A DNA stretch of 64,000 nt from Leifsonia psychrotolerans (lineage in GTDB: Bacteria > Actinomycetota > Actinomycetes > Actinomycetales > Microbacteriaceae), in contig NZ_JACCFM010000001.1 of NCBI RefSeq assembly GCF_013410665.1, forward strand, positions 744,001 to 808,000, in the 5' to 3' direction. The notes beneath the pieces were generated by a model that was not told where the DNA came from, did not search any database, and was given only the letters and a program-made list of their open reading frames with translations. Position numbers and translations under genes: made by a program. This document shows, in pieces, positions 1 through 64,000 of the stretch (the first letter of the stretch is position 1; every line of letters starts with the position of its first letter).

Positions 1-1
1 C

Positions 2-1372
2 AACCACCTCAAGGGCAAGGGCTTCAGCGTCGATGAGCTCACGCTCTCAGGCCTTGTCTCGAGCGGGGATCGCGGCATCTACGATCGGTTTCGGGGCCGT
101 TTGGTCTGGCCGATCCGCGACATCACCGGACAGACCATCGGCTTCGGCGCGCGCAAGCTGCTCGACGACGACAAGGGTCCCAAATACCTGAACACGCCCG
201 AAACACCGATCTACCACAAGGCACAGGTGCTCTATGGCCTCGACCTGGCCAAGCGTGACATTTCGCGCAGCCATCAGGTGGTCGTGGTCGAAGGCTACAC
301 CGACGTAATGGCGTGCCACTTGGCCGGCATCACCACGGCCGTCGCCACGTGCGGAACCTCGTTCGGCGTCGATCACATCAAGGTGTTGCGCCGGGTACTC
401 GGCGATGACAGTGGCATCGGCGAGGTCGTCTTCACGTTCGATCCGGATGCGGCGGGTCAGAAGGCCGCCGTGCGTGCGTTCGGCGAGGAGCAGCGCTTCG
501 CCGCTCAAACCTTCGTCGCCGTGGCGCCCGAGGGCTTCGACCCGTGCGACCTGCGTCTGAAACGTGGCGACGACGCCGTGCGCCGATTGATCGACTCAAA
601 GAAGCCGATGTTTGAGTTCATGATTCGACAGGTGCTCAGTCAATATAATCTCGACACCGTCGAGGGCCGCAGCTCTGCGTTGCGCGCCGCGGCGCCGGTG
701 GTCGGCAGCATCCGTGACCCGTCCCTGCGACCGGGCTATACGCGCGAGCTGGCCCGCATGCTCGGCCTCGACATGCCTGAGGTGCAGCGTGCTGTGGCGC
801 AGGCCCAGTCACAGGCGCAGTCCAAGGCCAAGAATGAGGGCGCTCAGCCGCCGCCGCGCCGGTACGATGACACGCCTGCCGAGCCGGTGGTCGAAGCGCC
901 ATTTTCGATGGTCGAGCTTCCGAATGACCCCGCCACGCGGCTGGAACGTGACGCCCTGATGGCGATGGTGCAGTTACCGGCCCAGATCGGCGCTGACGTG
1001 ATCAACCGTGCCGTACAGGCGACGATCGTGCACCCCTCGCTCGCCGTGGTGCGTGATGCGATTGCGGTCAACCTGCAGTACTCGGCCGACAGCGACTGGC
1101 TCGACCGGATCGTCGCCGACGTGCCGGAATCCCTCGGCAACCTCGTGAAGGAGCTCGCCGTCGCACCGCTGCCCGAGCGCACCGAGCGCGACCTCACCCG
1201 GTACGTGAAAGACATTGCGGTGTCGTTGATCGACCGCGATCTGTTGCGTCAGAAGGCTGAGCTGCTCGGTCGTCTCCAGCGCACGGATGCCACCGATCGC
1301 GAGGTTTTCGTCGCCGTGCAACGTGAGCTGGTGCGCGTCGAGGCCGAGCGGCGCAACCTGCGCGAAGAGTAG
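2..1372 (+). CDS. dnaG: DNA primase (C-terminal part, gene starts before the window)
   Basis: Primase makes the RNA primers for replication with the DnaB helicase. The window opens inside the gene in frame 2. The visible part begins just before the TOPRIM fold: IGFGARKL, then KYLNTPET, the catalytic VVVEGYTDVMACH block, and later FTFDPDAAGQKAA (the DPD acidic residues). The remaining ~280 residues are the helicase-interaction region, with a Pro-rich linker near EGAQPPPRRY. The stop is TAG at 1370-1372. The N-terminal zinc-binding domain lies outside the window. Identification is secure from the TOPRIM motifs. Confidence 0.96.
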   Translation, partial: NHLKGKGFSVDELTLSGLVSSGDRGIYDRFRGRLVWPIRDITGQTIGFGARKLLDDDKGPKYLNTPETPIYHKAQVLYGLDLAKRDISRSHQVVVVEGYTDVMACHLAGITTAVATCGTSFGVDHIKVLRRVLGDDSGIGEVVFTFDPDAAGQKAAVRAFGEEQRFAAQTFVAVAPEGFDPCDLRLKRGDDAVRRLIDSKKPMFEFMIRQVLSQYNLDTVEGRSSALRAAAPVVGSIRDPSLRPGYTRELARMLGLDMPEVQRAVAQAQSQAQSKAKNEGAQPPPRRYDDTPAEPVVEAPFSMVELPNDPATRLERDALMAMVQLPAQIGADVINRAVQATIVHPSLAVVRDAIAVNLQYSADSDWLDRIVADVPESLGNLVKELAVAPLPERTERDLTRYVKDIAVSLIDRDLLRQKAELLGRLQRTDATDREVFVAVQRELVRVEAERRNLREE

Positions 1373-1588
1373 TCCGGCTGGCGCAAGCCATGCAATCACC
1401 GCTCATTTCACGCAGGTTTTGCGCGAAATTGAGAGTGTTCGCGCTCGAAGTGATTGTTGCGGCTCGGTAAAGAAGTGCCGTTTTGCTGACAAGCCGAGTG
1501 CTTTCTGTGCTATTTCTATCTCTACAGCACTGCAGCTGTCGAGGCTTTTCGCGGCGCTGCATGAGACCTCGACAGAAAGTAGTTTCGG

Positions 1589-3226
1589 ATGAGATCCGCA
1601 CCCACACACGGCACTCGCGTCTTTGCTGCCGCGGCGACAATCGCCGCGGCAGCCCTCGTGCTCTCCGCCTGCGCAGGAGGAGACAAGGGAGGGTCGACGG
1701 ATGCCGCGGGTGGGGTGATGCTCATCGGCACGACCGACAAGGTCACCGCACTCGATCCCGCCGGCTCCTATGACAACGGCTCCTTCGGTGTGATGAACCA
1801 GGTGTTCCCATTCCTCATGAACACCCCATACGGCAGCCCCGATGTGAAGCCTGACATTGCAGTCTCGGCAGAGTTCACCGCACCGACCGAGTTCACGGTA
1901 ACGCTGAAGCCCGACCTGACGTTCGTCAACGGCCACAAGCTCACCTCGTCCGACGTGAAGTTCAGCTTCGACCGTCAGATGAAGATCAACGATGTGAACG
2001 GGCCCGCCTCTTTGCTCTCAAATCTCGAGAGCGTCGACGCGAAAGACGACACCACGGTTGTCTTCAACCTCAAGGCGGCCAACGACCAGACATTCGCACA
2101 GGTGCTCTCAAGCCCGGTCGGTCCGATCGTCGACGAAGAGGTCTTCTCGGCCGATGCTCTGACGCCGGATAAAGACATCGTCGACGGCCACGCTTTCGCC
2201 GGCCAGTACGACATCACGAGCTATGACTTCAACAACCTGATCGCCTACAAGGCCAACCCGAATTATCAGGGTCTTCTCGGTAAGCCGAAGAGCGATGTCG
2301 TCAACGTGAAGTACTACGCGGATGCATCGAACCTCAAGCTTGACGTGCAGGAAGGCGCGATCGACGTGGCCTGGCGTTCGCTGTCGGCTACCGACATCGA
2401 CAGCCTGCGCGGCAACGACAAGGTGAAGGTGGTTGATGGGCCCGGTGGCGAGATCCGCTACATCGTCTTCAACTTCAACACGCAGCCATACGGTGCGACG
2501 ACCGCCGAGGCCGACGCCGGCAAGGCCCTCGCTGTGCGTGAGGCCGCAGCCGACCTCATCGACCGTGAAGAGATCGCGTCCCAGGTCTACAAGGGCACGT
2601 TCACCCCGCTGTACTCCTATGTTCCCGCTGGTCTGACCGGTGCCACGGAGTCGTTGAAACCGCTCTACGGCGATGGCAACGGCGGCCCCGACGCCGCTAA
2701 GGCCAAGGCCACACTCGAGGCTGCCGGCGTCACGACCCCGGTGGTGCTCAACCTGCAGTACAGCAACGACCACTACGGCCCGTCATCGGGTGACGAGTAT
2801 GCCCTGGTCAAAGACCAGCTGGAATCCACCGGCCTGTTCACCGTGAACTTGCAGACCACCGAGTGGGTGCAGTACTCGAAGGACCGTTCCGCCGACGTGT
2901 ACCCGGCGTACCAGTTGGGCTGGTTCCCGGACTACTCCGACGCCGACAACTACCTGTCGCCGTTCTTCCTCACGAAGAACTTCCTGGCCAACCACTACGA
3001 CAATTCGGCTGTCAACGACCTGATCCTCAAGCAGGCCGTTACCCCTGATGCGGGCGAGCGCACCGGCATGATCGAAAAGATCCAAGACGCGGTTGCCGCA
3101 GATCTGTCGACCCTGCCGCTGCTGCAGGGCGCTCAGGTTGCCGTCACCGGCGCGAACGTGACCGGCACCGAAACAACGCTCGACGCGTCGTTCAAGTTCC
3201 GTTACGCCGCACTCGCGAAGGGCTAG
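1589..3226 (+). CDS. ABC transporter substrate-binding lipoprotein, peptide/nickel (SBP family 5) type
   Basis: Extracytoplasmic solute receptor, 545 aa, the family's usual size. The N-terminus has a positive start, a hydrophobic stretch and the lipobox LSAC followed by a Gly-rich linker, so it is a membrane-anchored lipoprotein. Internal family features include DPAGSYDNGSFGVMNQVF, SDVKFSFDR and YQLGWFPDYSDADNY. It is followed by two permeases and ATPases in the same direction, which makes a complete Opp/Dpp-type importer. The start ATG has only a weak GA-rich Shine-Dalgarno. Substrate (dipeptide, oligopeptide or other) cannot be read from the sequence. Confidence 0.9.
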   Translation: MRSAPTHGTRVFAAAATIAAAALVLSACAGGDKGGSTDAAGGVMLIGTTDKVTALDPAGSYDNGSFGVMNQVFPFLMNTPYGSPDVKPDIAVSAEFTAPTEFTVTLKPDLTFVNGHKLTSSDVKFSFDRQMKINDVNGPASLLSNLESVDAKDDTTVVFNLKAANDQTFAQVLSSPVGPIVDEEVFSADALTPDKDIVDGHAFAGQYDITSYDFNNLIAYKANPNYQGLLGKPKSDVVNVKYYADASNLKLDVQEGAIDVAWRSLSATDIDSLRGNDKVKVVDGPGGEIRYIVFNFNTQPYGATTAEADAGKALAVREAAADLIDREEIASQVYKGTFTPLYSYVPAGLTGATESLKPLYGDGNGGPDAAKAKATLEAAGVTTPVVLNLQYSNDHYGPSSGDEYALVKDQLESTGLFTVNLQTTEWVQYSKDRSADVYPAYQLGWFPDYSDADNYLSPFFLTKNFLANHYDNSAVNDLILKQAVTPDAGERTGMIEKIQDAVAADLSTLPLLQGAQVAVTGANVTGTETTLDASFKFRYAALAKG

Positions 3227-3264
3227 AAAATCACGCTGCGGGCTCACCGTCCCGCTTGAACACC

Positions 3265-3300
3265 CGGGGGCATCTCGTCTAATCGGACGGGGTGCCCCCG
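3265..3300 (+). terminator. Intercistronic hairpin between binding protein and permeases
   Basis: CGGGGGCA (3265-3272) pairs with TGCCCCCG (3293-3300), and inner bases pair further. No T-run follows, so this is likelier an mRNA-stabilising or attenuating hairpin that keeps the binding protein in excess than a full terminator. Confidence 0.5.
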
Positions 3301-3325
3301 TCGCCCGTGCAACCGTTAGGCAACC

Positions 3326-4417
3326 ATGACCACTGTGGCTACGACGCCCTCCGTCACCCCCGACTCGATCGGTATCCGTCAGAAGAAGCCCTCAGGGGGA
3401 GGGATCTGGCGGTATATCGTCGTTCGCTTTCTGCTGATCTTCCCGACCATATTCATTCTCGTCTCGATGGTCTTCTGGCTGATGCGTACGACGGGAGACC
3501 CGATCACCGCGGCGTTGGGGGGCCGGCTGAGTTCCGACCAGCTCGCAGTGCGCATCCACGAGGCCGGCTATGACCGGCCCATCCTGGTGCAATATTTCGA
3601 ATATCTCGGCCAGATCTTCACCGGCAACTTCGGAACGACCATCAGCACCAACCAGCCGGTCAGCCAGGTGCTGCTCACCTACGGTGCCGCCACGCTTGAG
3701 CTGGCGTTCTATGCCCTCATCGTTGCCTTCATCGTCGGTATCCCACTCGGCATGGCCGCCGCCTACTGGCGCGACAAGGCGACGGATGCGACTCTGCGCG
3801 TGTTCGCGATCCTGTGTTATGCAACACCGGTGTTCTTTGCCGGCCTGCTGCTCAAGCTGATCTTCTCGGTCTGGCTGGGTATTCTTCCGGTCAACGGCCG
3901 GGCGACGACCCGCACCGAGTTGACGCTGCAGATGCTGCCGAACAAGACCAACATCTATCTGATCGACGCGTTTCAGAGTGGCGACCCGGCAATTATCGGC
4001 GATGTGTTGGTGCACGCGGTGCTGCCCGGTCTGACCCTCGGCCTGCTCACAGCTGGCGTCTTTCTTCGATTGGTGCGCACGAACGTCATCGGCACGCTCG
4101 GCACTGACTATGTCGACGCTGCGCGCTCGCGCGGCGTGAACGAATTTCGTCTGGTGCGCAAACACGCCTACCGACCGGCACTCATCCCCATCATCACCGT
4201 GATCGGGCTGCAGATTGCGCTGCTTCTCGGCGGTGCCGTGCTCACCGAGACGACGTTTGAGTGGAAGGGCCTCGGATTCATGCTCGCCGAGTTCCTGAAG
4301 TCGCGTGACTTCGTGGCCGTGCAGGGCATTGTGGCCCTGCTCGCCGTCATCGTCGCCCTGTCCAACTTCATCGTTGACATCATTGCCGCGATCATCGACC
4401 CGCGAGTGAGGTACTGA
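3326..4417 (+). CDS. ABC transporter permease, DppB/OppB type
   Basis: Integral membrane subunit of the peptide-type importer, 363 aa. It has the typical N-terminal helix (RFLLIFPTIFILVSMVFWLM), the periplasmic GGRLSSDQLAVRIHEAGYDRPILVQY segment split over family positions, and the EAA loop near DAARSRGVNEFRLVRKHAYRPAL, which contacts the ATPase. It lies 100 bp after the binding-protein gene and 2 bp before the second permease, so it is co-transcribed. Start chosen at the ATG at 3326; the Shine-Dalgarno is poor. Confidence 0.93.
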   Translation: MTTVATTPSVTPDSIGIRQKKPSGGGIWRYIVVRFLLIFPTIFILVSMVFWLMRTTGDPITAALGGRLSSDQLAVRIHEAGYDRPILVQYFEYLGQIFTGNFGTTISTNQPVSQVLLTYGAATLELAFYALIVAFIVGIPLGMAAAYWRDKATDATLRVFAILCYATPVFFAGLLLKLIFSVWLGILPVNGRATTRTELTLQMLPNKTNIYLIDAFQSGDPAIIGDVLVHAVLPGLTLGLLTAGVFLRLVRTNVIGTLGTDYVDAARSRGVNEFRLVRKHAYRPALIPIITVIGLQIALLLGGAVLTETTFEWKGLGFMLAEFLKSRDFVAVQGIVALLAVIVALSNFIVDIIAAIIDPRVRY

Positions 4418-4419
4418 TC

Positions 4420-5508
4420 ATGACCGTGACATCCGTTCCCGCGACCGGCGCCGCACTCGTGCCCGGTAAAGAGCCCTTCTGGCACCGACTGCCCGTCATC
4501 CGACAGGTCAGGCAGAGCATGGGGTTGCAACGCGGCATCCTCGTGGTTGGCCTCGTCATCACCGGGGTTTTCGTGCTCACGGCGCTGTTCGCGCCCGTTC
4601 TCGCACCGTACGGTTTTGCTCAACTACGCGGGCCTGACGGCCTGTTCGGTGCCCAAGTGCCGCCAGGCCCGGAGCATCTGCTCGGCACGACCGTCGGCGG
4701 CTATGACGTGCTGTCACGGGTGATCTGGGGTGCCCGTACCGCGCTTTTGGTGATCATTGTGGCGGTTACCCTGTCGATCTTTGCGGGCGTCATGCTCGGG
4801 CTGGTTTCAGGTTACTTCGGGGGCTGGCTCGATCGCGTGCTCGTTGTCGTCTGCGACGCCGTCTACGCATTCCCGTCGCTGCTGCTCGCGATCGTGATGT
4901 CGATCGCGATTTCAGGTGGAAAGTCAGATCTGTGGGGTGGCATCTTTGCCGCGGCGATCTCGATTACCGTCGTTTACATTCCGCAGTACTTTCGGGTGAT
5001 TCGTGCCGAAACCGTACGCATCAAATCCGAGGCCTTCGTCGAGTCTGCCCGGGTGCTGGGTGCCAGCAACAGCCGGATCATGTTCCGCCACGTGCTGCGC
5101 AACGCCACCCGCACCCTGCCGCTCATCTTCACCCTCAACGCCTCCGAGGCCATCCTCACCCTGGCCGGACTCGGCTTCCTCGGCTTCGGCATCGAGCCGT
5201 CCTCGGCCGCGGAATGGGGGTACGACCTGAACAAGGCGGTCTCGGATGTCACGAGCGGGATCTGGTGGACGGCCCTTTTCCCTGGCCTCGCGATCGTGCT
5301 CGTCGTGTTGGGAATCACGCTGGTGGGTGAGAGCATGAACGACCTTGCCGACCCGCGTCTGCGCGGACGGCGCCGGGTGGCGAAGTCGTCCGGGCTGGTC
5401 GCCGAGACCTCGGTTGTGCCCGGCGGCTCACTCGACGATGTGCTCGATATCGAGGCGCTCGAACCGGTACAACACTCAGACGACGATGGATATGAGGCAC
5501 GACCGTGA
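4420..5508 (+). CDS. ABC transporter permease, DppC/OppC type
   Basis: Second membrane subunit, 362 aa. The N-terminus (RGILVVGLVITGVFVLTALFAPVLAPY) is the OppC_N domain; HLLGTTVGGYDVLSRVIWGART is the family signature and ESARVLGASNSRIMFRHVLRN is the EAA loop. The C-terminal ~45 residues are a hydrophilic extension rich in Asp/Glu. Its stop overlaps the next gene's GTG by 4 bp (GTGA), so translation is probably coupled to the ATPase. Confidence 0.93.
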   Translation: MTVTSVPATGAALVPGKEPFWHRLPVIRQVRQSMGLQRGILVVGLVITGVFVLTALFAPVLAPYGFAQLRGPDGLFGAQVPPGPEHLLGTTVGGYDVLSRVIWGARTALLVIIVAVTLSIFAGVMLGLVSGYFGGWLDRVLVVVCDAVYAFPSLLLAIVMSIAISGGKSDLWGGIFAAAISITVVYIPQYFRVIRAETVRIKSEAFVESARVLGASNSRIMFRHVLRNATRTLPLIFTLNASEAILTLAGLGFLGFGIEPSSAAEWGYDLNKAVSDVTSGIWWTALFPGLAIVLVVLGITLVGESMNDLADPRLRGRRRVAKSSGLVAETSVVPGGSLDDVLDIEALEPVQHSDDDGYEARP

Positions 5509-7241
5509 CCGACACTGCGACTAATTCGGTGAGGAGCGCCGACGGCGCCCCGCGGGCGGACATCGTGACGATCACCGACCTGGATGTCTCGTTTTCGACG
5601 GATGCCGGCGCGGTGAAAGCCGTGGACGGGGTCAGCCTGAGTGTGGCGCCGGGAGAGGTGCTGGCCATCGTGGGTGAGAGTGGGAGCGGCAAGACCGTGA
5701 CCGCCAAGACCCTGCTGGGATTGTTGCCCGACACCGCGATCGCGAGCGGCGCCGTGATTCTGCGCAGCAAGGACGGATCGAACGAGAACGATGTGCTCTC
5801 GGTTAGCGGTGCCACACTGCGTGCGCTGCGGGGCAGCGACGTGTCGATGGTGTTCCAGGAGCCGTCCACCTCGCTCAACCCGGTCTATACCGTCGGTTGG
5901 CAGATTATGGAGGGGATCAGGGCGCACGGCACGTTCTCCCGCGCCGAGGCCAAGCAGAAGGCGATCGAGATTCTCGGCCGAGTCGGAATCCCGAACCCCG
6001 AGGAACGCGTCAACTATTACCCGCACCAGTTCTCGGGCGGGCAAAAGCAGCGCATCATCATCGCCATGGCCCTGGTTCTCGACCCCGGCCTGATCGTGGC
6101 CGACGAACCGACCACAGCCCTGGATGTCACGGTGCAGGCCGAGATTCTCGACCTGTTGCGCCGCTGCCGCGACGAGTTCGGCACCGCCATCGTGCTCATC
6201 ACCCACAACATGGGTGTCGTGGCCGACCTCGCCGACCGAGTCGCCGTGATGTACCAGGGAAAAGTGGTCGAAGAAGCCGACGCGCAGACACTGTTCAGTA
6301 ACCCGCAGGCCGACTACACCAAGCGGCTGCTGGCATCCGTTCCCCACGTGGGACAGGGCATCGTTCGGGCTCAGGCCCGGGCCGACGCCCGCCCGGCGGG
6401 TTGGGCGGAACAGGCGCCCGTTGTCGTAGCCGATAATCTCCGGATCGAGTACCCCGGACGGTTCGGTAAGACCGGCTTCACCGCCGTCGACGGCATCAGC
6501 TTCAGCATTCGTCCCGGCGAGGTGCTCGGTCTGGTCGGCGAGAGCGGTTCGGGAAAGACAACGACCGGGCGCGCGATCGCCGGCCTGACCCGGGTGACCG
6601 GGGGCTCGTTGCAGGTGCTCGGCCACGAGATGAACGGGTTCAGAGAGCGCAGATTTCGGGGATTACGTTCCCAAATCGGATTCGTCTTTCAAGACCCGGC
6701 ATCGAGCTTCAACCCACTTTTGACCATCGCCGACTGCGTGGCAGAACCGCTTGTCGTGCACGGCCGGGCACCCAACCCGGCTGCGGCGCGGGCACGCGTG
6801 AACGAGTTGCTCGAAGCCGTTCAGCTCCCACGCGCCTACGGCGACCGATTCCCGCACGAACTCAGTGGTGGACAGCGCCAACGTGCCAGCCTCGCCCGGG
6901 CACTGGCCCTTGAGCCTGCACTTCTGATCGCCGATGAACCGACATCCGCTCTCGACGTGTCGGTGCAGGCTCGAGTGCTCGAACTCTTCGCCGAACTGCA
7001 GAGAGAGTTCGGCTTCGCCGCACTGTTCATCAGCCACGACCTCGCGGTCGTCGATATTCTGGCCGACCGCATCGCCGTTCTCTACCGCGGCAAGATCGTT
7101 GAAGAGGGCACCGGCGCCGAGGTTCTCGGAGCACCGAAAGACCTTTACACGCAGCGCCTGCTGGCTTCATTGCCGGTTCCTGATCCGGCTCAACAGGCCC
7201 TTCGCAGAGAGGGGCTTCGGCGGTTGCGTGCGGCAGGATAG
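5505..7241 (+). CDS. Fused double ABC ATPase (DppD-DppF type)
   Basis: Energises the importer by ATP hydrolysis. The 578-aa protein carries two complete nucleotide-binding domains. Domain 1 (about residues 15-270) has Walker A GESGSGKT, signature FSGGQKQR, Walker B LIVADEPTTALDV and switch His ITHN. Domain 2 (about 300-560) has Walker A GESGSGKT, signature LSGGQRQR, Walker B LLIADEPTSALDV and ISHD. In many bacteria these are two genes; the fused form is common in Actinobacteria. GTG start overlaps the upstream permease stop. Confidence 0.93.
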   Translation: MTDTATNSVRSADGAPRADIVTITDLDVSFSTDAGAVKAVDGVSLSVAPGEVLAIVGESGSGKTVTAKTLLGLLPDTAIASGAVILRSKDGSNENDVLSVSGATLRALRGSDVSMVFQEPSTSLNPVYTVGWQIMEGIRAHGTFSRAEAKQKAIEILGRVGIPNPEERVNYYPHQFSGGQKQRIIIAMALVLDPGLIVADEPTTALDVTVQAEILDLLRRCRDEFGTAIVLITHNMGVVADLADRVAVMYQGKVVEEADAQTLFSNPQADYTKRLLASVPHVGQGIVRAQARADARPAGWAEQAPVVVADNLRIEYPGRFGKTGFTAVDGISFSIRPGEVLGLVGESGSGKTTTGRAIAGLTRVTGGSLQVLGHEMNGFRERRFRGLRSQIGFVFQDPASSFNPLLTIADCVAEPLVVHGRAPNPAAARARVNELLEAVQLPRAYGDRFPHELSGGQRQRASLARALALEPALLIADEPTSALDVSVQARVLELFAELQREFGFAALFISHDLAVVDILADRIAVLYRGKIVEEGTGAEVLGAPKDLYTQRLLASLPVPDPAQQALRREGLRRLRAAG

Positions 7242-7245
7242 AGGG

Positions 7246-8163
7246 ATGACCCGCGGCACAACCTCAGCCTTTCCGATCTCGACGAGTGATCTGACCATCG
7301 AGTATCCGCCGCATGGCGCCAGTGGAGCATTCGTGGCGGTGCACGGCCTCACGCTCAAGCTGGCGCCCGGCGAGGTTCTGGGTCTACTGGGTGAGAGCGG
7401 ATCGGGCAAAAGCACGCTGGCCCGGGTGCTCTCCGGTGCCGCGTTCAGCAGCGATTCTGGCGATGTTCGCCCGCAGATCACCGGAGGAGAGGCCACGGTT
7501 CTCGGCTTCCCGCTGCGGCGCATCGGGCGGAGTAAGCTCAACCGGCTCACCTTTGGTGTGGGCTTACTCGCGCAGGATGCCGCCGACACGCTGCCGTCGA
7601 CGATGACGGTCACCGAGATCGTCGCCGAGCCCGTTCTTGCTCGCGACCGGCGCTACAACCGCACGGCGCTGGCCACCCAGGTTGCCACGATGATCGACGC
7701 CGTTCGGTTGCCGCTGGCCGTGCTCGATTCCTTTCCCTACCAACTGAGCAGCGGGCAACGCCAGCGTGTCGCCCTGGCCCGGGCGCTCGTCTGCGGGCCG
7801 GAACTGTTGATCGCCGACGAGCCGACGGCGGGCGTGGATGTGACGGTGCGCGACGCCGTCATCGATCTCATCAGCGAGTTGCAGCGGGAACGCGCGTTTT
7901 CGGCTCTTGTGATCAGCCATGACCTGGCCGTGCTCCGCCGCGTCGCAAACCGGATCGCGGTCATGCATCAGGGCGTGCTTGTCGGTCTCGGAACGATCGA
8001 CGAGGTCTTCGACAACCCGTGGCATCCGTATGTCGCAGATATGGCCCGAGCATTGGCGGCTGGAACCGCGGGAAGCACGCAGCAGGTGGAAGCCAGCAGG
8101 GTTGAGACGAGTGATGATGAGGAACTCGACGATGAGGAGCTCGACGATGTCGACCCGGCCTGA
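7246..8163 (+). CDS. Additional single-domain ABC ATPase
   Basis: A third nucleotide-binding domain in this importer operon, 305 aa. It shows Walker A GESGSGKS, signature LSSGQRQR (first Gly replaced by Ser), Walker B LLIADEPTAGVDV and ISHD. The ATG at 7246 lies 4 bp after the previous stop with a GAGGG just upstream; a longer frame reaching back into the double ATPase is not plausible. It ends in an acidic tail (DDEELDDEELDDVDPA). The permease pair already has two ATPase domains, so its partner is unclear: it may replace one domain or serve another transporter. Confidence 0.85.
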   Translation: MTRGTTSAFPISTSDLTIEYPPHGASGAFVAVHGLTLKLAPGEVLGLLGESGSGKSTLARVLSGAAFSSDSGDVRPQITGGEATVLGFPLRRIGRSKLNRLTFGVGLLAQDAADTLPSTMTVTEIVAEPVLARDRRYNRTALATQVATMIDAVRLPLAVLDSFPYQLSSGQRQRVALARALVCGPELLIADEPTAGVDVTVRDAVIDLISELQRERAFSALVISHDLAVLRRVANRIAVMHQGVLVGLGTIDEVFDNPWHPYVADMARALAAGTAGSTQQVEASRVETSDDEELDDEELDDVDPA

Positions 8164-8217
8164 GACCGTCGCTCGGCCGACCCCGAAGCCACAGAAGCGC
8201 TCACCGAAGGCCACCCT

Positions 8218-9234
8218 GTGACGGAATCGTGCGCGCCGCAACACCGGGCCGTGCTGGCACCAGACCTGGCACCAGGTCTGGCGCCTGATCTTCACGGGCG
8301 CAGACCTGAGCCCGGCCCGATCAGTGTGCTGCCACGGTCAGAGGATGCCTTCGCTGCGGCCGTCGAGGCTGCGGGAGGTACTCTCGTGCCGCTGTCAACT
8401 GGCACCCGCGGCCTGATCTGGCTGTCGTCAGAGCGGGCGGGGGAACTGAACGGCGTTCTCGCCGCGAACCCCCAGATCGGATGGGTGCAGCTGCCGTGGG
8501 CAGGCGTTGACGCGTTCACCAGCATCCTCGACGCTCCGGCGAATCGGCATGTGCTCTGGACGAGCGCGAAGGGTGCCTACGCGCAGCCCGTCGCCGAACA
8601 TGCCCTGGCGCTCATCCTCGCGACGTTGCGCGTCTTACCGCGCCGTGCGCGCGCTACGAGCTGGGACGATGTGCCGGCCGGGCGCTCACTCTACGGGCGT
8701 CGTGTCGTCATCGTCGGTGCGGGCGGGATCGCGCTCGAGCTACTCAGGTTGTTGGAGCCGTTCGGCGTGCACACCACAATCGTGCGGCGGAGCGCCCAGC
8801 CGGTGAGGCGTGCCGATCGGACAGTGACCGCAGCCGCCCTGGTGGAGGTACTGCCCGACGCCGAAGTGCTGGTCATCGCAGCAGCGCTCACGGGGGAGAC
8901 CCGGCACCTGATCGGGGCGGACGAGTTGGCCGTGCTCGGAGCGGATGCCGTCGTGGTGAATATCGCCCGGGGTGGCCTCATCGACACCGACGCGCTCGTT
9001 GCTGCCTTGGCCGCGGGCACCATCGCCGGTGCCGCGCTCGACGTGACGGATCCCGAGCCGCTGCCCGACGGACATCCGCTCTGGACGGAGCCTCGCTGCC
9101 TGATCACACCACACATGGCGGACACGCCCGAGATGACCACCGCGCTCTTGGCGGAGCGAATTCGCGTCAATGTGCGTGCTTTCCTTGAAAACTCGCGGTT
9201 CGTCGGCGTCGTTGACCCTCGCGCAGGCTACTGA
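8218..9234 (+). CDS. D-isomer-specific 2-hydroxyacid dehydrogenase family protein
   Basis: NAD(P)-dependent oxidoreductase of the D-2-hydroxyacid family, 338 aa. The nucleotide fold is marked by VVIVGAGGIALELL, the catalytic Arg by VNIARGGLID, the Glu by DVTDPEPLPDGHPLW, and the catalytic His by ITPHMAD. GTG start with GAAGG upstream. It begins 54 bp after the ATPase gene and may be the last gene of the operon. The exact substrate (glyoxylate/hydroxypyruvate-like or other) is not evident. Confidence 0.86.
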   Translation: MTESCAPQHRAVLAPDLAPGLAPDLHGRRPEPGPISVLPRSEDAFAAAVEAAGGTLVPLSTGTRGLIWLSSERAGELNGVLAANPQIGWVQLPWAGVDAFTSILDAPANRHVLWTSAKGAYAQPVAEHALALILATLRVLPRRARATSWDDVPAGRSLYGRRVVIVGAGGIALELLRLLEPFGVHTTIVRRSAQPVRRADRTVTAAALVEVLPDAEVLVIAAALTGETRHLIGADELAVLGADAVVVNIARGGLIDTDALVAALAAGTIAGAALDVTDPEPLPDGHPLWTEPRCLITPHMADTPEMTTALLAERIRVNVRAFLENSRFVGVVDPRAGY

Positions 9235-9298
9235 TGGGCGCGTCGGATTTGGTGATCCGCCAACCTTTGATAAAGTAGCAACGCTGCTCAAGCAGTAT

Positions 9299-9371
9299 TC
9301 CTCGATAGCTCAATTGGCAGAGCAGCCGGCTGTTAACCGGCAGGTTGTTGGTTCGAGTCCAACTCGGGGAG
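9299..9371 (+). tRNA. tRNA-Asn (GTT)
   Basis: 73-nt cloverleaf. Acceptor TCCTCGA pairs with TCGGGGA, D-arm AGCTCAATTGGCAGAGC, anticodon stem CCGGC/GCCGG-type with loop CTGTTAA (anticodon GTT), T-loop GGTTCGAGTCC. CCA is not encoded. A possible promoter lies upstream (TTGGTG at 9249, TAAAGT at 9271). Confidence 0.95.
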
Positions 9372-9376
9372 CGAAA

Positions 9377-9411
9377 GGCCACCAAGGGCTCCACCCCTGG
9401 TGGTCTTTTTT
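9377..9411 (+). terminator. Rho-independent terminator of tRNA-Asn
   Basis: GGCCACCAAGGG pairs with CCCCTGGTGGTC (with G-T pairs) across a short loop and is followed by TTTTTT. It sits 6 nt after the tRNA. Confidence 0.88.
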
Positions 9412-9598
9412 GCTTCCTCCCCTCCTCGGGCACGTGTCATGTCGCCTGTATAAAGTTTTTGCCCCGTTTGGGGGTCTGTGGAACGAGGCCGCGTTTTCGT
9501 AGCCTTGAGCGAAGAATATTCATTCTTGGTCCAGGTATGTGTGGGTTGCTCGCGTTCCGTGTTTGTGTGCGCCGTTTCCTTTCTTGAGAAAGTGCGTA

Positions 9599-12322
9599 AT
9601 GCCCCGTCTAGCTACTTCTGTGTCAATTTTGTCAGCGTGGGCGAAGGCTGGATCGTTGGTGGCGGGCGTCGGCATCGTCGCTGCCCTCGTGCTGGTGCCG
9701 CAACCGGCAACAGCCGAACCGGCGCCGTCGACGGGACCGACCGCTGGTGGGACCACGGTCAGCGGCACTCTGCCGGCAGGACTGCAATTCAGCCGCGTCG
9801 TCAGCGGTGGCTCGTCGGCGTACGGGCTGGGCGCGGATGACCGCTGGTATGCCTGGGGAGACAACACCTTTTATCAGCTCGGCGACGGCAGCGGGGCACA
9901 TCAGTCAAACCCGGTGCGAGTGAGGACGCCTGCCACGGTGACCGATCCTCACTTCACGTACACCACGCTCGCCGTCGGAAACGGATTTATGTTCGGGCTG
10001 GGATCTGACGCTCAGTGGTACGCCTGGGGGAGCAACTCCAGCGGACAGCTCGGCATCGGCAGTAATGGGCAACCGCTCTTCCCGACGAAAGTGAAGACTC
10101 CGGCCACGGTGACCGATCCCGACTTCACGTTCACGAAGATCACGATCGGTGTCGACTCGGCGTTCGGGTTGGGGACGGATGGCCACTGGTATGCCTGGGG
10201 ATACAACTATCAAGGGAAGCTCGGAGACGGCACGGAAGCAAACCAGTCCGCCCCCGCGCTGGTGCGCACGCCGGGAGCGGATGCCAGTTTCAGATTCACG
10301 GACATCATCGGGGGAAACGACTCGACATTCGGCTTGGGGTCGGATGGCCGCTGGTATGCCTGGGGGAACAACAACCTCGGCCAGCTCGGTGACGGCAGTG
10401 TCACGAAGCGGACAACCCCGGTGCGGGTGCGCACGCCTACCGGCGTGACCGATCCCGCCTTCACCTTCACCAAGATCACCCCCAACGGACTCTCAATCTT
10501 CGGGCTGGGGTCGAACGGACTGTGGTACTCCTGGGGGTACAACGGAGTGGGGACGCTCGGTGACGGCAGCGTCGTGTCGCGGTCGAGCCCAGTGCGCGTG
10601 CGCACGCCCGGCACCGTGACCGACCCCGCCTTCACGTTCGTAGACATCTTCGGTAACAGCAATGTGACCTTCGGGTTGGGGTCCAACGGCCTCTGGTATG
10701 CCTGGGGGGTCAACACGTACGGTCAGCTCGGCGATGGCAGCACGACGAATCGCTCGGTCCCGGTGCAGGTGAGCGCTCCCGGCACGGTGACGGATCCCGA
10801 CTTCACGTTCACGAAGGTCATTACAAGCTTTTCATCGACGTTCGGATTGGGTTCGGACGGAACCTGGTACTCCTGGGGGTACAACAACATTGGGACGCTC
10901 GGTGACGGCAGCAAAACGAGTCGATCGATCGCGGTGCGGGTGAGTGCCCCGGCCACGGTGTCGGACCCCGCATTCGCCTTCACCGAGATTGCCGTGGGCG
11001 CCTACTTCGCGATGGGGCTGGGGTCGGACGGCCAGCGGTACGCGTGGGGGCTCAACAGCAACTCGCAGCTCGGCGATGGTTCCAAGGTAGACCGGTCGAC
11101 CGCGGTGCAATCGCCGCAGCCCGCGAAGGTGACAGCGGTATCGTTCGCCGGCACTGCAGGCACCGGGCTGTCACAGGTTTCGGGTCAGTGGTCGGTGGTT
11201 ACTCCGGCCGCCCCGACCGGAGTGTGTGGCCCGGTTGACGTTGTGGTCACCCGGACCGAGCTCGGAAAGACACTGAAGACCATAGTTGCAGGTGGCTTCG
11301 TCTATGGCGCGGCCCCTCTGGTGACGGTGCAGCCGGTGTCGGCGTCGATCGTCTCGGGAGGCAGCTATTCCGCCAGTGTGCAGGCGAGCGGCGATCCGAC
11401 CCCCACAATCGAATGGTTCCAGCAGAACGGTGACGGTACGTGGAGCCCGACCGCGGTGGCGACCGGCGCAACTCTGACCGCAGTGGGGCTGACGGCGGCG
11501 ACGTCGTACCGCGCCGCAGTGACGAACTGCCTGACGGGAGCGGATGCGGTGTTCTCCGACACGGTCACGGCAACGGTGCAGGCCGCGCCTAGCCTCAGCG
11601 GCGGCACGGCCACGATCAAGGCCGGAGCACGCCAGATGTTTGCCGCGAACCCGGTCACGACCGGCAGCATCCGCTCGGCCGAGATCACGAGCGCACCCGA
11701 TTCCGGCCAGGCGACCGTCACCATCGGTGGGGACGTGACGTTCACCGCAGCGCCGGCCGACGCAACCACACCGACGTCGACGGTGGCGTTTACCGTCACC
11801 ATGACCGACAACCTCGGCCAGACGGGCCAAGCGCACTACACGGTCACCGTCACCAACCAGGCGGTGACAGTCGAGACCGGCAGCCTGCTCCCCGGGAAGA
11901 AGCAGTCAGTGACCGGGACGGGCTTCGCCCCCGGTGAGTCGGTCACGGCAGTGATGGATGCCGATGCGGGTTCCGGGTCAGTCACGCTCGGAACCGCGGA
12001 CGCCGATGCGCATGGAGCTGTCACGTTTGAATGGGTCATTCCGGCCGGTACCAGTGCGGGCACGCACGCTGTCACTCTCACCGGGGCGACCTCGGGGCAG
12101 GCCCGCGTTGAGTTCATCGTGTCGTCTCCGACACCGACGTCCACACCCACGCCGACCCCCAGCCCAGTATCGACGCCCACGCCCATGCCCAGCCGGCCTG
12201 AGACGCCGCTCGCTGCGACCGGCACGGCCTCGCTCGGCGGAGGCCTCCTGGGCGCGACGCTGCTGGTGGCAGCCGGAGTACTCGCCCTGGGTATTCGGAG
12301 TCGACGCCGCAGCCAGCGCTAG
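9599..12322 (+). CDS. Secreted RCC1-repeat protein with Ig-like region and LAxTG cell-wall sorting signal
   Basis: Surface protein of 907 aa. Start chosen at ATG 9599 (GAGAAAG Shine-Dalgarno); it gives a clean signal peptide ending PATA before EPAPS. Residues ~60-510 hold eight RCC1 repeats, each with a W-Y-A/S-W-G-x-N core and LGDGS, predicting a beta-propeller. About 520-830 holds Ig-like/bacterial beta-sandwich modules. A Thr-Pro linker precedes PLAATG, a hydrophobic helix and RSRRRSQR, the layout of a sortase substrate with the LAxTG variant used by class E sortases. Ligand unknown. No sortase gene is in the window. The repeat block is also repetitive at DNA level (~170-bp unit). Confidence 0.87.
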   Translation: MPRLATSVSILSAWAKAGSLVAGVGIVAALVLVPQPATAEPAPSTGPTAGGTTVSGTLPAGLQFSRVVSGGSSAYGLGADDRWYAWGDNTFYQLGDGSGAHQSNPVRVRTPATVTDPHFTYTTLAVGNGFMFGLGSDAQWYAWGSNSSGQLGIGSNGQPLFPTKVKTPATVTDPDFTFTKITIGVDSAFGLGTDGHWYAWGYNYQGKLGDGTEANQSAPALVRTPGADASFRFTDIIGGNDSTFGLGSDGRWYAWGNNNLGQLGDGSVTKRTTPVRVRTPTGVTDPAFTFTKITPNGLSIFGLGSNGLWYSWGYNGVGTLGDGSVVSRSSPVRVRTPGTVTDPAFTFVDIFGNSNVTFGLGSNGLWYAWGVNTYGQLGDGSTTNRSVPVQVSAPGTVTDPDFTFTKVITSFSSTFGLGSDGTWYSWGYNNIGTLGDGSKTSRSIAVRVSAPATVSDPAFAFTEIAVGAYFAMGLGSDGQRYAWGLNSNSQLGDGSKVDRSTAVQSPQPAKVTAVSFAGTAGTGLSQVSGQWSVVTPAAPTGVCGPVDVVVTRTELGKTLKTIVAGGFVYGAAPLVTVQPVSASIVSGGSYSASVQASGDPTPTIEWFQQNGDGTWSPTAVATGATLTAVGLTAATSYRAAVTNCLTGADAVFSDTVTATVQAAPSLSGGTATIKAGARQMFAANPVTTGSIRSAEITSAPDSGQATVTIGGDVTFTAAPADATTPTSTVAFTVTMTDNLGQTGQAHYTVTVTNQAVTVETGSLLPGKKQSVTGTGFAPGESVTAVMDADAGSGSVTLGTADADAHGAVTFEWVIPAGTSAGTHAVTLTGATSGQARVEFIVSSPTPTSTPTPTPSPVSTPTPMPSRPETPLAATGTASLGGGLLGATLLVAAGVLALGIRSRRRSQR

Positions 12323-12438
12323 TCGCGTCGTCGCGACCGTCCGGTCTGCCCGTGGGGGGACACGCACGACAGAGCCATGCCCGTATAGTTGTAGTTTTCC
12401 CGCGTACGGCACACGTCGGCGCACGAAAGGCGATTCGG

Positions 12439-13317
12439 TTGGATCTCTGGCTCATCATCAGCGTTGCCCTCGCGGCACTTGCCGTACTCTTTCTTGTTCT
12501 GTGGATCGTTGCCGTCGCGAAGAGCCGTCGCACGCGATTCGACCGTACAGCGGCCGAGCGCGTGCGCATCGAGCTTGAGCTTTCGCTGGCCGAGCAGCAG
12601 GGCCGACTCGGCATCATCCGTGAGCTGCAGGACATCGCGGTGCTTTCCATCTCACGACTCATCACTCGCGCCGAAGGTGCCAGGTACACCGCCGAGAGCG
12701 ACCCGTCGACCGCTGTGCGCGCAGTCACGGCCGTGGCCGACGACGGCCGTGACGCCCTCGCGGACATGCGCCGCGTGCTGACCATCGCCCGGGAGGGCGA
12801 ATCGGTGGCGACACAAGGCCCCGGATTGCAGGCCGCCCGTGACCTTTTTCGGGTCATGCGTGACGCCGGACTGGTCGTCAGCTACACCGAGACCGGGCAG
12901 GGCTTCCCGCTCAAGCCGGGCGCCGAACTCGCGATCTTCCGCATCCTGCAGGGAGCCCTCGCCAATACGCTCAAACACGGCGGCGTGGGCACTGAGGCTC
13001 GAATCGCGTTCACCTGGACCCACGACGGTCTGCAGATGCTCATCGACGACGACGGCATCCGTGCTGCAGCGCGTCGCGAAAGTGCCAATGCCGACGAGTT
13101 TGCCGCACGCACCAGCTACTCGATCGACGATGACTTGAAGGCGCTCAGCGAGAACATCGCGGGCGCCGGCCTCACTCAGATGCGGGAACGGGCGCAGCTG
13201 TTTGGCGGAGTGTTCAACGCCGGAACCGTTCCTGGAGTCGGCTTCACCGTCTCTGCCGTGTTCCCGGGGTTGCGTTTTCACAACGGTGTTCACGGCGTCG
13301 ACCTCGACCGCAGTTGA
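12439..13317 (+). CDS. Histidine-kinase-like membrane protein lacking the phospho-acceptor His
   Basis: 292 aa from a TTG start at 12439, preceded by CGAAAGG at good spacing; this makes the N-terminal helix (LWLIISVALAALAVLFLVLW) the very start. The cytoplasmic part resembles NarL-partner kinases: the dimerisation helix reads GIIRELQDIAVLS where the family has ELHD, so Gln replaces the His. The ATPase part keeps an N box (ALANTLKHG), DDDG, and a G2 box (GLTQMRERAQLFGG). No response-regulator gene is adjacent. It may act as a pseudokinase or ATP sensor; true function unknown. It is followed by azlC after 19 bp. Confidence 0.75.
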   Translation: MDLWLIISVALAALAVLFLVLWIVAVAKSRRTRFDRTAAERVRIELELSLAEQQGRLGIIRELQDIAVLSISRLITRAEGARYTAESDPSTAVRAVTAVADDGRDALADMRRVLTIAREGESVATQGPGLQAARDLFRVMRDAGLVVSYTETGQGFPLKPGAELAIFRILQGALANTLKHGGVGTEARIAFTWTHDGLQMLIDDDGIRAAARRESANADEFAARTSYSIDDDLKALSENIAGAGLTQMRERAQLFGGVFNAGTVPGVGFTVSAVFPGLRFHNGVHGVDLDRS

Positions 13318-13336
13318 TCGACCACAGCCACTGATC

Positions 13337-14035
13337 ATGCAGGGTGAAGGCCTGAATCGCAGGCTTGCGCTTCGGGCCGCCCTGGCGGTGGGTGTGGCTA
13401 CCGCTGCGTATGGTGTCTCATTCGGGGCGTTGGCCGTCGCTGCCGGACTGACCGTCTGGCAGACCTGCTTTCTGAGCCTGGTGCTGTTCTCCGGGGGTTC
13501 GCAGTTCGCGCTCGTCGGGGTTCTCGCGTCGGGCGGGTTGGCTGCCGGCCCGTCAGCGATCACCGCCGCGCTACTGCTCGGTACGCGCAATGCGATCTAC
13601 GGCATGCGAATTTCTCCGATCGTTGGAAGCGGCCGGTGGAAGCGCCTCGCGGCCGCCTGGATCACCATTGACGAGTCGACGGCGGTCGCACTCGCCCAGC
13701 CAACACCGCTCAGCCGCGCCATTGGCTTTTGGGTGACCGGCCTGACGGTGTTCGTCGGCTGGAACCTCACCACGCTCGCTGGTGCCTTGATCGGCGATGC
13801 ACTCGGCGACACCAGTAGGTACGGGTTGGATGCGGCCGCTGCTGCCGCGTTCGTCGGCTTGCTCTGGCCGCGCCTGAAGCGCCGTCAGCCGATCGCCGTC
13901 GCCATCGTGGCGGCCGTCGTGGCTGCACTGCTCACACCGGTGCTGATGCCGGGCTTGCCGATGTTGGCCGCCGCGGTGGTGGCCGTGCTTGTGGGCTGGT
14001 TCAATTGGTTCGGCAACACGGAGGATCCACTGTGA
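13337..14035 (+). CDS. azlC: AzlC family branched-chain amino acid exporter, large subunit
   Basis: 232-aa membrane protein. AYGVSFGALAVAAGLTVWQ and FSGGSQFALVGVLASGG are the AzlC signature region, followed by LLGTRNAIYGMRI. About seven hydrophobic segments. In characterised members, AzlC with AzlD exports branched-chain amino acids or analogues. ATG 13337 is chosen because upstream in-frame codons overlap the previous gene. The next gene overlaps by 4 bp. Confidence 0.92.
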   Translation: MQGEGLNRRLALRAALAVGVATAAYGVSFGALAVAAGLTVWQTCFLSLVLFSGGSQFALVGVLASGGLAAGPSAITAALLLGTRNAIYGMRISPIVGSGRWKRLAAAWITIDESTAVALAQPTPLSRAIGFWVTGLTVFVGWNLTTLAGALIGDALGDTSRYGLDAAAAAAFVGLLWPRLKRRQPIAVAIVAAVVAALLTPVLMPGLPMLAAAVVAVLVGWFNWFGNTEDPL

Positions 14036-14337
14036 CTCTGTGGCAGATCATCATTCTCGCGTCGATCGGCTGTCTGCTGATCAAACAGGCCGGCTATCTC
14101 GTGCCGCCGTCCCTTCTGAAGAAGCCGGCCCCGGCCCGCATCGCAGACCTGCTGACTGTGGCATTGCTCGCCGCGCTGATCGCCATCCAGACGCTCGGCG
14201 CGGGCGAGTCACTTGTGCTTGACGCGCGGGTTCCGGCTGTTCTTGTCGCGGTTGCGCTCTTCGCCCTGAGGGTGCCGTTTATTGTGGTCATCGTCGTGGC
14301 CGCCGGGGTCGCAGCGGCCCTCAGAGCATTCGCCTGA
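14032..14337 (+). CDS. azlD: AzlD family branched-chain amino acid transport small subunit
   Basis: 101-aa membrane protein with four hydrophobic segments (IIILASIGCLLIKQAGYLVP, then LLTVALLAALIAIQTL and later ones), the AzlD size and pattern. The GTG start overlaps the azlC stop as GTGA, so the two subunits are translationally coupled. It ends 4 bp from the convergent def gene. Confidence 0.9.
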   Translation: MTLWQIIILASIGCLLIKQAGYLVPPSLLKKPAPARIADLLTVALLAALIAIQTLGAGESLVLDARVPAVLVAVALFALRVPFIVVIVVAAGVAAALRAFA

Positions 14338-14341
14338 CGAG

Positions 14342-14908
14342 TCAGTCGTCGAGGTTGTCGACTCCCGGCAGCCAGCTGAGGCCGTCGACGCCCCACCCGT
14401 TCTTTCGACGAACCTTCACAGCGATCTTCGAGTAGTGGTGTTCGAGCCGGTCCACGTAGAGGGTGCCGTCGAGATGATCGAACTCGTGCTGAAAAATACG
14501 CGCCAGCCAGCCATCTGCCCGAATCTCAAACGGCTTCTGGTCAAGGTCGACGGCTTTCAGGATCGCGGACTGTGCCCGCATCAACGGAAAACGCTCACCC
14601 GGGAAGGACAGGCACCCCTCGACATCCTCATCTTCATCGGCTTCACCGGCCGGAACCGGGGTGATCCACAATTCCGGATTGATGGCGACGCCACGCCACT
14701 GCACATCGTCGTCGTCGAGATAGCCGAACGTGAAGAGCCGCAGCGGCACCCCGACTTGAGGCCCCGCCAATCCGACGCCGGGGGCGGCATCCATCGTCTC
14801 GAACATGTCCTGCACCAACGCGCGCAGGTCGTCGTTGAAATCAACGACGGGTTGCGCGGGGGAGTGAAGAACGGGGTCACCTGAAATTACAATCGGTCGA
14901 ACGGCCAT
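14342..14908 (-). CDS. def: Peptide deformylase
   Basis: Removes the N-formyl group from nascent proteins; metal-dependent hydrolase. The 188-aa protein has motif 1 GVGLAGPQVG, motif 2 EGCLSFPG (metal-ligand Cys) and motif 3 FQHEFDHLDG (HExxH). Motif 1 has Gly where many deformylases have Ala. Start at ATG 14908 (MAVRPIVISGDPVLH matches the family N-terminus); an open frame continues upstream but overlaps the divergent transporter and is not coding. Confidence 0.94.
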   Translation of the reverse strand: MAVRPIVISGDPVLHSPAQPVVDFNDDLRALVQDMFETMDAAPGVGLAGPQVGVPLRLFTFGYLDDDDVQWRGVAINPELWITPVPAGEADEDEDVEGCLSFPGERFPLMRAQSAILKAVDLDQKPFEIRADGWLARIFQHEFDHLDGTLYVDRLEHHYSKIAVKVRRKNGWGVDGLSWLPGVDNLDD

Positions 14909-14948
14909 TTCGCAAGAATATCGGTTCTCGGGCGGATAGGGTCGAGGG

Positions 14949-15860
14949 GTGCACCTCGATTTGACCGATCTCGCCGCGGAACTCCCGATTGACCCCCGAC
15001 AGGCTATCGGTATCCCGCTCGCCCTGATCGGGGCAGTCTTCCTCTCGCTGGGTGCGCAATTGCAGCACCGTGGCGTCAACAAGGTGGAGGCGAAGACCAC
15101 GGCTGCCTCGGCGGGTCTCAATCTGCGCCAGCTTGCGCTGTTGCTCGCTCGCCCGTCATGGGTGGTCGGCACACTTATGCTGGGCCTGGCCGTCGTGTTC
15201 CAACTCTCCAGCCTGGCGTTCGCGCCGCTGATCGTCGTGCAGCCGCTTGGTGCCGTCGCCCTCGTCATCACCGCAATTCTCAACGCCCGCGTGTCGAAGG
15301 TGCGCCTCAACCGGGCGTCAATCATCGCGATCAGCATGTGTGTGGGAGGTGTCGGTCTCTTTGTCACGGTTGCCGCATTCACCGCCGTCGATAAACCGGT
15401 CACCACCGAAAACCTCATCACGATCCTGATCATTCTGGCGGTCATGCTGGTGCTCGTCGGTGGGGCGTTCTTCTTTTTGCGCAACAAGTTCAAGGCGATC
15501 TTTTACATCATCGGAGCGGGGGTTCTCTACGGGTTCGTGGCGACCCTGGCAAAAGTCATCATCAACCGCATTCAGCACAACAACGTGGACTGGTTGGCGG
15601 TCCTGTGCATTATCGGTCTTCTGGCCGCGGCCGGTCTTGGCGGCTACTTCGTGCAGAACGCCTATTCGTCTGGACCGCCCGATCTGGTCATCGCCGGGCT
15701 CACCGTTGTCGACCCCCTTGTCGCAGTCGGCATCGGAATCGTCGTGCTGGGGGAGGCTTCCCAAGCGCCGGCCTGGGCTGCCGTTGCCTTTATCATCGCG
15801 GGACTCATTGCTATCTGGGGTGTGTTCCTGCTCGCCAAATACCACCCGCAATCCGAGTAA
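14949..15860 (+). CDS. DMT-superfamily membrane transporter
   Basis: 303 aa with about nine to ten hydrophobic helices (AIGIPLALIGAVFLSLGAQLQ, VVGTLMLGLAVVFQLSSLAF and others), arranged as two EamA/NIPA-like halves; PLIVVQPLGAVALVITAI and PDLVIAGLTVVDPLVAVGIG are the paired helix-3/4 motifs. GTG start with GAGG upstream. It is divergent from def with a 40-bp gap. Substrate unknown. Confidence 0.82.
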   Translation: MHLDLTDLAAELPIDPRQAIGIPLALIGAVFLSLGAQLQHRGVNKVEAKTTAASAGLNLRQLALLLARPSWVVGTLMLGLAVVFQLSSLAFAPLIVVQPLGAVALVITAILNARVSKVRLNRASIIAISMCVGGVGLFVTVAAFTAVDKPVTTENLITILIILAVMLVLVGGAFFFLRNKFKAIFYIIGAGVLYGFVATLAKVIINRIQHNNVDWLAVLCIIGLLAAAGLGGYFVQNAYSSGPPDLVIAGLTVVDPLVAVGIGIVVLGEASQAPAWAAVAFIIAGLIAIWGVFLLAKYHPQSE

Positions 15861-16014
15861 AGCTCGATGAAAGCCAAGTGGAAACGCCGTGTCGGGGGCT
15901 CGTGAGGGCGCATCGGTTTAGAATAGGCTGCGAGCGAGGTTGATCGGCGCGGCCATCAGCACTCACAGATCGCCGGATGATCTTCCCGGCTCACCAACGT
16001 AGGGACTTCACCTC

Positions 16015-17274
16015 TTGACTGATTCGACCGATTTGCCGAGCAGCGCGCCTGCGCACGACGCACCGGCGGCGAAGAAGCCGATCCGCATTCTGATTGCAGC
16101 CGATACCTTCGCACCTGATGTGAATGGTGCGGCGCGGTTTGCCGAGCGCCTTGCTGCCGGCCTGGTGGCTCGCGGGCACACTGTGCGCGTGCTTGCCCCG
16201 GCTGCATCACGCAAGTACGGAACATTCGACGAGACGCACGAGGGTCAGCCGCTCACCGTGTACCGTCTGCCCAGCTGGCGCTGGTACCCGCACGACTGGC
16301 TGCGCTATGCGCTTCCGTGGGTCATTCGCAGCACTTCCCGCCGGATTCTCGACGACTTCAAACCGGACGTGGTTCACTTCCAGTCCCACATCAACGTGGG
16401 CCGTGGCGTCACGATTGAGGCCGAGAAGCGCGGCATCCGCATCATCGGCACCAACCACTTCATGCCCGAAAACATGCTGGAGTTCACGCTGATCCCCAAG
16501 GGACTGCAAGATCGCGTGATCGCAATGGCGTGGAAGGCTGCGCGCCGCACGTTCGGTCGGGCTGAGGCGGTCACGACCCCGACGCAGCGTGCCGCGGAAT
16601 TCCTCGAGAAGTACACCGGTCTCACCGATGTGCGTGCCATCTCGTGCGGGATCGATGCCGACAACTATTCACCCAACTTTGAGCCGCGCACCGAGAACCG
16701 CATTCTCTTCGTCGGACGAGTGACCGGTGAGAAGCAGATCGATGTGCTGCTGAAGGCCGTGGCGCTGCTCCCGGCCGAGCTGGACGCACAGCTCGAGATC
16801 GTGGGTGGGGGCGACCAGAAGCGTAACCTCGAGCACCTGGCTGACACCCTCGGCATCCGTGATCGGGTAACGTTCACGGGCTATGTGACGGATGCGCAAC
16901 TGCGCGCGGCCTACTCCCGGGCGACGGTGTTCGCGATGCCCTCGATCGCGGAACTGCAGAGCATTGCCACCATGGAAGCTATGGCGTCGGCGCTGCCCGT
17001 CGTCGCGGCCAATGCAATGGCGCTGCCGCACCTCGTGCACGATGAGGCAAATGGCTATTTGTTCGAACCAGGTAATTCTCGCGATCTGGCCGACAAGCTC
17101 CTCACGGTGCTCACGGCGGCGCCCGACGCGCTTAATGCGTTCAAGAATGAGTCGTTGAAACTGATCGAGTCACACGACATCAACCGTACGCTGAACACGT
17201 TTGAACACCTGTATCGCGGCGAAGCTGTGCCCGACCAGATCAACAATGGGGCGGCCTCGCACAGCGCCGAGTAA
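16015..17274 (+). CDS. Glycosyltransferase family 4 (mannosyltransferase-like)
   Basis: 419-aa GT-B enzyme of the CAZy GT4 type. The N-domain starts IRILIAADTFAPDVNGAARFAERLA and the C-domain has ILFVGRVTGEKQID and the donor-binding E-x7-E region around FAMPSIAELQSIATMEAMAS. TTG start at 16015 follows a GGGACTT stretch. The N-domain resembles mycobacterial/corynebacterial mannosyltransferases acting on phosphatidylinositol mannosides or glycolipids, but acceptor and donor are inferred only. Confidence 0.87.
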   Translation: MTDSTDLPSSAPAHDAPAAKKPIRILIAADTFAPDVNGAARFAERLAAGLVARGHTVRVLAPAASRKYGTFDETHEGQPLTVYRLPSWRWYPHDWLRYALPWVIRSTSRRILDDFKPDVVHFQSHINVGRGVTIEAEKRGIRIIGTNHFMPENMLEFTLIPKGLQDRVIAMAWKAARRTFGRAEAVTTPTQRAAEFLEKYTGLTDVRAISCGIDADNYSPNFEPRTENRILFVGRVTGEKQIDVLLKAVALLPAELDAQLEIVGGGDQKRNLEHLADTLGIRDRVTFTGYVTDAQLRAAYSRATVFAMPSIAELQSIATMEAMASALPVVAANAMALPHLVHDEANGYLFEPGNSRDLADKLLTVLTAAPDALNAFKNESLKLIESHDINRTLNTFEHLYRGEAVPDQINNGAASHSAE

Positions 17275-17400
17275 TGTGATTCGGGCGCGGACCGGCGTTG
17301 TTCGCCGGGCGGCGAATGCCTGTATCGTGGAGAATTGGCGCCAGCGGGTTTTTCACGCATGGACGCCGTCGGAGCGTCGCCGTCTCGTGTGCGGCGCTTT

Positions 17401-17474
17401 GGGGTGGTAGCTCAGCTGGTTAGAGCAGCGGACTCATAATCCGTCGGTCATGGGTTCAAGTCCCATCCGCCCTA
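17401..17474 (+). tRNA. tRNA-Met (CAT); integration site of the island
   Basis: 74-nt cloverleaf with anticodon loop CTCATAA. Acceptor GGGGTGG pairs with CCGCCCT, including a T5-G68 wobble and a terminal G-T. T-stem ATGGG/CCCAT. An elongator Met tRNA is likeliest; tRNA-Ile2 (lysidine-modified CAT) cannot be excluded by eye. Positions 17438-17475 are the left att copy, so the 3' half was probably supplied by the integrated element. Confidence 0.9.
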
Positions 17475-17475
17475 C
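17438..17475 (+). repeat. att copy 1 (3' half of tRNA-Met)
   Basis: Begins AATCCGTCGGTC in the anticodon stem and runs to CCCTAC after the discriminator base. It differs from copy 3 at three positions and from copy 2 at five. Confidence 0.85.
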
Positions 17476-17540
17476 TCTGAAACATAGTCTGACCAGGGTT
17501 TCTTGTCTTATTGAAAAGGCAGAGACTTGATGCAGTCACC

Positions 17541-17553
17541 GTTTATTCACCAC
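17541..17553. repeat. Candidate integrase arm-type site, copy 1
   Basis: GTTTATTCACCAC, also present at 24835-24847 and 35168-35180, each within 150 bp of an att core. The location is what would be expected for tyrosine-integrase arm sites; function is inferred. Confidence 0.5.
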
Positions 17554-17635
17554 AACCGGCCCGCAGCGGTCGCCTGTGCGTATGTTGCTCGACCCAGTTC
17601 GACTCATCTGGGCACGCCTCGTGCACCTAGGAGTT

Positions 17636-17872
17636 ATGGACACCGACCGGCTTTCCGGGCTTGGCCTCGAGCCCGTGCTCACCACCAGCGAACTCGCCGA
17701 GTAACTCGGCGTGCACGCTCAGGCCATCTACGACCTGCGCACAGACGGGCGCGGTCCGTCTGGTATTCGAGTAGGTCGAGAGATTCGCTACCGGGTTTCT
17801 GATGTGGTTCATTGGCTGGATGGCCTTCACGAGCCTGACTTCAGCTTGACGGTCCGCGAGGTTCAGCGCTGA
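17636..17872 (+). pseudogene. Excisionase-like winged-helix DNA-binding protein, interrupted by an in-frame TAA
   Basis: From ATG 17636 the frame reads MDTDRLSGLGLEPVLTTSEL then AE, a TAA at 17702-17704, then LGVHAQAIYDLRTDGRGPSG, IRVGREIRYRVSDVVHWLDG and on to a TGA at 17870-17872. This is the helix-turn-helix-17/excisionase pattern, with TAA exactly where the family usually has Tyr (ELAEYLGV), a single base change from TAC or TAT. The TGA overlaps the integrase ATG (TGATG). Loss would lock the element in place. A TAA read-through or a sequencing error is the alternative. Confidence 0.82.
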
Positions 17873-19059
17873 TGGCCGGCCGACCCCGTACGCCGGTGAG
17901 TACCTTCGGCTCTATCAAGACAGTCGAGATCGCTCCTGGCCGTTTCCGAGCTACCGCGCGCTTCCGGGATTGGGACGGTCAGACTCGGAAGGTTACCGCG
18001 ACCGACTCAAGCCGCAACGCAGCAGCAAGTTCGCTTAAACAGATTCTGGCCACGCGGGCGCACGGTGGCGACACAATCGACTCGTTGACGGCAGGTTCGC
18101 CATTTACGTTGCTCGCTGACGCATGGTTAGAGGACCTGATGCTCGACGTCGACCGTGCCGATAGCACGAAGGAGATCTACGAGCGCGAACTGCGAGGCCT
18201 CGTACTACCGACGTTCCAGCACTTCACCGTGCGGGAGGTAACTGTGGGTCGCATAGAACGCTTCTTGAAGGTGCAGCGTGCGCTTTCATACGCGCGCGCG
18301 AAGCACTCCCGCACCATCCTCAGCATGGTCCTTGGGTTCGCAGTGCGGCGTGAGATCATCGCTCGCAATCCTGTCAAAGAAACTTCGCGAATGAAGAAGC
18401 CGAAACACATCCCTAAAGCACTCACTGCAGAGCAAATCTCTGCGATCCGAACTGCCGCTCGCGACTGGCGCATGGGTGATGGCACGAAAGGTCCGAAGCC
18501 TGACGGCCAAGTGCGCGAGCTGATCGAGGTGATGCTGGGAACGGCAACGCGCATCGGCGAGGCCCTGGCGCTTCGCAAGTGCGACGTTGATATGGCTGCT
18601 GACCCACCTCGTGTTCACATCAACGGCACCATAATCGTTGGCACGGGAAAGGGCGTCTATCGACAAGAGCATCCGAAGACGCATGAGTCGAATCGTGTCG
18701 TGGCAATCCCTGCGTTTGCTGCCGAAGTTATCCGGCATCGCTTGGCCTTGATCGCGGGTGAGGAGCCGGACCACTTGCTGTTCTTCAGCCGGAAAGGTAC
18801 TCCGCTGGCGCCTTACAACGTCAGGCGAACCTTCCGCGAGATCCTAAAGTTTGGGGGTCTAGAGGATATGGAGATCACGCCGCATGCCTTCCGGAGAACA
18901 GGTGCAACGCTGCTCGCAAACGAACTCGGACTCCAGGCTGCGGCTGACATGCTGGGCCACACTTCGACATCGACAACAAAGGAACATTATGCCGAGCCGG
19001 ATCGCACCGTGAAGTCTGAGCCCGCGATCGTGTTGCAGAGGTTGGCGCCTCCCGCCTGA
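17872..19059 (+). CDS. int: Tyrosine site-specific integrase
   Basis: 395 aa, phage/ICE-type recombinase. The N-terminal part (AP2-like arm-binding, TFGSIKTVEIAPGRFRATAR) is followed by a SAM-like core-binding domain (~65-150) and the catalytic domain: Arg in GTATRIGEALALRKCD, HAFRRTGA box (H-x-x-R), LGHTSTSTTKEHYAE with the nucleophilic Tyr. Start overlaps the excisionase stop. It lies ~400 bp from the tRNA-Met att copy, as expected for an element that inserts at this tRNA. Confidence 0.95.
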   Translation: MAGRPRTPVSTFGSIKTVEIAPGRFRATARFRDWDGQTRKVTATDSSRNAAASSLKQILATRAHGGDTIDSLTAGSPFTLLADAWLEDLMLDVDRADSTKEIYERELRGLVLPTFQHFTVREVTVGRIERFLKVQRALSYARAKHSRTILSMVLGFAVRREIIARNPVKETSRMKKPKHIPKALTAEQISAIRTAARDWRMGDGTKGPKPDGQVRELIEVMLGTATRIGEALALRKCDVDMAADPPRVHINGTIIVGTGKGVYRQEHPKTHESNRVVAIPAFAAEVIRHRLALIAGEEPDHLLFFSRKGTPLAPYNVRRTFREILKFGGLEDMEITPHAFRRTGATLLANELGLQAAADMLGHTSTSTTKEHYAEPDRTVKSEPAIVLQRLAPPA

Positions 19060-19144
19060 GGGTAGAAGTCGCGGAGCTGGGTGGTGCACAGTGATCGGCA
19101 AGTGGGACTGCCCCGAGTTCAGTTGACTCGAAGGGTTAGTGGTT

Positions 19145-20008
19145 TCACGCGGCTTTGAGGGCCACGTTTATTGTCTCAAACTCGATTGGCGTGAGCTTGC
19201 CGAGTCGTCGTTGGCGGCGTCGACGGTGATAGGTCCTTTCGATCCAGACGACCATCGCCAGGCGCAGTTCTTCCCGGGTAGTCCAGCGTTGCCGATCGAG
19301 CACGTTCTTCTGCAGCAGCGCGAAGAAGCTCTCCATCGCGGCATTGTCGCCGCACGCGCCGACGCGGCCCATCGACCCGGTGATGCCGTTGTTCTTCAGC
19401 ACGCGAACGAAGGCGTTGGAGCGGAATTGGGACCCGCGATCGGAGTGCAAAATCGTGCCGTCGATGGTGCGTTGACTGATCGCGTTGCGGGCCGCGGCGA
19501 CAGCCAGCGACGCCTTCATCCGGGAGTCGATGGAGTACCCGACAATCTTGTTCGAGTAGACGTCCTTGATCGCGCAGAGGTAGAGCTTGCCCTCGTCGGT
19601 GCGGTGCTCGGTGATGTCGGTCAGCCAGAGTTGATTCGGGCGTGTCGCGGTGAAGTCCCGCTCGACGAGGTCGTCGTGCACGGGCGGGCCGGCCTTGCGG
19701 GTGAGGCCGCGTTTCTTCGCGAAGACACTCCAGAGCCGCTGCTGGGAGCAGAGCCGCCACACCCGGTTCTCGCCCGCCGTCAGGCCAGCCTGGTGGAGTT
19801 CGTCGGCGATGAACCGGTAGCCAAACGCGGGGTCGTCCTGGTGGGCGTCCCAGGCGGCGTTGGTGAGGTGGGCGTCGTCCCAGTCGCGTTGGGAGACGGG
19901 GTTGCGTTTCCACTGGTAGAACGCTTGTTTGGAGAAGCCCAACACCCGGCAGGTCACCGTGACGGGAACACCATCGACGGCCATTTCAAGGACCAGCGGG
20001 TACATCAT
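19145..20008 (-). CDS. IS3 transposase OrfB (DDE integrase domain)
   Basis: 287 aa with an HTH_21 N-region (ALAV-type FGYRFIADELHQAG) and an rve core: first Asp in LWLTDITEH, second in LHSDRGSQF, Glu in DNAAMESFFALLQK. Overlaps orfA by four bases in the -1 frame. The heptamer CCCAAAA (complement at 20008-20014) sits directly before the orfA stop and would permit a -1 frameshift giving an OrfAB fusion, as is usual in the family. Confidence 0.94.
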   Translation of the reverse strand: MMYPLVLEMAVDGVPVTVTCRVLGFSKQAFYQWKRNPVSQRDWDDAHLTNAAWDAHQDDPAFGYRFIADELHQAGLTAGENRVWRLCSQQRLWSVFAKKRGLTRKAGPPVHDDLVERDFTATRPNQLWLTDITEHRTDEGKLYLCAIKDVYSNKIVGYSIDSRMKASLAVAAARNAISQRTIDGTILHSDRGSQFRSNAFVRVLKNNGITGSMGRVGACGDNAAMESFFALLQKNVLDRQRWTTREELRLAMVVWIERTYHRRRRQRRLGKLTPIEFETINVALKAA

Positions 20009-20289
20009 TTTGGGTTGACGTCCCGGGAGAGATAGGCGACAGCCCGGCGCATGACCTCGGCTTCTTGTTCGAGGAGCCGGATTCGTTTCTTCGCTTCGCG
20101 CAACTCAGCGGATTCTTTCTCGGTCACGCCGGGCTTGACGCCGTCTTCGACGTTGGCCTTCTTCAGCCAGTTCGCCAGGCAGGACTCGGAGATCCCGAAG
20201 TCCTTCGCGATCTGGTTCAGCGGGGCTTCGTGCTTCCGGGCGACCGCGACAACATCGCGTCGGAACTCGGGTGGGTAGGACTTGGGCAT
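20005..20289 (-). CDS. IS3 transposase OrfA (helix-turn-helix)
   Basis: 94 aa, DNA-binding subunit. PPEFRRDVVAVARKHEAP and IAKDFGISESCLANWLKKA form the HTH_Tnp_1 motif; a leucine-zipper-like coil (ELREAKKRIRLLEQEAEVMR) follows. Start at ATG 20289 (MPKSYPPEF) is the family start; an upstream ATG at 20322 lies in the terminal region. Confidence 0.92.
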   Translation of the reverse strand: MPKSYPPEFRRDVVAVARKHEAPLNQIAKDFGISESCLANWLKKANVEDGVKPGVTEKESAELREAKKRIRLLEQEAEVMRRAVAYLSRDVNPK

Positions 20290-20356
20290 AAAGACATCTT
20301 TCCAGCGAAGACGAATCTCCACAGGTCAGGAGTCAACCAAACCGGGGGCAGTCCCA

Positions 20357-20616
20357 GTTGTCCTCGACACGGCCTGTTGCGTGCTCGTGTGACGGGGCCG
20401 TAACTGAGCACCCGACGTGGAATTCAGGATATGGCGCGCGTTCCGTTCGAGTTCGTACACCGATTTGAGGCTGGTGTCACCGCAGCTCTGAGCGAGCGTG
20501 GTGAAGGCTTCCGAAATGGGCGTGACATAGCGGGCGTAGGAGTACGACAGATGGTTTGGAAAGCGCGATACGACTACGTCCGCAACCGACGCTTCTTCAG
20601 CTAGGTTATGGTTCAT
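20357..20616 (-). pseudogene. Unrecognised short reading frame cut by the IS3 element
   Basis: From ATG 20616, about 86 residues run leftwards into the IS end. The segment SRFPNHLSYSYARYVTPISE faintly resembles the end of a tyrosine integrase (the LGH...Y region), but this is weak. It starts on bases shared with the divergent plus-strand gene at 20615. Could be non-coding. Confidence 0.3.
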
Positions 20617-21004
20617 GGCGAATTGGGAGAAGTACCCGGTCCTAGGAGGTCCCCATAAGAATGGTGATCGCATATTTGGATTCTCTACTGGATACGCTCG
20701 CGACCTGTGGGCTCGCGGTACGCCGACCGTTTCGACGCTAGAACGGCGGTCAGTGACAAGCGCAATGGCAGGAATCGACGTCGGAGACAAATTGACAATC
20801 ACCTTTGATGGGGAGCGGTGGAGTGCCTTCAAGGATGGCGTCCTGATCGGCAGGCTGAACTGGGCAGCAGACGCGCTCGAGGTACCCAGTTGGGTCGACG
20901 GCAAGCCGTTAGCAATTCGCGACGGTGTGCTCGAAGTCCAGCGGGTGTTCGTTAGTTCAGATCGAAAGGTAGTGAACCTAGGTGGGATTGCGCGCGGCAC
21001 ATGA
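20615..21004 (+). CDS. Hypothetical protein of element 1
   Basis: 129 aa, no family recognised. The composition looks like a soluble folded protein: GDKLTITFDGERWSAFKDGV followed by LIGRLNW suggests beta-strands. Codon use is less GC-biased than chromosomal neighbours (AAATTGACA, TTTGGATTC), as in other element genes. No strong Shine-Dalgarno. Confidence 0.55.
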   Translation: MANWEKYPVLGGPHKNGDRIFGFSTGYARDLWARGTPTVSTLERRSVTSAMAGIDVGDKLTITFDGERWSAFKDGVLIGRLNWAADALEVPSWVDGKPLAIRDGVLEVQRVFVSSDRKVVNLGGIARGT

Positions 21005-21105
21005 GCCGCTATGGACGTGGTGAGTGTAAGCGGCACTTACCAAGAGCACTCGATACCCAGCTACCTGGATGCGTAGTTGGTGCCCATACTTCTGCACATC
21101 TTTCG

Positions 21106-21690
21106 CTATGAACCCTGGGCTGGCAGGTTCGAACGCGCCTGTGCATAGAACGCATTCTCAGCGTCGCGTCGAGACGCGATATCGGTGGCGACGAACTGCG
21201 CGAAGTCCTCGTCGCGGTCGGTAATTGTTGCATCTTCGACGTCACTCAGCGACAGCTCACCGGGCCAAATTGTCTGGCGCGTGGGCCGGTCGCGGTCGAG
21301 GCGTGTTTCTGACGTCGCAACCCAGTCATGGAGGCGTTGGCGCGCATCGGCGAAGTCGCGGTGCCAACCAAATGGCGCGGAGCCGTGCTGGTCGGGGTCG
21401 TAGGCGCAGAGCCAATGCAGGTGGAGGGCGGAGAGCTCCCAAAGAAGTTCAGTATGACGGTGCCAAAAAGGGGGGACGATGGAGGCCGGGAGCCCATACG
21501 TCATTCTTAGCCAGTTCACCCACCGATTGAGTTCGATCCACTCAATCTCTGCGTCCGCCGCTGTCAGGAGGTTCCAGTTCACTGGGTGTGGAGGCTCAGG
21601 AAGGAGCGACCCATCGAGGTCGTCGAAAGAGTCGCCGCCAGAGGCGACATCCTGATCGCGAAACAGCCAGTCACCCGACGACTCCGACAT
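21106..21690 (-). CDS. DUF4913-like protein of conjugative elements
   Basis: 194 aa. The central part, with NRWVNWLRMTYGLPAS, FWHRHTELLWELSALHLHW and the WHRDFADARQRLHDW block, matches my memory of DUF4913, a family found on actinobacterial plasmids and integrative elements near ssb and coupling-protein genes. It lies 9 bp after ssb and is probably co-transcribed with it. Function unknown. Acidic N-terminus. Confidence 0.68.
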   Translation of the reverse strand: MSESSGDWLFRDQDVASGGDSFDDLDGSLLPEPPHPVNWNLLTAADAEIEWIELNRWVNWLRMTYGLPASIVPPFWHRHTELLWELSALHLHWLCAYDPDQHGSAPFGWHRDFADARQRLHDWVATSETRLDRDRPTRQTIWPGELSLSDVEDATITDRDEDFAQFVATDIASRRDAENAFYAQARSNLPAQGS

Positions 21691-21699
21691 AGTGTGGGA

Positions 21700-22146
21700 T
21701 CACCGCCCGAGCGCTGTCGCGCTGGAATTTCGGGCGGGCAGTGATGCCTGTGCGGTAGGGCTATCGAGACCGATAGTTGCTGCCGGGCGATGTGTTCTGT
21801 CCACCTCATAGTTTGTTCGGGCGAGGTCATGACCGATCTTCTTGGCGACGAATTCCTCGCGTTCGATGACCTCGCCGTCTCGGTCGACCTGGAACGAGTG
21901 AATGTATCCTTCAGCGACAAAACTGTCGCCCTTGGCAAATCGTGTGAGTGCTCGGTCGGCCGTGGCCCGATACGCCACAAGGTCGTGGAAGCTTGGTTCG
22001 AGCTCCGTGAAGCCTCCGTTCTCTTCGCGACGGAAATGCGGCTGGCCTACACGTACATAGAATCTGGTGTCGCCGCTCTCTGTGACTGACTGTTGTGGTT
22101 CCGAGGCAATGAATCCCGAGAGTGATTGCTGAGTGTGAAGGGGCAT
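21700..22146 (-). CDS. ssb: Single-stranded DNA-binding protein, element-borne
   Basis: 148 aa with an OB-fold pattern: LSGFIASEPQQSV, DTRFYVRVGQPHF, FHDLVAYRATADRALTRFAK, GDSFVAEGYIHSFQ. It probably coats transferred single-stranded DNA. Start at ATG 22146 with an AGGAG Shine-Dalgarno; the frame upstream is not coding. It lacks the acidic DDIPF-type tip of chromosomal SSB, in line with an accessory copy. Confidence 0.82.
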   Translation of the reverse strand: MPLHTQQSLSGFIASEPQQSVTESGDTRFYVRVGQPHFRREENGGFTELEPSFHDLVAYRATADRALTRFAKGDSFVAEGYIHSFQVDRDGEVIEREEFVAKKIGHDLARTNYEVDRTHRPAATIGLDSPTAQASLPARNSSATALGR

Positions 22147-22240
22147 GTGCTCTATCTCCTGTGATCGGGCGGAAAATCGTGATCCGCATTCACTAGAAGG
22201 TGCGCAGCCCATGCCACGTCGTTCGGTGCATTCTTTTAAC

Positions 22241-23670
22241 GGGTCACGTCCCGTGTAGTGGTGTAAATCTCGGCGTTTGAGCGTTGCTTCGCCAACGTGA
22301 AGAGCCACCGTGCGATGGTCAGTGAGAACCGTTCAAAGTTCCTCACAGAAAAGACACAAACACACGATGGCTCTTGACCAGTCTGCCCTGCTTGACCTGC
22401 TCGCTCAACTCAAGCTCACCGATGTCACCGACCGGATCCGGTCTGCGACGGAATCGCTCTACCAGGAACTGATCGATGCGGAGGCGACCGCGTTCATCGG
22501 CGCCGCGCCATTCGAACGCTCCGACGGGCGCACCACCCACCGCAACGGCACCCGCCCACGCACGTTGACCACCACGGCCGGGGACCTGGATTTGAAGATC
22601 CCGAAGCTGCGTGCCGGCACGTTCTTTCCCGCGCTGCTGGAGCGCCGCCGGCGGGTCGACCAGGCGTTGTTCGCGGTGGTGATGGAAGCGTATGTGCACG
22701 GGGTGTCCACCCGGAAAGTCGACGATCTCGTCAAGGCGCTTGGCGCGGACTCCGGCATTTCCAAGTCCGAAGTCTCTCGTATTTGCGCCAGCCTCGACGC
22801 GGAGGTCGGGCAGTTCCGCGACCGCTCCCTGTCGACTCACGACTTCCCGTATGTGTTCCTCGACGCGACGTACTGCAAAGCCCGGGTGAATCACCGCATT
22901 GTGTCCCAAGCGGTCGTCGTCGCGGTCGGTGTCGCCGCCGACGGACGCCGGGAAGTCCTCGGATTCGATGTCGGAGACACCGAGAACGAGCCGTTCTGGA
23001 CCGGCTTCCTGCGGTCGTTGAAGGCCCGCGGGTTGGACGGCGTGAAGCTGGTCATGTCCGACGCGCACACCGGGCTCAAGAAAGCCATCGGGACCGTTTT
23101 CCAAGGCGCCAGCTGGCAGCGCTGCCGGGTGCATTTCATGCGCAACGTGCTCGCCGTCGTGCCCAAGGGCAGCCAGGAAATGGTCGGCTCGATCATTCGC
23201 ACCATCTTTGCCCAGCCCGACAAGGAACACATCCTGAAGCAGTTCGGCGAGGTCACCACGATGCTGCAGCGTTCACACCCCAAGGTCGCACTGATGCTCG
23301 TCGACGCCCAACACGACGTGCTCGCGTTCGCTGACTTTCCGCAGCGTCACTGGCGGCAGATCTGGTCCACCAACCCGTTGGAACGCGTCAACAAGGAGAT
23401 AAAGCGCCGCACCGACGTCGTCGGCGTGTTCCCGAATCCTGCGGCGCTCCTCCGGCTCGCCGGGGCCGTGCTGGTCGAGCAGCACGACGAGTGGGAAGCC
23501 GCCGACCGGCGCTACTTCTCCGAAGCGTCCATGCTCGAACTCACGATCATGAACGCCCGGCCCGAAACCGTCGAGCAGGTGACCGCACTCCCCGAGCTGA
23601 AGGCCGCCTAAACTAAAACAACTGACCCGCACGGTGTTGAGAAACTCCACCACTCAGCGGGACGTGACCC
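22241..23670 (+). mobile_element. IS256-family insertion sequence, copy 1
   Basis: Ends are inverted repeats GGGTCACGTCCCG...(left) and the complement ending CGGGACGTGACCC (right). The flanks repeat TTTTAAC(G) on both sides, an 8-bp target duplication, with the terminal base ambiguous by one. It sits upstream of ssb, between it and the coupling-protein remnant. Confidence 0.92.
22367..23611 (+). CDS. IS256-family (Mutator) transposase
   Basis: 414 aa, apparently intact. Catalytic DDE: Asp in YVFLDATYCKAR, Asp in LVMSDAHTGL, Glu in STNPLERVNKEIKRR; the C-x2-H motif WQRCRVHFMRN is also present. Start ATG 22367 (MALDQSALLDLLAQLKL); copy 2 at 57519-58763 has the same length and start. Confidence 0.96.
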   Translation: MALDQSALLDLLAQLKLTDVTDRIRSATESLYQELIDAEATAFIGAAPFERSDGRTTHRNGTRPRTLTTTAGDLDLKIPKLRAGTFFPALLERRRRVDQALFAVVMEAYVHGVSTRKVDDLVKALGADSGISKSEVSRICASLDAEVGQFRDRSLSTHDFPYVFLDATYCKARVNHRIVSQAVVVAVGVAADGRREVLGFDVGDTENEPFWTGFLRSLKARGLDGVKLVMSDAHTGLKKAIGTVFQGASWQRCRVHFMRNVLAVVPKGSQEMVGSIIRTIFAQPDKEHILKQFGEVTTMLQRSHPKVALMLVDAQHDVLAFADFPQRHWRQIWSTNPLERVNKEIKRRTDVVGVFPNPAALLRLAGAVLVEQHDEWEAADRRYFSEASMLELTIMNARPETVEQVTALPELKAA

Positions 23671-23694
23671 TTTTAACGTGAGTCGGAGCTTTTG

Positions 23695-24690
23695 CTAGGT
23701 GCGCTTTTCGGGCATTGGAACGCGCAGTAGCGACTCAATTTCTTCTCGATTTGATCGCAGTTCCTTCGAGTCTGGGCGGTCCGTCCAAGTGCGCAGTCGC
23801 GCCACGATAGGAGGTGCGGAGCGGAGCATTATCAGGCCCGTTCCAAATGGGAGGGTGCGGATGGTGTCGGGCGGCATGATCGCGACCCGTCGAATAGACC
23901 TCTGTGATGAACGGGAGCCGCGGTCGCCGATCGTCGTCGAGGCTGTTGTCTCGTCGCGTTCGCCGATAAGAGTTGAAAGGTCTTGCAAGTCTCGTGAGTT
24001 GGATGCCCCACCCAGGACGATCTTTACGATCGAGGCGTCCCATATAGCGCCGGCCGCGTTGTCGCTCCATTTCGTTCGCGCCTGTGCGAGTGACTGAAGA
24101 ACCGGCATCGTCGTGATGCCGGTACCGCCGCCTTCTGCCATGAGGTTCGGAAGCGAAGGCAGGGGAGCGAGGTTACCGATCTCATCGAGTGCGAGGAGCA
24201 ATGGCGGATCGAGTCGTGCACCCGCGCTTCTCGCGGCGAGACGCCGAGCTGTTTCGACGAGATCCTCCACGAAAGCGGAGACGAGGGCGGCGGAGTTGTT
24301 CGAACCGGTCCCTGTTGCGAGGAGGTAGAGAGCGCCGTTGCTGAGCAAGAATTGTTCGGGGTCGAAGCCTTCGCCCTCGCTTGGTGACACGGCATCCAGC
24401 ACCCTTGGGTCAGCCAGCGCGCCAAGTGCGAGGGAGACCCCTTGCCAGATGGAGTCCCGCGTGCGTGGGTCGGACTCGAGCATTGCTTGGAGGGAATCGC
24501 CCCAACCGGTTGCTGCGGTGGTGGAACTCATCAGGATCGAGACGGCATCGTGTGCGGCAGCTGGATCTAGGGTCCAGCGAAATAGTTCTGCGGGTGTGCA
24601 GCGATCAAGTGCGGCCGCGTGCAGTAAGGACTGGAGAGCAGTGCGGGCTGGGCCGATCGTATCGTTGAGGCTCTTCAGGCTTTCCCCGCT
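23695..24690 (-). pseudogene. Type IV coupling protein (TraG/TraD-like), C-terminal remnant
   Basis: The frame is open from about 24690 leftwards without a convincing start: GPARTALQSLLHAAALDR, LFRWTLDPAAAHDAVSIL, WGDSLQAMLESDPRTRDS, then Walker B LLLALDEIGNLAPLPSLP and the LQSLAQ sensor region. These are the distal half of the hexameric DNA pump that feeds conjugative DNA. The Walker A half is absent, and left of 24700 the similarity stops. An internal ATG at 24531 exists but would not give a working ATPase. Conjugation genes beyond ssb and DUF4913 are missing. Confidence 0.8.
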
Positions 24691-24983
24691 ATTAGGTAGG
24701 TGACGGCGGATTCGACGGGTGTTAGCGAGGGCTGGTCGAGGCTGAAGCTCCGATCCTCGCCGCTTTGGGCAGCGGAGCGAGGCTGCGGCAAGAGGCCACG
24801 GAGTTCATGATGCACGACACTTGATGCGCGCACGTTTATTCACCACTTATTCACTCGAGACCGCTCGAGGCGAGTCGAGGAATCGGAGTAGAATCGGAGC
24901 ACATCGCACGAGAAACCCCTAGGCAGAGCGAGATCAATCTAGGTGTTGGGTTCGGGACTGGGCCGCGAAAGAGGCCGTGTCGG
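24691..24983. other. Right-end region of element 1, no gene
   Basis: No coding frame. It holds GTTTATTCACCAC (24835-24847) followed by a second TTATTCAC, a GAGTCGA-rich stretch and TCTAGGTG. The ~150 bp before the att core is recognisably similar to the sequence before att copy 3. Confidence 0.6.
24835..24847. repeat. Candidate integrase arm-type site, copy 2
   Basis: GTTTATTCACCAC, 136 bp left of att copy 2 and followed by another TTATTCAC at 24849. Confidence 0.5.
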
Positions 24984-25021
24984 AATCCGTCGGTCGCGGG
25001 TTCAAGCCCCGCCCGCCCTAC
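24984..25021 (+). repeat. att copy 2 (junction of elements 1 and 2)
   Basis: AATCCGTCGGTC then GCGGGTTCAAGCCCCGC, then CCGCCCTAC. Five differences from copy 1, but the T-stem stays fully paired (GCGGG/CCCGC), so it derives from a functional tRNA variant. Confidence 0.85.
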
Positions 25022-25396
25022 AAAGAATTGCTGATCAGAGTGATTTCTAAGGCCTACTAGGCGACTAGTTATTCGACTCGTTTTGCTGAAGGTCATGGAT
25101 TCAAGTGCCTTTTTGTTGCCCCAAAGTCCCACTGATCAGGCATATCCCTGAGACGGTTTTCGGATCATTTGCATTTGACTGCCGAATATTGCACGGCATT
25201 TAGCTGGGGCGGGCGCGGGCAGGCTCTTCCTCTCGTGGGGACTTGGTCAGCGCGCATCGCGAGCACTCCCGAAGGTGTTGCATTTTCATCCAACCGTTCG
25301 TTGTGCCGCGTGCACCTATTGGCCGTCAGGGGAGTGGTTACGATGATTATTCGTCAAGTGCATATGCGGAGCCTGTAAGCGATATCCACTTGTGCG
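25022..25396. other. Left part of element 2, no gene seen
   Basis: About 375 bp without a credible gene. GGTCATGGATTCAAGTGCC at 25091-25109 matches the att T-arm at 17 of 19 positions and may be a decayed fourth att copy. Just before it, TTATTCGACTCG is reminiscent of the arm region. Confidence 0.45.
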
Positions 25397-25415
25397 ATAT
25401 ACCCCAGGGGGGTAT
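25397..25415. promoter_or_regulatory. CsoR-type copper operator upstream of csoR
   Basis: ATATACCCCAGGGGGGTAT: an inverted repeat (ATACCCC/GGGGTAT type) as bound by CsoR. It ends 9 bp before the csoR GTG, so it likely gives autoregulation of csoR-copZ-copB. Confidence 0.75.
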
Positions 25416-25424
25416 TGTTCTCAT

Positions 25425-25706
25425 GTGAGCGGATACACCAATAGCACGGACAATGTACTCCGACGCATGAGCCGCGTCGAAGGACAGGTGTGCGGCACTA
25501 CCAAGATGGTAGAGGCTGAGAATTACTGCAACGATGTGCTGATCCGGGTCTCGGCCGCCACGAAAGCGTTGGAATCGGTCGCTCTGCTCGTGCGCGGTGA
25601 GCACTTGAGCCATTGCGTCGCCGAAGCAGCCGCCGAGGGTGGCCCTGTGGCTGAGGAAAAGATTCGTGAGGCCAACGCCGCGATCGCTCGCCTGGTTGGT
25701 TCGTGA
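25425..25706 (+). CDS. csoR: CsoR-family copper-sensing repressor
   Basis: 93 aa, all-helical DUF156 repressor that releases DNA on binding Cu(I). The ligand set C-H-C is visible: Cys in ENYCNDVLIRVSAATKALES and H-x3-C in EHLSHCV. GTG start at 25425; the neighbouring ATG at 25423 is followed at once by a stop. The operator lies immediately upstream. Heads the copper cargo. Confidence 0.92.
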   Translation: MSGYTNSTDNVLRRMSRVEGQVCGTTKMVEAENYCNDVLIRVSAATKALESVALLVRGEHLSHCVAEAAAEGGPVAEEKIREANAAIARLVGS

Positions 25707-25729
25707 AGACTATGACTAAGGAGAACATT

Positions 25730-26056
25730 ATGACCGAAAATGAACGTACAGACCTGGGCTTGACGGATGCTGCGGAATGCAGCTGTTGCGCTAGCTCAAC
25801 CGCATCAACACCGCTTATCGCGACCGAAGGCGCCTTACAGGCGCAGTTTAAGGTTGAGGGTATGACGTGTTCGCACTGCGTTGCGAGTGTCACTGAAGAG
25901 CTCAGCGCACTCGATGGTGTGCAGAGCGTCGGCGTTGAGTTGAACGCTGGAGGTTCATCCACCGTGACCGTGTCGAGTACAAGTGCACTCGATCTCGAGC
26001 AAGTGCGCGCCGCCATTGGTGAGGCCGGATATTCGCTGGTGGATAGCGCCTCGTAA
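25730..26056 (+). CDS. copZ: CopZ-like copper chaperone with HMA domain
   Basis: 108 aa. The HMA domain (~40-105) has GMTCSHCVASV, the Cu(I)-binding CxxC. The N-terminal tail adds another Cys cluster (AECSCCASS), not usual for minimal CopZ. AAGGAG gives the ATG at 25730. It lies 23 bp after csoR and probably hands copper to the ATPase encoded next. Confidence 0.88.
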   Translation: MTENERTDLGLTDAAECSCCASSTASTPLIATEGALQAQFKVEGMTCSHCVASVTEELSALDGVQSVGVELNAGGSSTVTVSSTSALDLEQVRAAIGEAGYSLVDSAS

Positions 26057-26141
26057 CTCGGCATCCCGTTCTGCATGCCGTCGCATGGCTGTTTCCTCGG
26101 CCATGTGCAACTCGAATCATCGAAATAGCAGGGAGGCTCTC

Positions 26142-28283
26142 ATGAGCCAACACGATCACAGCGCCGCTTCTTCTCCCGCAGTTCATGACAAGGCCGCGCC
26201 GGAGGGCGTTGAGGTGCCTGACGCGCACGCACACCATGCGATGCAGAATGACGGCGCGACCATGAACCACGGTTCGGAGGACCAACACGAGGGCCACGGC
26301 GGTCATGCTGGTAACGGGGATCACGTTGCGCGGTTCCGTAAGCTATTTTGGATCATGCTGGTCATGGCCGTGCCGGTTGTCGGGTTCTCCACCATGTTTG
26401 CCATGCTTGTCGGATACTCGTTGCCGGGTGCGGCGTGGACCGGCTGGATCTCGCCTGTCCTGGGCACGGTCATGTATGTCTGGGGCGGTGCACCGTTCCT
26501 GACCGGGGCGGTGAGCGAGATTCGCTCGCGCCAGCCCGGCATGATGCTGCTGATTGGGCTCGCGATTACGGTGGCGTTCGTTGCCTCATGGGGTGCGAGC
26601 ATCGGGCTGTTGGATCACGGCCTGGACTTTTGGTGGGAGCTCGCGCTCCTAATTGTGATCATGCTGCTGGGGCATTGGATCGAGATGCGGTCTCTGGCTC
26701 AGACCACCTCTGCGCTGGACTCTTTGGCTGCGTTGCTACCGGATGAGGCAGAACGCGTCGAGGGTGACCAGACCGTGACTGTGTCACCGGCCGAGCTGAG
26801 GGTTGGCGACATCATTGTTGTTCGCCCGGGCGGGCGGGTGCCCGCTGATGGGCGTGTCTCGCAGGGTGCGGCGAGCATGGACGAGTCCATGATCACCGGC
26901 GAATCCGTTTCGGTGCGCCGCGGAGAAGGCGACCACGTTGTCGCAGGTACCGTTGCAACCGATTCAGGTATCCGTGTCGAGATCACCGCCGTGGGTGACG
27001 ACACCGCATTGGCGGGCATCCAGAAAATGGTCGCCGAGGCGCAGGCGTCATCATCGCGCGCGCAGCGGCTCGCCGACAAGGCCGCCGGGTGGCTGTTCTG
27101 GTTTGCCCTCGGAGCCGGGATCATCACCGCAATCGTGTGGACCCTGATCGGGATGCCGGATGCGGCCGTAGTTCGCACCGTAACGGTGCTCGTCATCGCG
27201 TGCCCTCACGCTCTCGGTCTGGCGATCCCGTTGGTGGTCTCGATTTCTACAGAACGTGCCGCGAAGGCAGGCGTGCTGATCAAGGACCGGATGGCGCTCG
27301 AGACCATGCGCAAGGTCGACACCGTTTTGTTTGACAAGACCGGCACTCTCACCAAGGGCAACCCGGCCGTTACCGCGATCGAGCCATCGGGCAGCTTCAA
27401 TGCCGATGAGTTGCTGGCATTGGCCGCGGCCGCCGAGTCGGACTCCGAGCATCCGCTTGCTCGCGCGATAGTCGCTGCAGCTGCCGATCGCAACCTGGAT
27501 GTGCCGAAATCGACTGATTTCGAGTCCTCGCCAGCGGTTGGGGTGAAGGCGCGCGTCGGTAACCGGGAAGTGCAGGTTGGTGGGCCATACCTGCTCGAGC
27601 AAGAGAACGGCACTGAGCTAGAGATCGCTCATCAGTGGCGCGACCAGGGTTCAATCATCCTGCACGTTCTGATCGACGGGGAGGTGGTTGGTGCACTTGC
27701 CCTTGCCGATGAGATTCGCACAGAGTCGCATGCAGCGATTGCCGCGCTTCACGATCGTGATGTGCAGGTGGTGATGATTACCGGTGACGCCGAAGCGATC
27801 GCCGCGACCGTGGCTGCCGAACTTGGCATCGACAGGTATTTTGCGGGCGTGCGGCCCGAGGACAAGGCGTCGAAGGTGAAGGAGTTGCAGAGCGAGGGTC
27901 GTATTGTCGCGATGGTCGGCGATGGTGTCAACGATGCCCCTGCCCTGGCCCAGGCGAACGTGGGCATTGCCATTGGTGCGGGCACGGATGTTGCTATCGC
28001 GACTGCCGGTGTCATTCTGGCCAGCGACGATCCCCGTTCGGTGGTGTCGGTCATCGAGCTTTCCCGGGCCTCCTATCGCAAGATGACGCAGAACCTCTGG
28101 TGGGCCGCCGGCTACAACCTTATTTCGGTGCCCCTCGCCGCAGGTGTGCTCGCGCCGATCGGATTCATCCTGCCGATGTCGATCGGTGCTGTTCTCATGT
28201 CGCTGTCCACGATCGTAGTTGCACTCAACGCTCAACTACTGCGTCGACTCGACCTAAACCCGGAACGCTACACCCAACAGTAA
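26142..28283 (+). CDS. Copper-translocating P1B-type ATPase, CPH class (CopB-like)
   Basis: 713-aa membrane pump exporting copper. The N-terminus is His/Met/Asp-rich (QHDHSAASS, HAHHAM, HEGHGGHAG) with no HMA domain. Transmembrane metal site VLVIACPHALGLAIPL (CPH), actuator TGES, phosphorylation site FDKTGTLTKG, nucleotide region SDSEHPLA and hinge [18 protein letters not shown]. Start ATG 26142 with GGGAGG. CPH and a His-rich tail are the features of CopB-type pumps (Cu(II)/Cu(I)). Confidence 0.94.
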   Translation: MSQHDHSAASSPAVHDKAAPEGVEVPDAHAHHAMQNDGATMNHGSEDQHEGHGGHAGNGDHVARFRKLFWIMLVMAVPVVGFSTMFAMLVGYSLPGAAWTGWISPVLGTVMYVWGGAPFLTGAVSEIRSRQPGMMLLIGLAITVAFVASWGASIGLLDHGLDFWWELALLIVIMLLGHWIEMRSLAQTTSALDSLAALLPDEAERVEGDQTVTVSPAELRVGDIIVVRPGGRVPADGRVSQGAASMDESMITGESVSVRRGEGDHVVAGTVATDSGIRVEITAVGDDTALAGIQKMVAEAQASSSRAQRLADKAAGWLFWFALGAGIITAIVWTLIGMPDAAVVRTVTVLVIACPHALGLAIPLVVSISTERAAKAGVLIKDRMALETMRKVDTVLFDKTGTLTKGNPAVTAIEPSGSFNADELLALAAAAESDSEHPLARAIVAAAADRNLDVPKSTDFESSPAVGVKARVGNREVQVGGPYLLEQENGTELEIAHQWRDQGSIILHVLIDGEVVGALALADEIRTESHAAIAALHDRDVQVVMITGDAEAIAATVAAELGIDRYFAGVRPEDKASKVKELQSEGRIVAMVGDGVNDAPALAQANVGIAIGAGTDVAIATAGVILASDDPRSVVSVIELSRASYRKMTQNLWWAAGYNLISVPLAAGVLAPIGFILPMSIGAVLMSLSTIVVALNAQLLRRLDLNPERYTQQ

Positions 28284-28356
28284 GGCTCTTTCGAGAACTG
28301 AGCCGTTTATCAGTCGTAGAGGGCTGCTACAAAGTACGATGACACCGGAAGGAACC

Positions 28357-28899
28357 ATGCCACAGCTCATCGTCGCACGTCGATCTCACGGTGCACCTCG
28401 CATACGAGAGAGCTTTGTGCAGCCCGGCGTCAGCAACGCTACCCCTCGGGCCTCTCGGGCCGACTGGGCAGGCACGATGTTGGTGCGGGTTGCCCTTGCG
28501 ATCGGGATCATTGTCGGCATTTTGGCAATGCACTCTTTTCTCGCGCCAGCCCCGCAGGCGAACGCAACGATGGCCGGTGCGATCTCCGAGGCCAGTGCGC
28601 AGCCCGAGGTGAGCGCAGCACTTCACCACGTCGTTGCTGCTTCAGCAGTCGTGACATCCGGTGTTGCCAACTTCGCAAAGGACTGTGCCGGGTGCGCGGG
28701 GGATCTGTCGATGGCAACGATGTTGTGCATCCTGGCACTTCTCACCGTTGCACTGATGCTGTTTGCCCCTCGCCTGATGGGACGCTGGCATCGGCAGTTG
28801 TGGTCACTCCTTCTCCGACTCTTCTCGGGGCCCGCCCGGTACATTGCAGTCGTGTTGCCACCGCCTTCATTGGATGCTCTGGGTATCAGTCGAACGTGA
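28357..28899 (+). CDS. DUF6153-like small membrane protein, copy 1
   Basis: 180 aa. One helix (LVRVALAIGIIVGILAMHSF), an extracytoplasmic loop with DCAGCAG, a second helix (TMLCILALLTVALMLFAPRL) and a conserved end LDALGISRT. The protein at 33279 has the same plan and the same LTALSISRT end. Start ATG 28357 is set by GGAAGGA. I link it to DUF6153 from memory of that family in actinobacterial copper loci. The His and Cys residues facing outward suggest metal binding, which is inference. Confidence 0.65.
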   Translation: MPQLIVARRSHGAPRIRESFVQPGVSNATPRASRADWAGTMLVRVALAIGIIVGILAMHSFLAPAPQANATMAGAISEASAQPEVSAALHHVVAASAVVTSGVANFAKDCAGCAGDLSMATMLCILALLTVALMLFAPRLMGRWHRQLWSLLLRLFSGPARYIAVVLPPPSLDALGISRT

Positions 28900-29057
28900 T
28901 GGGGTCGCGCCGCCGCAACTGATTGACGGGTTGAACGCCGATTAATTGCTGCACCGCGCACCTTCTTCATCAGCCTTTAGTGCTGAGGGAGCACACCGCC
29001 TAGTGGCGAGTGAGCTCCTCCGTCGATTCTCCCCAACTTCACGAAAGAGACCCCATC

Positions 29058-29936
29058 ATGACTATCCGACCCCGCCGACTTCTTCTCCCACTCGCACTCG
29101 CTCTGACGATCCCACTCGTGGCTACCGCATGCGCGGCTACCAGCGTGGATTCCGCTGCGGGACCGCCTGTACTTCAGCACATTCACCAGCTGTCCTTTAG
29201 CGAACCGGATCAGCTGTTGATTGGTTCTCACGATGGCGTCTACGCCACCGGGATGCAGCCGGGAACAGTCTCCCTTCTCGGAGATGTCTCGTTTGACGCG
29301 ATGGGTATGACCGCCCAAGGCGAGACGGTGTTTGTCTCCGGCCACCCTGGTGCAGACAACAATGACGCATTCGCGGCCCCGCACATCGGTTTTGTCCGCC
29401 ACACGCCCGATACCGGTTGGGAAGCCGTGTCCCTGGCGGGATCCACCGACTTCCATATTCTGCAGACCTCTTCCGCGGATCCCAACCTTGTGATCGGGGT
29501 GCCCTCAGACAAACCAGTACTGATGCGCAGCACTGATGCCGGAAGCACCTGGATCGAAGCGTCACCGTTGAACGCTCGAGACCTGAGCATCGACAGCCAA
29601 GACCCCACTCTGCTCACCGCGACCACCGCAGAGGGTGTCCTCGTCAGCCACGATGCGGGAACAACATTCGAGCTGCTGGCAGGTGCACCGCAATTGGTCC
29701 TGATCGCCGCCGACCCCACCCGCACAGGCGGCCTCGTCGGAATCGACCAGCAAGGGGCGCTCTGGGCTGGATCGGCCGAAGCCGACGAGTCGTGGACCAC
29801 CACGGGCACGGTCACTGGCGCTGCTGCAGCGCTCACCGTCAACAGCACCGGAGTGATTGCCGTCGCCGACGATAGCGGCGTCGCCACCAGCGCCGATGGA
29901 GGAAAGTCCTGGACCGTCCTGGTGCCTGCAAGCTGA
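29058..29936 (+). CDS. BNR/sialidase-like beta-propeller lipoprotein (F510_1955 family)
   Basis: 292 aa. Signal peptide with lipobox VATAC. The rest is a propeller with BNR/Asp-box motifs (STDAGSTW, SHDAGTTF, SADGGKSW). Proteins of this type recur in actinobacterial copper islands, annotated as F510_1955-family glycosylhydrolase; enzymatic activity is not established. Start ATG 29058 with CGAAAGAG. Possibly a periplasm-side metal-stress accessory. Confidence 0.75.
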   Translation: MTIRPRRLLLPLALALTIPLVATACAATSVDSAAGPPVLQHIHQLSFSEPDQLLIGSHDGVYATGMQPGTVSLLGDVSFDAMGMTAQGETVFVSGHPGADNNDAFAAPHIGFVRHTPDTGWEAVSLAGSTDFHILQTSSADPNLVIGVPSDKPVLMRSTDAGSTWIEASPLNARDLSIDSQDPTLLTATTAEGVLVSHDAGTTFELLAGAPQLVLIAADPTRTGGLVGIDQQGALWAGSAEADESWTTTGTVTGAAAALTVNSTGVIAVADDSGVATSADGGKSWTVLVPAS

Positions 29937-29984
29937 TGAACACCCTCCTGATCGATTGCGACTCCCGCGAAGAATGGAGCTCAG

Positions 29985-31283
29985 ATGTCTGAGAAGGACG
30001 GCAAGATTTCACTGACCGGGTCCATCTCGCTGGGCACAGGGGTGATGATCGGCGCAGGAATCTTCGCGCTCGTCGGTCAGGTGGCGGGCTTCGCGGGGGA
30101 CTGGTTCCCGCTCGCGTTTCTGCTCGGAGCGGTCGTAGCCGGCGTAAGCAGTTACTCATACACCCGCTACTCCAGCGTGAACCCGTCCGTGGGCGGGATC
30201 GCAATGCTGTTGAAGGACGCCTACGGATCAGGTGTGGCCGCTGGCTCTTTTACCCTGTTCATGTATGTGTCCATGGTGGTCGCTGAGAGCCTCCTCGCTC
30301 GCACATTTGGCACCTACTTGTTGCGTCCCTTTGGCCTGCAAGACTCGGCGATTCTCGTTCCTATCCTTGGTGTACTTGCGATCGTGGCTGCGGCCACCGT
30401 GAATCTGCTCGGGAATAGGTTTGTGGAAGGGTCAGCGACCACCACGGCGATTCTGAAGATTGTCGGCATCGCGGTGCTTGCCATTGCCGGGCTGGTTGGA
30501 ACGAGTGTCGCGGGCGATGGCCTGTTCGCTCACAGTTCCGGAGACTCGCCAAATGTTATGGGCCTTCTGGCTGGCGCGACTCTCTGTGTGCTGGCCTACA
30601 AAGGTTTCACGACGATAACCAATCAGGGCGATGACATTCGGGATGCCAAGAAGAACATTGCACGATCGATCATCATCTCGCTCGCGATCTGCACGGTCCT
30701 CTACCTCCTGATCACCATTTCTGTTGCCTCCAGCATCGGAGCAACTGGTGCGGTGAAGGCCCGTGACTATGCCCTAGCTGCCGCTGCCGAACCGCTCTTT
30801 GGCCAGTGGGGGATATGGATTACGGTCGCGATTGCGGTCGTCGCCACCCTGTCGGGGCTGCTGGCCAGCCTGTATTCGGTCTCGCGTCTCTACGGGATGC
30901 TGCAAGAGATGCGCCAGGCGCCGTCACTACCCAAGCGGGTCCCTCAGCAACCGCTCATCATCACCGCAGGGCTCGCGATTCTTGCGACAGCGTTCCTGGA
31001 TCTGAGTCAGATCGCATCCATGGGAGCATTCTTGTATCTCGCGATGGATATTGCCGTGCAGTGGGGTGTGATCCGGCATCTCCGCACAAAGATCCACGCG
31101 AAACTATGGGCGCCGATACTCACGATTCTTCTCGACCTAGCGATTCTCGTCCCCTTCACGATTCTCAAAGTTGAAAGTGATCCGCTCACCGTTGTCATCG
31201 CAGCGGCCGTTGCCGCGGCAATCCTTGCCGCTCAGTTCATCGTGGTCCGAACCCGGAGCCGAACTGCCGGCTCGATGACGTAA
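29985..31283 (+). CDS. APC-superfamily amino acid permease
   Basis: 432 aa with about 12 hydrophobic helices. The APC signature GTGVMIGAGIFALVGQVAGF is at the N-terminus and LCVLAYKGFTTITNQGDDI in TM6. It follows the propeller lipoprotein by 48 bp and converges with the oxidase gene. Substrate unknown; an amino acid or metal-binding amino acid would suit the cargo but is speculation. Confidence 0.85.
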   Translation: MSEKDGKISLTGSISLGTGVMIGAGIFALVGQVAGFAGDWFPLAFLLGAVVAGVSSYSYTRYSSVNPSVGGIAMLLKDAYGSGVAAGSFTLFMYVSMVVAESLLARTFGTYLLRPFGLQDSAILVPILGVLAIVAAATVNLLGNRFVEGSATTTAILKIVGIAVLAIAGLVGTSVAGDGLFAHSSGDSPNVMGLLAGATLCVLAYKGFTTITNQGDDIRDAKKNIARSIIISLAICTVLYLLITISVASSIGATGAVKARDYALAAAAEPLFGQWGIWITVAIAVVATLSGLLASLYSVSRLYGMLQEMRQAPSLPKRVPQQPLIITAGLAILATAFLDLSQIASMGAFLYLAMDIAVQWGVIRHLRTKIHAKLWAPILTILLDLAILVPFTILKVESDPLTVVIAAAVAAAILAAQFIVVRTRSRTAGSMT

Positions 31284-31313
31284 GGGAGTGCTGACGGATC
31301 TTGGAAGCGCGGG

Positions 31314-32777
31314 CTACGCTACCTCGATGATGCCCATCATCCCGAGGTCTTCGTGGTCCAGGATGTGGCAGTGATACACCGTCGTTCCGGTGAAGCCTTC
31401 GAAGGCGATACGCACCCGCACGCTGCTTCGGGCGGGCACGTTGACGACATCCTGCCAGAGCGGGGCATCGTCGGCCGATGGAGTCATGAGTTGCATGGGC
31501 CACACGTGTAGGTGGATCGGGTGATCCATCGGGGAAGTGTTAGTCAGGGTCCATTCCTCGATTGCTCCAGCGCGAACGAGGGTGTCCACCCTTTCGGCAT
31601 CAAATGGTTTGCCGTCGATGGTGAAACTCATCATTCCGCCCCCCATGCCCCTCCCCATTCCCATGGCAAAGGTCAGTTCTCGGCGGCCAGTGACCGTCTC
31701 GGTCCGCAGGTCTCGCGGAGCAAGCTGCCTCGGCACCGCTTCCAATGCAGCAGCGTCAGCACTTTCTCCCGCGACAGTGAGGGTGAGGAGGTCCGCACCG
31801 TCAGAGCTTGCCGCACCACCGCCCATCATCATCCCCGTGCCACCTCGATCAACCGGAAGAGTGCGCAGGATTGACGTGCCAGCCGCCATGGTAACGAGCA
31901 GGTCTGCCCGATTGCCCGGGGGAAGCAATAGCTCTTCGATATCGCGGGGCGTTTCAAAGCGGCCGGAGTCCATACCGAGAAGCTGCAACGTCTGGCCGTC
32001 GAGGCGCAGCTTCAGGTATCGGGATGCGCACGCGTTGACAATGCGCCACCGCTCCCGCTCCGAGGGTGCGGCACTCAGCTGTGGGGAGGTTTGACCGTTG
32101 ATCAGAACCATTGCGCCCTCGCGGCCCATCATCTGATCCATTGGAGACGATTCGGGGATGTGGCCCTCGGCATCGAGGGTGATGTCCGAGATGACGAGAA
32201 CCCTCTCTCGAGTCACCGGAATCGGGGTCGTGTCTTCCACAACGATGGCTCCGTAAAGACCGCCAAAAACTTGTGCCGCCACCATGCCGTGGTGGTGCGG
32301 GTGGTACCAATACACGCCGGGTGGATGATTCTCAGGAAGCCGGTATGCGTAGTCGAAAGAGTCACCGGGCTCGATGGCCACGAACACGTTGTCGCTGTTA
32401 CCCTCCGGTGATACATGGAGTCCGTGCACGTGCAAGTTAGTGGTAGTGGAGAGTCTGTTCTCCACCGTGACCTGCAGAAGATCCCCGGGCCGCACGAACA
32501 GGGTGGGGCCTGGAACGCCTCCGTTGTAAGACAGGACACTCGCGTCTCGGCCGGCGGTACGGGCGGGCCCTTCGGCCGCATTCAATCGCACGGCCAGGAC
32601 GCCATTGGAGCTGCTAAGAATCTTGGGTTCAGCAAGTGTCGATCCGGTGGGCGCCAATGCGTTGGTTGGGACGGGCCCGGACTGGTAACCAACGAAGAGA
32701 CCGGTTCCACCGATGAATACCCCGGCAGCACCGATTCCTCCCAGAACAAGAACGTGGCGGCGGCTGATGGGTTGCAT
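31314..32777 (-). CDS. Tat-exported multicopper oxidase
   Basis: 487 aa, probably oxidises Cu(I) outside the cell. Twin-arginine leader SRRHVLVLGGIGAAGVF. Copper motifs: LHVHGLHVSP, WYHPHHHGMV, HPIHLHVWPMQ and the C-terminal HCHILDHEDLGMM (HCH with the type 1 Cys). A Met/Gly stretch (MGMGRGMGGGMM) resembles the Met-rich insert of CueO-type oxidases. The ATG overlaps the upstream SHOCT gene's stop (TGATG). Confidence 0.94.
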   Translation of the reverse strand: MQPISRRHVLVLGGIGAAGVFIGGTGLFVGYQSGPVPTNALAPTGSTLAEPKILSSSNGVLAVRLNAAEGPARTAGRDASVLSYNGGVPGPTLFVRPGDLLQVTVENRLSTTTNLHVHGLHVSPEGNSDNVFVAIEPGDSFDYAYRLPENHPPGVYWYHPHHHGMVAAQVFGGLYGAIVVEDTTPIPVTRERVLVISDITLDAEGHIPESSPMDQMMGREGAMVLINGQTSPQLSAAPSERERWRIVNACASRYLKLRLDGQTLQLLGMDSGRFETPRDIEELLLPPGNRADLLVTMAAGTSILRTLPVDRGGTGMMMGGGAASSDGADLLTLTVAGESADAAALEAVPRQLAPRDLRTETVTGRRELTFAMGMGRGMGGGMMSFTIDGKPFDAERVDTLVRAGAIEEWTLTNTSPMDHPIHLHVWPMQLMTPSADDAPLWQDVVNVPARSSVRVRIAFEGFTGTTVYHCHILDHEDLGMMGIIEVA

Positions 32778-33043
32778 CAGCGGCCCTCGTTGAGTGCCGT
32801 GAGACGCTCGCGGTATTCTTCGGTCGTCATTTCACCGCGTGCGTAACGCTCGTCAAGGATCTGACGGGGCGTGCTCGTGCCATGTGGGCCGGGACTAATG
32901 GGGGTAGATCCGGGCTGCTGGTTCTGCTTAATGCCGCCTCCCGCCACACGGACGATCACGACTACCAGAACAATGAGGCCGGCAACGGCAACCGCCCCAA
33001 ACAGCCATATCCACCACATGTCGAAAACAGTTCCGTACATCAT
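32777..33043 (-). CDS. Small SHOCT-domain membrane protein
   Basis: 88 aa: one N-terminal helix (WIWLFGAVAVAGLIVLVVVI), a Pro/Gly linker, and a C-terminal SHOCT motif (RQILDERYARGEMTTEEYRE). It is the first gene of the minus-strand pair with the oxidase, which it overlaps. Such proteins often sit beside copper oxidases; role unknown. The operator at 33151 lies 108 bp upstream. Confidence 0.85.
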   Translation of the reverse strand: MMYGTVFDMWWIWLFGAVAVAGLIVLVVVIVRVAGGGIKQNQQPGSTPISPGPHGTSTPRQILDERYARGEMTTEEYRERLTALNEGR

Positions 33044-33150
33044 TTGATGGTTCCCTTCTCGTTCGCGTTGTGCCGCTGAGATCGATCAAGGTGCCCGAAC
33101 CAAATAGGTGCGCTGCCGCCTCCAGATGACGCATTACCTCGCCTTCAAAT

Positions 33151-33166
33151 ATACCCCTCTGGGTAT
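33151..33166. promoter_or_regulatory. CsoR-type operator in the divergent promoter region
   Basis: ATACCCCTCTGGGTAT, a near-perfect palindrome closely matching the operator at 25397. It lies between the SHOCT-oxidase pair and the plus-strand DUF6153-like gene. Confidence 0.7.
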
Positions 33167-33218
33167 TATGCGGACCGGATGCGAGGCAACTGTCCAGCTT
33201 CGCGCCCCAGGTGCGCTA

Positions 33219-33236
33219 GTACGCTAGGGGGGTATG
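33219..33236. promoter_or_regulatory. Possible third CsoR-type site
   Basis: GTACGCTAGGGGGGTATG: one strong GGGGTAT half and a degenerate partner (TACGCT). If functional it would control the following DUF6153-like gene. Confidence 0.45.
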
Positions 33237-33278
33237 AAGCTGGCAGCAGCTTCGACAGGTAAGTCTTATGGAGGTGGA

Positions 33279-33770
33279 ATGCGTCTCGCCACGATTCGCA
33301 GCGTCTCACTTCCGGGTGCCCGCGCCTTCCAGTCGTCGCTTGTCAGCATCTTCGTCATGGCCGCGGTCATCCTGGGCCTCCTCGCAATGCACACCGCGGG
33401 AGCAGACCATTTCGACTCACCCGTAGCAGCCGTCGCGGGTACCCATGAGTCCCCTAGAGCTGCATCCGCTGATGCCAGCGACCTCATAGCGGGGCCACTG
33501 GTGGCATCGACAGCGGCGGTCGTCTTGATAGCGGCAAGCTCCGTTATCGACTGTGACGAGAGCTGCGTGCAGGGCGCGCTCAGCTGCATGGTCGTGATCA
33601 TGTCGTGCGTCATGCTCGTGGTTCGTGCACTGACTGCATCTCTTGCCAAGCGGCCGGCCCTATCCAGGCAGCTTCTCGATGCGGGTGCGCGCCTGAACTT
33701 GACAGCCCGGCACGTTTCTTCGCGCTTCGTTAACCCTGACCTCACAGCTCTTTCCATCAGTCGCACCTAG
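33279..33770 (+). CDS. DUF6153-like small membrane protein, copy 2
   Basis: 163 aa from ATG 33279 (GGAGG upstream, short spacing); an ATG at 33234 inside the operator region is the alternative. Plan as in copy 1: helix ending LGLLAMHT, outward loop with CDESCVQG, second helix, and a conserved C-terminus (LTALSISRT). Placed between the oxidase pair and the DUF305 lipoprotein under a CsoR-type palindrome. The two copies are diverged, so not a recent duplication. Confidence 0.65.
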   Translation: MRLATIRSVSLPGARAFQSSLVSIFVMAAVILGLLAMHTAGADHFDSPVAAVAGTHESPRAASADASDLIAGPLVASTAAVVLIAASSVIDCDESCVQGALSCMVVIMSCVMLVVRALTASLAKRPALSRQLLDAGARLNLTARHVSSRFVNPDLTALSISRT

Positions 33771-33853
33771 GCCGACATTTCACGTCCGCAGAGTAAGGCC
33801 AAGCCTCGCTCGGGACGAAGTGTTCCACGACCTCTATGACGAAGGAAATAGCG

Positions 33854-34441
33854 ATGTTTGACGTACGAAAGAAACTAGTAATCGGTGTAGCGGTAGCCGT
33901 CACACTCATACTCAGCGGCTGTGCTGCCGCGACCCCAGCGACGGATAGCGGTAGCAGCAGCGGCTCTAGCTCGGCAGCAGAAGCATCGTTCAACGACGCT
34001 GATGTGACCTTTGCGCAGATGATGATCCCACACCACGAACAAGCAGTTGAGATGAGCGATACCCTCCTGTCGAAGGATGGCATCGACGCTCCGATCCGGG
34101 AGCTTGCCACTCAGATCAAGGATGCGCAGCAGCCGGAGATTGATCAGCTGAAGCAGTGGCTGGGTGACTGGGGTGCGGCTGAAACCAGTATGCCTGGAAT
34201 GGACCACGGCGGCGGCATGATGTCCGAGAGCGACATGACGGCTCTCACCGAGGCACCCGATGCAGAAGCCGGTCGGCTTTTTCTCGAGCAGATGATCATT
34301 CATCACGAGGGAGCCGTTGTGATGGCTCAATCCGAGATTTCCGACGGCAAGAACGCTGACGCCATCGCTATGGCGGAGACCATCGTGGCGACTCAGTCGG
34401 ACGAGATCACCGTGATGAAGGACCTTCTCGCGGGCAGCTAG
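33854..34441 (+). CDS. DUF305 lipoprotein
   Basis: 195 aa with lipobox LSGC and a Ser/Gly linker, hence outer-face anchored. DUF305 features: FAQMMIPHHEQAVEMS and FLEQMIIHHEGAVVMAQSE, a repeated M-I-x-H-H-x2-A-V block, plus MPGMDHGGGMM. The His/Met content supports copper binding and the family is common in copper loci. Start ATG 33854 with GAAGGAAAT. Confidence 0.88.
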   Translation: MFDVRKKLVIGVAVAVTLILSGCAAATPATDSGSSSGSSSAAEASFNDADVTFAQMMIPHHEQAVEMSDTLLSKDGIDAPIRELATQIKDAQQPEIDQLKQWLGDWGAAETSMPGMDHGGGMMSESDMTALTEAPDAEAGRLFLEQMIIHHEGAVVMAQSEISDGKNADAIAMAETIVATQSDEITVMKDLLAGS

Positions 34442-34482
34442 CCCGTCTCAAACCGGGTGCGAGGCAGAAGCCGCCGCGCCCA

Positions 34483-34521
34483 GGGTGGGAGCCCGTTCCC
34501 CCTTATCTGCGGCTCCCACCC
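34483..34521 (+). terminator. Hairpin downstream of the DUF305 gene
   Basis: GGGTGGGAGCC pairs perfectly with GGCTCCCACCC (11 bp). Only weak T-rich sequence follows (CTTCTTC), so termination is likely but not certain. Confidence 0.55.
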
Positions 34522-34595
34522 ACCTTCTTCGAACTGAAGACTTTTGGTGCACCTTTTTGCGTGCCCGCACTCCACTATTCGATAGCTGAGAAAAC

Positions 34596-35075
34596 ATGGA
34601 TGACCACGCCCTCACCCCACCGCCCACGACGCGTCGCGCGCTGCGGGACGCAGAAGCTGCCGCGCGTCGCAGCGCGCCACGGCCCACAACCCGACGCGAG
34701 CTGCGAGAAGCAGAAGACCGTTCCTCGATGGAGCAATAAGCCCCGCTACCGCCTCGTTCTTCGCAAGAAACAACAGCTGCAAGCTGGAAGGTCGCTTCTG
34801 GCCCAACTGGTGAGCCACATGCTGCACCCGCACTGACGAAGATGTCTGGCAAAAGAAGAGCAGTCAGTGCCACTGCGATGGTTTTTGCGGCTCTCTTCAT
34901 GGTGAGTGTCCCACTTCCCGCACTCGACATGGTTTCTGGCGTCGACACGTCTCAGGCCGCGGTCGGCTCGACCGGCGCTTCAAGCGGATGCCACTCGCCC
35001 TTCGAGGTCCGCGTCGACGGCGCCCGAATCGATCCCCGACCCTTCATGAGTGCACGAAGAGTCACCCTTGGCTAA
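34596..35075 (+). pseudogene. Remnant of a membrane/secreted protein (possibly M23 peptidase N-terminus) with in-frame TAA
   Basis: From ATG 34596: MDDHALTPPPTTRRALRDAE then TTRRELREAEDRSSMEQ, a TAA at 34737-34739, and the same frame goes on through KRRAVSATAMVFAALFMVSV (a membrane segment) to a stop at 35075. The TRRxLREAE start followed by one helix is what Microbacteriaceae M23 peptidases and similar surface proteins show, but the catalytic domain is absent. Both the internal stop and the missing C-terminus say pseudogene. Confidence 0.55.
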
Positions 35076-35167
35076 CAGGTGACTCTGCCGGCATTTCCTG
35101 TGGATCGTCGCCATTCCACCCGTGACTTCGTTATAACAAAGAACCCTCCGACACTTGAGGCGTATCC

Positions 35168-35180
35168 GTTTATTCACCAC
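35168..35180. repeat. Candidate integrase arm-type site, copy 3
   Basis: GTTTATTCACCAC 147 bp left of att copy 3, followed by GAGTCGAGACC as near copy 2. Confidence 0.5.
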
Positions 35181-35326
35181 TTTTTGAGTCGAGACCAATC
35201 GAGATGAGTCGAACCTTTGAAGTATGATCAGAACACCATCTTCAAGGAACTCCGGGTCAGATCGAGATCAACCGAGATCTGTCTAGGTTTCAGAGCGGCA
35301 GTGGGCAGTCTGGACTTGTCCTGACG

Positions 35327-35364
35327 CAATCCGTCGGTCACGGGTTCAAGTCCCGTCCACCCTA
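35327..35364 (+). repeat. att copy 3 (right end of island, probable original tRNA 3' end)
   Basis: AATCCGTCGGTC then ACGGGTTCAAGTCCCGT, then CCACCCTAC. T-stem fully paired. Its CCACCCT pairs with the resident tRNA 5' arm GGGGTGG without the T-G wobble at pair 5-68 that the present 3' half has, hence the displaced original. Confidence 0.8.
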
Positions 35365-35753
35365 CAAATGATTCGCTGGGAAGCAGACGTCTCGCTCCGG
35401 GCAGGGGTGGAGCCGATCCTGTCCAAACCTTCCGAAGTCCACCCGCAGCCCGGTGTACTCGTGCTATCTGGCCGCTGGATGGAGCGTGCCGAGCAACCCT
35501 CGGAATGCCCTGCGCGTCGCAGGATCGCGGGGCTTCCTGGAGTCCACGGACGCAGACGATATCAAGCCCGTTCCGGGCGGTATGAATCGTGTCAGGAAAC
35601 TGCTTCCGCGGACTGGAAAGGCGGCGAAAGCGGGAGCTGCGAATGCAAAATCGGTTTTGAAGAGCGACGATCTTCTGGAGCTGAAGGAAGTTACTATACG
35701 CTTGGAATTTCTGAGGCGCCTCCGAGATAGACATCGAGCTCGTCCATGTCGGC
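35365..35753. other. Decayed sequence right of the island
   Basis: No intact gene. A plus-strand stretch (35453 on) reading NPRNALRVAGSRGFLEST and on to about 35690 looks protein-like, but no start or family is evident. Probably a remnant. Confidence 0.35.
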
Positions 35754-36197
35754 TGCGAAGTCGTCGGGGAAGAAATGCAGATGTCTCCGAAGCTGTCCAG
35801 CGCCGCGAGGATGTTGGGCGCCTGCCAGATGCTGTTCCTGTTGCCGGCGCTGACCTTCGTGAGCACCCCGGGCTCTGCGATCTTGTCGATCGCGTTCTGA
35901 GCGGCGACCTCGCTGATCTGGAGCTCGGCGTCGACGGTCTTCGTGTTCACGACCCGTTGGCTGCTGCTTGAGCGCCTCGGGCTTGCCGATGCCGGCGAAC
36001 GGGTCGTCAGCGTTCGCGGGATTGCGCAGCAGGTATGCCGTCTCTGTCAGCGCGTCGTAGTCGTCCTTGGACCTGATGACCGCGGTTCCGCGCTCGGAGA
36101 CGACTTCGACGGCGGTGTGGTCGTCGTTCACCTGCTGGATGATGCCGAACAGCCCCTTGTCGGGATCTGCTCGAACGACAGTGGATACTTCTTCCAT
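35754..36197 (-). pseudogene. Phd/YefM-like antitoxin fused out of frame to a Fic-protein C-terminus
   Basis: From ATG 36197: STVVRADPDKGLFGIIQQ, then VIRSKDDYDALTETAYLLRN, the YefM/Phd antitoxin pattern. Near 35950 the frame switches; another minus frame reads TKTVDAELQISEVAAQNAID then GVLTKVSAGNRNSIWQAPNI, the winged-helix end of actinobacterial Fic proteins. The Fic catalytic HPFxxGN region is gone. A deletion joined the two genes of an antitoxin-toxin pair. The ATG shares bases with the divergent gene at 36196. Confidence 0.6.
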
Positions 36198-36795
36198 GGA
36201 CGTTCAACAAGCCTGCCCGCTCTGTGCCAGCCCGACACGGGAGAACCCGCGATACCCGAACTATCTCTGTCGGCTCTGTGCTGATGGTGTCACTGACGCG
36301 TCGGGTCGTCACGTTCAGGTGCACGGCACACCTCCGACGGGGGGTGGCCAGGTCGGCTCATACGACGATGGTTCACCGGCGGATCTCCCTCAAGCATCCG
36401 TCGGGGTTCGCGTCTACCGCTACGGAATCCCGTGTCAAGCCTACGAAGCCTACTTCGGCGGCATTGTCACCATTCCGGCAGCCGAGGATGACGCAGATCC
36501 CCTTGTTGCAGCTCGCACTGCCGTGGTGCGCGCAGCATTCGAATCGCTGAGTAGTTTCTCGTGGATTTCGTCCAAGTTCATCTTTTACGCCGACAGCATG
36601 CTGACGACGAGGCGGGTGTTGCCCGAGCCCGCCGGCGAGGATTTGGGCAATTTTCCCGGGACGATCTCGATGTGCTGGGAAATGCTCCGAGATCAGATGG
36701 CACCACCCGGAGGTGCCCGCTGGAGTTCCTCTGCCTTGCGCGTCGATGTTTCAGGCGCCTGGACCTTTTCCTTTCATTTCTCTCACGATCGGTGA
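36196..36795 (+). CDS. Hypothetical zinc-ribbon protein
   Basis: 199 aa. The N-terminus has CPLCAS...CRLCAD, a two-CxxC zinc ribbon with ENPRYPNYLC between, then YRYGIPCQAYEAYFGGIVTI. I recall this ribbon-plus-FGGIV arrangement from uncharacterised bacterial proteins but no function. Start ATG 36196. The 3' end overlaps the convergent transporter gene by 45 bp. It may be a leftover of the accessory region. Confidence 0.6.
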   Translation: MDVQQACPLCASPTRENPRYPNYLCRLCADGVTDASGRHVQVHGTPPTGGGQVGSYDDGSPADLPQASVGVRVYRYGIPCQAYEAYFGGIVTIPAAEDDADPLVAARTAVVRAAFESLSSFSWISSKFIFYADSMLTTRRVLPEPAGEDLGNFPGTISMCWEMLRDQMAPPGGARWSSSALRVDVSGAWTFSFHFSHDR

Positions 36796-38829
36796 CGGCC
36801 ACCAGAAGAAGTCCTTTGTAATGAATACCAGTGCCGGAACGAGCACGGTTCGAACGACGAGAGTGTCGAGGAGCACGCCGATGCAGACGATCACGCCAAT
36901 CTGGGTGAGTGCGACCACGGGCAGCACGCCGAGCACCGCGAAGACAGCAGCGAGCACGATCCCGGCGCTGGTGATGACCGCGCCGGTCGAGGAGAGCGCG
37001 CGGATCATCCCCTCAGAGGTGCCGTGGAGCTCGCGTTCCTCCCGAGCCCGGGTGGTCAGGAAGATGTTGTAATCCACACCGAGTGCCACGAGGAAGAGGA
37101 AAGCGAAGAGGACCACGTTGGTGTTGAAGGCGGGGAAACCGAGCAGATTGATGAAGATCCAATTGGATGCGCCGAGGCTTGCGAAGAACGTGGCCAGCAC
37201 GCTCGCGAGCAGGAGCACCGGTGCGATGAGGGACCGGAGCAGGACGGCGAGGATGACGAACACGATTGCCAGGATGAGGGGGATGATCAGATCCTGATCG
37301 CGCTCGGCGGAGGTGAGGTTGTCGAGCGCAGTGGCGTCTCTTCCGCCGACGATGGTCTCACCAACAGCGCCGGACTCAGCGGCATACGCTGACCGAAGCA
37401 TCGTGATCGTCGCGAAAGCGCCGTCACTGCCGGGGGCATCGTTGAGGGATACGGTGAGCTTGGTGAGCCCGTTGGCACTCTCGCCCGGGGTGACGGAGTC
37501 GACGCCGGAGATGCTCTCGGCGATCGTTGTGGCTTCTCCTGCAGCATCGTCGGGGGTGAGTACGGTGGTCTGGCTGGTCAATCCTGCCGAGAATGAGGTG
37601 TCGACGATCTTCTGGGCAACCACCGAATCGGGGTTGCCGAGAAGCTGATCGGTTTGGGAGAGTCCGACTGAGAAGCCGGAAAGGCCGAGGGTGAGTACGC
37701 CGATACCGACCGCTGATACTGCAGTGATGACGATGGGTCGTCGGGATACTCCGCGTCCGAGGCGTGTCCAGAATCCTGGTTTATGCTGTGCGGCAGTCTC
37801 CACCACGCGGGGGATGAACGGCCAGAAGAGTCCTCGGCCGCAGACGACGAGCGCTGCGGGCAACGTGATGAGGGCGAAAAGAATGGCAATAACGACACCA
37901 ATGGCGCAGGCGAAGCCCAGCGCCCGGTTTCCGGCGAGTTCAGCGAACAGCAAGGTGATGAGGCTCAGCGCCACAGTGCCGCCGCTGGCTGCGATTGCCG
38001 GTCCTGCGCTTTTCACAGCGATCAGCATCGCGGCCGAGCGGTCCTCGACTTTGAGGAGTTCCTCGCGGTAGCGTGCGACGAGCAGGAGCGCGTAGTTTGT
38101 GCCGGCACCGAAAACCAAAACGGAGAGGATGCCGCTGATCGATGCATCCAGCGTGATGCCAAATGGCTCAGCCAGGGCCGACACGACGACTCCCGCGAGG
38201 CCATCGGCGAGACCAACCACGATGAGCGGAACGATCCAGAGCACCGGGCTGCGGTAGGTGATAATCAGCAAGACCGCAACCACGATCACCGTGATGAGGA
38301 GGAGCTTGAAGTCGGCACCGGCGAAGGCGTTGGAAATGTCTGCTTGGAATCCGACACCGCCGGTGAGGTAGCTGTTGAGGCCCGCCGGCAGATTCTCTGC
38401 GGCCGTTGTGCGCAGCGCGTCGGCGGTACCATTCACATCCTTGTCAACGGCTATCGCATTCAGCGGCACCACTGAAATTGCTGCGGTTCCGTCTTCGCTG
38501 AACCGCGCAGCGGTGGCGCGCGGCGCGGTGGAGAGGTCACCCAGGGCGGTCGCTTGGGCGCTGATAGCGCTACGATCCTGCGCGGTGAGTTCCGAGCCGT
38601 CTCGGCTCCACACCATGATGGCCGCGGTTTGCTCCGCCGAGGGGAACTTCGCTAACGCTTCGTCTACCTGCGCCGCTTGGCTGCTTGAGGGAAGCCCCGT
38701 GCTGGGAAAATCGTCGCCGGTATTCTTGGGGAGAAGGGAGAACAGCAGTCCGACCGCCACTATTGTGCCGATGAGTACAGCCCACGCGGTCCGCCGACCA
38801 CTAATAAAACGCCAGATCGCTGTCACCAT
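36751..38829 (-). CDS. MMPL-family membrane transporter
   Basis: 692-aa RND-type exporter. One N-terminal helix, an extracytoplasmic domain, six helices including GAGTNYALLLVARYREEL, a second domain, and six more helices with LGVDYNIFLTTRAREERELH. These paired G-x-D/N-Y-x3-L motifs are MMPL hallmarks. At 692 aa it is the short actinobacterial form, typically drug or lipid export. A palindromic operator-like site and a MarR remnant lie upstream. Confidence 0.92.
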   Translation of the reverse strand: MVTAIWRFISGRRTAWAVLIGTIVAVGLLFSLLPKNTGDDFPSTGLPSSSQAAQVDEALAKFPSAEQTAAIMVWSRDGSELTAQDRSAISAQATALGDLSTAPRATAARFSEDGTAAISVVPLNAIAVDKDVNGTADALRTTAAENLPAGLNSYLTGGVGFQADISNAFAGADFKLLLITVIVVAVLLIITYRSPVLWIVPLIVVGLADGLAGVVVSALAEPFGITLDASISGILSVLVFGAGTNYALLLVARYREELLKVEDRSAAMLIAVKSAGPAIAASGGTVALSLITLLFAELAGNRALGFACAIGVVIAILFALITLPAALVVCGRGLFWPFIPRVVETAAQHKPGFWTRLGRGVSRRPIVITAVSAVGIGVLTLGLSGFSVGLSQTDQLLGNPDSVVAQKIVDTSFSAGLTSQTTVLTPDDAAGEATTIAESISGVDSVTPGESANGLTKLTVSLNDAPGSDGAFATITMLRSAYAAESGAVGETIVGGRDATALDNLTSAERDQDLIIPLILAIVFVILAVLLRSLIAPVLLLASVLATFFASLGASNWIFINLLGFPAFNTNVVLFAFLFLVALGVDYNIFLTTRAREERELHGTSEGMIRALSSTGAVITSAGIVLAAVFAVLGVLPVVALTQIGVIVCIGVLLDTLVVRTVLVPALVFITKDFFWWPSPIVREMKGKGPGA

Positions 38830-38848
38830 TTCTCCACATCATAAGTCG

Positions 38849-38877
38849 CTAACTTATTTAGCTATCAGATAAACTAG
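38849..38877. promoter_or_regulatory. Operator-like inverted repeat upstream of the MMPL gene
   Basis: CTAACTTAT and ATAAACTAG flank 11 bp (7 of 9 positions pair). AT-rich against the background; a MarR- or TetR-type site is likely. Confidence 0.5.
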
Positions 38878-38929
38878 CAGTGTTTGATATGGTGAATCAT
38901 GCCAGGCTAGGGAAATGTGAATTCGGTAG

Positions 38930-39034
38930 ATGCGGGTGGCCGCGCAGCTCTCGGAGGATGACCGTGCCGTGGTATCCGCATTCCTCGCCGAGGTGATTGA
39001 GGTTTTTCACGCAGCCATTCGCGCGACGGATTGA
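38930..39034 (+). pseudogene. C-terminal remnant of a MarR-type regulator
   Basis: 34 codons reading AAQLSEDDRAVVSAFLAEVI and ending HAAIRATD stop, which resembles the last helix of MarR repressors. The DNA-binding part is absent. It is divergent from the MMPL gene, where a regulator is expected. Short, so uncertain. Confidence 0.35.
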
Positions 39035-39068
39035 CGTCAAATTCGACTGGCCTCGATGACAGGCCTGA

Positions 39069-39455
39069 CTACTCTGCGGCCCGTGGCAAGATTCCGATTC
39101 GCTCGCCGGCCGCATCGCGCACGATGAGCGTGCTGCCGTCGATTTCGGCCGCTGCAGCACGGACGAGCCACGTGTCAACGCCGGTACACTCTTTGGCCGT
39201 CGTGGCGATGATCGAACTGAACGTCATCGTCTGTCCGCTGCCGGTCCACTCCGTTTGCAGCATATTGCAGCCGTCGCTGCCGCTGGCGCTGCCATCGGCG
39301 GAGATGGCGAGATACGGCTGCTGAGTGACCGGATCTGCGTTTCCCCAGACGCCGGCCGGATCGACAACCGCGGGATTGATCGGAACGCACGCCGTGAGAA
39401 GGAGAACAGCCGTAGCGACGATCAGCGTCGCGCCTTTCTGGAACGATCTAGCCAT
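39069..39455 (-). CDS. META-domain-like lipoprotein
   Basis: 128 aa. Signal peptide with lipobox LTAC. The domain shows GVWGNADPVTQQPYLAISAD, GSDGCNMLQTEW, and MTFSSIIATTAKEC, the META/HslJ pattern including the Cys pair. Start ATG 39455 gives the best signal peptide; a longer frame to 39518 exists. Function unknown, envelope-located. Confidence 0.75.
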   Translation of the reverse strand: MARSFQKGATLIVATAVLLLTACVPINPAVVDPAGVWGNADPVTQQPYLAISADGSASGSDGCNMLQTEWTGSGQTMTFSSIIATTAKECTGVDTWLVRAAAAEIDGSTLIVRDAAGERIGILPRAAE

Positions 39456-39521
39456 TTTCGGAGCGTAGCGCGTTGCCTGAGAAGTCGCCATGCCTCGGGC
39501 CGACGATTCTGGGGGCACCGG

Positions 39522-40295
39522 TTAGGCCACGGGCAGCATCCGCCCCAACGCGCGCAGGATGCCGAAGGCCGCGTAGAGCGCGGTGGGAACCATCAGACAC
39601 CACTCGCGCCACGAGCCCGCATTGCCGAGCAGCGGAAGAGAGATGAAGCCGCCGGTCGACCAGAGATGGCGAAGGACCGGCGTCCGTGCGACAGCGCGTG
39701 GCGCCGTGAGCACGAGCGGCCACAAGAGCGGCAATCCACCCGTGGTCAGGAGGTCGCCGATCAGATGAGTGATCCAGCCGACGGCTATGCACAGCGGCAG
39801 CCAGGCCCAGTGAGCCGGTTGGTACCAACTGATCGCACCGGAGATGATCACTCCAACGACCCAGGCCGCCCGCCACTGCCGCACGATCCGCAGCACCTTG
39901 ACCGCGAAGGCGAGCAATGCCGCCGCGATGACGGCCGGCAGCACGAGTCCGAGGCCGACGCCCGCGTTGGCGGGCCAACCGGCCTGCGTGAGCCCAAACG
40001 CTGTGATAAGAACCAATGCGGCCATGAGCGGGGAGTGAGTGCCGTGGCGGTGCCCACCGGATGCCGCCCGAATCGAGCCTGTCGCCAATGTGCCGATACC
40101 GGGCAGGGAATGCGCGATGGTGGCGTTGTGATGGTCGGCATCGGGAAGAAGCGCAGCTCCGGCGCAGACGATGGCGCCGAGAACGATACTGGTCGGGCCG
40201 AGCGGAACCCAGCCGAGAGTAGGGAGCTCCGGGGTGGTCGACGTGATGGCAACCCAGACTGCGGCACCACTGAGGGCGTGATGTGATCCCATCAT
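39522..40295 (-). CDS. YdjM/DUF457-type membrane-bound metal-dependent hydrolase family protein
   Basis: 257 aa. MMGSHHALSGAAVW at the start, LLPDADHHNATIAH, GGHRHGTHSPL and WITHLIGDLLTTGG are the conserved His/Asp motifs of this family, set among several hydrophobic helices. Start ATG 40295. The family is annotated as hydrolase from its motifs; substrate unknown. Confidence 0.82.
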   Translation of the reverse strand: MMGSHHALSGAAVWVAITSTTPELPTLGWVPLGPTSIVLGAIVCAGAALLPDADHHNATIAHSLPGIGTLATGSIRAASGGHRHGTHSPLMAALVLITAFGLTQAGWPANAGVGLGLVLPAVIAAALLAFAVKVLRIVRQWRAAWVVGVIISGAISWYQPAHWAWLPLCIAVGWITHLIGDLLTTGGLPLLWPLVLTAPRAVARTPVLRHLWSTGGFISLPLLGNAGSWREWCLMVPTALYAAFGILRALGRMLPVA

Positions 40296-40456
40296 GGCGG
40301 TGCCGCTTTCGGGTCGACGGTCAGACTGCACGTCAACCGCGGCCGCATCGAGGTGCGGTCCGGCTCAACCCTCGCATCCGCCGGCTGGGCTGGGCTGCCG
40401 CGGCGCTGAGGTTCGCCCGGCCGTCAATGCCGCGGCCCTGGCCACGGTGTGAAAAT

Positions 40457-41182
40457 TTACCCGCGAGGAAGTGCGGACTGCTCCGCTACGCCGGGCGCGT
40501 CGGGGCTGAACCGGTACCCCATTCCTGCCTCCGTGAGCAGATAGCGCGGATGTGACGGACTGGCTTCGAGCTTCTTGCGCAGCTGGGCCAGATACAGGCG
40601 AAGGTAGCCGCTGTCACCCGTGTGATTCGGCCCCCATACCCGCGTGAGCAGTGCTTCTCGGGTGACCAGCTTGCCCGGGTTGCGGAGCAGCTCTTCGAGA
40701 ATCAACCATTCGGTCGGGGTCAAGCGGATGCCCTCGGTGCGGCCCGCAACGATCCGCGCCACCTGCTTGGCCGCCAGGTCTACCTGCACATCGCCGAGTG
40801 TCAGAACCGGGTTCTCGTCGCTCGTCGTGACCCGACGCGTCAACGCCCGAATGCGCGCCAACAGTTCGTCGATCGAGAACGGCTTGGTGACGTAGTCGTC
40901 CGCGCCGGCATCGAGGGCATCCACCTTGTCGGCCGCGCCGCTGCGCCCCGAGACCACAAGGATGGGAACCTGGCTCCAGCCGCGCAGGCCCTCGATCACG
41001 CCAATGCCGTCGAGGTTCGGCATGCCGAGATCAAGCATCACCAGGTCCGGATGATGGCTGATCGCGGCGTTGAGTGCCGCCACACCATCGTTGGCCGTCA
41101 CAATTTCATAGCCACGCGCACCCAGTGTGATGCGTAGTGCCCGCAGAATCTGGGGGTCGTCGTCGGCGATCAAGATCTTCAT
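40457..41182 (-). CDS. kdpE: KdpE response regulator
   Basis: 241-aa OmpR-type regulator of the kdp operon. Receiver domain with ADDD near the N-terminus and phospho-acceptor Asp in LVMLDLGMPNLDG; winged-helix domain with RLTPTEWLILEELLRNPGKL and RKKLEASPSHPRYLLTEAGM. Its start overlaps the kdpD stop by 4 bp. Last gene of the kdp cluster. Confidence 0.96.
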   Translation of the reverse strand: MKILIADDDPQILRALRITLGARGYEIVTANDGVAALNAAISHHPDLVMLDLGMPNLDGIGVIEGLRGWSQVPILVVSGRSGAADKVDALDAGADDYVTKPFSIDELLARIRALTRRVTTSDENPVLTLGDVQVDLAAKQVARIVAGRTEGIRLTPTEWLILEELLRNPGKLVTREALLTRVWGPNHTGDSGYLRLYLAQLRKKLEASPSHPRYLLTEAGMGYRFSPDAPGVAEQSALPRG

Positions 41183-43692
41183 AGTGCAGCCTCGGTTGGG
41201 GTCAGGGGGGTCGATGCGGAAAGCGTGATGACCATGGTGAGTCCGCCGCCGGGGGTGTCGTCGGCCTCCAACGAACCGCCCATGCCGGCAACAAACCCCT
41301 GGGACAGAGCCAGGCCGAGGCCGAGGCCGGTCAGATTGTCGGTGTCGCCGAGCCGCTGAAAGGGAATGAAGACCTCGTCTCGACGGTCCACCGGAATCCC
41401 CGGCCCATGATCGATCACGCGAATCTGCACGGTGCCCGCAAACTCACTCGCCGAGATGCGCACCCGCCGATCGATCGGCGAGAACCGGATGGCATTGGCC
41501 AGCAAATTCACCATCACACGTTCGAGCAGGCCCGCGTCGGCCACCACGAGGCCGAGATCGCTGGGCAGGTCGAGCTCGACCGACTCCGGTCCGAGCCCGA
41601 GCTCGTCGAGGGCCGGCACTACAGCCTCGGAGACATCCATCGGCTCGGCGATCACGGCCAAGGCGCCGGCCTGGAGCCGGCTGACGTCTAAGAGATTCGT
41701 GATCAGGCCCGACAACGAGGCGAGGCTCTCCCCGGCCGTCGCCAAAAGCTCGGCGCGGTCTTCGGGCTTCAGCGGCACATCCGTCGCACGCAGCCCGCTG
41801 ACGGCGGCCGTCGCAGCCGTAAGTGGCCGCCGCAGGTCATGGCCGACGGCGGCGAGCAAAGCACTGCGGAGGCGATCGACCTCGGTCAGCGGGCCGATCT
41901 CGCTGGCGGTGCGAGCCAAGTCGTTGTGCTCAAGCGCCGCATCGATCTGGGTGGCGATTACCGTGAGCAGCCGACGTTCCGAGGAAGCCAGGTCGGGGCC
42001 GTAGAGCTCCAATACCGCTCGCGTGCCGACAGGCATGGATGTGGGGCTGCCGTGCTCGCCGGAGTTCGAACCGGGGTCGCCGTCGGAGCAGAGCACGGTG
42101 TCGCCGGCGCGCAGCCGAACCCCGGTGAGGGAGAACGCCTCCCGGGTGCGCGTGACGAGAGCCTGTAGGGCGTCCTCACCCCGGAGCACACTGCCCGAGA
42201 CGGTGGCGAGCAGCTCGGATTCGGCGGCGGCACGTTGGGCCCGCCGGGCCAACCGGGCGCCGCGGTCGACGACATAGCTGACCAAGACGGCATTGACGAT
42301 ATAGAGCCCGAGTGCCAGCAGGTGCAGCGGCTCAGACACCGTGATCGTGTACAGAGGTTGAACGAAGTAGTAGTCGAGCGTGAACCCCGATAGCACTGCG
42401 GCGAACAGCGCCGGCCAGAGTCCGCCCAACAGCGCGACGAGCACCACCAAAAACTGGTAGCTGAGTACATCGCTGGTAATCGAGTCGATTGAGCGCATCG
42501 AGACAAGCAGCCAGGTCAGAAGCGGACCGCCGGCCAGGGCGAGAGCGAAACCGGCACTGCGCCGACGCAGCGAGAGCGCCCCGCCGAGCCGGGGCAACGT
42601 GAATCTGCCGCCGGCCGCCGAGTGGTTGACAATGTGCACGTCGATGTCGCCGGACTCACGGATGACCGTGGCCCCGATTCCGGGGCCCGTGACGGCGGCC
42701 ATCAGCCGGGGGCGCCGGCTGACGCCGACAACCAGCTGCGTGGCGTTGGCAGCACGGGCGAACTCGACGAGCGCGCGGGGGACATCGTCGCCGACCACTT
42801 GGTGGAAGCTGCCGCCCATCTCTTCAACCAGGGCGCGCTGTTCGGCGAGGGCCTGAGGGTGCGGTGTGCGCAAGCCGTCCTGGCTGATCACATGCACAGC
42901 GAGCAGTTCGCCACCCGAGGATCGAGCGGCGATGCGGGCGCCGCGTCGAATGAGGGTTTCGCCCTCCGGACCCCCGGTCAGGGCGACGACAACGCGCTCT
43001 CTGGCCTCCCATTTTGTGCTGATTCCGTGTTCGGATCGGTAGGCCTGCAGCGCACTGTCCACCTCGTCCGCGAGCCACAGTAGGGTGAGTTCGCGCAGGG
43101 CGATCAAGTTGCCGAGACGAAAGTAGTTCGACAGGGCGGCGTCGATGCGCTCGGCCGGATAGACGTTGCCCTCGGCCAAACGATCGCGCAGCGCCTGCGG
43201 GGCCACGTCGACGACCTCAATCTGGTCGGCGCCGCGCAACACGCTGTCGGGCAACGTCTCACGCTGCACCACACCCGTGATTTGTTGCACCACGTCGTTC
43301 AACGACTCGACGTGCTGAATATTGACGGTCGAGATCACGTCGATACCGGCATCCAGCAGAGCCTGCACATCGTGCCAGCGTTTCTCGTTCACCGAGCCGG
43401 GCGCGTTCGTGTGCGCCAGCTCGTCGACGAGGGCGATCTGCGGATGCCGGGCGAGCACGGCGGTCAGATCCATCTCAGTCAGCTGGATGTCGCGGTGCGA
43501 GACCGTCACACGGGGAATGACCGGAAGCCCGGCGAGCATGCCGGACGTGGCCGCGCGACCGTGGGTTTCCACGATCGCGACGACCACGTCTTTGCCGTCA
43601 TCGAGCAAGCGTCTGCCTTCTTCGAGCATGCTGTAGGTCTTCCCGACGCCCGGTGCGGCGCCGAGGAGTACTCGAAGTCGGCCGTGTTTCAT
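41179..43692 (-). CDS. kdpD: KdpD osmosensitive potassium sensor kinase
   Basis: 837 aa. N-terminal KdpD domain with Walker A GAAPGVGKTYSML, a USP-like domain (~240-360, VVVALTGGPEGE), DUF4118 with four helices (~390-480), a GAF-like region and a HisKA/HATPase pair: His in LLAAVGHDLRRPLTAA, N box LLANAIRFSP, G boxes DHGPGIP and GLGLGLALSQGF. It senses low potassium or turgor and phosphorylates KdpE. It starts 3 bp after kdpC. Confidence 0.96.
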   Translation of the reverse strand: MKHGRLRVLLGAAPGVGKTYSMLEEGRRLLDDGKDVVVAIVETHGRAATSGMLAGLPVIPRVTVSHRDIQLTEMDLTAVLARHPQIALVDELAHTNAPGSVNEKRWHDVQALLDAGIDVISTVNIQHVESLNDVVQQITGVVQRETLPDSVLRGADQIEVVDVAPQALRDRLAEGNVYPAERIDAALSNYFRLGNLIALRELTLLWLADEVDSALQAYRSEHGISTKWEARERVVVALTGGPEGETLIRRGARIAARSSGGELLAVHVISQDGLRTPHPQALAEQRALVEEMGGSFHQVVGDDVPRALVEFARAANATQLVVGVSRRPRLMAAVTGPGIGATVIRESGDIDVHIVNHSAAGGRFTLPRLGGALSLRRRSAGFALALAGGPLLTWLLVSMRSIDSITSDVLSYQFLVVLVALLGGLWPALFAAVLSGFTLDYYFVQPLYTITVSEPLHLLALGLYIVNAVLVSYVVDRGARLARRAQRAAAESELLATVSGSVLRGEDALQALVTRTREAFSLTGVRLRAGDTVLCSDGDPGSNSGEHGSPTSMPVGTRAVLELYGPDLASSERRLLTVIATQIDAALEHNDLARTASEIGPLTEVDRLRSALLAAVGHDLRRPLTAATAAVSGLRATDVPLKPEDRAELLATAGESLASLSGLITNLLDVSRLQAGALAVIAEPMDVSEAVVPALDELGLGPESVELDLPSDLGLVVADAGLLERVMVNLLANAIRFSPIDRRVRISASEFAGTVQIRVIDHGPGIPVDRRDEVFIPFQRLGDTDNLTGLGLGLALSQGFVAGMGGSLEADDTPGGGLTMVITLSASTPLTPTEAAL

Positions 43693-43695
43693 CGG

Positions 43696-44334
43696 CTACT
43701 GATCCATCTCTTGAAGCGCAATATTCAGCTGCAGAACGTTCACGATGGGATCGCCCAGCACACCAAAGTCCCGTCCCTGAATCTTAGACTCGACGAGGGC
43801 CTCGACACGGCGCGGTGACAGCCCGCGCGCCGCGGCGACCCGATCGACCTGCATCCGTGCGTTTTCCGGACTGATGTGCGGGTCCAGGCCCGACGATGAG
43901 GCCGTCAGGGCATCCGCGGGGATGCTGCGCTCGGTGACACCGTCGGCCGCGGTGATCTGCGACTTCCGCTGCGCGATCGCGGCGATCAGGTCGGGGTTCT
44001 CCGGACCCCAGTTGCTGCCGCTGGATGCGGACGCGTCGTAGCCATCGCCGGCGGCGGACGGCCGCGGTTGAAACCACTCGGGCAGAGGAACACCCGCGGC
44101 GTCGGAGAAGGATTGCCCAATCAGGGCCGAGCCGACTGTCGTGCCGGTGGCATCCGTGCTGTTGGCAGTCGTCCCGGTGGCGCCGAGCCGGGAGCCGTTG
44201 GCTTGCCAGGGCAGTGCCGTCTGGCCGATGACGGTGATCGCCAGCGGGTAGATCACTCCGAGAGCGACGGTGAGAACCACCATCGCGCGGAGGGCGACCC
44301 AGAAGTTCCGGGCCGTGGTGCGAGTTGAACTCAT
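43696..44334 (-). CDS. kdpC: KdpC subunit of the potassium-transporting ATPase
   Basis: 212 aa. One N-terminal helix (MVVLTVALGVIYPLAITVIGQ), then the soluble domain: GSALIGQSF, WFQPRPSAAGDGYDAS, GLDPHISPENARMQVDRVA and the VLGDPIVNVLQLN end, all KdpC hallmarks. KdpC helps the KdpA-KdpB complex bind nucleotide/K+. It follows kdpB with a 23-bp gap. Confidence 0.96.
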   Translation of the reverse strand: MSSTRTTARNFWVALRAMVVLTVALGVIYPLAITVIGQTALPWQANGSRLGATGTTANSTDATGTTVGSALIGQSFSDAAGVPLPEWFQPRPSAAGDGYDASASSGSNWGPENPDLIAAIAQRKSQITAADGVTERSIPADALTASSSGLDPHISPENARMQVDRVAAARGLSPRRVEALVESKIQGRDFGVLGDPIVNVLQLNIALQEMDQ

Positions 44335-44357
44335 TATCGTATTTTCCGTTTCTCGAG

Positions 44358-46520
44358 CTAGAAGCCGGGGATCAGCGTGATGAACAGGTCAATGATCTTG
44401 ATGCCGATGAACGGCGCGATCACTCCACCCAGGCCGTAGACCAACAGGTTGCGGCTGAGCACTTTCGACGCATTCAGCGGCCGATATTTCACACCCCGCA
44501 GTGCCAGCGGAATCAGCACGATGATGATGATCGCATTGAAAATCACCGCCGACAGAATGGCCGATGCGGGGGAGTGCAGCTGCATGATGTTCAGCAGTGC
44601 CAGCCCGGGGAACGCCCCGGCGAACATCGCCGGGATGATGGCGAAGTACTTCGCCACGTCGTTCGCGATCGAGAACGTGGTGAGCGCCCCACGGGTGATC
44701 AGCAGCTGCTTGCCAATGCGCACAATGTCGATGAGCTTCGTCGGGTCGGAGTCGAGGTCGACCATGTTCCCGGCCTCTTTGGCTGCCGAGGTTCCGGTGT
44801 TCATGGCCACGCCGACATCCGCCTGCGCTAGCGCCGGAGCATCGTTCGTGCCGTCACCGGTCATGGCGACCAGATTGCCGCCGGCCTGCTCCCGCTTGAT
44901 CAGCGCGAGCTTCTCTTCGGGTGTGGCCTCGGCCAGGTAGTCGTCGACTCCGGCCTCCGCGGCGATGGTCTTCGCCGTGAGGGGATTGTCACCGGTGACC
45001 ATGATCGTGCGGATGCCCATGGCTCGCAGTTCGGCGAAGCGTTCCGCGATTCCCTCCTTGACGATGTCCTTGAGGTAGACGACGCCGAGGATCTGGGTTT
45101 CCCCGGTTGCCGATCGAGTGGCGACGACGAGCGGTGTGCCACCGGCCGTCGAAATGCGCTCGACCGTGGTCTGCAGCTCGGCCTCGACCGAGGCAGGAAC
45201 ACGGTTTGACTCCGCGACCCACTCGAGCACGGCCGAGCCGGCACCCTTGCGAATCTGCGAGCCGTCAGCGAAATTGAGTCCGCTCATTCGGGTCTGTGCG
45301 GTGAACGGCACAATCTCGCCGATGCGTTTCGTCGGCACGATGAAGCCGTTGAGCACAGCCAGATCGACGATCGACGTGCCTTCGGGCGTGGGGTCGCTGA
45401 GGGAGGAGAGCGCCGCGGCGTCGATCAGGTCGTCCTGGCTGACGCCCACCAGCGGGGCGAACTCAGCCGCACGGCGGTTGCCGTAGGTGATCGTTCCGGT
45501 CTTGTCCAGCAGCAGCGTCGTTACGTCGCCGGCGGCTTCAACCGCGCGGCCGGACATGGCAAGAACGTTGCGCTGGACCAGCCGGTCCATGCCGGCGATG
45601 CCGATGGCCGAGAGCAGAGCACCGATCGTGGTGGGGATCAAGCAGACCAGCAGTGCCACCAAGACGGGAACGCTCACGGCTGCGCCGGCATACTCGGCGA
45701 TCGGGTTGATCGTGAGTGTCACGACAACGAAAATGATCGACAGGCTGGCGAGCAGGATGTTCAGCGCCATCTCATTGGGCGTCTTCTGACGCGAGGCACC
45801 TTCGACCAGGGCGATCATGCGATCGATGAAGGTCTCACCGGGCTTGCTGGTGATCTGCACCACGATGCGGTCGGAGAGCACCCGGGTGCCGCCGGTGACC
45901 GCGCTGCGGTCACCGCCGGACTCCCGCACCACCGGAGCCGATTCGCCGGTGATGGCCGACTCGTCGACCGAGGCGATTCCCCAGACGATGTCACCGTCAC
46001 CGGGAATGAGTTCCCCGGCGGTGACCACGACGATGTCGCCGAGGGTCAGGTCGGCCGAAGAGACTGCCGTGAGCGCGATGCGCTCCGCCGACGGGTTGCC
46101 GCTCGGGTCGTAGCCGGTCACCCGGTTGGCGTTGGTGTCGGTGCGAGTCTGGCGCAGACTCTCGGCCTGCGCCTTACCGCGGCCTTCGGCCACCGATTCG
46201 GCCAGGTTCGCGAAGAGAACCGTCAGCCAGAGCCAGATCGTGATACCCCAGGTGAATGACTGCGGAACAGCCGATCCGCCGGATTCGGCGGCTCCACCGA
46301 GAAACGGTTCGGCGAGGGCTAACACCGTCGTGAGTGCAGCGCCGACCTCGACGATGAGCATGACGGGGTTTCGCCACATCAGACGCGGGTCGAGTTTGCG
46401 GATGGCGCCGGGTACGGCGGCCAGCAGCTGGGCGGTGGTGACCGCCCGGGTCTGCGGGTGGGCTGCCGGAACGCCGGAGGGCGCCTCGGCACTGTCGGTG
46501 GTACGGGTGAGAGTGGACAT
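44358..46520 (-). CDS. kdpB: KdpB, P-type ATPase subunit
   Basis: 720-aa catalytic subunit. TGES ([13 protein letters not shown]), phosphorylation motif [14 protein letters not shown], hinge [18 protein letters not shown] and the TM motif [17 protein letters not shown] unique to KdpB. The N-terminus (~30 aa) is an extra hydrophilic segment. It begins 4 bp after kdpA. Confidence 0.97.
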
Positions 46521-46524
46521 GGAG

Positions 46525-48198
46525 TTACTGCAACCCTTCAGCCAGGGGACCCAGCGCGAGAACGGGAAAGTAGGTGAGTGCGGTGATCACGATCGTGACA
46601 CCGACGAGCAGGCCGACGAATTGCGGCCGGTGGGTCGGCAGGGTTCCTGCGGTAGCCGGAATCGAATCCTGTTTCGCAAGGGCGCCGGCCAGTGCCAGCA
46701 CGAAGACGATCGGAATGAACCGGCCGAGCAGCATCGCGACACCCAGAGCGGTGTTGAACCACGGAGTATTCGCTGTCAGACCGGCAAAGGCCGAACCGTT
46801 GTTGTTCGCGGCCGAGGTGAACGCGTAGAGCACTTCCGACACACCGTGGAGGCCGGGGTTCCAGATCGACGTGCCCAGAACATCCGCTCGAATCGCCGGA
46901 ATCGCGAAACTCAGTGCGGTGCCGGCGAGCACGATGGTCGGTACGACCAGAATGTAGAGGCTCGCGAGTGTGATTTCTCGGGTGCCGATCCTTTTGCCCA
47001 GGTATTCGGGCGTGCGGCCGACGAGTAGGCCGGCAAGAAACACCGTGATCACGGCGAGAATGAGCATGCCGTAGATACCCGAGCCCACGCCGCCCGGTGC
47101 AACTTCACCGAGCATCATGTTCAGCATCGGCATCATGCCGCCGAGTGACGTGTACGAGTCGTGCATCGAGTTGACAGCGCCCGTGGAAGTGAGTGTTGAC
47201 GTGGTGCCGAAAAGCGTCGAACCGGCGATACCGAATCGCGCCTCTTTGCCTTCCATTGCGCCGCCGGCTGCAAGCGGAGCCGTGCCGGCGCCTGCCGATT
47301 CGAGCAGCGTCAGCGCGGTGAGGGAGATCACGAAGATCGAGGCCATGGCCGCCAGGATCGCGTAACCCTGTTTGCGGTTTCCGACGATCTGTCCGAAGGT
47401 GCGCGGCAAGCTGAATGGAATCGCAAGCATGAGCACGGTCTGGAACAGGTTGGTCCAGGCCGTCGGGTTCTCAAACGGATGCGAGGAGTTCGCGTTGAAG
47501 AATCCGCCGCCGTTGGTGCCGAGCAGCTTGATCACCTCTTGCGAGGCCGTTGGCCCGCCCGGAATCGACTGTGTGCCTCCGGTGAGTGTGGTGATCTCGG
47601 TGAAGCCGTTGAAGTTCTGGATCACACCACCCGTGATGAGGATGACGGCACCGACCGCCGAGAGGGGCAGGAGTAGTCGCAGCGTGCCCCGAGTCAGATC
47701 GACCCAGAAGTTGCCAATGGTTCCACTGTTGCGGCTGGCGAATGCACGAATCAGGGTCAGGGCGATGGCGATACCGACGGCGGCTGAGACGAAGTTCTGC
47801 ACCGCGAGGCCGGCCATCTGCACGGCATAGCCCAGCGTGACGTCCGGGGAATAGGACTGCCAGTTGGTGTTCGAGACAAACGATGCCGCAGTGTTGAACG
47901 ACAGCCCCTCCGGGACGGCGGGGAAGCCGAGCGAGTAGGGGAGGATCGTCTGAGCGCGCTGCAGCAGGTAGACGAGCAACACACCAACGAGGGAGAAGAG
48001 CAGCACTCCCCGCAGATAGGACGGCCAGGTTTGCTCGGAGCGTGGGTCGACGCCGATCAGACGGTAGAAGCCGCGTTCGACCCTCAGGTCTTTCGTCGAC
48101 GTGTAGATGCGGGCCATGTAGTCGCCAAGCGGGCGATACAACACGGCGAGCACGACCACGAGTGTGGCGGCCTGCAGAATTGCGAACCAGGCCGCCAT
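46525..48198 (-). CDS. kdpA: KdpA, potassium-binding channel subunit
   Basis: 557 aa, about ten helices. [19 protein letters not shown] and other K+-filter-like loops ([26 protein letters not shown]) are visible. Start ATG 48198 ([17 protein letters not shown]); the frame continues upstream but is occupied by kdpF. The ATG overlaps the kdpF stop (TGATG), so translation is coupled. Confidence 0.97.
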
Positions 48199-48287
48199 CA
48201 GAAGCGCTCCGGTTTCACGAGGGCGTACACGAGGTAGGCGATCGAAGCGACGGCGAGCACAATGGCGAGGATATTGAAGAAGATCAC
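48198..48287 (-). CDS. kdpF: KdpF small stabilising subunit
   Basis: 29 aa from a GTG start: one helix ([20 protein letters not shown]) ending VKPERF, the usual KdpF C-terminus. KdpF stabilises the Kdp complex. It overlaps both the upstream micro-ORF (GTGA) and kdpA (TGATG). Confidence 0.88.
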
Positions 48288-48367
48288 AGCTTCCCAACCC
48301 CCCACGCGATGAGGCCGACGAGTGCGAACACGGCAATAATGCCGAGCACGTAAACAAGGTCGAGCAC
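48284..48367 (-). CDS. 27-aa single-helix micro-ORF at the head of kdp
   Basis: GTG start with a clear AGGAG. The protein is [20 protein letters not shown] followed by AWGVGKL: one membrane helix with a short basic end. It is translationally linked to kdpF by a GTGA overlap. Probably a second KdpF-like peptide; I recall similar short peptides ahead of kdp in other actinobacteria, but no function. Confidence 0.7.
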
Positions 48368-48390
48368 GAATACTCCTGCTGTAGAGAGGA

Positions 48391-48413
48391 CCCCGCTCCC
48401 AGTCGGAGCGGGG
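48391..48413 (-). promoter_or_regulatory. GC-rich hairpin in the kdp leader
   Basis: CCCCGCTCC pairs with GGAGCGGGG over a five-base loop, 24 bp upstream of the first kdp micro-ORF. No T-run. Could be a leader control element or simply stabilise the mRNA. Confidence 0.4.
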
Positions 48414-48605
48414 ACGCCGCGAGGCGCAGTGAACGATTAGATACCCCGGGCTCGGTGCGGAAATGGATCCTCACGAAATCCTCACGGCTGGGACCGTAAT
48501 CCTCACGGTTCCCACTGCCGGTTGCACGACAGCGATAGCGGCATAAGAACCGCGTCCTCGTCGTGGCACCGGGAACGGTCTAACCTGTGGCAGGAGGAGC
48601 CTCGC

Positions 48606-49259
48606 GTGATATTCGTTGACCGCACGGATGCCGGCCGTCGGCTCGCCGAACACCTGCTGACCCTGCATCTTGACGACCCGATCGTGTTCGCGCTGCCGCG
48701 CGGCGGAGTACCGATCGGGGTCGAGGTAGCGCGCGCGCTCGGAGCGCCACTCGATGTGCTCATCGTGCGGAAGATCGGCGCACCGGGCTACCCCGAAGTG
48801 GCGCTCGCCGCGGTGGCAGACCCTACTGAAACCGGCGCCGACGCGCTCACCGTGATCAACGACGATGTCTATCAGGCGACTGGTCGCGACAGCGCCGGAC
48901 TCGACCAAGCTCGAGCCGAGCAGCTGCGGGAGATCGACCGGCGCCGTGCCCGCTATCGGGGTTCGCGTGCACCGCTCGACGTGCGCGGTCGCTGTGCGCT
49001 CGTCGTTGACGACGGTGTGGCAACCGGCGCAACCGCCCGTGCGGCGCTGTCCACCCTGCGCGCGCAGGGCGCCGCATCCACCGTCTTGGCGGTGCCAGTA
49101 GGCCCGGCGGACACGCTCGCCGAGATGGGGCAGGCGGCGGATGTCGTCGTTTTCCTGCATGCACCGCGGGCATTCTGGGCAATCGGAGCGTTCTACGGGG
49201 ACTTCCATCAGCTCAGTGACGACGAGACAGTCGCAGCGCTGTCGGAGATCTGGGGTTAG
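48606..49259 (+). CDS. Phosphoribosyltransferase-domain protein
   Basis: 217 aa. FALPRGGVPIGVEVARALGAPLD at the start and the PRPP-binding loop ALVVDDGVATGATARAAL are the type I PRTase motifs. GTG start with GGAGGAG. Such stand-alone proteins are annotated only as phosphoribosyltransferases; nucleobase not predictable. Converges with the channel gene. Confidence 0.86.
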   Translation: MIFVDRTDAGRRLAEHLLTLHLDDPIVFALPRGGVPIGVEVARALGAPLDVLIVRKIGAPGYPEVALAAVADPTETGADALTVINDDVYQATGRDSAGLDQARAEQLREIDRRRARYRGSRAPLDVRGRCALVVDDGVATGATARAALSTLRAQGAASTVLAVPVGPADTLAEMGQAADVVVFLHAPRAFWAIGAFYGDFHQLSDDETVAALSEIWG

Positions 49260-49303
49260 GTGACGTATTCGGGACCGACCCGGTTGGGCGGGGCCCCGGT
49301 GGC

Positions 49304-50125
49304 TCAGGCTTGTGTGGGACGAGAAACCTCGGTGTCGAGGTCTCCCTGGGCCGCTCCTGACCCGGCGCGCCCCCCACCGCGGCCGCGCAGAACGAAAGCC
49401 AGAAGCACGGCGAGGGCAGCGCCGGCGACCGGTCCGGCGAGATAGACCCAGTAATCGGTGAAGTCCCCAGCGACGAGATCGGGTCCGAACGTGCGAGCGG
49501 GGTTCATCGACGCGCCCGAAATCGGGCTACCCCATAACCCGGCCAATGCGATGTAGCTACCGACGCCGATCGCGCCGATCACGCCGAGGTTCTGGGCACC
49601 GGATGCCGTACCGAGAATGACGCTGACGAGGCCGAGGGTCAGAAGTGCCTCCATCAGAAACGCCTGGAACGAGGAATAGTCCGCGGCCGTATAGTTCGAT
49701 CCCGCGGAGGCGGACACTCCGATGACCGCCTGCAGAAACCATGCCGCGAGCGTCGCTCCGATCAACTGGACGAGGATGTAGCCGGGCACGCGTTGCCACG
49801 GGAAGTCTCCCCGCATCGAAAACGCGAGGGTGACGGCGGGATTCAGATGTGCACCGGAGACCCTACCCATGAAAAGGATGATCCCGAGCACCATCAGGCC
49901 CGGCGCGACCACTGCTGCAGTGCGGCTGATGGTGCCGGGGAACGCCTGGCTCATCATGCCGCCCCCGGCCGCGACGATCACCAAGAGGAAGGTGCCGAAC
50001 AGCTCCGACACCAGGCGCCGCCACTCCTGCCGTGGATTCTTGAAGTCTGCCATCGGCTGGATGATTTCCAGTTCAAACCAGCGCTCGAACCGCACTGTGC
50101 TGTCTGGTGTGCGCTGATTCATCAT
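49304..50125 (-). CDS. MIP/aquaporin-family channel
   Basis: 273 aa, six helices and two NPA loops: SGAHLNPAVTLAF and SGASMNPARTFGPDLVA, so a water or small-solute channel. ATG 50125 with GGGAGAC is preferred; an in-frame ATG at 50143 exists. The N-terminal ~35 residues and a Gly/Arg-rich C-terminus are cytoplasmic extensions. Confidence 0.92.
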   Translation of the reverse strand: MMNQRTPDSTVRFERWFELEIIQPMADFKNPRQEWRRLVSELFGTFLLVIVAAGGGMMSQAFPGTISRTAAVVAPGLMVLGIILFMGRVSGAHLNPAVTLAFSMRGDFPWQRVPGYILVQLIGATLAAWFLQAVIGVSASAGSNYTAADYSSFQAFLMEALLTLGLVSVILGTASGAQNLGVIGAIGVGSYIALAGLWGSPISGASMNPARTFGPDLVAGDFTDYWVYLAGPVAGAALAVLLAFVLRGRGGGRAGSGAAQGDLDTEVSRPTQA

Positions 50126-50272
50126 CGTGTCTCCCAAGCTCAATCGGAGTGACGTGTCGTCGTGAGCATAGACCTCCCCTCGACACGGGAGCGAGGCACT
50201 GCGAGGCCACTGTGCGAGGCACTGCGCGAGGCACTGCGCAGCGGTGTCGGTGGCACAGTGGAGAATTGAAGT

Positions 50273-52009
50273 GTGTATCGCGTTGTGAGTCGGTCCGGTG
50301 ATGGGGGAGTTCTCGTTCGCTCCGTCGACCCGGCGGGGGCAGAGACCTCACCGACGCAGCACTTCAGCGACGTCGAGTTCCGCAGCTTTGTCCGGCACGA
50401 GGAGCCTGCGGCGCCACGCTGGGTCTGGGACGATACGGCACGGTGGTATCCGCAGCTGCTGGCGGCCGGCATCCGTGTGCAGCGCGCACATGATCTGCGG
50501 CTGTGTCATGTGATTCTGCGTAACTCCGAACTCACGGCCGCCAGCGCGCTCGCACGCGCCGCGCCGACGGGGTGGGACGGTTCGGCGGTGCTGCCCGGAG
50601 AGATCGCCTCTCCCGCGGCGACACTCTTTGACTTCATGAACGACAGTGCGGATGACGCGGGCGACGACGAATCGCTTGCCGAGTTGCTGCGCCAGCTCGA
50701 GGCGGTCACCGCTTCGGCCGAGCCGGCCGGGCTGCGGCTTCTGCTCGCTGCCGAGTCCGTCGGTGCGTTGATCGCCGCTGAGATGCAGTTCGCAGGTCTG
50801 CCGTGGCGCACCGACATCCATGACAGGCTGCTCACCGACGTACTCGGTCCGCGCGTCGCCCCCGGCACGAGACCGGCGCGGTTGGAGCATTTGGCAGGCG
50901 AGATTCGGCGGCATCTCGACGACCCGCTGTTGAACCCCGATTCCCAGCAAGACCTGTTGAAGGCGCTGCGGCGCACGGGGTTGCGCGTCGAATCGACGCG
51001 GGCGTGGGAACTACGCGACGTCGAGCATCCGGTGATTCCGGCGTTGCTCGACTACAAGAAGCGCTCGCGTCTTCTCAGTGCGAACGGCTGGTATTGGATG
51101 GACACCTGGATCGTCGACGGCCGTTTTCGCCCCGACTATGTACCCGGTGGCGTCGTCACCGGGCGGTGGGCAGCCAAGGGCGGAGGGGCCTTGCAGCTGC
51201 CGAAGCAGGTGCGTGGCGCCGTCGTGGCTGACGCCGGCTGGAAGCTCGTCGTGGCCGATGCCGCTCAGCTTGAGCCGCGCATCCTCGCCGCACTTTCGCG
51301 CGACACGGCGATGGCCGACGCCGGGCGCGGCACCGATCTCTATGCCGGAATCGTGGCCAGCGGCGTCGTCGAAACGCGTGACCATGCCAAGGTCGCCATG
51401 TTGGGCGCCATGTACGGGGCGACCACGGGGGAGAGCGGCAGGCTTCTGCCGCGACTCGCCCGCGCCTATCCACGAGCCTTGGGACTCACCGAGGCTGCGG
51501 CGCGCGCCGGTGAGCGGGGTGACATCGTGACAACCCGTCTCGGGCGCTCGTCTCCGCGGCCCGGCGAAAGTTGGCTGGCGACGCAGTCCCGGGCGTCGGA
51601 GCCCGACGCGTCGGCGAACGACGAGCGCCGGGCGCGCAGCCAGGCTCGCGACTGGGGGCGCTTCACCCGCAACTTCATTGTGCAGGGCAGCGCTGCCGAA
51701 TGGGCCCTGTGTTGGATGGCCGAGATCCGTAAGGCGCTGCTGGCGCTGGCGCACGAAACTCTTACTGACACGCCCACTCAGCCGGCAATCGAGACGGAGG
51801 CCGAGACGAATCCGTTTGCCGCCGTTCCTCATCTGGTCTTCTTCCTGCACGACGAGGTGATCGTGCATGCTCCGATCGCACTCGCCGACCGCGTCGCCCA
51901 GATCATCGAGAATTCTGCGGCGCGCGCCGGCCGGCTGCTCTTTCACGACTTCCCGGTTGACTTTCCACTCACTGTCGCAATTGTCGACAGTTATGCCGAG
52001 GCCAAATAG
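50273..52009 (+). CDS. Family A DNA polymerase-like protein (bifunctional 3'-5' exonuclease/polymerase type)
   Basis: 578 aa. The polymerase part has motif A-like LVVADAAQLEPRILAAL, motif B-like KVAMLGAMYGATTGES and motif C FFLHDEVIVHAP. The N-terminal ~180 residues correspond to the exonuclease fold, but DxE-type metal residues are not obvious. Family A proteins of this compact form accompany PolA in many Actinobacteria and are presumed to act in repair. GTG start. Confidence 0.86.
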   Translation: MYRVVSRSGDGGVLVRSVDPAGAETSPTQHFSDVEFRSFVRHEEPAAPRWVWDDTARWYPQLLAAGIRVQRAHDLRLCHVILRNSELTAASALARAAPTGWDGSAVLPGEIASPAATLFDFMNDSADDAGDDESLAELLRQLEAVTASAEPAGLRLLLAAESVGALIAAEMQFAGLPWRTDIHDRLLTDVLGPRVAPGTRPARLEHLAGEIRRHLDDPLLNPDSQQDLLKALRRTGLRVESTRAWELRDVEHPVIPALLDYKKRSRLLSANGWYWMDTWIVDGRFRPDYVPGGVVTGRWAAKGGGALQLPKQVRGAVVADAGWKLVVADAAQLEPRILAALSRDTAMADAGRGTDLYAGIVASGVVETRDHAKVAMLGAMYGATTGESGRLLPRLARAYPRALGLTEAAARAGERGDIVTTRLGRSSPRPGESWLATQSRASEPDASANDERRARSQARDWGRFTRNFIVQGSAAEWALCWMAEIRKALLALAHETLTDTPTQPAIETEAETNPFAAVPHLVFFLHDEVIVHAPIALADRVAQIIENSAARAGRLLFHDFPVDFPLTVAIVDSYAEAK

Positions 52010-52024
52010 TGCGGAGGCGGGCAG

Positions 52025-52606
52025 TTAGAGAGTGCTGTGGGCTGGCCCCGCAGGCTTCCGTCCTCGACGCGGACGGTCCTCGCTGTACGCACGGTGGAAG
52101 GCACCAGGCCGCGCGGCGCGCAGCGCTGCCTCGGCGTCGTCGAGCCACCTGAGAGCAGCCTCAGCCAATGCATGGGTAGCCGCGGCGGCGAGTGAACGCT
52201 GATCCGGTATGTCGGCGTCGGGCTCGGGTCCCGCCACATCGGCAGTCCACCGCGCGCGGTACGCAGCCACGATATGCAGAACATCGACGTCGGGCAGTGA
52301 GGATGCGATGAGCACCCGGTCGACGAGATCGGTCCATTCTTCACCGATGATGCTCTCGGTGTCGTGCAACCAGGCGAGACCCTCGCGTGTGCCGAGCGGC
52401 GTTAATCGGTAGAGCGGCAGGCCATCGACGGTGAGGCCGGCCGACTCAATGGCGCCCTGCAGGACGAGCCGTTCGAGAGTGCCGTAGATCTGACCCACAT
52501 TGACTTTGCGCCGACCCGCGGTTCGCGAGCGCAACTCACGGTGGAGTTGAAATCCGTAGGCCGGACCCAGAGTCAGGATCGAGAGAAGACTGTTCCGTAC
52601 CGACAC
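52025..52606 (-). CDS. PadR-family transcriptional regulator
   Basis: 193 aa. Winged helix: SLLSILTLGPAYGFQLHREL and VNVGQIYGTLERLVLQGAIE, then a C-terminal helical part. GTG start at 52606 with GGAGG. Converges with the polymerase gene. An inverted repeat at its promoter suggests autoregulation. Target not evident. Confidence 0.88.
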   Translation of the reverse strand: MSVRNSLLSILTLGPAYGFQLHRELRSRTAGRRKVNVGQIYGTLERLVLQGAIESAGLTVDGLPLYRLTPLGTREGLAWLHDTESIIGEEWTDLVDRVLIASSLPDVDVLHIVAAYRARWTADVAGPEPDADIPDQRSLAAAATHALAEAALRWLDDAEAALRAARPGAFHRAYSEDRPRRGRKPAGPAHSTL

Positions 52607-52633
52607 CGTGCCTCCGAATGGATCTGACCGCTC

Positions 52634-52652
52634 AATATATACCGAATATACA
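52634..52652. promoter_or_regulatory. Operator-like AT-rich palindrome upstream of padR
   Basis: ATATATACCGAATATACAT contains TATAT/ATATA arms around ACCGA, 30 bp upstream of the start. PadR operators are commonly such AT-rich repeats. Confidence 0.5.
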
Positions 52653-52842
52653 TAATCCTGGCGGTGCCGCCCCGGGCACCGGCGCGAAAGTCGCTTCCTC
52701 ATCATCGGTGCTTGGTTGTGGTCAGGTGATGCCCTGAGTCATAATCAGCTAACGGCTTCACCGCCGACAACTGAACAGCACTGCCGGAATTACCGTGACG
52801 AGGCCGTTGGGGAAGACGCACCTCACCTGAACGGAGAATACG

Positions 52843-53364
52843 ATGACGGCAGCTTCAACCCGACACGCACCCGCTGCTCGGGGAGTTCTTTATGTGCATT
52901 CCTCACCGCGGGCGCTCTGCCCCCATGTGGAATGGGCTGTGAGCCGCGCCTTGGGCGAGGCTGCACACTTCGACTGGTCCGAGCAGCCGGTGCTGAAAGG
53001 CGCTCAGCGTGCGGAGTTCTACTGGGAGGGGCCAGCCGGCAGCGGCGCGGCACTGGCGTCGGCGCTGCACGGCTGGGAGCAGTTGCGGTTTGAGGTGACC
53101 GAGGACGCCGGGTTCGGTGTCGACGGCGGACGTTGGTTCCACACACCCGAGTTGGGCATTTTCTTCGCCCAAACCGACACCGTGGGAAACATCGTGATTC
53201 CCGAGGATCGGGTGCGGAACGCGCTCGTGGCGGCCGGAACGAACGCTCTCGATTTGCATCGCGAGCTGCGACTGGCGCTCGGTCAGGCTTGGGACGATGC
53301 GCTTGAGCCATTCCGTCACGCCAGTGACATGAACGCCGTGATCTGGTTGCACCAGGTCGGCTGA
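52843..53364 (+). CDS. DUF3145 family protein
   Basis: 173 aa. ARGVLYVHSSPRALCPHVEW and GWEQLRFEVTEDAGFGVDGG plus RWFHTPELGIF match DUF3145, a highly conserved actinobacterial family next to fatty acid synthesis genes. Function unknown. ATG 52843 after GGAGAATACG. A two-way terminator follows. Confidence 0.9.
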   Translation: MTAASTRHAPAARGVLYVHSSPRALCPHVEWAVSRALGEAAHFDWSEQPVLKGAQRAEFYWEGPAGSGAALASALHGWEQLRFEVTEDAGFGVDGGRWFHTPELGIFFAQTDTVGNIVIPEDRVRNALVAAGTNALDLHRELRLALGQAWDDALEPFRHASDMNAVIWLHQVG

Positions 53365-53369
53365 CGAAC

Positions 53370-53415
53370 CCAGAAATGACCCCGCCGGTGGCTTCCCGGT
53401 CGGGGTCATTTCTGG
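53370..53415. terminator. Bidirectional terminator between DUF3145 and fabF
   Basis: CCAGAAATGACCCCG pairs perfectly with CGGGGTCATTTCTGG (15 bp). It lies between convergent genes and has A/T-rich arms usable both ways. Confidence 0.82.
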
Positions 53416-53446
53416 TGAAGCGAGGTGGTGCGGGTTGTGCCGGTCT

Positions 53447-54682
53447 CTAAACGCTGCGGAATGCGACGACGGCGTTGTGGCCGCCGAATCCGAACGAGTT
53501 GCTGATGGCCAGCTGCGGACCCGCGCCGAGTGGCATCGGCTGACCAGAGATCGTGAGCGGAATCTCGGGGTCCTGCGTCGTGAGGTTGATCGTGGGAGGA
53601 GCCACACGGTCACGGATCGCGAGGATGGCGAAGATGGCCTCGAGTGCTCCGGTGCCACCGAGGAGGTGGCCGGTTGCGCCCTTGGTTGCCGAGACGGGAA
53701 TCTCGTCGACCCGGCTGCCGAAGACCGCGCGGAGCGCCGCATACTCTGCGATGTCGCCGACGGGGGTGCTCGTGGCGTGGGCGTTGATGTGAGTGACGTC
53801 GTCGGGGCTGGCACCGGCGAGGTCCAGTGCGAGCTGCACGGCGCGGCTGGCCCCGCGACCCTCAGGATCGTTCGCTGTGATGTGGTACGCGTCGGCGGTC
53901 ACGCCGCCTCCCGCGACCTCAGCATAAATATGGGCGCCACGGGCGAGTGCATGCTCTTCAGTCTCAAGAACCAGGCTCGCCGCACCTTCGCCCATGACGA
54001 AGCCGTCGCGGTCGACGCTGTAGGGACGCGAGGCGTGCGAGGGATCGTCGTTGCGACGCGACAGTGCCTGCATGGAGGAGAACGACGCCAGGGTGATCGG
54101 GTGGATGGCGCTCTCGGTCCCACCGGCGATCACCACGTCGGCAAGTCCGGCTTGCAGATGCGAATACGCGTTCGCGATCGACTCCGTGCTTGAGGCACAG
54201 GCGGATGCGACGGTGTGAGCGAAGGCGCGCGCGCCGAAGTGCATCGACACCGCAGCCGCTGCCGCGTTCGGCATCAGCATCGGAACGGTCATGGGGAGCA
54301 CCCGGCGCGGTCCCTTGTCGCGCAGGACATCCCAGGCGTCGAGAAGAGTCCAGATGCCACCGATGCCCGTGGCGAAGTCAACGCCCAGGCGCTCAGCGGG
54401 AACATCGGGAGCACCCGCATCCGCCCAGGCTTCCTTGGCAGAAATGAGAGCGAACTGTGCCGAAGGGTCGAGGCGCTTTGCGACCGGACGCTCGAGAACT
54501 TCTTCGGGGCGGACTTTGGCGCGTGCGGCAAAAGTAACGGGAAGCTCGTACTGCTCCACCCACTCAAACGGAAGCGTGGCAGCGCCGGATTCACCGGCGA
54601 GCAAAGCAGACCAGGTGTCAGCTGCCGTGCCGCCAAGCGGGGAGGTCGCACCGATTCCGGTGATAACGATCTTTTTGGTCAT
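53447..54682 (-). CDS. fabF: Beta-ketoacyl-ACP synthase II
   Basis: 411 aa. Elongation condensing enzyme of type II fatty acid synthesis. Catalytic Cys in TVASACASSTES, His in INAHATSTPVGD and KGATGHLLGGTGALE, and the GFGGHN glycine loop at the end. It ends the fabD-fabH-acpP-fabF operon. A strong hairpin separates it from acpP. Confidence 0.97.
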   Translation of the reverse strand: MTKKIVITGIGATSPLGGTAADTWSALLAGESGAATLPFEWVEQYELPVTFAARAKVRPEEVLERPVAKRLDPSAQFALISAKEAWADAGAPDVPAERLGVDFATGIGGIWTLLDAWDVLRDKGPRRVLPMTVPMLMPNAAAAAVSMHFGARAFAHTVASACASSTESIANAYSHLQAGLADVVIAGGTESAIHPITLASFSSMQALSRRNDDPSHASRPYSVDRDGFVMGEGAASLVLETEEHALARGAHIYAEVAGGGVTADAYHITANDPEGRGASRAVQLALDLAGASPDDVTHINAHATSTPVGDIAEYAALRAVFGSRVDEIPVSATKGATGHLLGGTGALEAIFAILAIRDRVAPPTINLTTQDPEIPLTISGQPMPLGAGPQLAISNSFGFGGHNAVVAFRSV

Positions 54683-54765
54683 AACGGTTCTCCAAGAGAC
54701 GAAAAAAGCAAAGGGGCATGCCCCAGGAAGAGCAGGTCGACCGCAGAGCGGGCAACTCGCTCTTC

Positions 54766-54808
54766 ATCGAGGGCAGGCTGACCGTCACACGGGCGGCCTG
54801 CCCTCGAT
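54766..54808 (-). terminator. Strong hairpin between acpP and fabF
   Basis: ATCGAGGGCAGGC pairs perfectly with GCCTGCCCTCGAT (13 bp, 17-nt loop). No T-run; probably a partial terminator or 3' stabiliser giving more acyl carrier protein than FabF. Confidence 0.6.
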
Positions 54809-54816
54809 ATGAGGTC

Positions 54817-55065
54817 TTAGTCCTGTGCCTTCACGATGAACTCGACGGCGTCGCCGACGGTCTTGAGGTTCTTGACCTCTTCGTCGGGGATCTTCACGTC
54901 GAACTTCTCTTCTGCGTTGACGACAATGGTCATCATCGAGATGGAGTCGATGTCGAGGTCGTCGGTGAACGACTTACCCAACTCAACCGAGTCGGTCGCG
55001 ATGCCGGTCTCGTCGTTGATGAGTTCGGCCAAGCCGGCAAGAACTTCTTCGGTGGACAGTGCCAT
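54817..55065 (-). CDS. acpP: Acyl carrier protein
   Basis: 82 aa, acidic. The 4'-phosphopantetheine Ser is in DLDIDSISMMTIV (DSI for the usual DSL). AAGGAG is well placed before ATG 55065. Third gene of the fab operon. Confidence 0.97.
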   Translation of the reverse strand: MALSTEEVLAGLAELINDETGIATDSVELGKSFTDDLDIDSISMMTIVVNAEEKFDVKIPDEEVKNLKTVGDAVEFIVKAQD

Positions 55066-55126
55066 TTTTTTCTCCTTGGGGGTGTCTCGTTTGACCGAGA
55101 CCTAGTTTAGGGGGAAGGGGGATGCC

Positions 55127-56131
55127 TTACGGCAGAACGATGACCTGCGCGCCGAAGACTAGGCCAGCACCGAAGCCGATTTGAAGGGCAAGGCCACCGC
55201 TGAGTTCAGGGTGTTCTTCGAGTAAACGGTGCGTAGCCAGCGGGATTGACGCGGCAGAGGTGTTGCCGGTCGTGGCGATGTCACGGGCGATGACGACAGA
55301 TTCGGGAAGCTTCAACTGCTTCGCGAATTCGTCGATAATACGCATGTTCGCCTGGTGCGGAATGAACGCGGCGAGGTCTGCGCCGGTGATCCCGGCGGCA
55401 TCCAAGGCCTTCTTGGCCACCTTCGCCATGTCCCAGACGGCCCAACGGAACACGGTCTGGCCTTCCTGGCGCAGGGTCGGCCAGGGGGATTCGCCGCGGT
55501 GATATTCGGCCAGGGTGTGGTTCATTCCCACGGCGCCGGCCTTCGAACCGTCGGAGCCCCAGACCGTGCTGGAGATGCCGGGGTACTCGCTCGGGCCGAT
55601 CACGACGGCGCCCGCACCATCACCGAGCAGGAACGAGATGCTGCGATCGGTGGGGTCGACAACATCGGAGAGCTTCTCGGCGCCAATCACGAGAGCGTAG
55701 TGTGCGGCACCGGCGCGGATGAGTGCGTCGGCCTGCGCGATCGCGTAGGCGTACCCGGCGCACGCTGCGTTTACGTCATACGCGGCGGCCGGGTTGGCAC
55801 CGACGTTGTCGGCGACGACGGCGGCCATCGACGGGGTCTGCTGGATGTTGCTGATCGTTGCGACGATCACGGCGTCGATTTGATCAGCCGGAATGCCAGA
55901 CTTTTCGATGGCCTCGCGGGCCGCATCCGTCGCCAGGTCAAGTGCCTGCACATCGCGGCTGGCGCGGGTGCGGGAGATGATGCCGGTGCGTTGCTGGATC
56001 CACTCGTCGGATGAATCGATGGGGCCGACCAGGTCGTCATTCGGCACATTGAGGTCGCCGCGTGCTGCGCCGACCGAGAGGATACGGGTGAACTGGGGGC
56101 CGTGCGACTGCTTCAGGATGGGCTTCATCAT
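55127..56131 (-). CDS. fabH: Beta-ketoacyl-ACP synthase III
   Basis: 334 aa, initiates fatty acid synthesis by condensing acyl-CoA with malonyl-ACP; branched-chain primers are expected in this group. Catalytic Cys in DVNAACAGYAYAI, His in FIPHQANMRI, Asn in TTGNTSAASIP. Double ATG start; 56131 used. Confidence 0.97.
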   Translation of the reverse strand: MMKPILKQSHGPQFTRILSVGAARGDLNVPNDDLVGPIDSSDEWIQQRTGIISRTRASRDVQALDLATDAAREAIEKSGIPADQIDAVIVATISNIQQTPSMAAVVADNVGANPAAAYDVNAACAGYAYAIAQADALIRAGAAHYALVIGAEKLSDVVDPTDRSISFLLGDGAGAVVIGPSEYPGISSTVWGSDGSKAGAVGMNHTLAEYHRGESPWPTLRQEGQTVFRWAVWDMAKVAKKALDAAGITGADLAAFIPHQANMRIIDEFAKQLKLPESVVIARDIATTGNTSAASIPLATHRLLEEHPELSGGLALQIGFGAGLVFGAQVIVLP

Positions 56132-56186
56132 AGGTATCTCTTGGTCGAGTTTCAGGGTCGAGTGCGCGGGCTGGTTCAGGCTTCGA

Positions 56187-57107
56187 TCACACGTCGGCGT
56201 CGATCAGGGCCCAGGCGGCCTCGAGGTCGTCGGGAGTCTTGATGGCCACCGTGGGGATGCCCTTCAAGCCACGCTTGGCCAGACCAACGAGGGCGCCGGC
56301 GGGGGCGACCTCGATGATTCCGGTCACGCCGGCCTCCGCGAAAGCTGCCATGCACAGATCCCACCGTACCGGCGAGGAGACCTGGCCGACCATCAGATTC
56401 ACGAACTCTGCGCCCGATTCGACCTGGTTGCCGCTCTTGTTGGTCCAAATCGGAAGTGTGGGGTCACTCACGGTGAGCCCGCTCGCGACCTCGGCGAGGT
56501 GCTGCACGGCAGGCTGCATGTAGCGGGTATGGAAGGCGCCGGCGACCTGCAACGGAATGACGCGGGCGCGGGTTGGGGGAGTCTCGGCCAGTGTGGCCAA
56601 GGCAGCCGGGGCGCCGGCCACGACGATCTGACCGCCGCCGTTGAAGTTGGCGGGCTCGAGACCCAGTTCGATCAGGCGGGCGAGCAATTCGGCTTCGTCG
56701 GCACCAAGCACGGCGCTCATACCGGTGGGGGTCGCTGCAGCGGCTGCGGCCATCGCGGTGCCGCGCTCGCTCACGAAACGCACGGCTTCGGCATTGCTCA
56801 GGATTCCAGCTCCGGCTGCGGCCGTGATCTCGCCGACGGAGTGCCCCGCGATTCCGGAGATCTTCTCGCGGCGGCCGTCCGCCAGGAGCGCCCGGAGAGT
56901 GAGCAGCCCGGCGGCGACAATGAGCGGCTGGGCGATAGCGGTGTCCCGAATCGTGTCGGCGTCGCTCACGGTTCCGTGGGCGACCAGGTCGATTCCTACG
57001 GCGTCGGAGATCTCGCGCAGCTCCGCCGCAAAGTCGGGGCGTTCCAGCCAGGATGCAAGGAATCCGGGGGTTTGGGAGCCCTGTCCAGGGCAGACGACGA
57101 CAATCAC
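56187..57107 (-). CDS. fabD: Malonyl-CoA:ACP transacylase
   Basis: 306 aa. GQGSQTPGF at the start, nucleophile in GIAGHSVGEITA, and His in GAFHTRYM. GTG start at 57107; the leader is short of a clear Shine-Dalgarno. First gene of the fab operon. The region upstream, where a FasR-type activator should bind, now consists of intergenic repeats and IS256 copy 2. Confidence 0.95.
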   Translation of the reverse strand: MIVVVCPGQGSQTPGFLASWLERPDFAAELREISDAVGIDLVAHGTVSDADTIRDTAIAQPLIVAAGLLTLRALLADGRREKISGIAGHSVGEITAAAGAGILSNAEAVRFVSERGTAMAAAAAATPTGMSAVLGADEAELLARLIELGLEPANFNGGGQIVVAGAPAALATLAETPPTRARVIPLQVAGAFHTRYMQPAVQHLAEVASGLTVSDPTLPIWTNKSGNQVESGAEFVNLMVGQVSSPVRWDLCMAAFAEAGVTGIIEVAPAGALVGLAKRGLKGIPTVAIKTPDDLEAAWALIDADV

Positions 57108-57203
57108 CTGTCTAGTCTTGCAACCTCATCGCGTGACGGAGTGTTGACACTCCACCAAGAATTGTGTTTTCCCTTGTGGGATCTGTTAGACGATCCGTGA
57201 GAG

Positions 57204-57460
57204 AGAGGGAGCGACGGCGGTATCCGTTGATCGAGCGCGGCGAGCTGGCGTGATCGGATGATTCGTTAATCGAGAGTGTCGAGATCTCGTGGTCGGATTA
57301 TTCGTTGATCGAGCGTGTCGAGATCTCGTGGTCGGATTATTCGTTGATCGAGCGTGTCGAGATCTCGTGATCGGGTGTTGAGGTCGGCTTGCGGGGTCTC
57401 GACAAGCTCGACCAGCGGGGTTGATATATCCGTTGATCGAGCGTGTCGAGATCTCGTGGT
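57204..57460. repeat. Palindromic intergenic repeat array, part 1
   Basis: Repeats of GTTGATCGAGCGTGTCGAGA followed by TCTCGTGGTCGG, some units ~37 bp apart (57264, 57303, 57340), and an inverted counterpart TCTCGACAAGCTCGACCA (57400). The two together can fold into hairpins. No gene. The array continues beyond the IS256 copy. Confidence 0.85.
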
Positions 57461-58888
57461 GGTCACGTCCCGCTGAGTGGTGGAGTTTCTCAACACCGTG
57501 CGGGTCAGTTGTTCTAGCTTAGGCGGCGGTGAGTTCGGGGAGGATCACCGCCTCATTGACGGTCTCGATCGGGTTGGTCATGGTGGCCAGCTCGAGCATG
57601 GACGCCTCGGAGAAGTAGCGGCGTTCGCCGGCCTCCCACTCGTCGTGCTGCTCGATCAGAACAGACCCGGCCAGGCGCAGCAACGCCGCGGGGTTCGGGA
57701 AGACGCTGACAACATCGGTGCGGCGCTTAATCTCCTTGTTCACCCGTTCCAACGGGTTCGTCGACCAGATCTGCCGCCAGTGCCGGCGCGGGAACCCGGC
57801 GAAAGCGAGCAGGTCAGGTTGGGCGTCGGTGAGCATGGCGGCGACCTTCGGGTGCGAGCGGCCCAGCATGGTGGTGACCTCGCCGAACTGCTTGTGGATG
57901 TGCTCCGCGTCGGGCTGGGCGAAGATCGTGCGGATGATCGACGCGACCATGTCCTGGGAGCCTTTCGGCACCACGGCGAGGACGTTGCGCATGAAGTGCA
58001 CCCGGCAGCGCTGCCAGCCGGCGCCCTGGAACACGGTGCCGATGGCCTTCTTCAGTCCGGTGTGCGCGTCAGACATGACCAACTTCACCCCGTCCAAGCC
58101 GCGCGCCTTCAACGAGCGGAGGAAGCTGGTCCAGAAGCCCTCGTTCTCGCTGTCGCCGACGTCGAAGCCGAGCACTTCCCGGCGCCCATCGGCGGCAACG
58201 CCGACCGCGACGACGATCGCCTGGGACACGATCCGGTGCCCGACGCGGGCCTTGCAGTAGGTGGCGTCGAGGAACACATACGGGAAGTCCTGGGCGGCGA
58301 GGGTGCGGTCACGGAACTGCGCAACTTCCTCGTCCAGGCCCGCGCAGATCCGCGACACTTCCGACTTGGAGATGCCGGTGTCGGCGCCGAGGGCTTTGAC
58401 CAAGTCATCGACCTTCCGGGTCGAGACGCCGTGGACGTAGGCCTCCATCACGACCGCGAACAGCGCCTGGTCCACCCGCCGGCGCCGCTCCAACAAGGCC
58501 GGGAAGAACGACCCAGCACGCAGCTTCGGGATTCGCAGATCGAGGTCCCCGGCCGTCGTCGTCAGCGTTCGGGGACGGCTGCCGTTGCGGAGGGCCGTGC
58601 GGCCCGTGCTGCGTTCGAACGGGGCGGCGCCGATGAACGCGGTCGCCTCCGCATCGATGAGTTCTTGGTAGAGCATCTCGGTCGCCGACCGGACCCGGTC
58701 GGTGACGTCGGTGAGTTTGAGTTGAGCGAGCAGGTCGAGCAGGGCAGACTGGTCTAGAGCCATCGTGTGTTTGTGTCCTTCTGTGAGTAGCTTTGATCGG
58801 TTCTCACTGACCATTACACGATGGCTCACTACGTTAACGAAGCAACGCGGGCCTGCCGAGATTTACACCACTCCACGGGACGTGACCC
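57461..58888 (-). mobile_element. IS256-family insertion sequence, copy 2, inside the repeat array
   Basis: Ends GGTCACGTCCCG (57461) and CGGGACGTGACC(C). The 8-bp flank CTCGTGGT is duplicated (57453-57460 and 58888-58895) and is itself part of the repeat unit. Very similar to copy 1 at 22241-23670 but in the opposite orientation. Confidence 0.93.
57519..58763 (-). CDS. IS256-family (Mutator) transposase, copy 2
   Basis: 414 aa, intact, with the same DDE residues as copy 1 (YVFLDATYCKAR, LVMSDAHTGL, STNPLERVNKEIKRR). It differs at scattered residues, for instance VASIIRTIFAQPDAEHIHKQ versus VGSIIRTIFAQPDKEHILKQ, so the two are related but not a very recent duplicate pair. Start ATG 58763. 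Confidence 0.96.
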   Translation of the reverse strand: MALDQSALLDLLAQLKLTDVTDRVRSATEMLYQELIDAEATAFIGAAPFERSTGRTALRNGSRPRTLTTTAGDLDLRIPKLRAGSFFPALLERRRRVDQALFAVVMEAYVHGVSTRKVDDLVKALGADTGISKSEVSRICAGLDEEVAQFRDRTLAAQDFPYVFLDATYCKARVGHRIVSQAIVVAVGVAADGRREVLGFDVGDSENEGFWTSFLRSLKARGLDGVKLVMSDAHTGLKKAIGTVFQGAGWQRCRVHFMRNVLAVVPKGSQDMVASIIRTIFAQPDAEHIHKQFGEVTTMLGRSHPKVAAMLTDAQPDLLAFAGFPRRHWRQIWSTNPLERVNKEIKRRTDVVSVFPNPAALLRLAGSVLIEQHDEWEAGERRYFSEASMLELATMTNPIETVNEAVILPELTAA

Positions 58889-59513
58889 TCGTGGTCGGGG
58901 GGTGAGGTCGGCTTGCGGGGTCTCGACGAGCTCGACCTGCGGGGTTGAGGGATCCGTTGATCGAGCGTGTCGAGATCTTGTGGTCGGGGGTTGAGGTCGG
59001 CTTGCTGGGTCTCGACAAGCTCGACCAGCGGGGTTGAGGGATCCGTTGATCGAGCGTGTCGAGATCTTGTGGTCGGGGGTGAGGTCGGCTTGCTGGGTCT
59101 CGACGAGCTCGACCTGCGGTGTGGTTCGACCGGCGGTGTGTGCTTGACCTGCGGGGTTGAGGGATCCGTTGATCGAGCGTGTCGAGATCTTGTGGTCGGG
59201 GGGGGTGAGGTCGGCTTGCTGGGTCTCGACAAGCTCGACCAGCGGTGTGGGCTTGACCTGCGGGGTTGAGGGATCCGTTGATCGAGCGTGTCGAGATCTT
59301 GTGGTCGGGGGGGGTGAGGTCGGCTTGCTGGGTCTCGACAAGCTCGACCAGCGGCTTGGTTCGACCGGCGGTGTGGTTCGACCGGCGGCTTGGTTCGACC
59401 GGCGGTGTGGTTCGACCTGCGGGGTGGTTCGACCAGCGGTTTGGTTCGACCAGCGGTGTGGCTCGACCTACGGTGTGGCTCGAACCGGCGGTGTGGGGGC
59501 GGCGGGAACCTGC
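58889..59513. repeat. Palindromic intergenic repeat array, part 2
   Basis: About 90-120-bp units: GGGATCCGTTGATCGAGCGT, GTCGAGATCTTGTGGTCGGG, GAGGTCGGCTTGCTGGGTCT, then CGACAAGCTCGACCAGCG, at 58947, 59038, 59158 and 59267. After 59350 the array degenerates into short ~20-bp repeats of TTCGACCGGCGGTGTGG. No coding potential; every open frame there is a repeat artefact. Confidence 0.88.
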
Positions 59514-60719
59514 CTAGCGACGCCGGGTCGACCCGTCGTGGTCACTGATCGAGCCGATGATCAATGCGGACTGCAGAATGAGAGCCTCCCGGGCGCCCGT
59601 CGCGTCATAGCCGATGACCTCCGAGACGCGCTTGAGGCGGTAACGCACGGTATTCGGGTGCACAAACAGTTCCCGGGCCGTCGCTTCGAGTGAACGGCCG
59701 TTGTCGAGGTAGCACCAGAGTGTCGTCAGCAGCTCAGTCGAATGGGCCTGCAGCGGCCGGTAGACGCGATGGATGAGTGTGGCGCGGGCCAGGGGATCCC
59801 CGGCCAGTGCGCGCTCGGGCAGCAGATCGTCGGCCTGCACCGGTCGCGGGGCATTGCGCCAGGAACGGGCGACCGCGAAACCGGCCAATGCGGCCTTGGC
59901 ACTCTTCGACGCATCGACAAGCGCCGGCACTTCGTGACCGAGCACCAGATGACCCGAGCCGAAATGCGGTTCGAGGGCAACGGCGATCTCCATGAAGCTG
60001 AGCATGGCGGGGCCCGTCGCCGCATCATCACCCTCGGTCGGTGCCGGGTGTGCGCGGCCGATCACGAGTACCAGACGGTTACCCTGCACGCCGATCAGCA
60101 CATCGGCTGACATGTGGCGCGCGGCGCGGCGCAGCTGATCGACGTCAAGCATTTTCGGGGTTGTGCCCACCAGAACGCAGGCCTCACCATGACCGTGCCA
60201 GCCGAGAGCCGCAATGCGGCTCGGCAGCTCGTCGTCATATTCCCCGGAGAGAATGGAGTCGACCACGAGGGCCTCGAGGCGCGCGTCCCAGAGTCCCCGC
60301 GCCTCGGCGGCGCGCGCGTAGACATCCGCTGAGCCGAAGGCGATCTCTCGCGAGTAGAGCAGGATCGCCTCGCGCAGCAGCTCGCCGCCCTCTTTGACGC
60401 GCTCCTCGACGACCTCGACGGTGACCCGAATCAACTGCAACGTCTGCTGCAGGCTGATCGAGCGCAGCAGCTCGCGTGGCGCGGCGCCGAAGACGTCGGC
60501 AGCAATCCACGGTGTCGACGTGGGATCGTCGAACCACGAGATAAACGAGGTGATCCCCGCTTGCGCGACAAGCCCAACGGCGGACCGCCGCCCGGGTGGC
60601 ATTTCGCCATACCAGGGCAGCGTGTCCTCGAGCCGCTTGAGGGTTGCCGTGGACAGCTCGCCTGAAATCGTTCGAAGCCAGGCGAGCGTCTGCTCTTTCG
60701 TCTTGGGCGCCGGTGCCAC
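59514..60719 (-). CDS. PucR/CdaR-type regulator, probable FasR activator of fatty acid synthesis
   Basis: 401 aa. The C-terminal PucR helix-turn-helix GRSLEATARELFVHPNTVRY then RLKRVSEVIGYD is clear; the middle is a GGDEF-like CdaR domain. Position next to fabD-fabH-acpP-fabF and just downstream of aceE (7-bp gap) fits FasR, the activator of the fab operon known in Streptomyces. The symbol is not assigned because assignment rests on context. Promoter distance to fabD is enlarged by the repeats and IS256. Confidence 0.82.
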   Translation of the reverse strand: MAPAPKTKEQTLAWLRTISGELSTATLKRLEDTLPWYGEMPPGRRSAVGLVAQAGITSFISWFDDPTSTPWIAADVFGAAPRELLRSISLQQTLQLIRVTVEVVEERVKEGGELLREAILLYSREIAFGSADVYARAAEARGLWDARLEALVVDSILSGEYDDELPSRIAALGWHGHGEACVLVGTTPKMLDVDQLRRAARHMSADVLIGVQGNRLVLVIGRAHPAPTEGDDAATGPAMLSFMEIAVALEPHFGSGHLVLGHEVPALVDASKSAKAALAGFAVARSWRNAPRPVQADDLLPERALAGDPLARATLIHRVYRPLQAHSTELLTTLWCYLDNGRSLEATARELFVHPNTVRYRLKRVSEVIGYDATGAREALILQSALIIGSISDHDGSTRRR

Positions 60720-60726
60720 GTGGGTG

Positions 60727-63453
60727 CTAGCTCTCGCCCCCGGCAGAGCCGGTGGTTCCAGCGTTCACGTCATGCAGTCGGTACTTCTCGATGGCGGCTG
60801 CAGCCAGGCTGCGGTCGACCTTGCCCTGGCGAGCGAGGAGCTGCAGGGTGCGCACGACCATTGACGGGCCGTCGATCTTGAAATAGCGGCGGGCTGCCGC
60901 GCGAGTGTCAGAGAAACCGAAGTCGTCTGCACCGAGTGTGGCGAAGTCGCCGGGAACGAACTGGCGAATCTGGTCGGGCACGGCGTGCATGTGATCCGAC
61001 ACGGCTACGAACGGGCCTTCGGCACCGGCGAGCTTATCGGTGACATAGGCCGTCTTCTCGGGCTCAGACGGGTAGAGGAAGTTGTGCTCCTCCGCGGCCA
61101 GGCCGTCGCGGCGCAGCTCGGTCCACGAGGTGACCGACCAGACATCCGCCGACACACCCCAATCTTCGGCGAGCAGCGTCTGCGCTTCGAGCGCCCAGGT
61201 GACTCCGACGCCCGAGGCCATCAACTGGGCCTTCGGGCCGGCGACGGCGGATTCGCTGACGCGGTGAAGCCCGCGCAGAATGCCGTCGACATCAACATTC
61301 TCCGGCTCGGCCGGCTGCACGTACGGCTCGTTGTAGAGCGTGATGTAGTACATGACGTTCGGATCGGTGTGCGTTCCACCGTACATGCGGTCGAGGCCGT
61401 CGCGGATGATGTGCCCGATCTCGTAACCGTAGGCCGGGTCGTAGGAGACGACAGCCGGGTTGGTCGAAGCGAGCAGGTGCGAGTGGCCATCAGCGTGCTG
61501 CAGGCCCTCACCGGTCAGGGTGGTCCGACCAGCGGTCGCGCCCATGATGAATCCACGGGCCATCTGGTCGCCCGCAGCCCACATGGCGTCGCCGGTGCGC
61601 TGGAAGCCGAACATGGAGTAGAACACGTACATCGGAATGAGGGGTTCGCCCTGCGTCGAATACGACGTTCCATAGTTTGTGAACGCAGCCATGGCGCCGG
61701 CTTCATTGATGCCGACGTGCGAGATCTGACCCTGCGGACTCTCCTTGTAGGCAAGAAGCAGCTCCCGGTCGACCGAGGTGTAGTGCTGGCCGTTCGGGTT
61801 GTAGATCTTGGCGTTCGGGAAGAACGCGTCGATGCCGAATGTGCGGGCTTCGTCGGGGATGATCGGCACGATGCGGTTGCCGAAGTCCTTCGAGCGCAGC
61901 AGGTCTTTCAGGAGACGCACGAATGCCATGGTGGTGGCGATCTCCTGCGTGCCGGAGCCCTTCTTCGAGATGGCGTAGGTGGAATCTTCTGGCAGGTTGA
62001 CCTGGGTGTATTTGGTGCGGCGCTCCGGCAGGTAGCCACCCAGTTCGCGGCGGCGCTCGTGCATGTACTGGATCGCTGGGTCCGAGTCGCCGGGGGTGTA
62101 GTACGGCGGCAGGTAGGGGTTCTCTTCAAGCTGAGCATCCGTAATCGGCACGTGCATGCTGTCACGGAAGGTCTTCAGGTTCTCCAGGGTCATCTTCTTC
62201 ATCTGGTGGGTCGCGTTGCGACCCTCAAAGCTCGGTCCGAGGCCGTAGCCCTTGACTGTCTTCGCCAGGATGACTGTGGGCTGGCCCTTGTGCTCGGACG
62301 CGGCCTTGAAAGCGGCGTACACCTTGCGGTAGTCGTGGCCACCGCGCTTGAGGCCCCAGACCTCGTCGTCGGAGTAACCCTCGACGAGTTTCAGGGCACG
62401 CGGGTCGCGGCCGAAGAAGTTCTCGCGCACGTAGGCGCCGCTTTCGGCTTTGTAGGTCTGGTAGTCGCCGTCCGGCGTGACGTTCATCAGGTTCAAGAGG
62501 GCGCCGTCGGTGTCGTTGGCGAGCAGCGAGTCCCATTCGCGACCCCAGACGACCTTGATGACGTTCCACCCGGCACCGCGGAAGAAGCTTTCCAGTTCCT
62601 GGATGATTTTGCCGTTGCCACGCACCGGGCCATCGAGACGTTGCAGGTTGCAGTTGATCACGAAGTTGAGGTTGTCGAGTCCCTCGTTCGCGGCAACCTG
62701 CAGCTGGCCACGGCTTTCGACCTCGTCCATTTCGCCGTCACCGAGGAACGCCCAGACCTGCTGGTCGCTGGCATCCGTGATGCCACGGTTGGTGAGGTAA
62801 CGGTTGGCCTGCGCCTGGTAGATCGCGTTGATCGGGCCGAGACCCATCGAGACGGTCGGGAACTGCCAGTAATCCGGCATGAGGCGCGGATGCGGGTAGG
62901 AGGAGAGCCCTCCGCCGGCGTGCGACTTCTCTTGACGGAAGCCATCGAGCTGATTCGGGGTCAGACGGCCTTCGAGGAAGGACCGGGCGTAGATGCCGGG
63001 GGAGGCGTGGCCCTGGAAGAAGATCTGGTCGCCACCGCCCGGGTGGTTCTGGCCGCGGAAGAAGTGGTTGAAGCCGACTTCGTAGAGGGCCGCCGACGAC
63101 GCATAGGTCGAAATGTGGCCGCCGACAGCGATGCCGGGGCGCTGAGCGCGGTGCACGAGGATTGCCGCGTTCCAGCGGATCCAGGCACGATAGCGGCGCT
63201 CGGTTTCTTCATCGCCGGGGAAAGCCGGTTCGTTCTCGGCGGCGATGGTGTTGATGTAGTCGGTAGTCGGAACCATCGGCACGCCCAAGTGCAGTTCCTT
63301 GGAACGCTTGAGCAGGCTCAGCATGATTTCGCGGCCGCGTTGGTGGCCGTGGGCCGCGACGAGCGCCTCCAGCGATTCCGACCATTCGGCGGTTTCTTCT
63401 GGATCAGCGTCGGTATTGTCCATCGAGTACGGATCCTGGTCGTTGACAGTCAC
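60727..63453 (-). CDS. aceE: Pyruvate dehydrogenase E1 component, homodimeric
   Basis: 908 aa. Decarboxylates pyruvate with thiamine diphosphate, supplying acetyl-CoA for the fab genes nearby. ThDP motif [16 protein letters not shown] to [27 protein letters not shown] in the PP domain. GTG start at 63453 with GAGAGAGG; an ATG at 63423 is the alternative. Probably co-transcribed with the regulator gene downstream. Confidence 0.97.
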
Positions 63454-63687
63454 ACTCGACCTCTCTCTAGTGGCAGATCGTGCCGGGGTTATCGTGCCGC
63501 AAAAAAGGAGGGTCGGATCGCGACCATTCGGCATCACCGTCAGCCTACTGATTCTTGCTGAACTCCGTGAACGCACGCCCCGAGCCAGCGGCGTTGCGCG
63601 GGCAGTGTTGGTTCCCACATTCAGGCGGGCTAGGCTATGCAACCGGCTCGACCGCGGGTTTCACGCAGGTCGGAAAGGAAAAGAATT

Positions 63688-64000
63688 ATGGCACTGGTGA
63701 ATGACATCCAGGCACCAGATTTCGAACTGGTCAATCAATTCGGTCAATCGGTTCAACTCAGCCAGTTCCGCGGTGAAAAGGCCGTCGCACTCGTCTTCTT
63801 CCCGCTCGCGTTCTCGGGAATCTGCAGCGGTGAGCTGTGCGAACTGCGCGACAACCTCGCAATTTTTGCCGAGCGCGGCGTCGAATTGATCGGCATTTCT
63901 GTCGATTCCCGCCACGCTCTGCGTGCCTGGGGCGAGCAGGAAGGCTACGAATTCAGCCTGCTGGCCGACTTTTGGCCGCACGGCGGGGTGGCCAAGGAAT
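63688..64000 (+). CDS. Peroxiredoxin, AhpE-like (5' part; runs off the window)
   Basis: The visible 104 residues show a thioredoxin fold with the peroxidatic Cys in FFPLAFSGICSGELCEL, the AhpE-type loop. A second Cys lies five residues on. Reduces peroxides. ATG 63688 with GGAAAGGAAA. Divergent from aceE. Confidence 0.92.
   Translation, partial: MALVNDIQAPDFELVNQFGQSVQLSQFRGEKAVALVFFPLAFSGICSGELCELRDNLAIFAERGVELIGISVDSRHALRAWGEQEGYEFSLLADFWPHGGVAKE

Follow-up and report, generated by a model that had tools for sequence, protein, structure and literature searches.

Two elements in tandem at the 3' end of a CAT-anticodon tRNA gene in Leifsonia psychrotolerans: probable accretion of a decayed ICE and a CIME-like remnant

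How did a tRNA gene come to be followed by two further, non-identical copies of its own 3' half, and which of these is the earlier tRNA end? In this study, we analyzed a window of 64,000 nucleotides (positions 744,001 to 808,000 of contig NZ_JACCFM010000001.1), in which the resident tRNA gene, with anticodon CAT and called tRNA-Met by ARAGORN, occupies 17401-17475 (+ strand). Three 38-bp copies of the 3' half lie on the same strand: copy 1 (17438-17475) within the tRNA gene itself, copy 2 (24984-25021) and copy 3 (35328-35365), with 38, 33 and 35 of 38 bases, respectively, identical to the resident 3' half. These copies had been reported in a preliminary description, whose first two start positions were correct and whose third (35327) was one base out of register. 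No fourth copy was present, as all other sites in the window, on both strands, scored below 24/38; with a consensus in which part of the T-stem was left free, the three copies matched at 33-34 of 34 positions and the next-best site in the window at 21. Reading the sequence bore out that each copy keeps a fully paired T-stem (ATGGG/CCCAT, GCGGG/CCCGC and ACGGG/CCCGT, respectively), and that only copy 3, with CCACCCT, gives a T5-A68 pair with the resident 5' arm, the others giving T5-G68; a G1-T72 wobble stays for all three. The original tRNA end had been said to be displaced by 17.9 kb, and copies 1 and 3 were measured to be 17,890 bp apart.

Direct att repeats thus flank two elements, E1 (17476-24983) and E2 (25022-35327), on the outside and separate them where they join, copy 1 being attL of E1 and copy 2 both the end of E1 and the start of E2. 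E1 contains an intact tyrosine integrase of 395 aa (17872-19059, +; PF00589, with motifs ATRIGE, HAFRR, LGH and HYAEP), which starts 434 bp past the first base of copy 1 and which we infer to be still functional. It is preceded by an excisionase-like HTH frame (17636-17872, +) with an in-frame stop at 17702-17704, whose start codon and excisionase nature were judged by eye, Pfam giving no match; this piece was matched in 21 of 58 loci searched, none of the 21 having an internal stop. The element also carries an IS3-type insertion sequence with 31-nt inverted repeats (19099-20360, -; rve transposase 19145-20008), an IS256-type insertion sequence with 29-nt inverted repeats (22235-23676, +; Mutator transposase 22310-23611) that overlaps the 5' end of an SSB-like gene (21700-22308, -), and the C-terminal half of a VirD4/TraG coupling protein (23704-24645, -; about 314 of about 600 aa). 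Related traG ORFs in G034, G036 and G044 span 612, 605 and 627 codons from stop to stop, and in G037 a stretch of 95 codons was within reach, the match lying near the end of the examined piece. E1 has no complete conjugation module, the C-terminal part of traG alone remaining. A phage origin was considered and rejected, as a PHROGs scan of nine ORFs matched the integrase alone. AICEs are known by an FtsK-type translocator, unlike E1 with its VirD4/TraG remnant. The best reading of E1 is a decayed and shrunken ICE.

E2 carries copper genes, namely a CsoR/RicR-like repressor (25392-25706, +), an HMA domain chaperone (25703-26056, +), a copper P-type ATPase ORF (25983-28283, +), a multicopper oxidase (31314-32777, -) and a DUF305/CopM-type metallochaperone (33836-34441, +). 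It keeps its att sites without recognisable genes for integration or transfer: Pfam detected no recombinase or transfer domain in eleven E2 ORFs (ORFs of at least 80 aa being scanned), and tblastn found no significant homologue of the E1 integrase (best E 1.4). For lack of a recognisable integrase, E2 reads as a non-autonomous, CIME-like remnant, which would once have had, or borrowed, an integrase of the E1 type. By alignment, the right ends of the two elements (24816-24983, with an arm-type site, and 35150-35327, both +) are shown to be homologous, being 73% alike across 124 bp, whereas their left ends differ. A candidate arm-type site, oriented as in both right ends, lies at 17522-17553 (+), and a second, degenerate T-arm lies 69 bp right of copy 2 (25091-25109, +; the T-arm pattern gave 4 matches vs 0.11 expected) and recurs at similar spacing in several relatives. 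Such left ends with a second T-arm showed no integrase domain among the ten ORFs scanned; in G019 the left end holds a short integrase-like remnant. Beyond this locus, the E1 right end was matched (E<=0.01) in 13 of 17 other rows with a displaced copy (16 of 31 foreign displaced copies plus one in G008) and not in the remaining four, and 23 of the 34 named loci have the integrase to the right of a tRNA 3'-half copy, at a distance of 434-483 bp.

The origin of the copies was best revealed by relatives, for which we used a genus-level set of 57 sites/genomes (the genus being presumably Cryobacterium). In G052, an element X lies directly behind a tRNA with T-stem CTGGG, and in G054 the same element is found at a distance of 5.3 kb, where it follows a displaced copy that has the CTGGG stem of G052; the first 1347 bp right of the G052 tRNA and the DNA right of the displaced copy are 91.6% identical. 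The tRNA of G054 has T-stem CCGGG and is followed by another element, Y, as is the CCGGG tRNA of G019, to whose right-hand DNA the 886 bp behind the G054 tRNA are 94.4% alike. Similarly, among the close kin G005, G033 and G044, GTGGG is the T-stem of the G005 tRNA, and the copy at 59 kb from it shows CCGGG, as do the resident tRNAs of G033 and G044; the DNA around this copy matches displaced copies in both of these genomes. At the level of sequence, these comparisons show that an arriving element brings the T-arm in with its left end, so that elements supplied copies 1 and 2, and the tRNA now in place is a chimera with a chromosomal 5' half and a 3' half from E1, as the preliminary description had proposed. 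Its two tandem integrated elements were upheld by the same comparison and by the empty sites of relatives, of which all 13 that could be verified carry the T-stem of copy 3.

Taken together, the locus most probably represents a decayed ICE (E1) and a CIME (E2) stacked by site-specific accretion at the tRNA 3' end (probability about 0.88). The tyrosine integrase would recognise the tRNA 3' half and exchange strands on the 5' side of the T-arm, the CCGTCGG(TC) block common to the copies being the likeliest place of the exact crossover. Each arriving element would replace the T-arm and the 3' strand of the acceptor stem with its own and shift the old end to the right, leaving E2, with copper resistance and now without an integrase, between copies 2 and 3, and E1, its integrase intact, its excisionase interrupted by a stop and its traG truncated, next to the tRNA and before copy 2; the order of their arrival is one that we infer. 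Were strands exchanged at the repeat's 3' end instead, the resident tRNA would be native and copies 2 and 3 element-derived. This is conceivable for any pair of repeats, and G68 is common to G027 and the resident tRNA; however, it is contradicted by both G052/G054/G019 and G005/G033/G044, where the T-stem stays with the DNA that follows the copy on its right, as well as by the stem of copy 3 at the empty sites, and is very unlikely. The chance that a piece of the tRNA was duplicated or converted without site-specific recombination appears next to negligible: the repeats themselves agree with it and nothing more, whereas an integrase stands beside copy 1, the homologous right ends have similarly spaced arm-type sites, and many relatives have this same site filled.

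Sites were classed as empty when the ORF at 50273 or 48522 lay within 2 kb and as occupied when an integrase match or a copy outside the tRNA was present (hand-compiled list), 14 of the 57 genus sites falling in neither class and G015 entering by a complete spare tRNA rather than its resident 5' half. The T-stem of copy 3 was absent from all 30 occupied sites, in contrast to the verified empty ones, 12 of which (of 13) also have A68. As decisive proof this contrast was rejected, because it amounts to 1-2 independent pairs, without significance, on a glycosyltransferase tree (which omits G050, whose glycosyltransferase is a fragment), and in Leifsonia and Agromyces ACGGG is found at occupied sites as well; the comparisons of G052/G054/G019 and G005/G033/G044 were therefore kept as the main proof. 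Among 33 copies outside tRNAs, A68 occurs in copy 3 alone, and it is otherwise found in 12 intact T5 tRNAs. An island-free relative with CCGCCCT in an intact tRNA, named beforehand as counter-evidence, does exist (verified empty G021), but with C5. In fact, CCGCCCT is present in 44 of 56 intact tRNAs of the genus, the resident one included, and 42 of the 44 pair it with C5, T5-G68 being confined to G000 and G027 (the G027 contig ends 1.7 kb past the tRNA, with neither native neighbour in reach). On the other hand, T5-A68 is intact in 12 of 12 members of one empty clade, which favors copy 3 as the earlier end. Thus, on this comparative evidence copy 3 is the tRNA end that was in place before E1 and E2, and its proposed ancestral status holds in that sense; that it is also the native end is less clear, as native neighbours resume only at about 48.5 kb.

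Right of copy 3, accessory DNA with MMPL, KdpDE and further kdp genes (35366-48521) is absent at verified empty sites, and the genes that empty relatives carry closely behind the tRNA (ORFs 48522-49259 and 50273-52009) lie at 48522-52009 (+). A riboswitch at the conserved stretch 48277-48376 was rejected, with no Rfam match and a kdpF-like appearance. These 13.2 kb raise the tentative possibility of three elements, copy 3 being the left end of an older one that reached about 48.5 kb and lost its right att, with the native tRNA end gone. Pieces judged kdpF-like by eye also lie right of the tRNA in G006 and G051. The right flank of copy 3 resembles that of G027 at 16 of 24 positions, a level reached by 14 of 20000 shuffles and possibly reflecting an element arm, although flanks of verified empty sites change fast. 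It also resembles the flank of the displaced copy in G153, from another genus (2 of 398 genomes matched, one of them the genome studied here, G027 not being among those drawn), where the copy has an integrase ORF to its left and, to its right, integrase-like sequence seen by eye and not confirmed by Pfam. Against this, a search right of copy 3 for the E1 integrase was not significant (best E 0.56), no further att copy was found in the window and no GATCAGG-type left arm at copy 3, whose A68 ties it to the intact T5-A68 tRNAs; moreover, kdpB sits elsewhere in most genomes having it and may have arrived separately.

The process by which we explain the locus, accretion of E1 next to E2, is itself already known. 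ICE-CIME accretion is defined for ICESt1-related elements of Streptococcus thermophilus (PMC5704250). As there, an element with an integrase adjoins one lacking integration and transfer genes, with a common att at a gene 3' end; unlike there, the ICE partner is decayed, a CAT-anticodon tRNA serves as the target, and differences in T-stem among the att copies make their order readable. Att repeats, an integrase in one partner, a CIME partner devoid of recognisable integration and transfer genes, and related att ends, as expected of an ICE-CIME tandem, were all found in E1 and E2. Tandem AICEs in Frankia and Streptomyces, described in PMC3218068 as excising from tRNA genes singly and together, are likewise actinobacterial elements at a tRNA 3' end. 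The islands of Islander restore the split tRNA gene and leave a displaced fragment (PMC4383910), and the present locus does the same with a stack of two and three non-identical fragments. A literature search on accretion, islands and tRNA 3' replacement found no paper on this locus among the matches listed. The structure is ordinary and its traces are unusually readable in related species: differing att copies and before/after species pairs reveal both the replaced tRNA part and the stacking order. A metal-resistance block is parked behind the tRNA and could leave again with its neighbour's integrase.

Displaced tRNA ends and 'tRNA-Met' labels call for care, and the label given to the target does not appear to hold. 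By pattern, in a search confined to CAT tRNAs, the genome has four of them: two initiator-like ones, the target and one paralog. Alignment to E. coli tRNA-Met scored 56 for the paralog vs 49 for the target, whereas alignment to the E. coli plasmid tRNA-Ile with CAT scored 54 for the target vs 52, a slight margin only. In the E. coli search with the target, the first-ranked row was tRNA-Arg and the lowest E-value among the five rows shown belonged to tRNA-Ile with CAT. Because the second non-initiator CAT tRNA looks more like elongator Met and a tilS gene was found in the genome, the target is probably tRNA-Ile2 (CAU, lysidine).

Finally, the chances appear even that, in this essential CAT tRNA (probably Ile2), the T-arm together with the 3' strand of the acceptor forms a mobile allele in the genus, most between-species differences there coming from successive integrations. 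If so, half of a tRNA would have its own history, apart from its 5' half and from other tRNAs. With G015 excluded, we counted 14 changes in the T-stem and 4 in the 5' half over 55 genus rows, and 7 in tRNA-Lys over 54, tRNA-Lys being no clean control, with extra copies in some genomes. A tRNA-Asn control was dropped, as its pattern matched 8 of 57 genomes. The elongator-Met paralog has a single T-stem 5' strand (the only strand viewed) in the 56 of 57 genomes that matched. In G015 the tRNA remains split, its 5' half standing alone beside the glycosyltransferase, and a complete spare CAT tRNA lies 312 bp inside the inserted DNA.

In the single 3.82-Mb contig that makes up this genome, we found a tRNA gene with a CAT anticodon (17401-17475) and two displaced, altered copies of its last 38 bases (copy 2, 24984-25021; copy 3, 35328-35365). 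If the 3' half of the tRNA itself is taken as copy 1, the T-stem was paired in all three copies, as the preliminary description had stated, and a search of the whole window revealed no additional 3'-half copy close in score. A right-end module lay directly 5' of each displaced copy (24816-24983 and 35150-35327, respectively); the two were homologous (70.6% over 231 bp, tRNA part included), and both held a site resembling 17522-17553, near copy 1. When two mismatches were tolerated, the window contained exactly three occurrences of GTTTATTCACCAC (0.44 expected), a number also reached in 2 of 100 shuffles.

The copies delimit two elements. E1 (17476-24983, 7.5 kb) contained, in order, an excisionase-like frame, an intact tyrosine integrase with its catalytic motifs, an IS3-type insertion sequence (19099-20360), a pair of ORFs of no assigned family, an SSB-like gene, an IS256-type insertion sequence (22235-23676) and the C-terminal half only of a VirD4/TraG coupling protein. 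The excisionase-like frame carried an in-frame stop, and none of the 21 matching pieces (58 loci searched) had an internal stop. In three relatives (G034, G036 and G044), the tRNA was followed by an E1-type integrase, the SSB-like gene and an ORF for full-length traG, and the next copy was 57, 80 and 120 kb away, respectively; E1 is interpreted as the remains of an ICE of this type. E2 (25022-35327, 10.3 kb) encoded a CsoR/RicR-like repressor, a copper chaperone, a copper ATPase, a multicopper oxidase, a DUF305/CopM chaperone, an amino-acid permease and smaller ORFs, and neither the domain scan of its ORFs nor a search with the E1 integrase detected an integrase. At its left end, 69 bp from copy 2, was a second degenerate T-arm (25091-25109). 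Such an arm, at 64-70 bp and with a score of at least 14/17 (best of 298 shuffles, 12), was found in 8 of 58 loci, and also behind the displaced copies of G006 and G020 (2 of 17 such cases); at this distance inside the left end it marks a class of elements. Between each of these eight left ends and either the following copy or the limit of the retrieved sequence (20 kb or less), the only traces of an E1-type integrase found were a fragment in G010 and a short remnant in G019.

Analysis of relatives, inferred to be Cryobacterium, showed the tRNA intact beside the same glycosyltransferase gene in 55 of 56 genomes. Copies outside an intact tRNA were present in at least 21 of 57 genus genomes, 33 in total, a count whose pattern misses a 12-species clade with a different anticodon stem and from which draft contigs conceal copies. 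Among 34 named Cryobacterium, Leifsonia and Agromyces loci with an E1-family integrase, 23 had it 434-483 bp to the right of a copy, one had it next to the other CAT tRNA, and ten showed neither arrangement within the stretch scanned. Exchange on the 5' side of the T-arm would require the T-stem to accompany the DNA to the right of a copy. One element lay behind both the G052 tRNA and the displaced copy of G054, each with CTGGG (91.6% over 1364 bp); a different one lay behind the G054 and G019 tRNAs, each with CCGGG (94.4% over 886 bp). The host gene of G054 was 91.0% like that of G052 and 89.0% like that of G019. Comparison of G005, G033 and G044 gave the same pattern. Because the T-stem travels with the right-hand DNA in these relatives, copies 1 and 2 belong to E1 and E2, and the resident tRNA is a chimera, which agrees with the earlier proposal.

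The third part of that proposal, that copy 3 is the ancestral end, was upheld in part. Its T-stem was shared by each of the 13 verified empty sites (G021 plus the 12-species clade) and by none of 30 occupied sites of the genus, a contrast equivalent to one or two independent comparisons; it was also carried by occupied sites of other genera. A68 of copy 3 was absent from all others among the 33 copies, and was shared by every one of the 12 intact tRNAs from the 12-species clade, each with T5. The 5-68 pair in 56 intact tRNAs was C5-G68 in 42, T5-A68 in 12 and T5-G68 in two (G000 and G027). However, homologs of the native neighbours, ORFs 48522 and 50273, lay within 2 kb behind the tRNA in G021, and that of ORF 50273 within 1 kb in the 12-species clade, whereas in the window they were 13.2 and 14.9 kb right of copy 3, beyond an MMPL transporter, KdpDE and further kdp genes (35366-48521). 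This DNA either inserted separately or belongs to a third, older element that starts at copy 3. Right of the relatives' tRNAs (at most 20 kb compared, 40 kb in G006, shorter at contig ends), G006 and G051 had kdpF-like pieces, the only close matches to it; the remaining protein matches were weak ones to P-type ATPases or kinases (25-32%), and kdpB occurred at scattered places in 29 of 57 genus genomes. The right flank of copy 3 resembled that of the G027 tRNA, which is compatible with both explanations.

An integrase-bearing element accreted beside a CIME is described and defined in the available text of PMC5704250, from which our definition of the array is taken, and that of PMC3218068 describes elements arranged in tandem at tRNA genes of actinobacteria. 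The E1/E2 stack is of the same kind, and is a further case of this accretion. Less usual is that the unequal att copies expose the tRNA 3' half changing hands. On the glycosyltransferase tree (55 genus members), the T-stem changed at least 14 times, the 5' half four times and tRNA-Lys seven times; the Met paralog had one T-stem 5' strand across the 56 genomes matched.

The exceptional relative, G015, had just the tRNA 5' half, ending in CCGTCGG, beside the glycosyltransferase gene, and the DNA after it lacked a T-arm. On the opposite strand, a complete CAT tRNA that encodes its CCA started 312 bp into the inserted DNA (contig C35); a 3' half whose T-stem was CCGGG lay on a separate contig (C54) behind an E1-like right end. 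Unless this is an assembly error, exchange would have occurred inside CCGTCGG and the element would have replaced the tRNA by a spare. Among six phage matches listed, the tRNA-Ile of two Streptomyces phages was 81.6% like this spare.

ARAGORN agreed with the original tRNA-Met label, but it calls CAT tRNAs Met in general, including an E. coli plasmid gene annotated as tRNA-Ile. By pattern, the genome had four CAT tRNAs: two initiator-like, the target and one paralog. The paralog was closer to E. coli elongator Met and the target slightly closer to CAT tRNA-Ile, although the top-ranked E. coli match of the target was a tRNA-Arg. Since a cell needs both elongator Met and Ile2, and the paralog is the more elongator-Met-like, the target is probably Ile2. 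The genome also contained tilS; bacterial AUA is decoded by a lysidine-modified CAU tRNA, according to the available text of PMC8450103.

An integrase related to that of E1 (74% identity) adjoined the other, elongator-Met-like CAT tRNA in Agromyces sp. S2-1-8, so members of this family may have moved from one of the two CAT tRNAs to the other as their target. In G153, from another genus of the family, a displaced ACGGG copy had an integrase-family ORF at left and integrase-like sequence, recognised by eye only, at right. Finally, the 3' part of tRNA-Lys was present a second time, in partly altered form, in G033, G025, G019, G054 and G021, which suggests that elements in the genus may integrate at tRNA-Lys as well.
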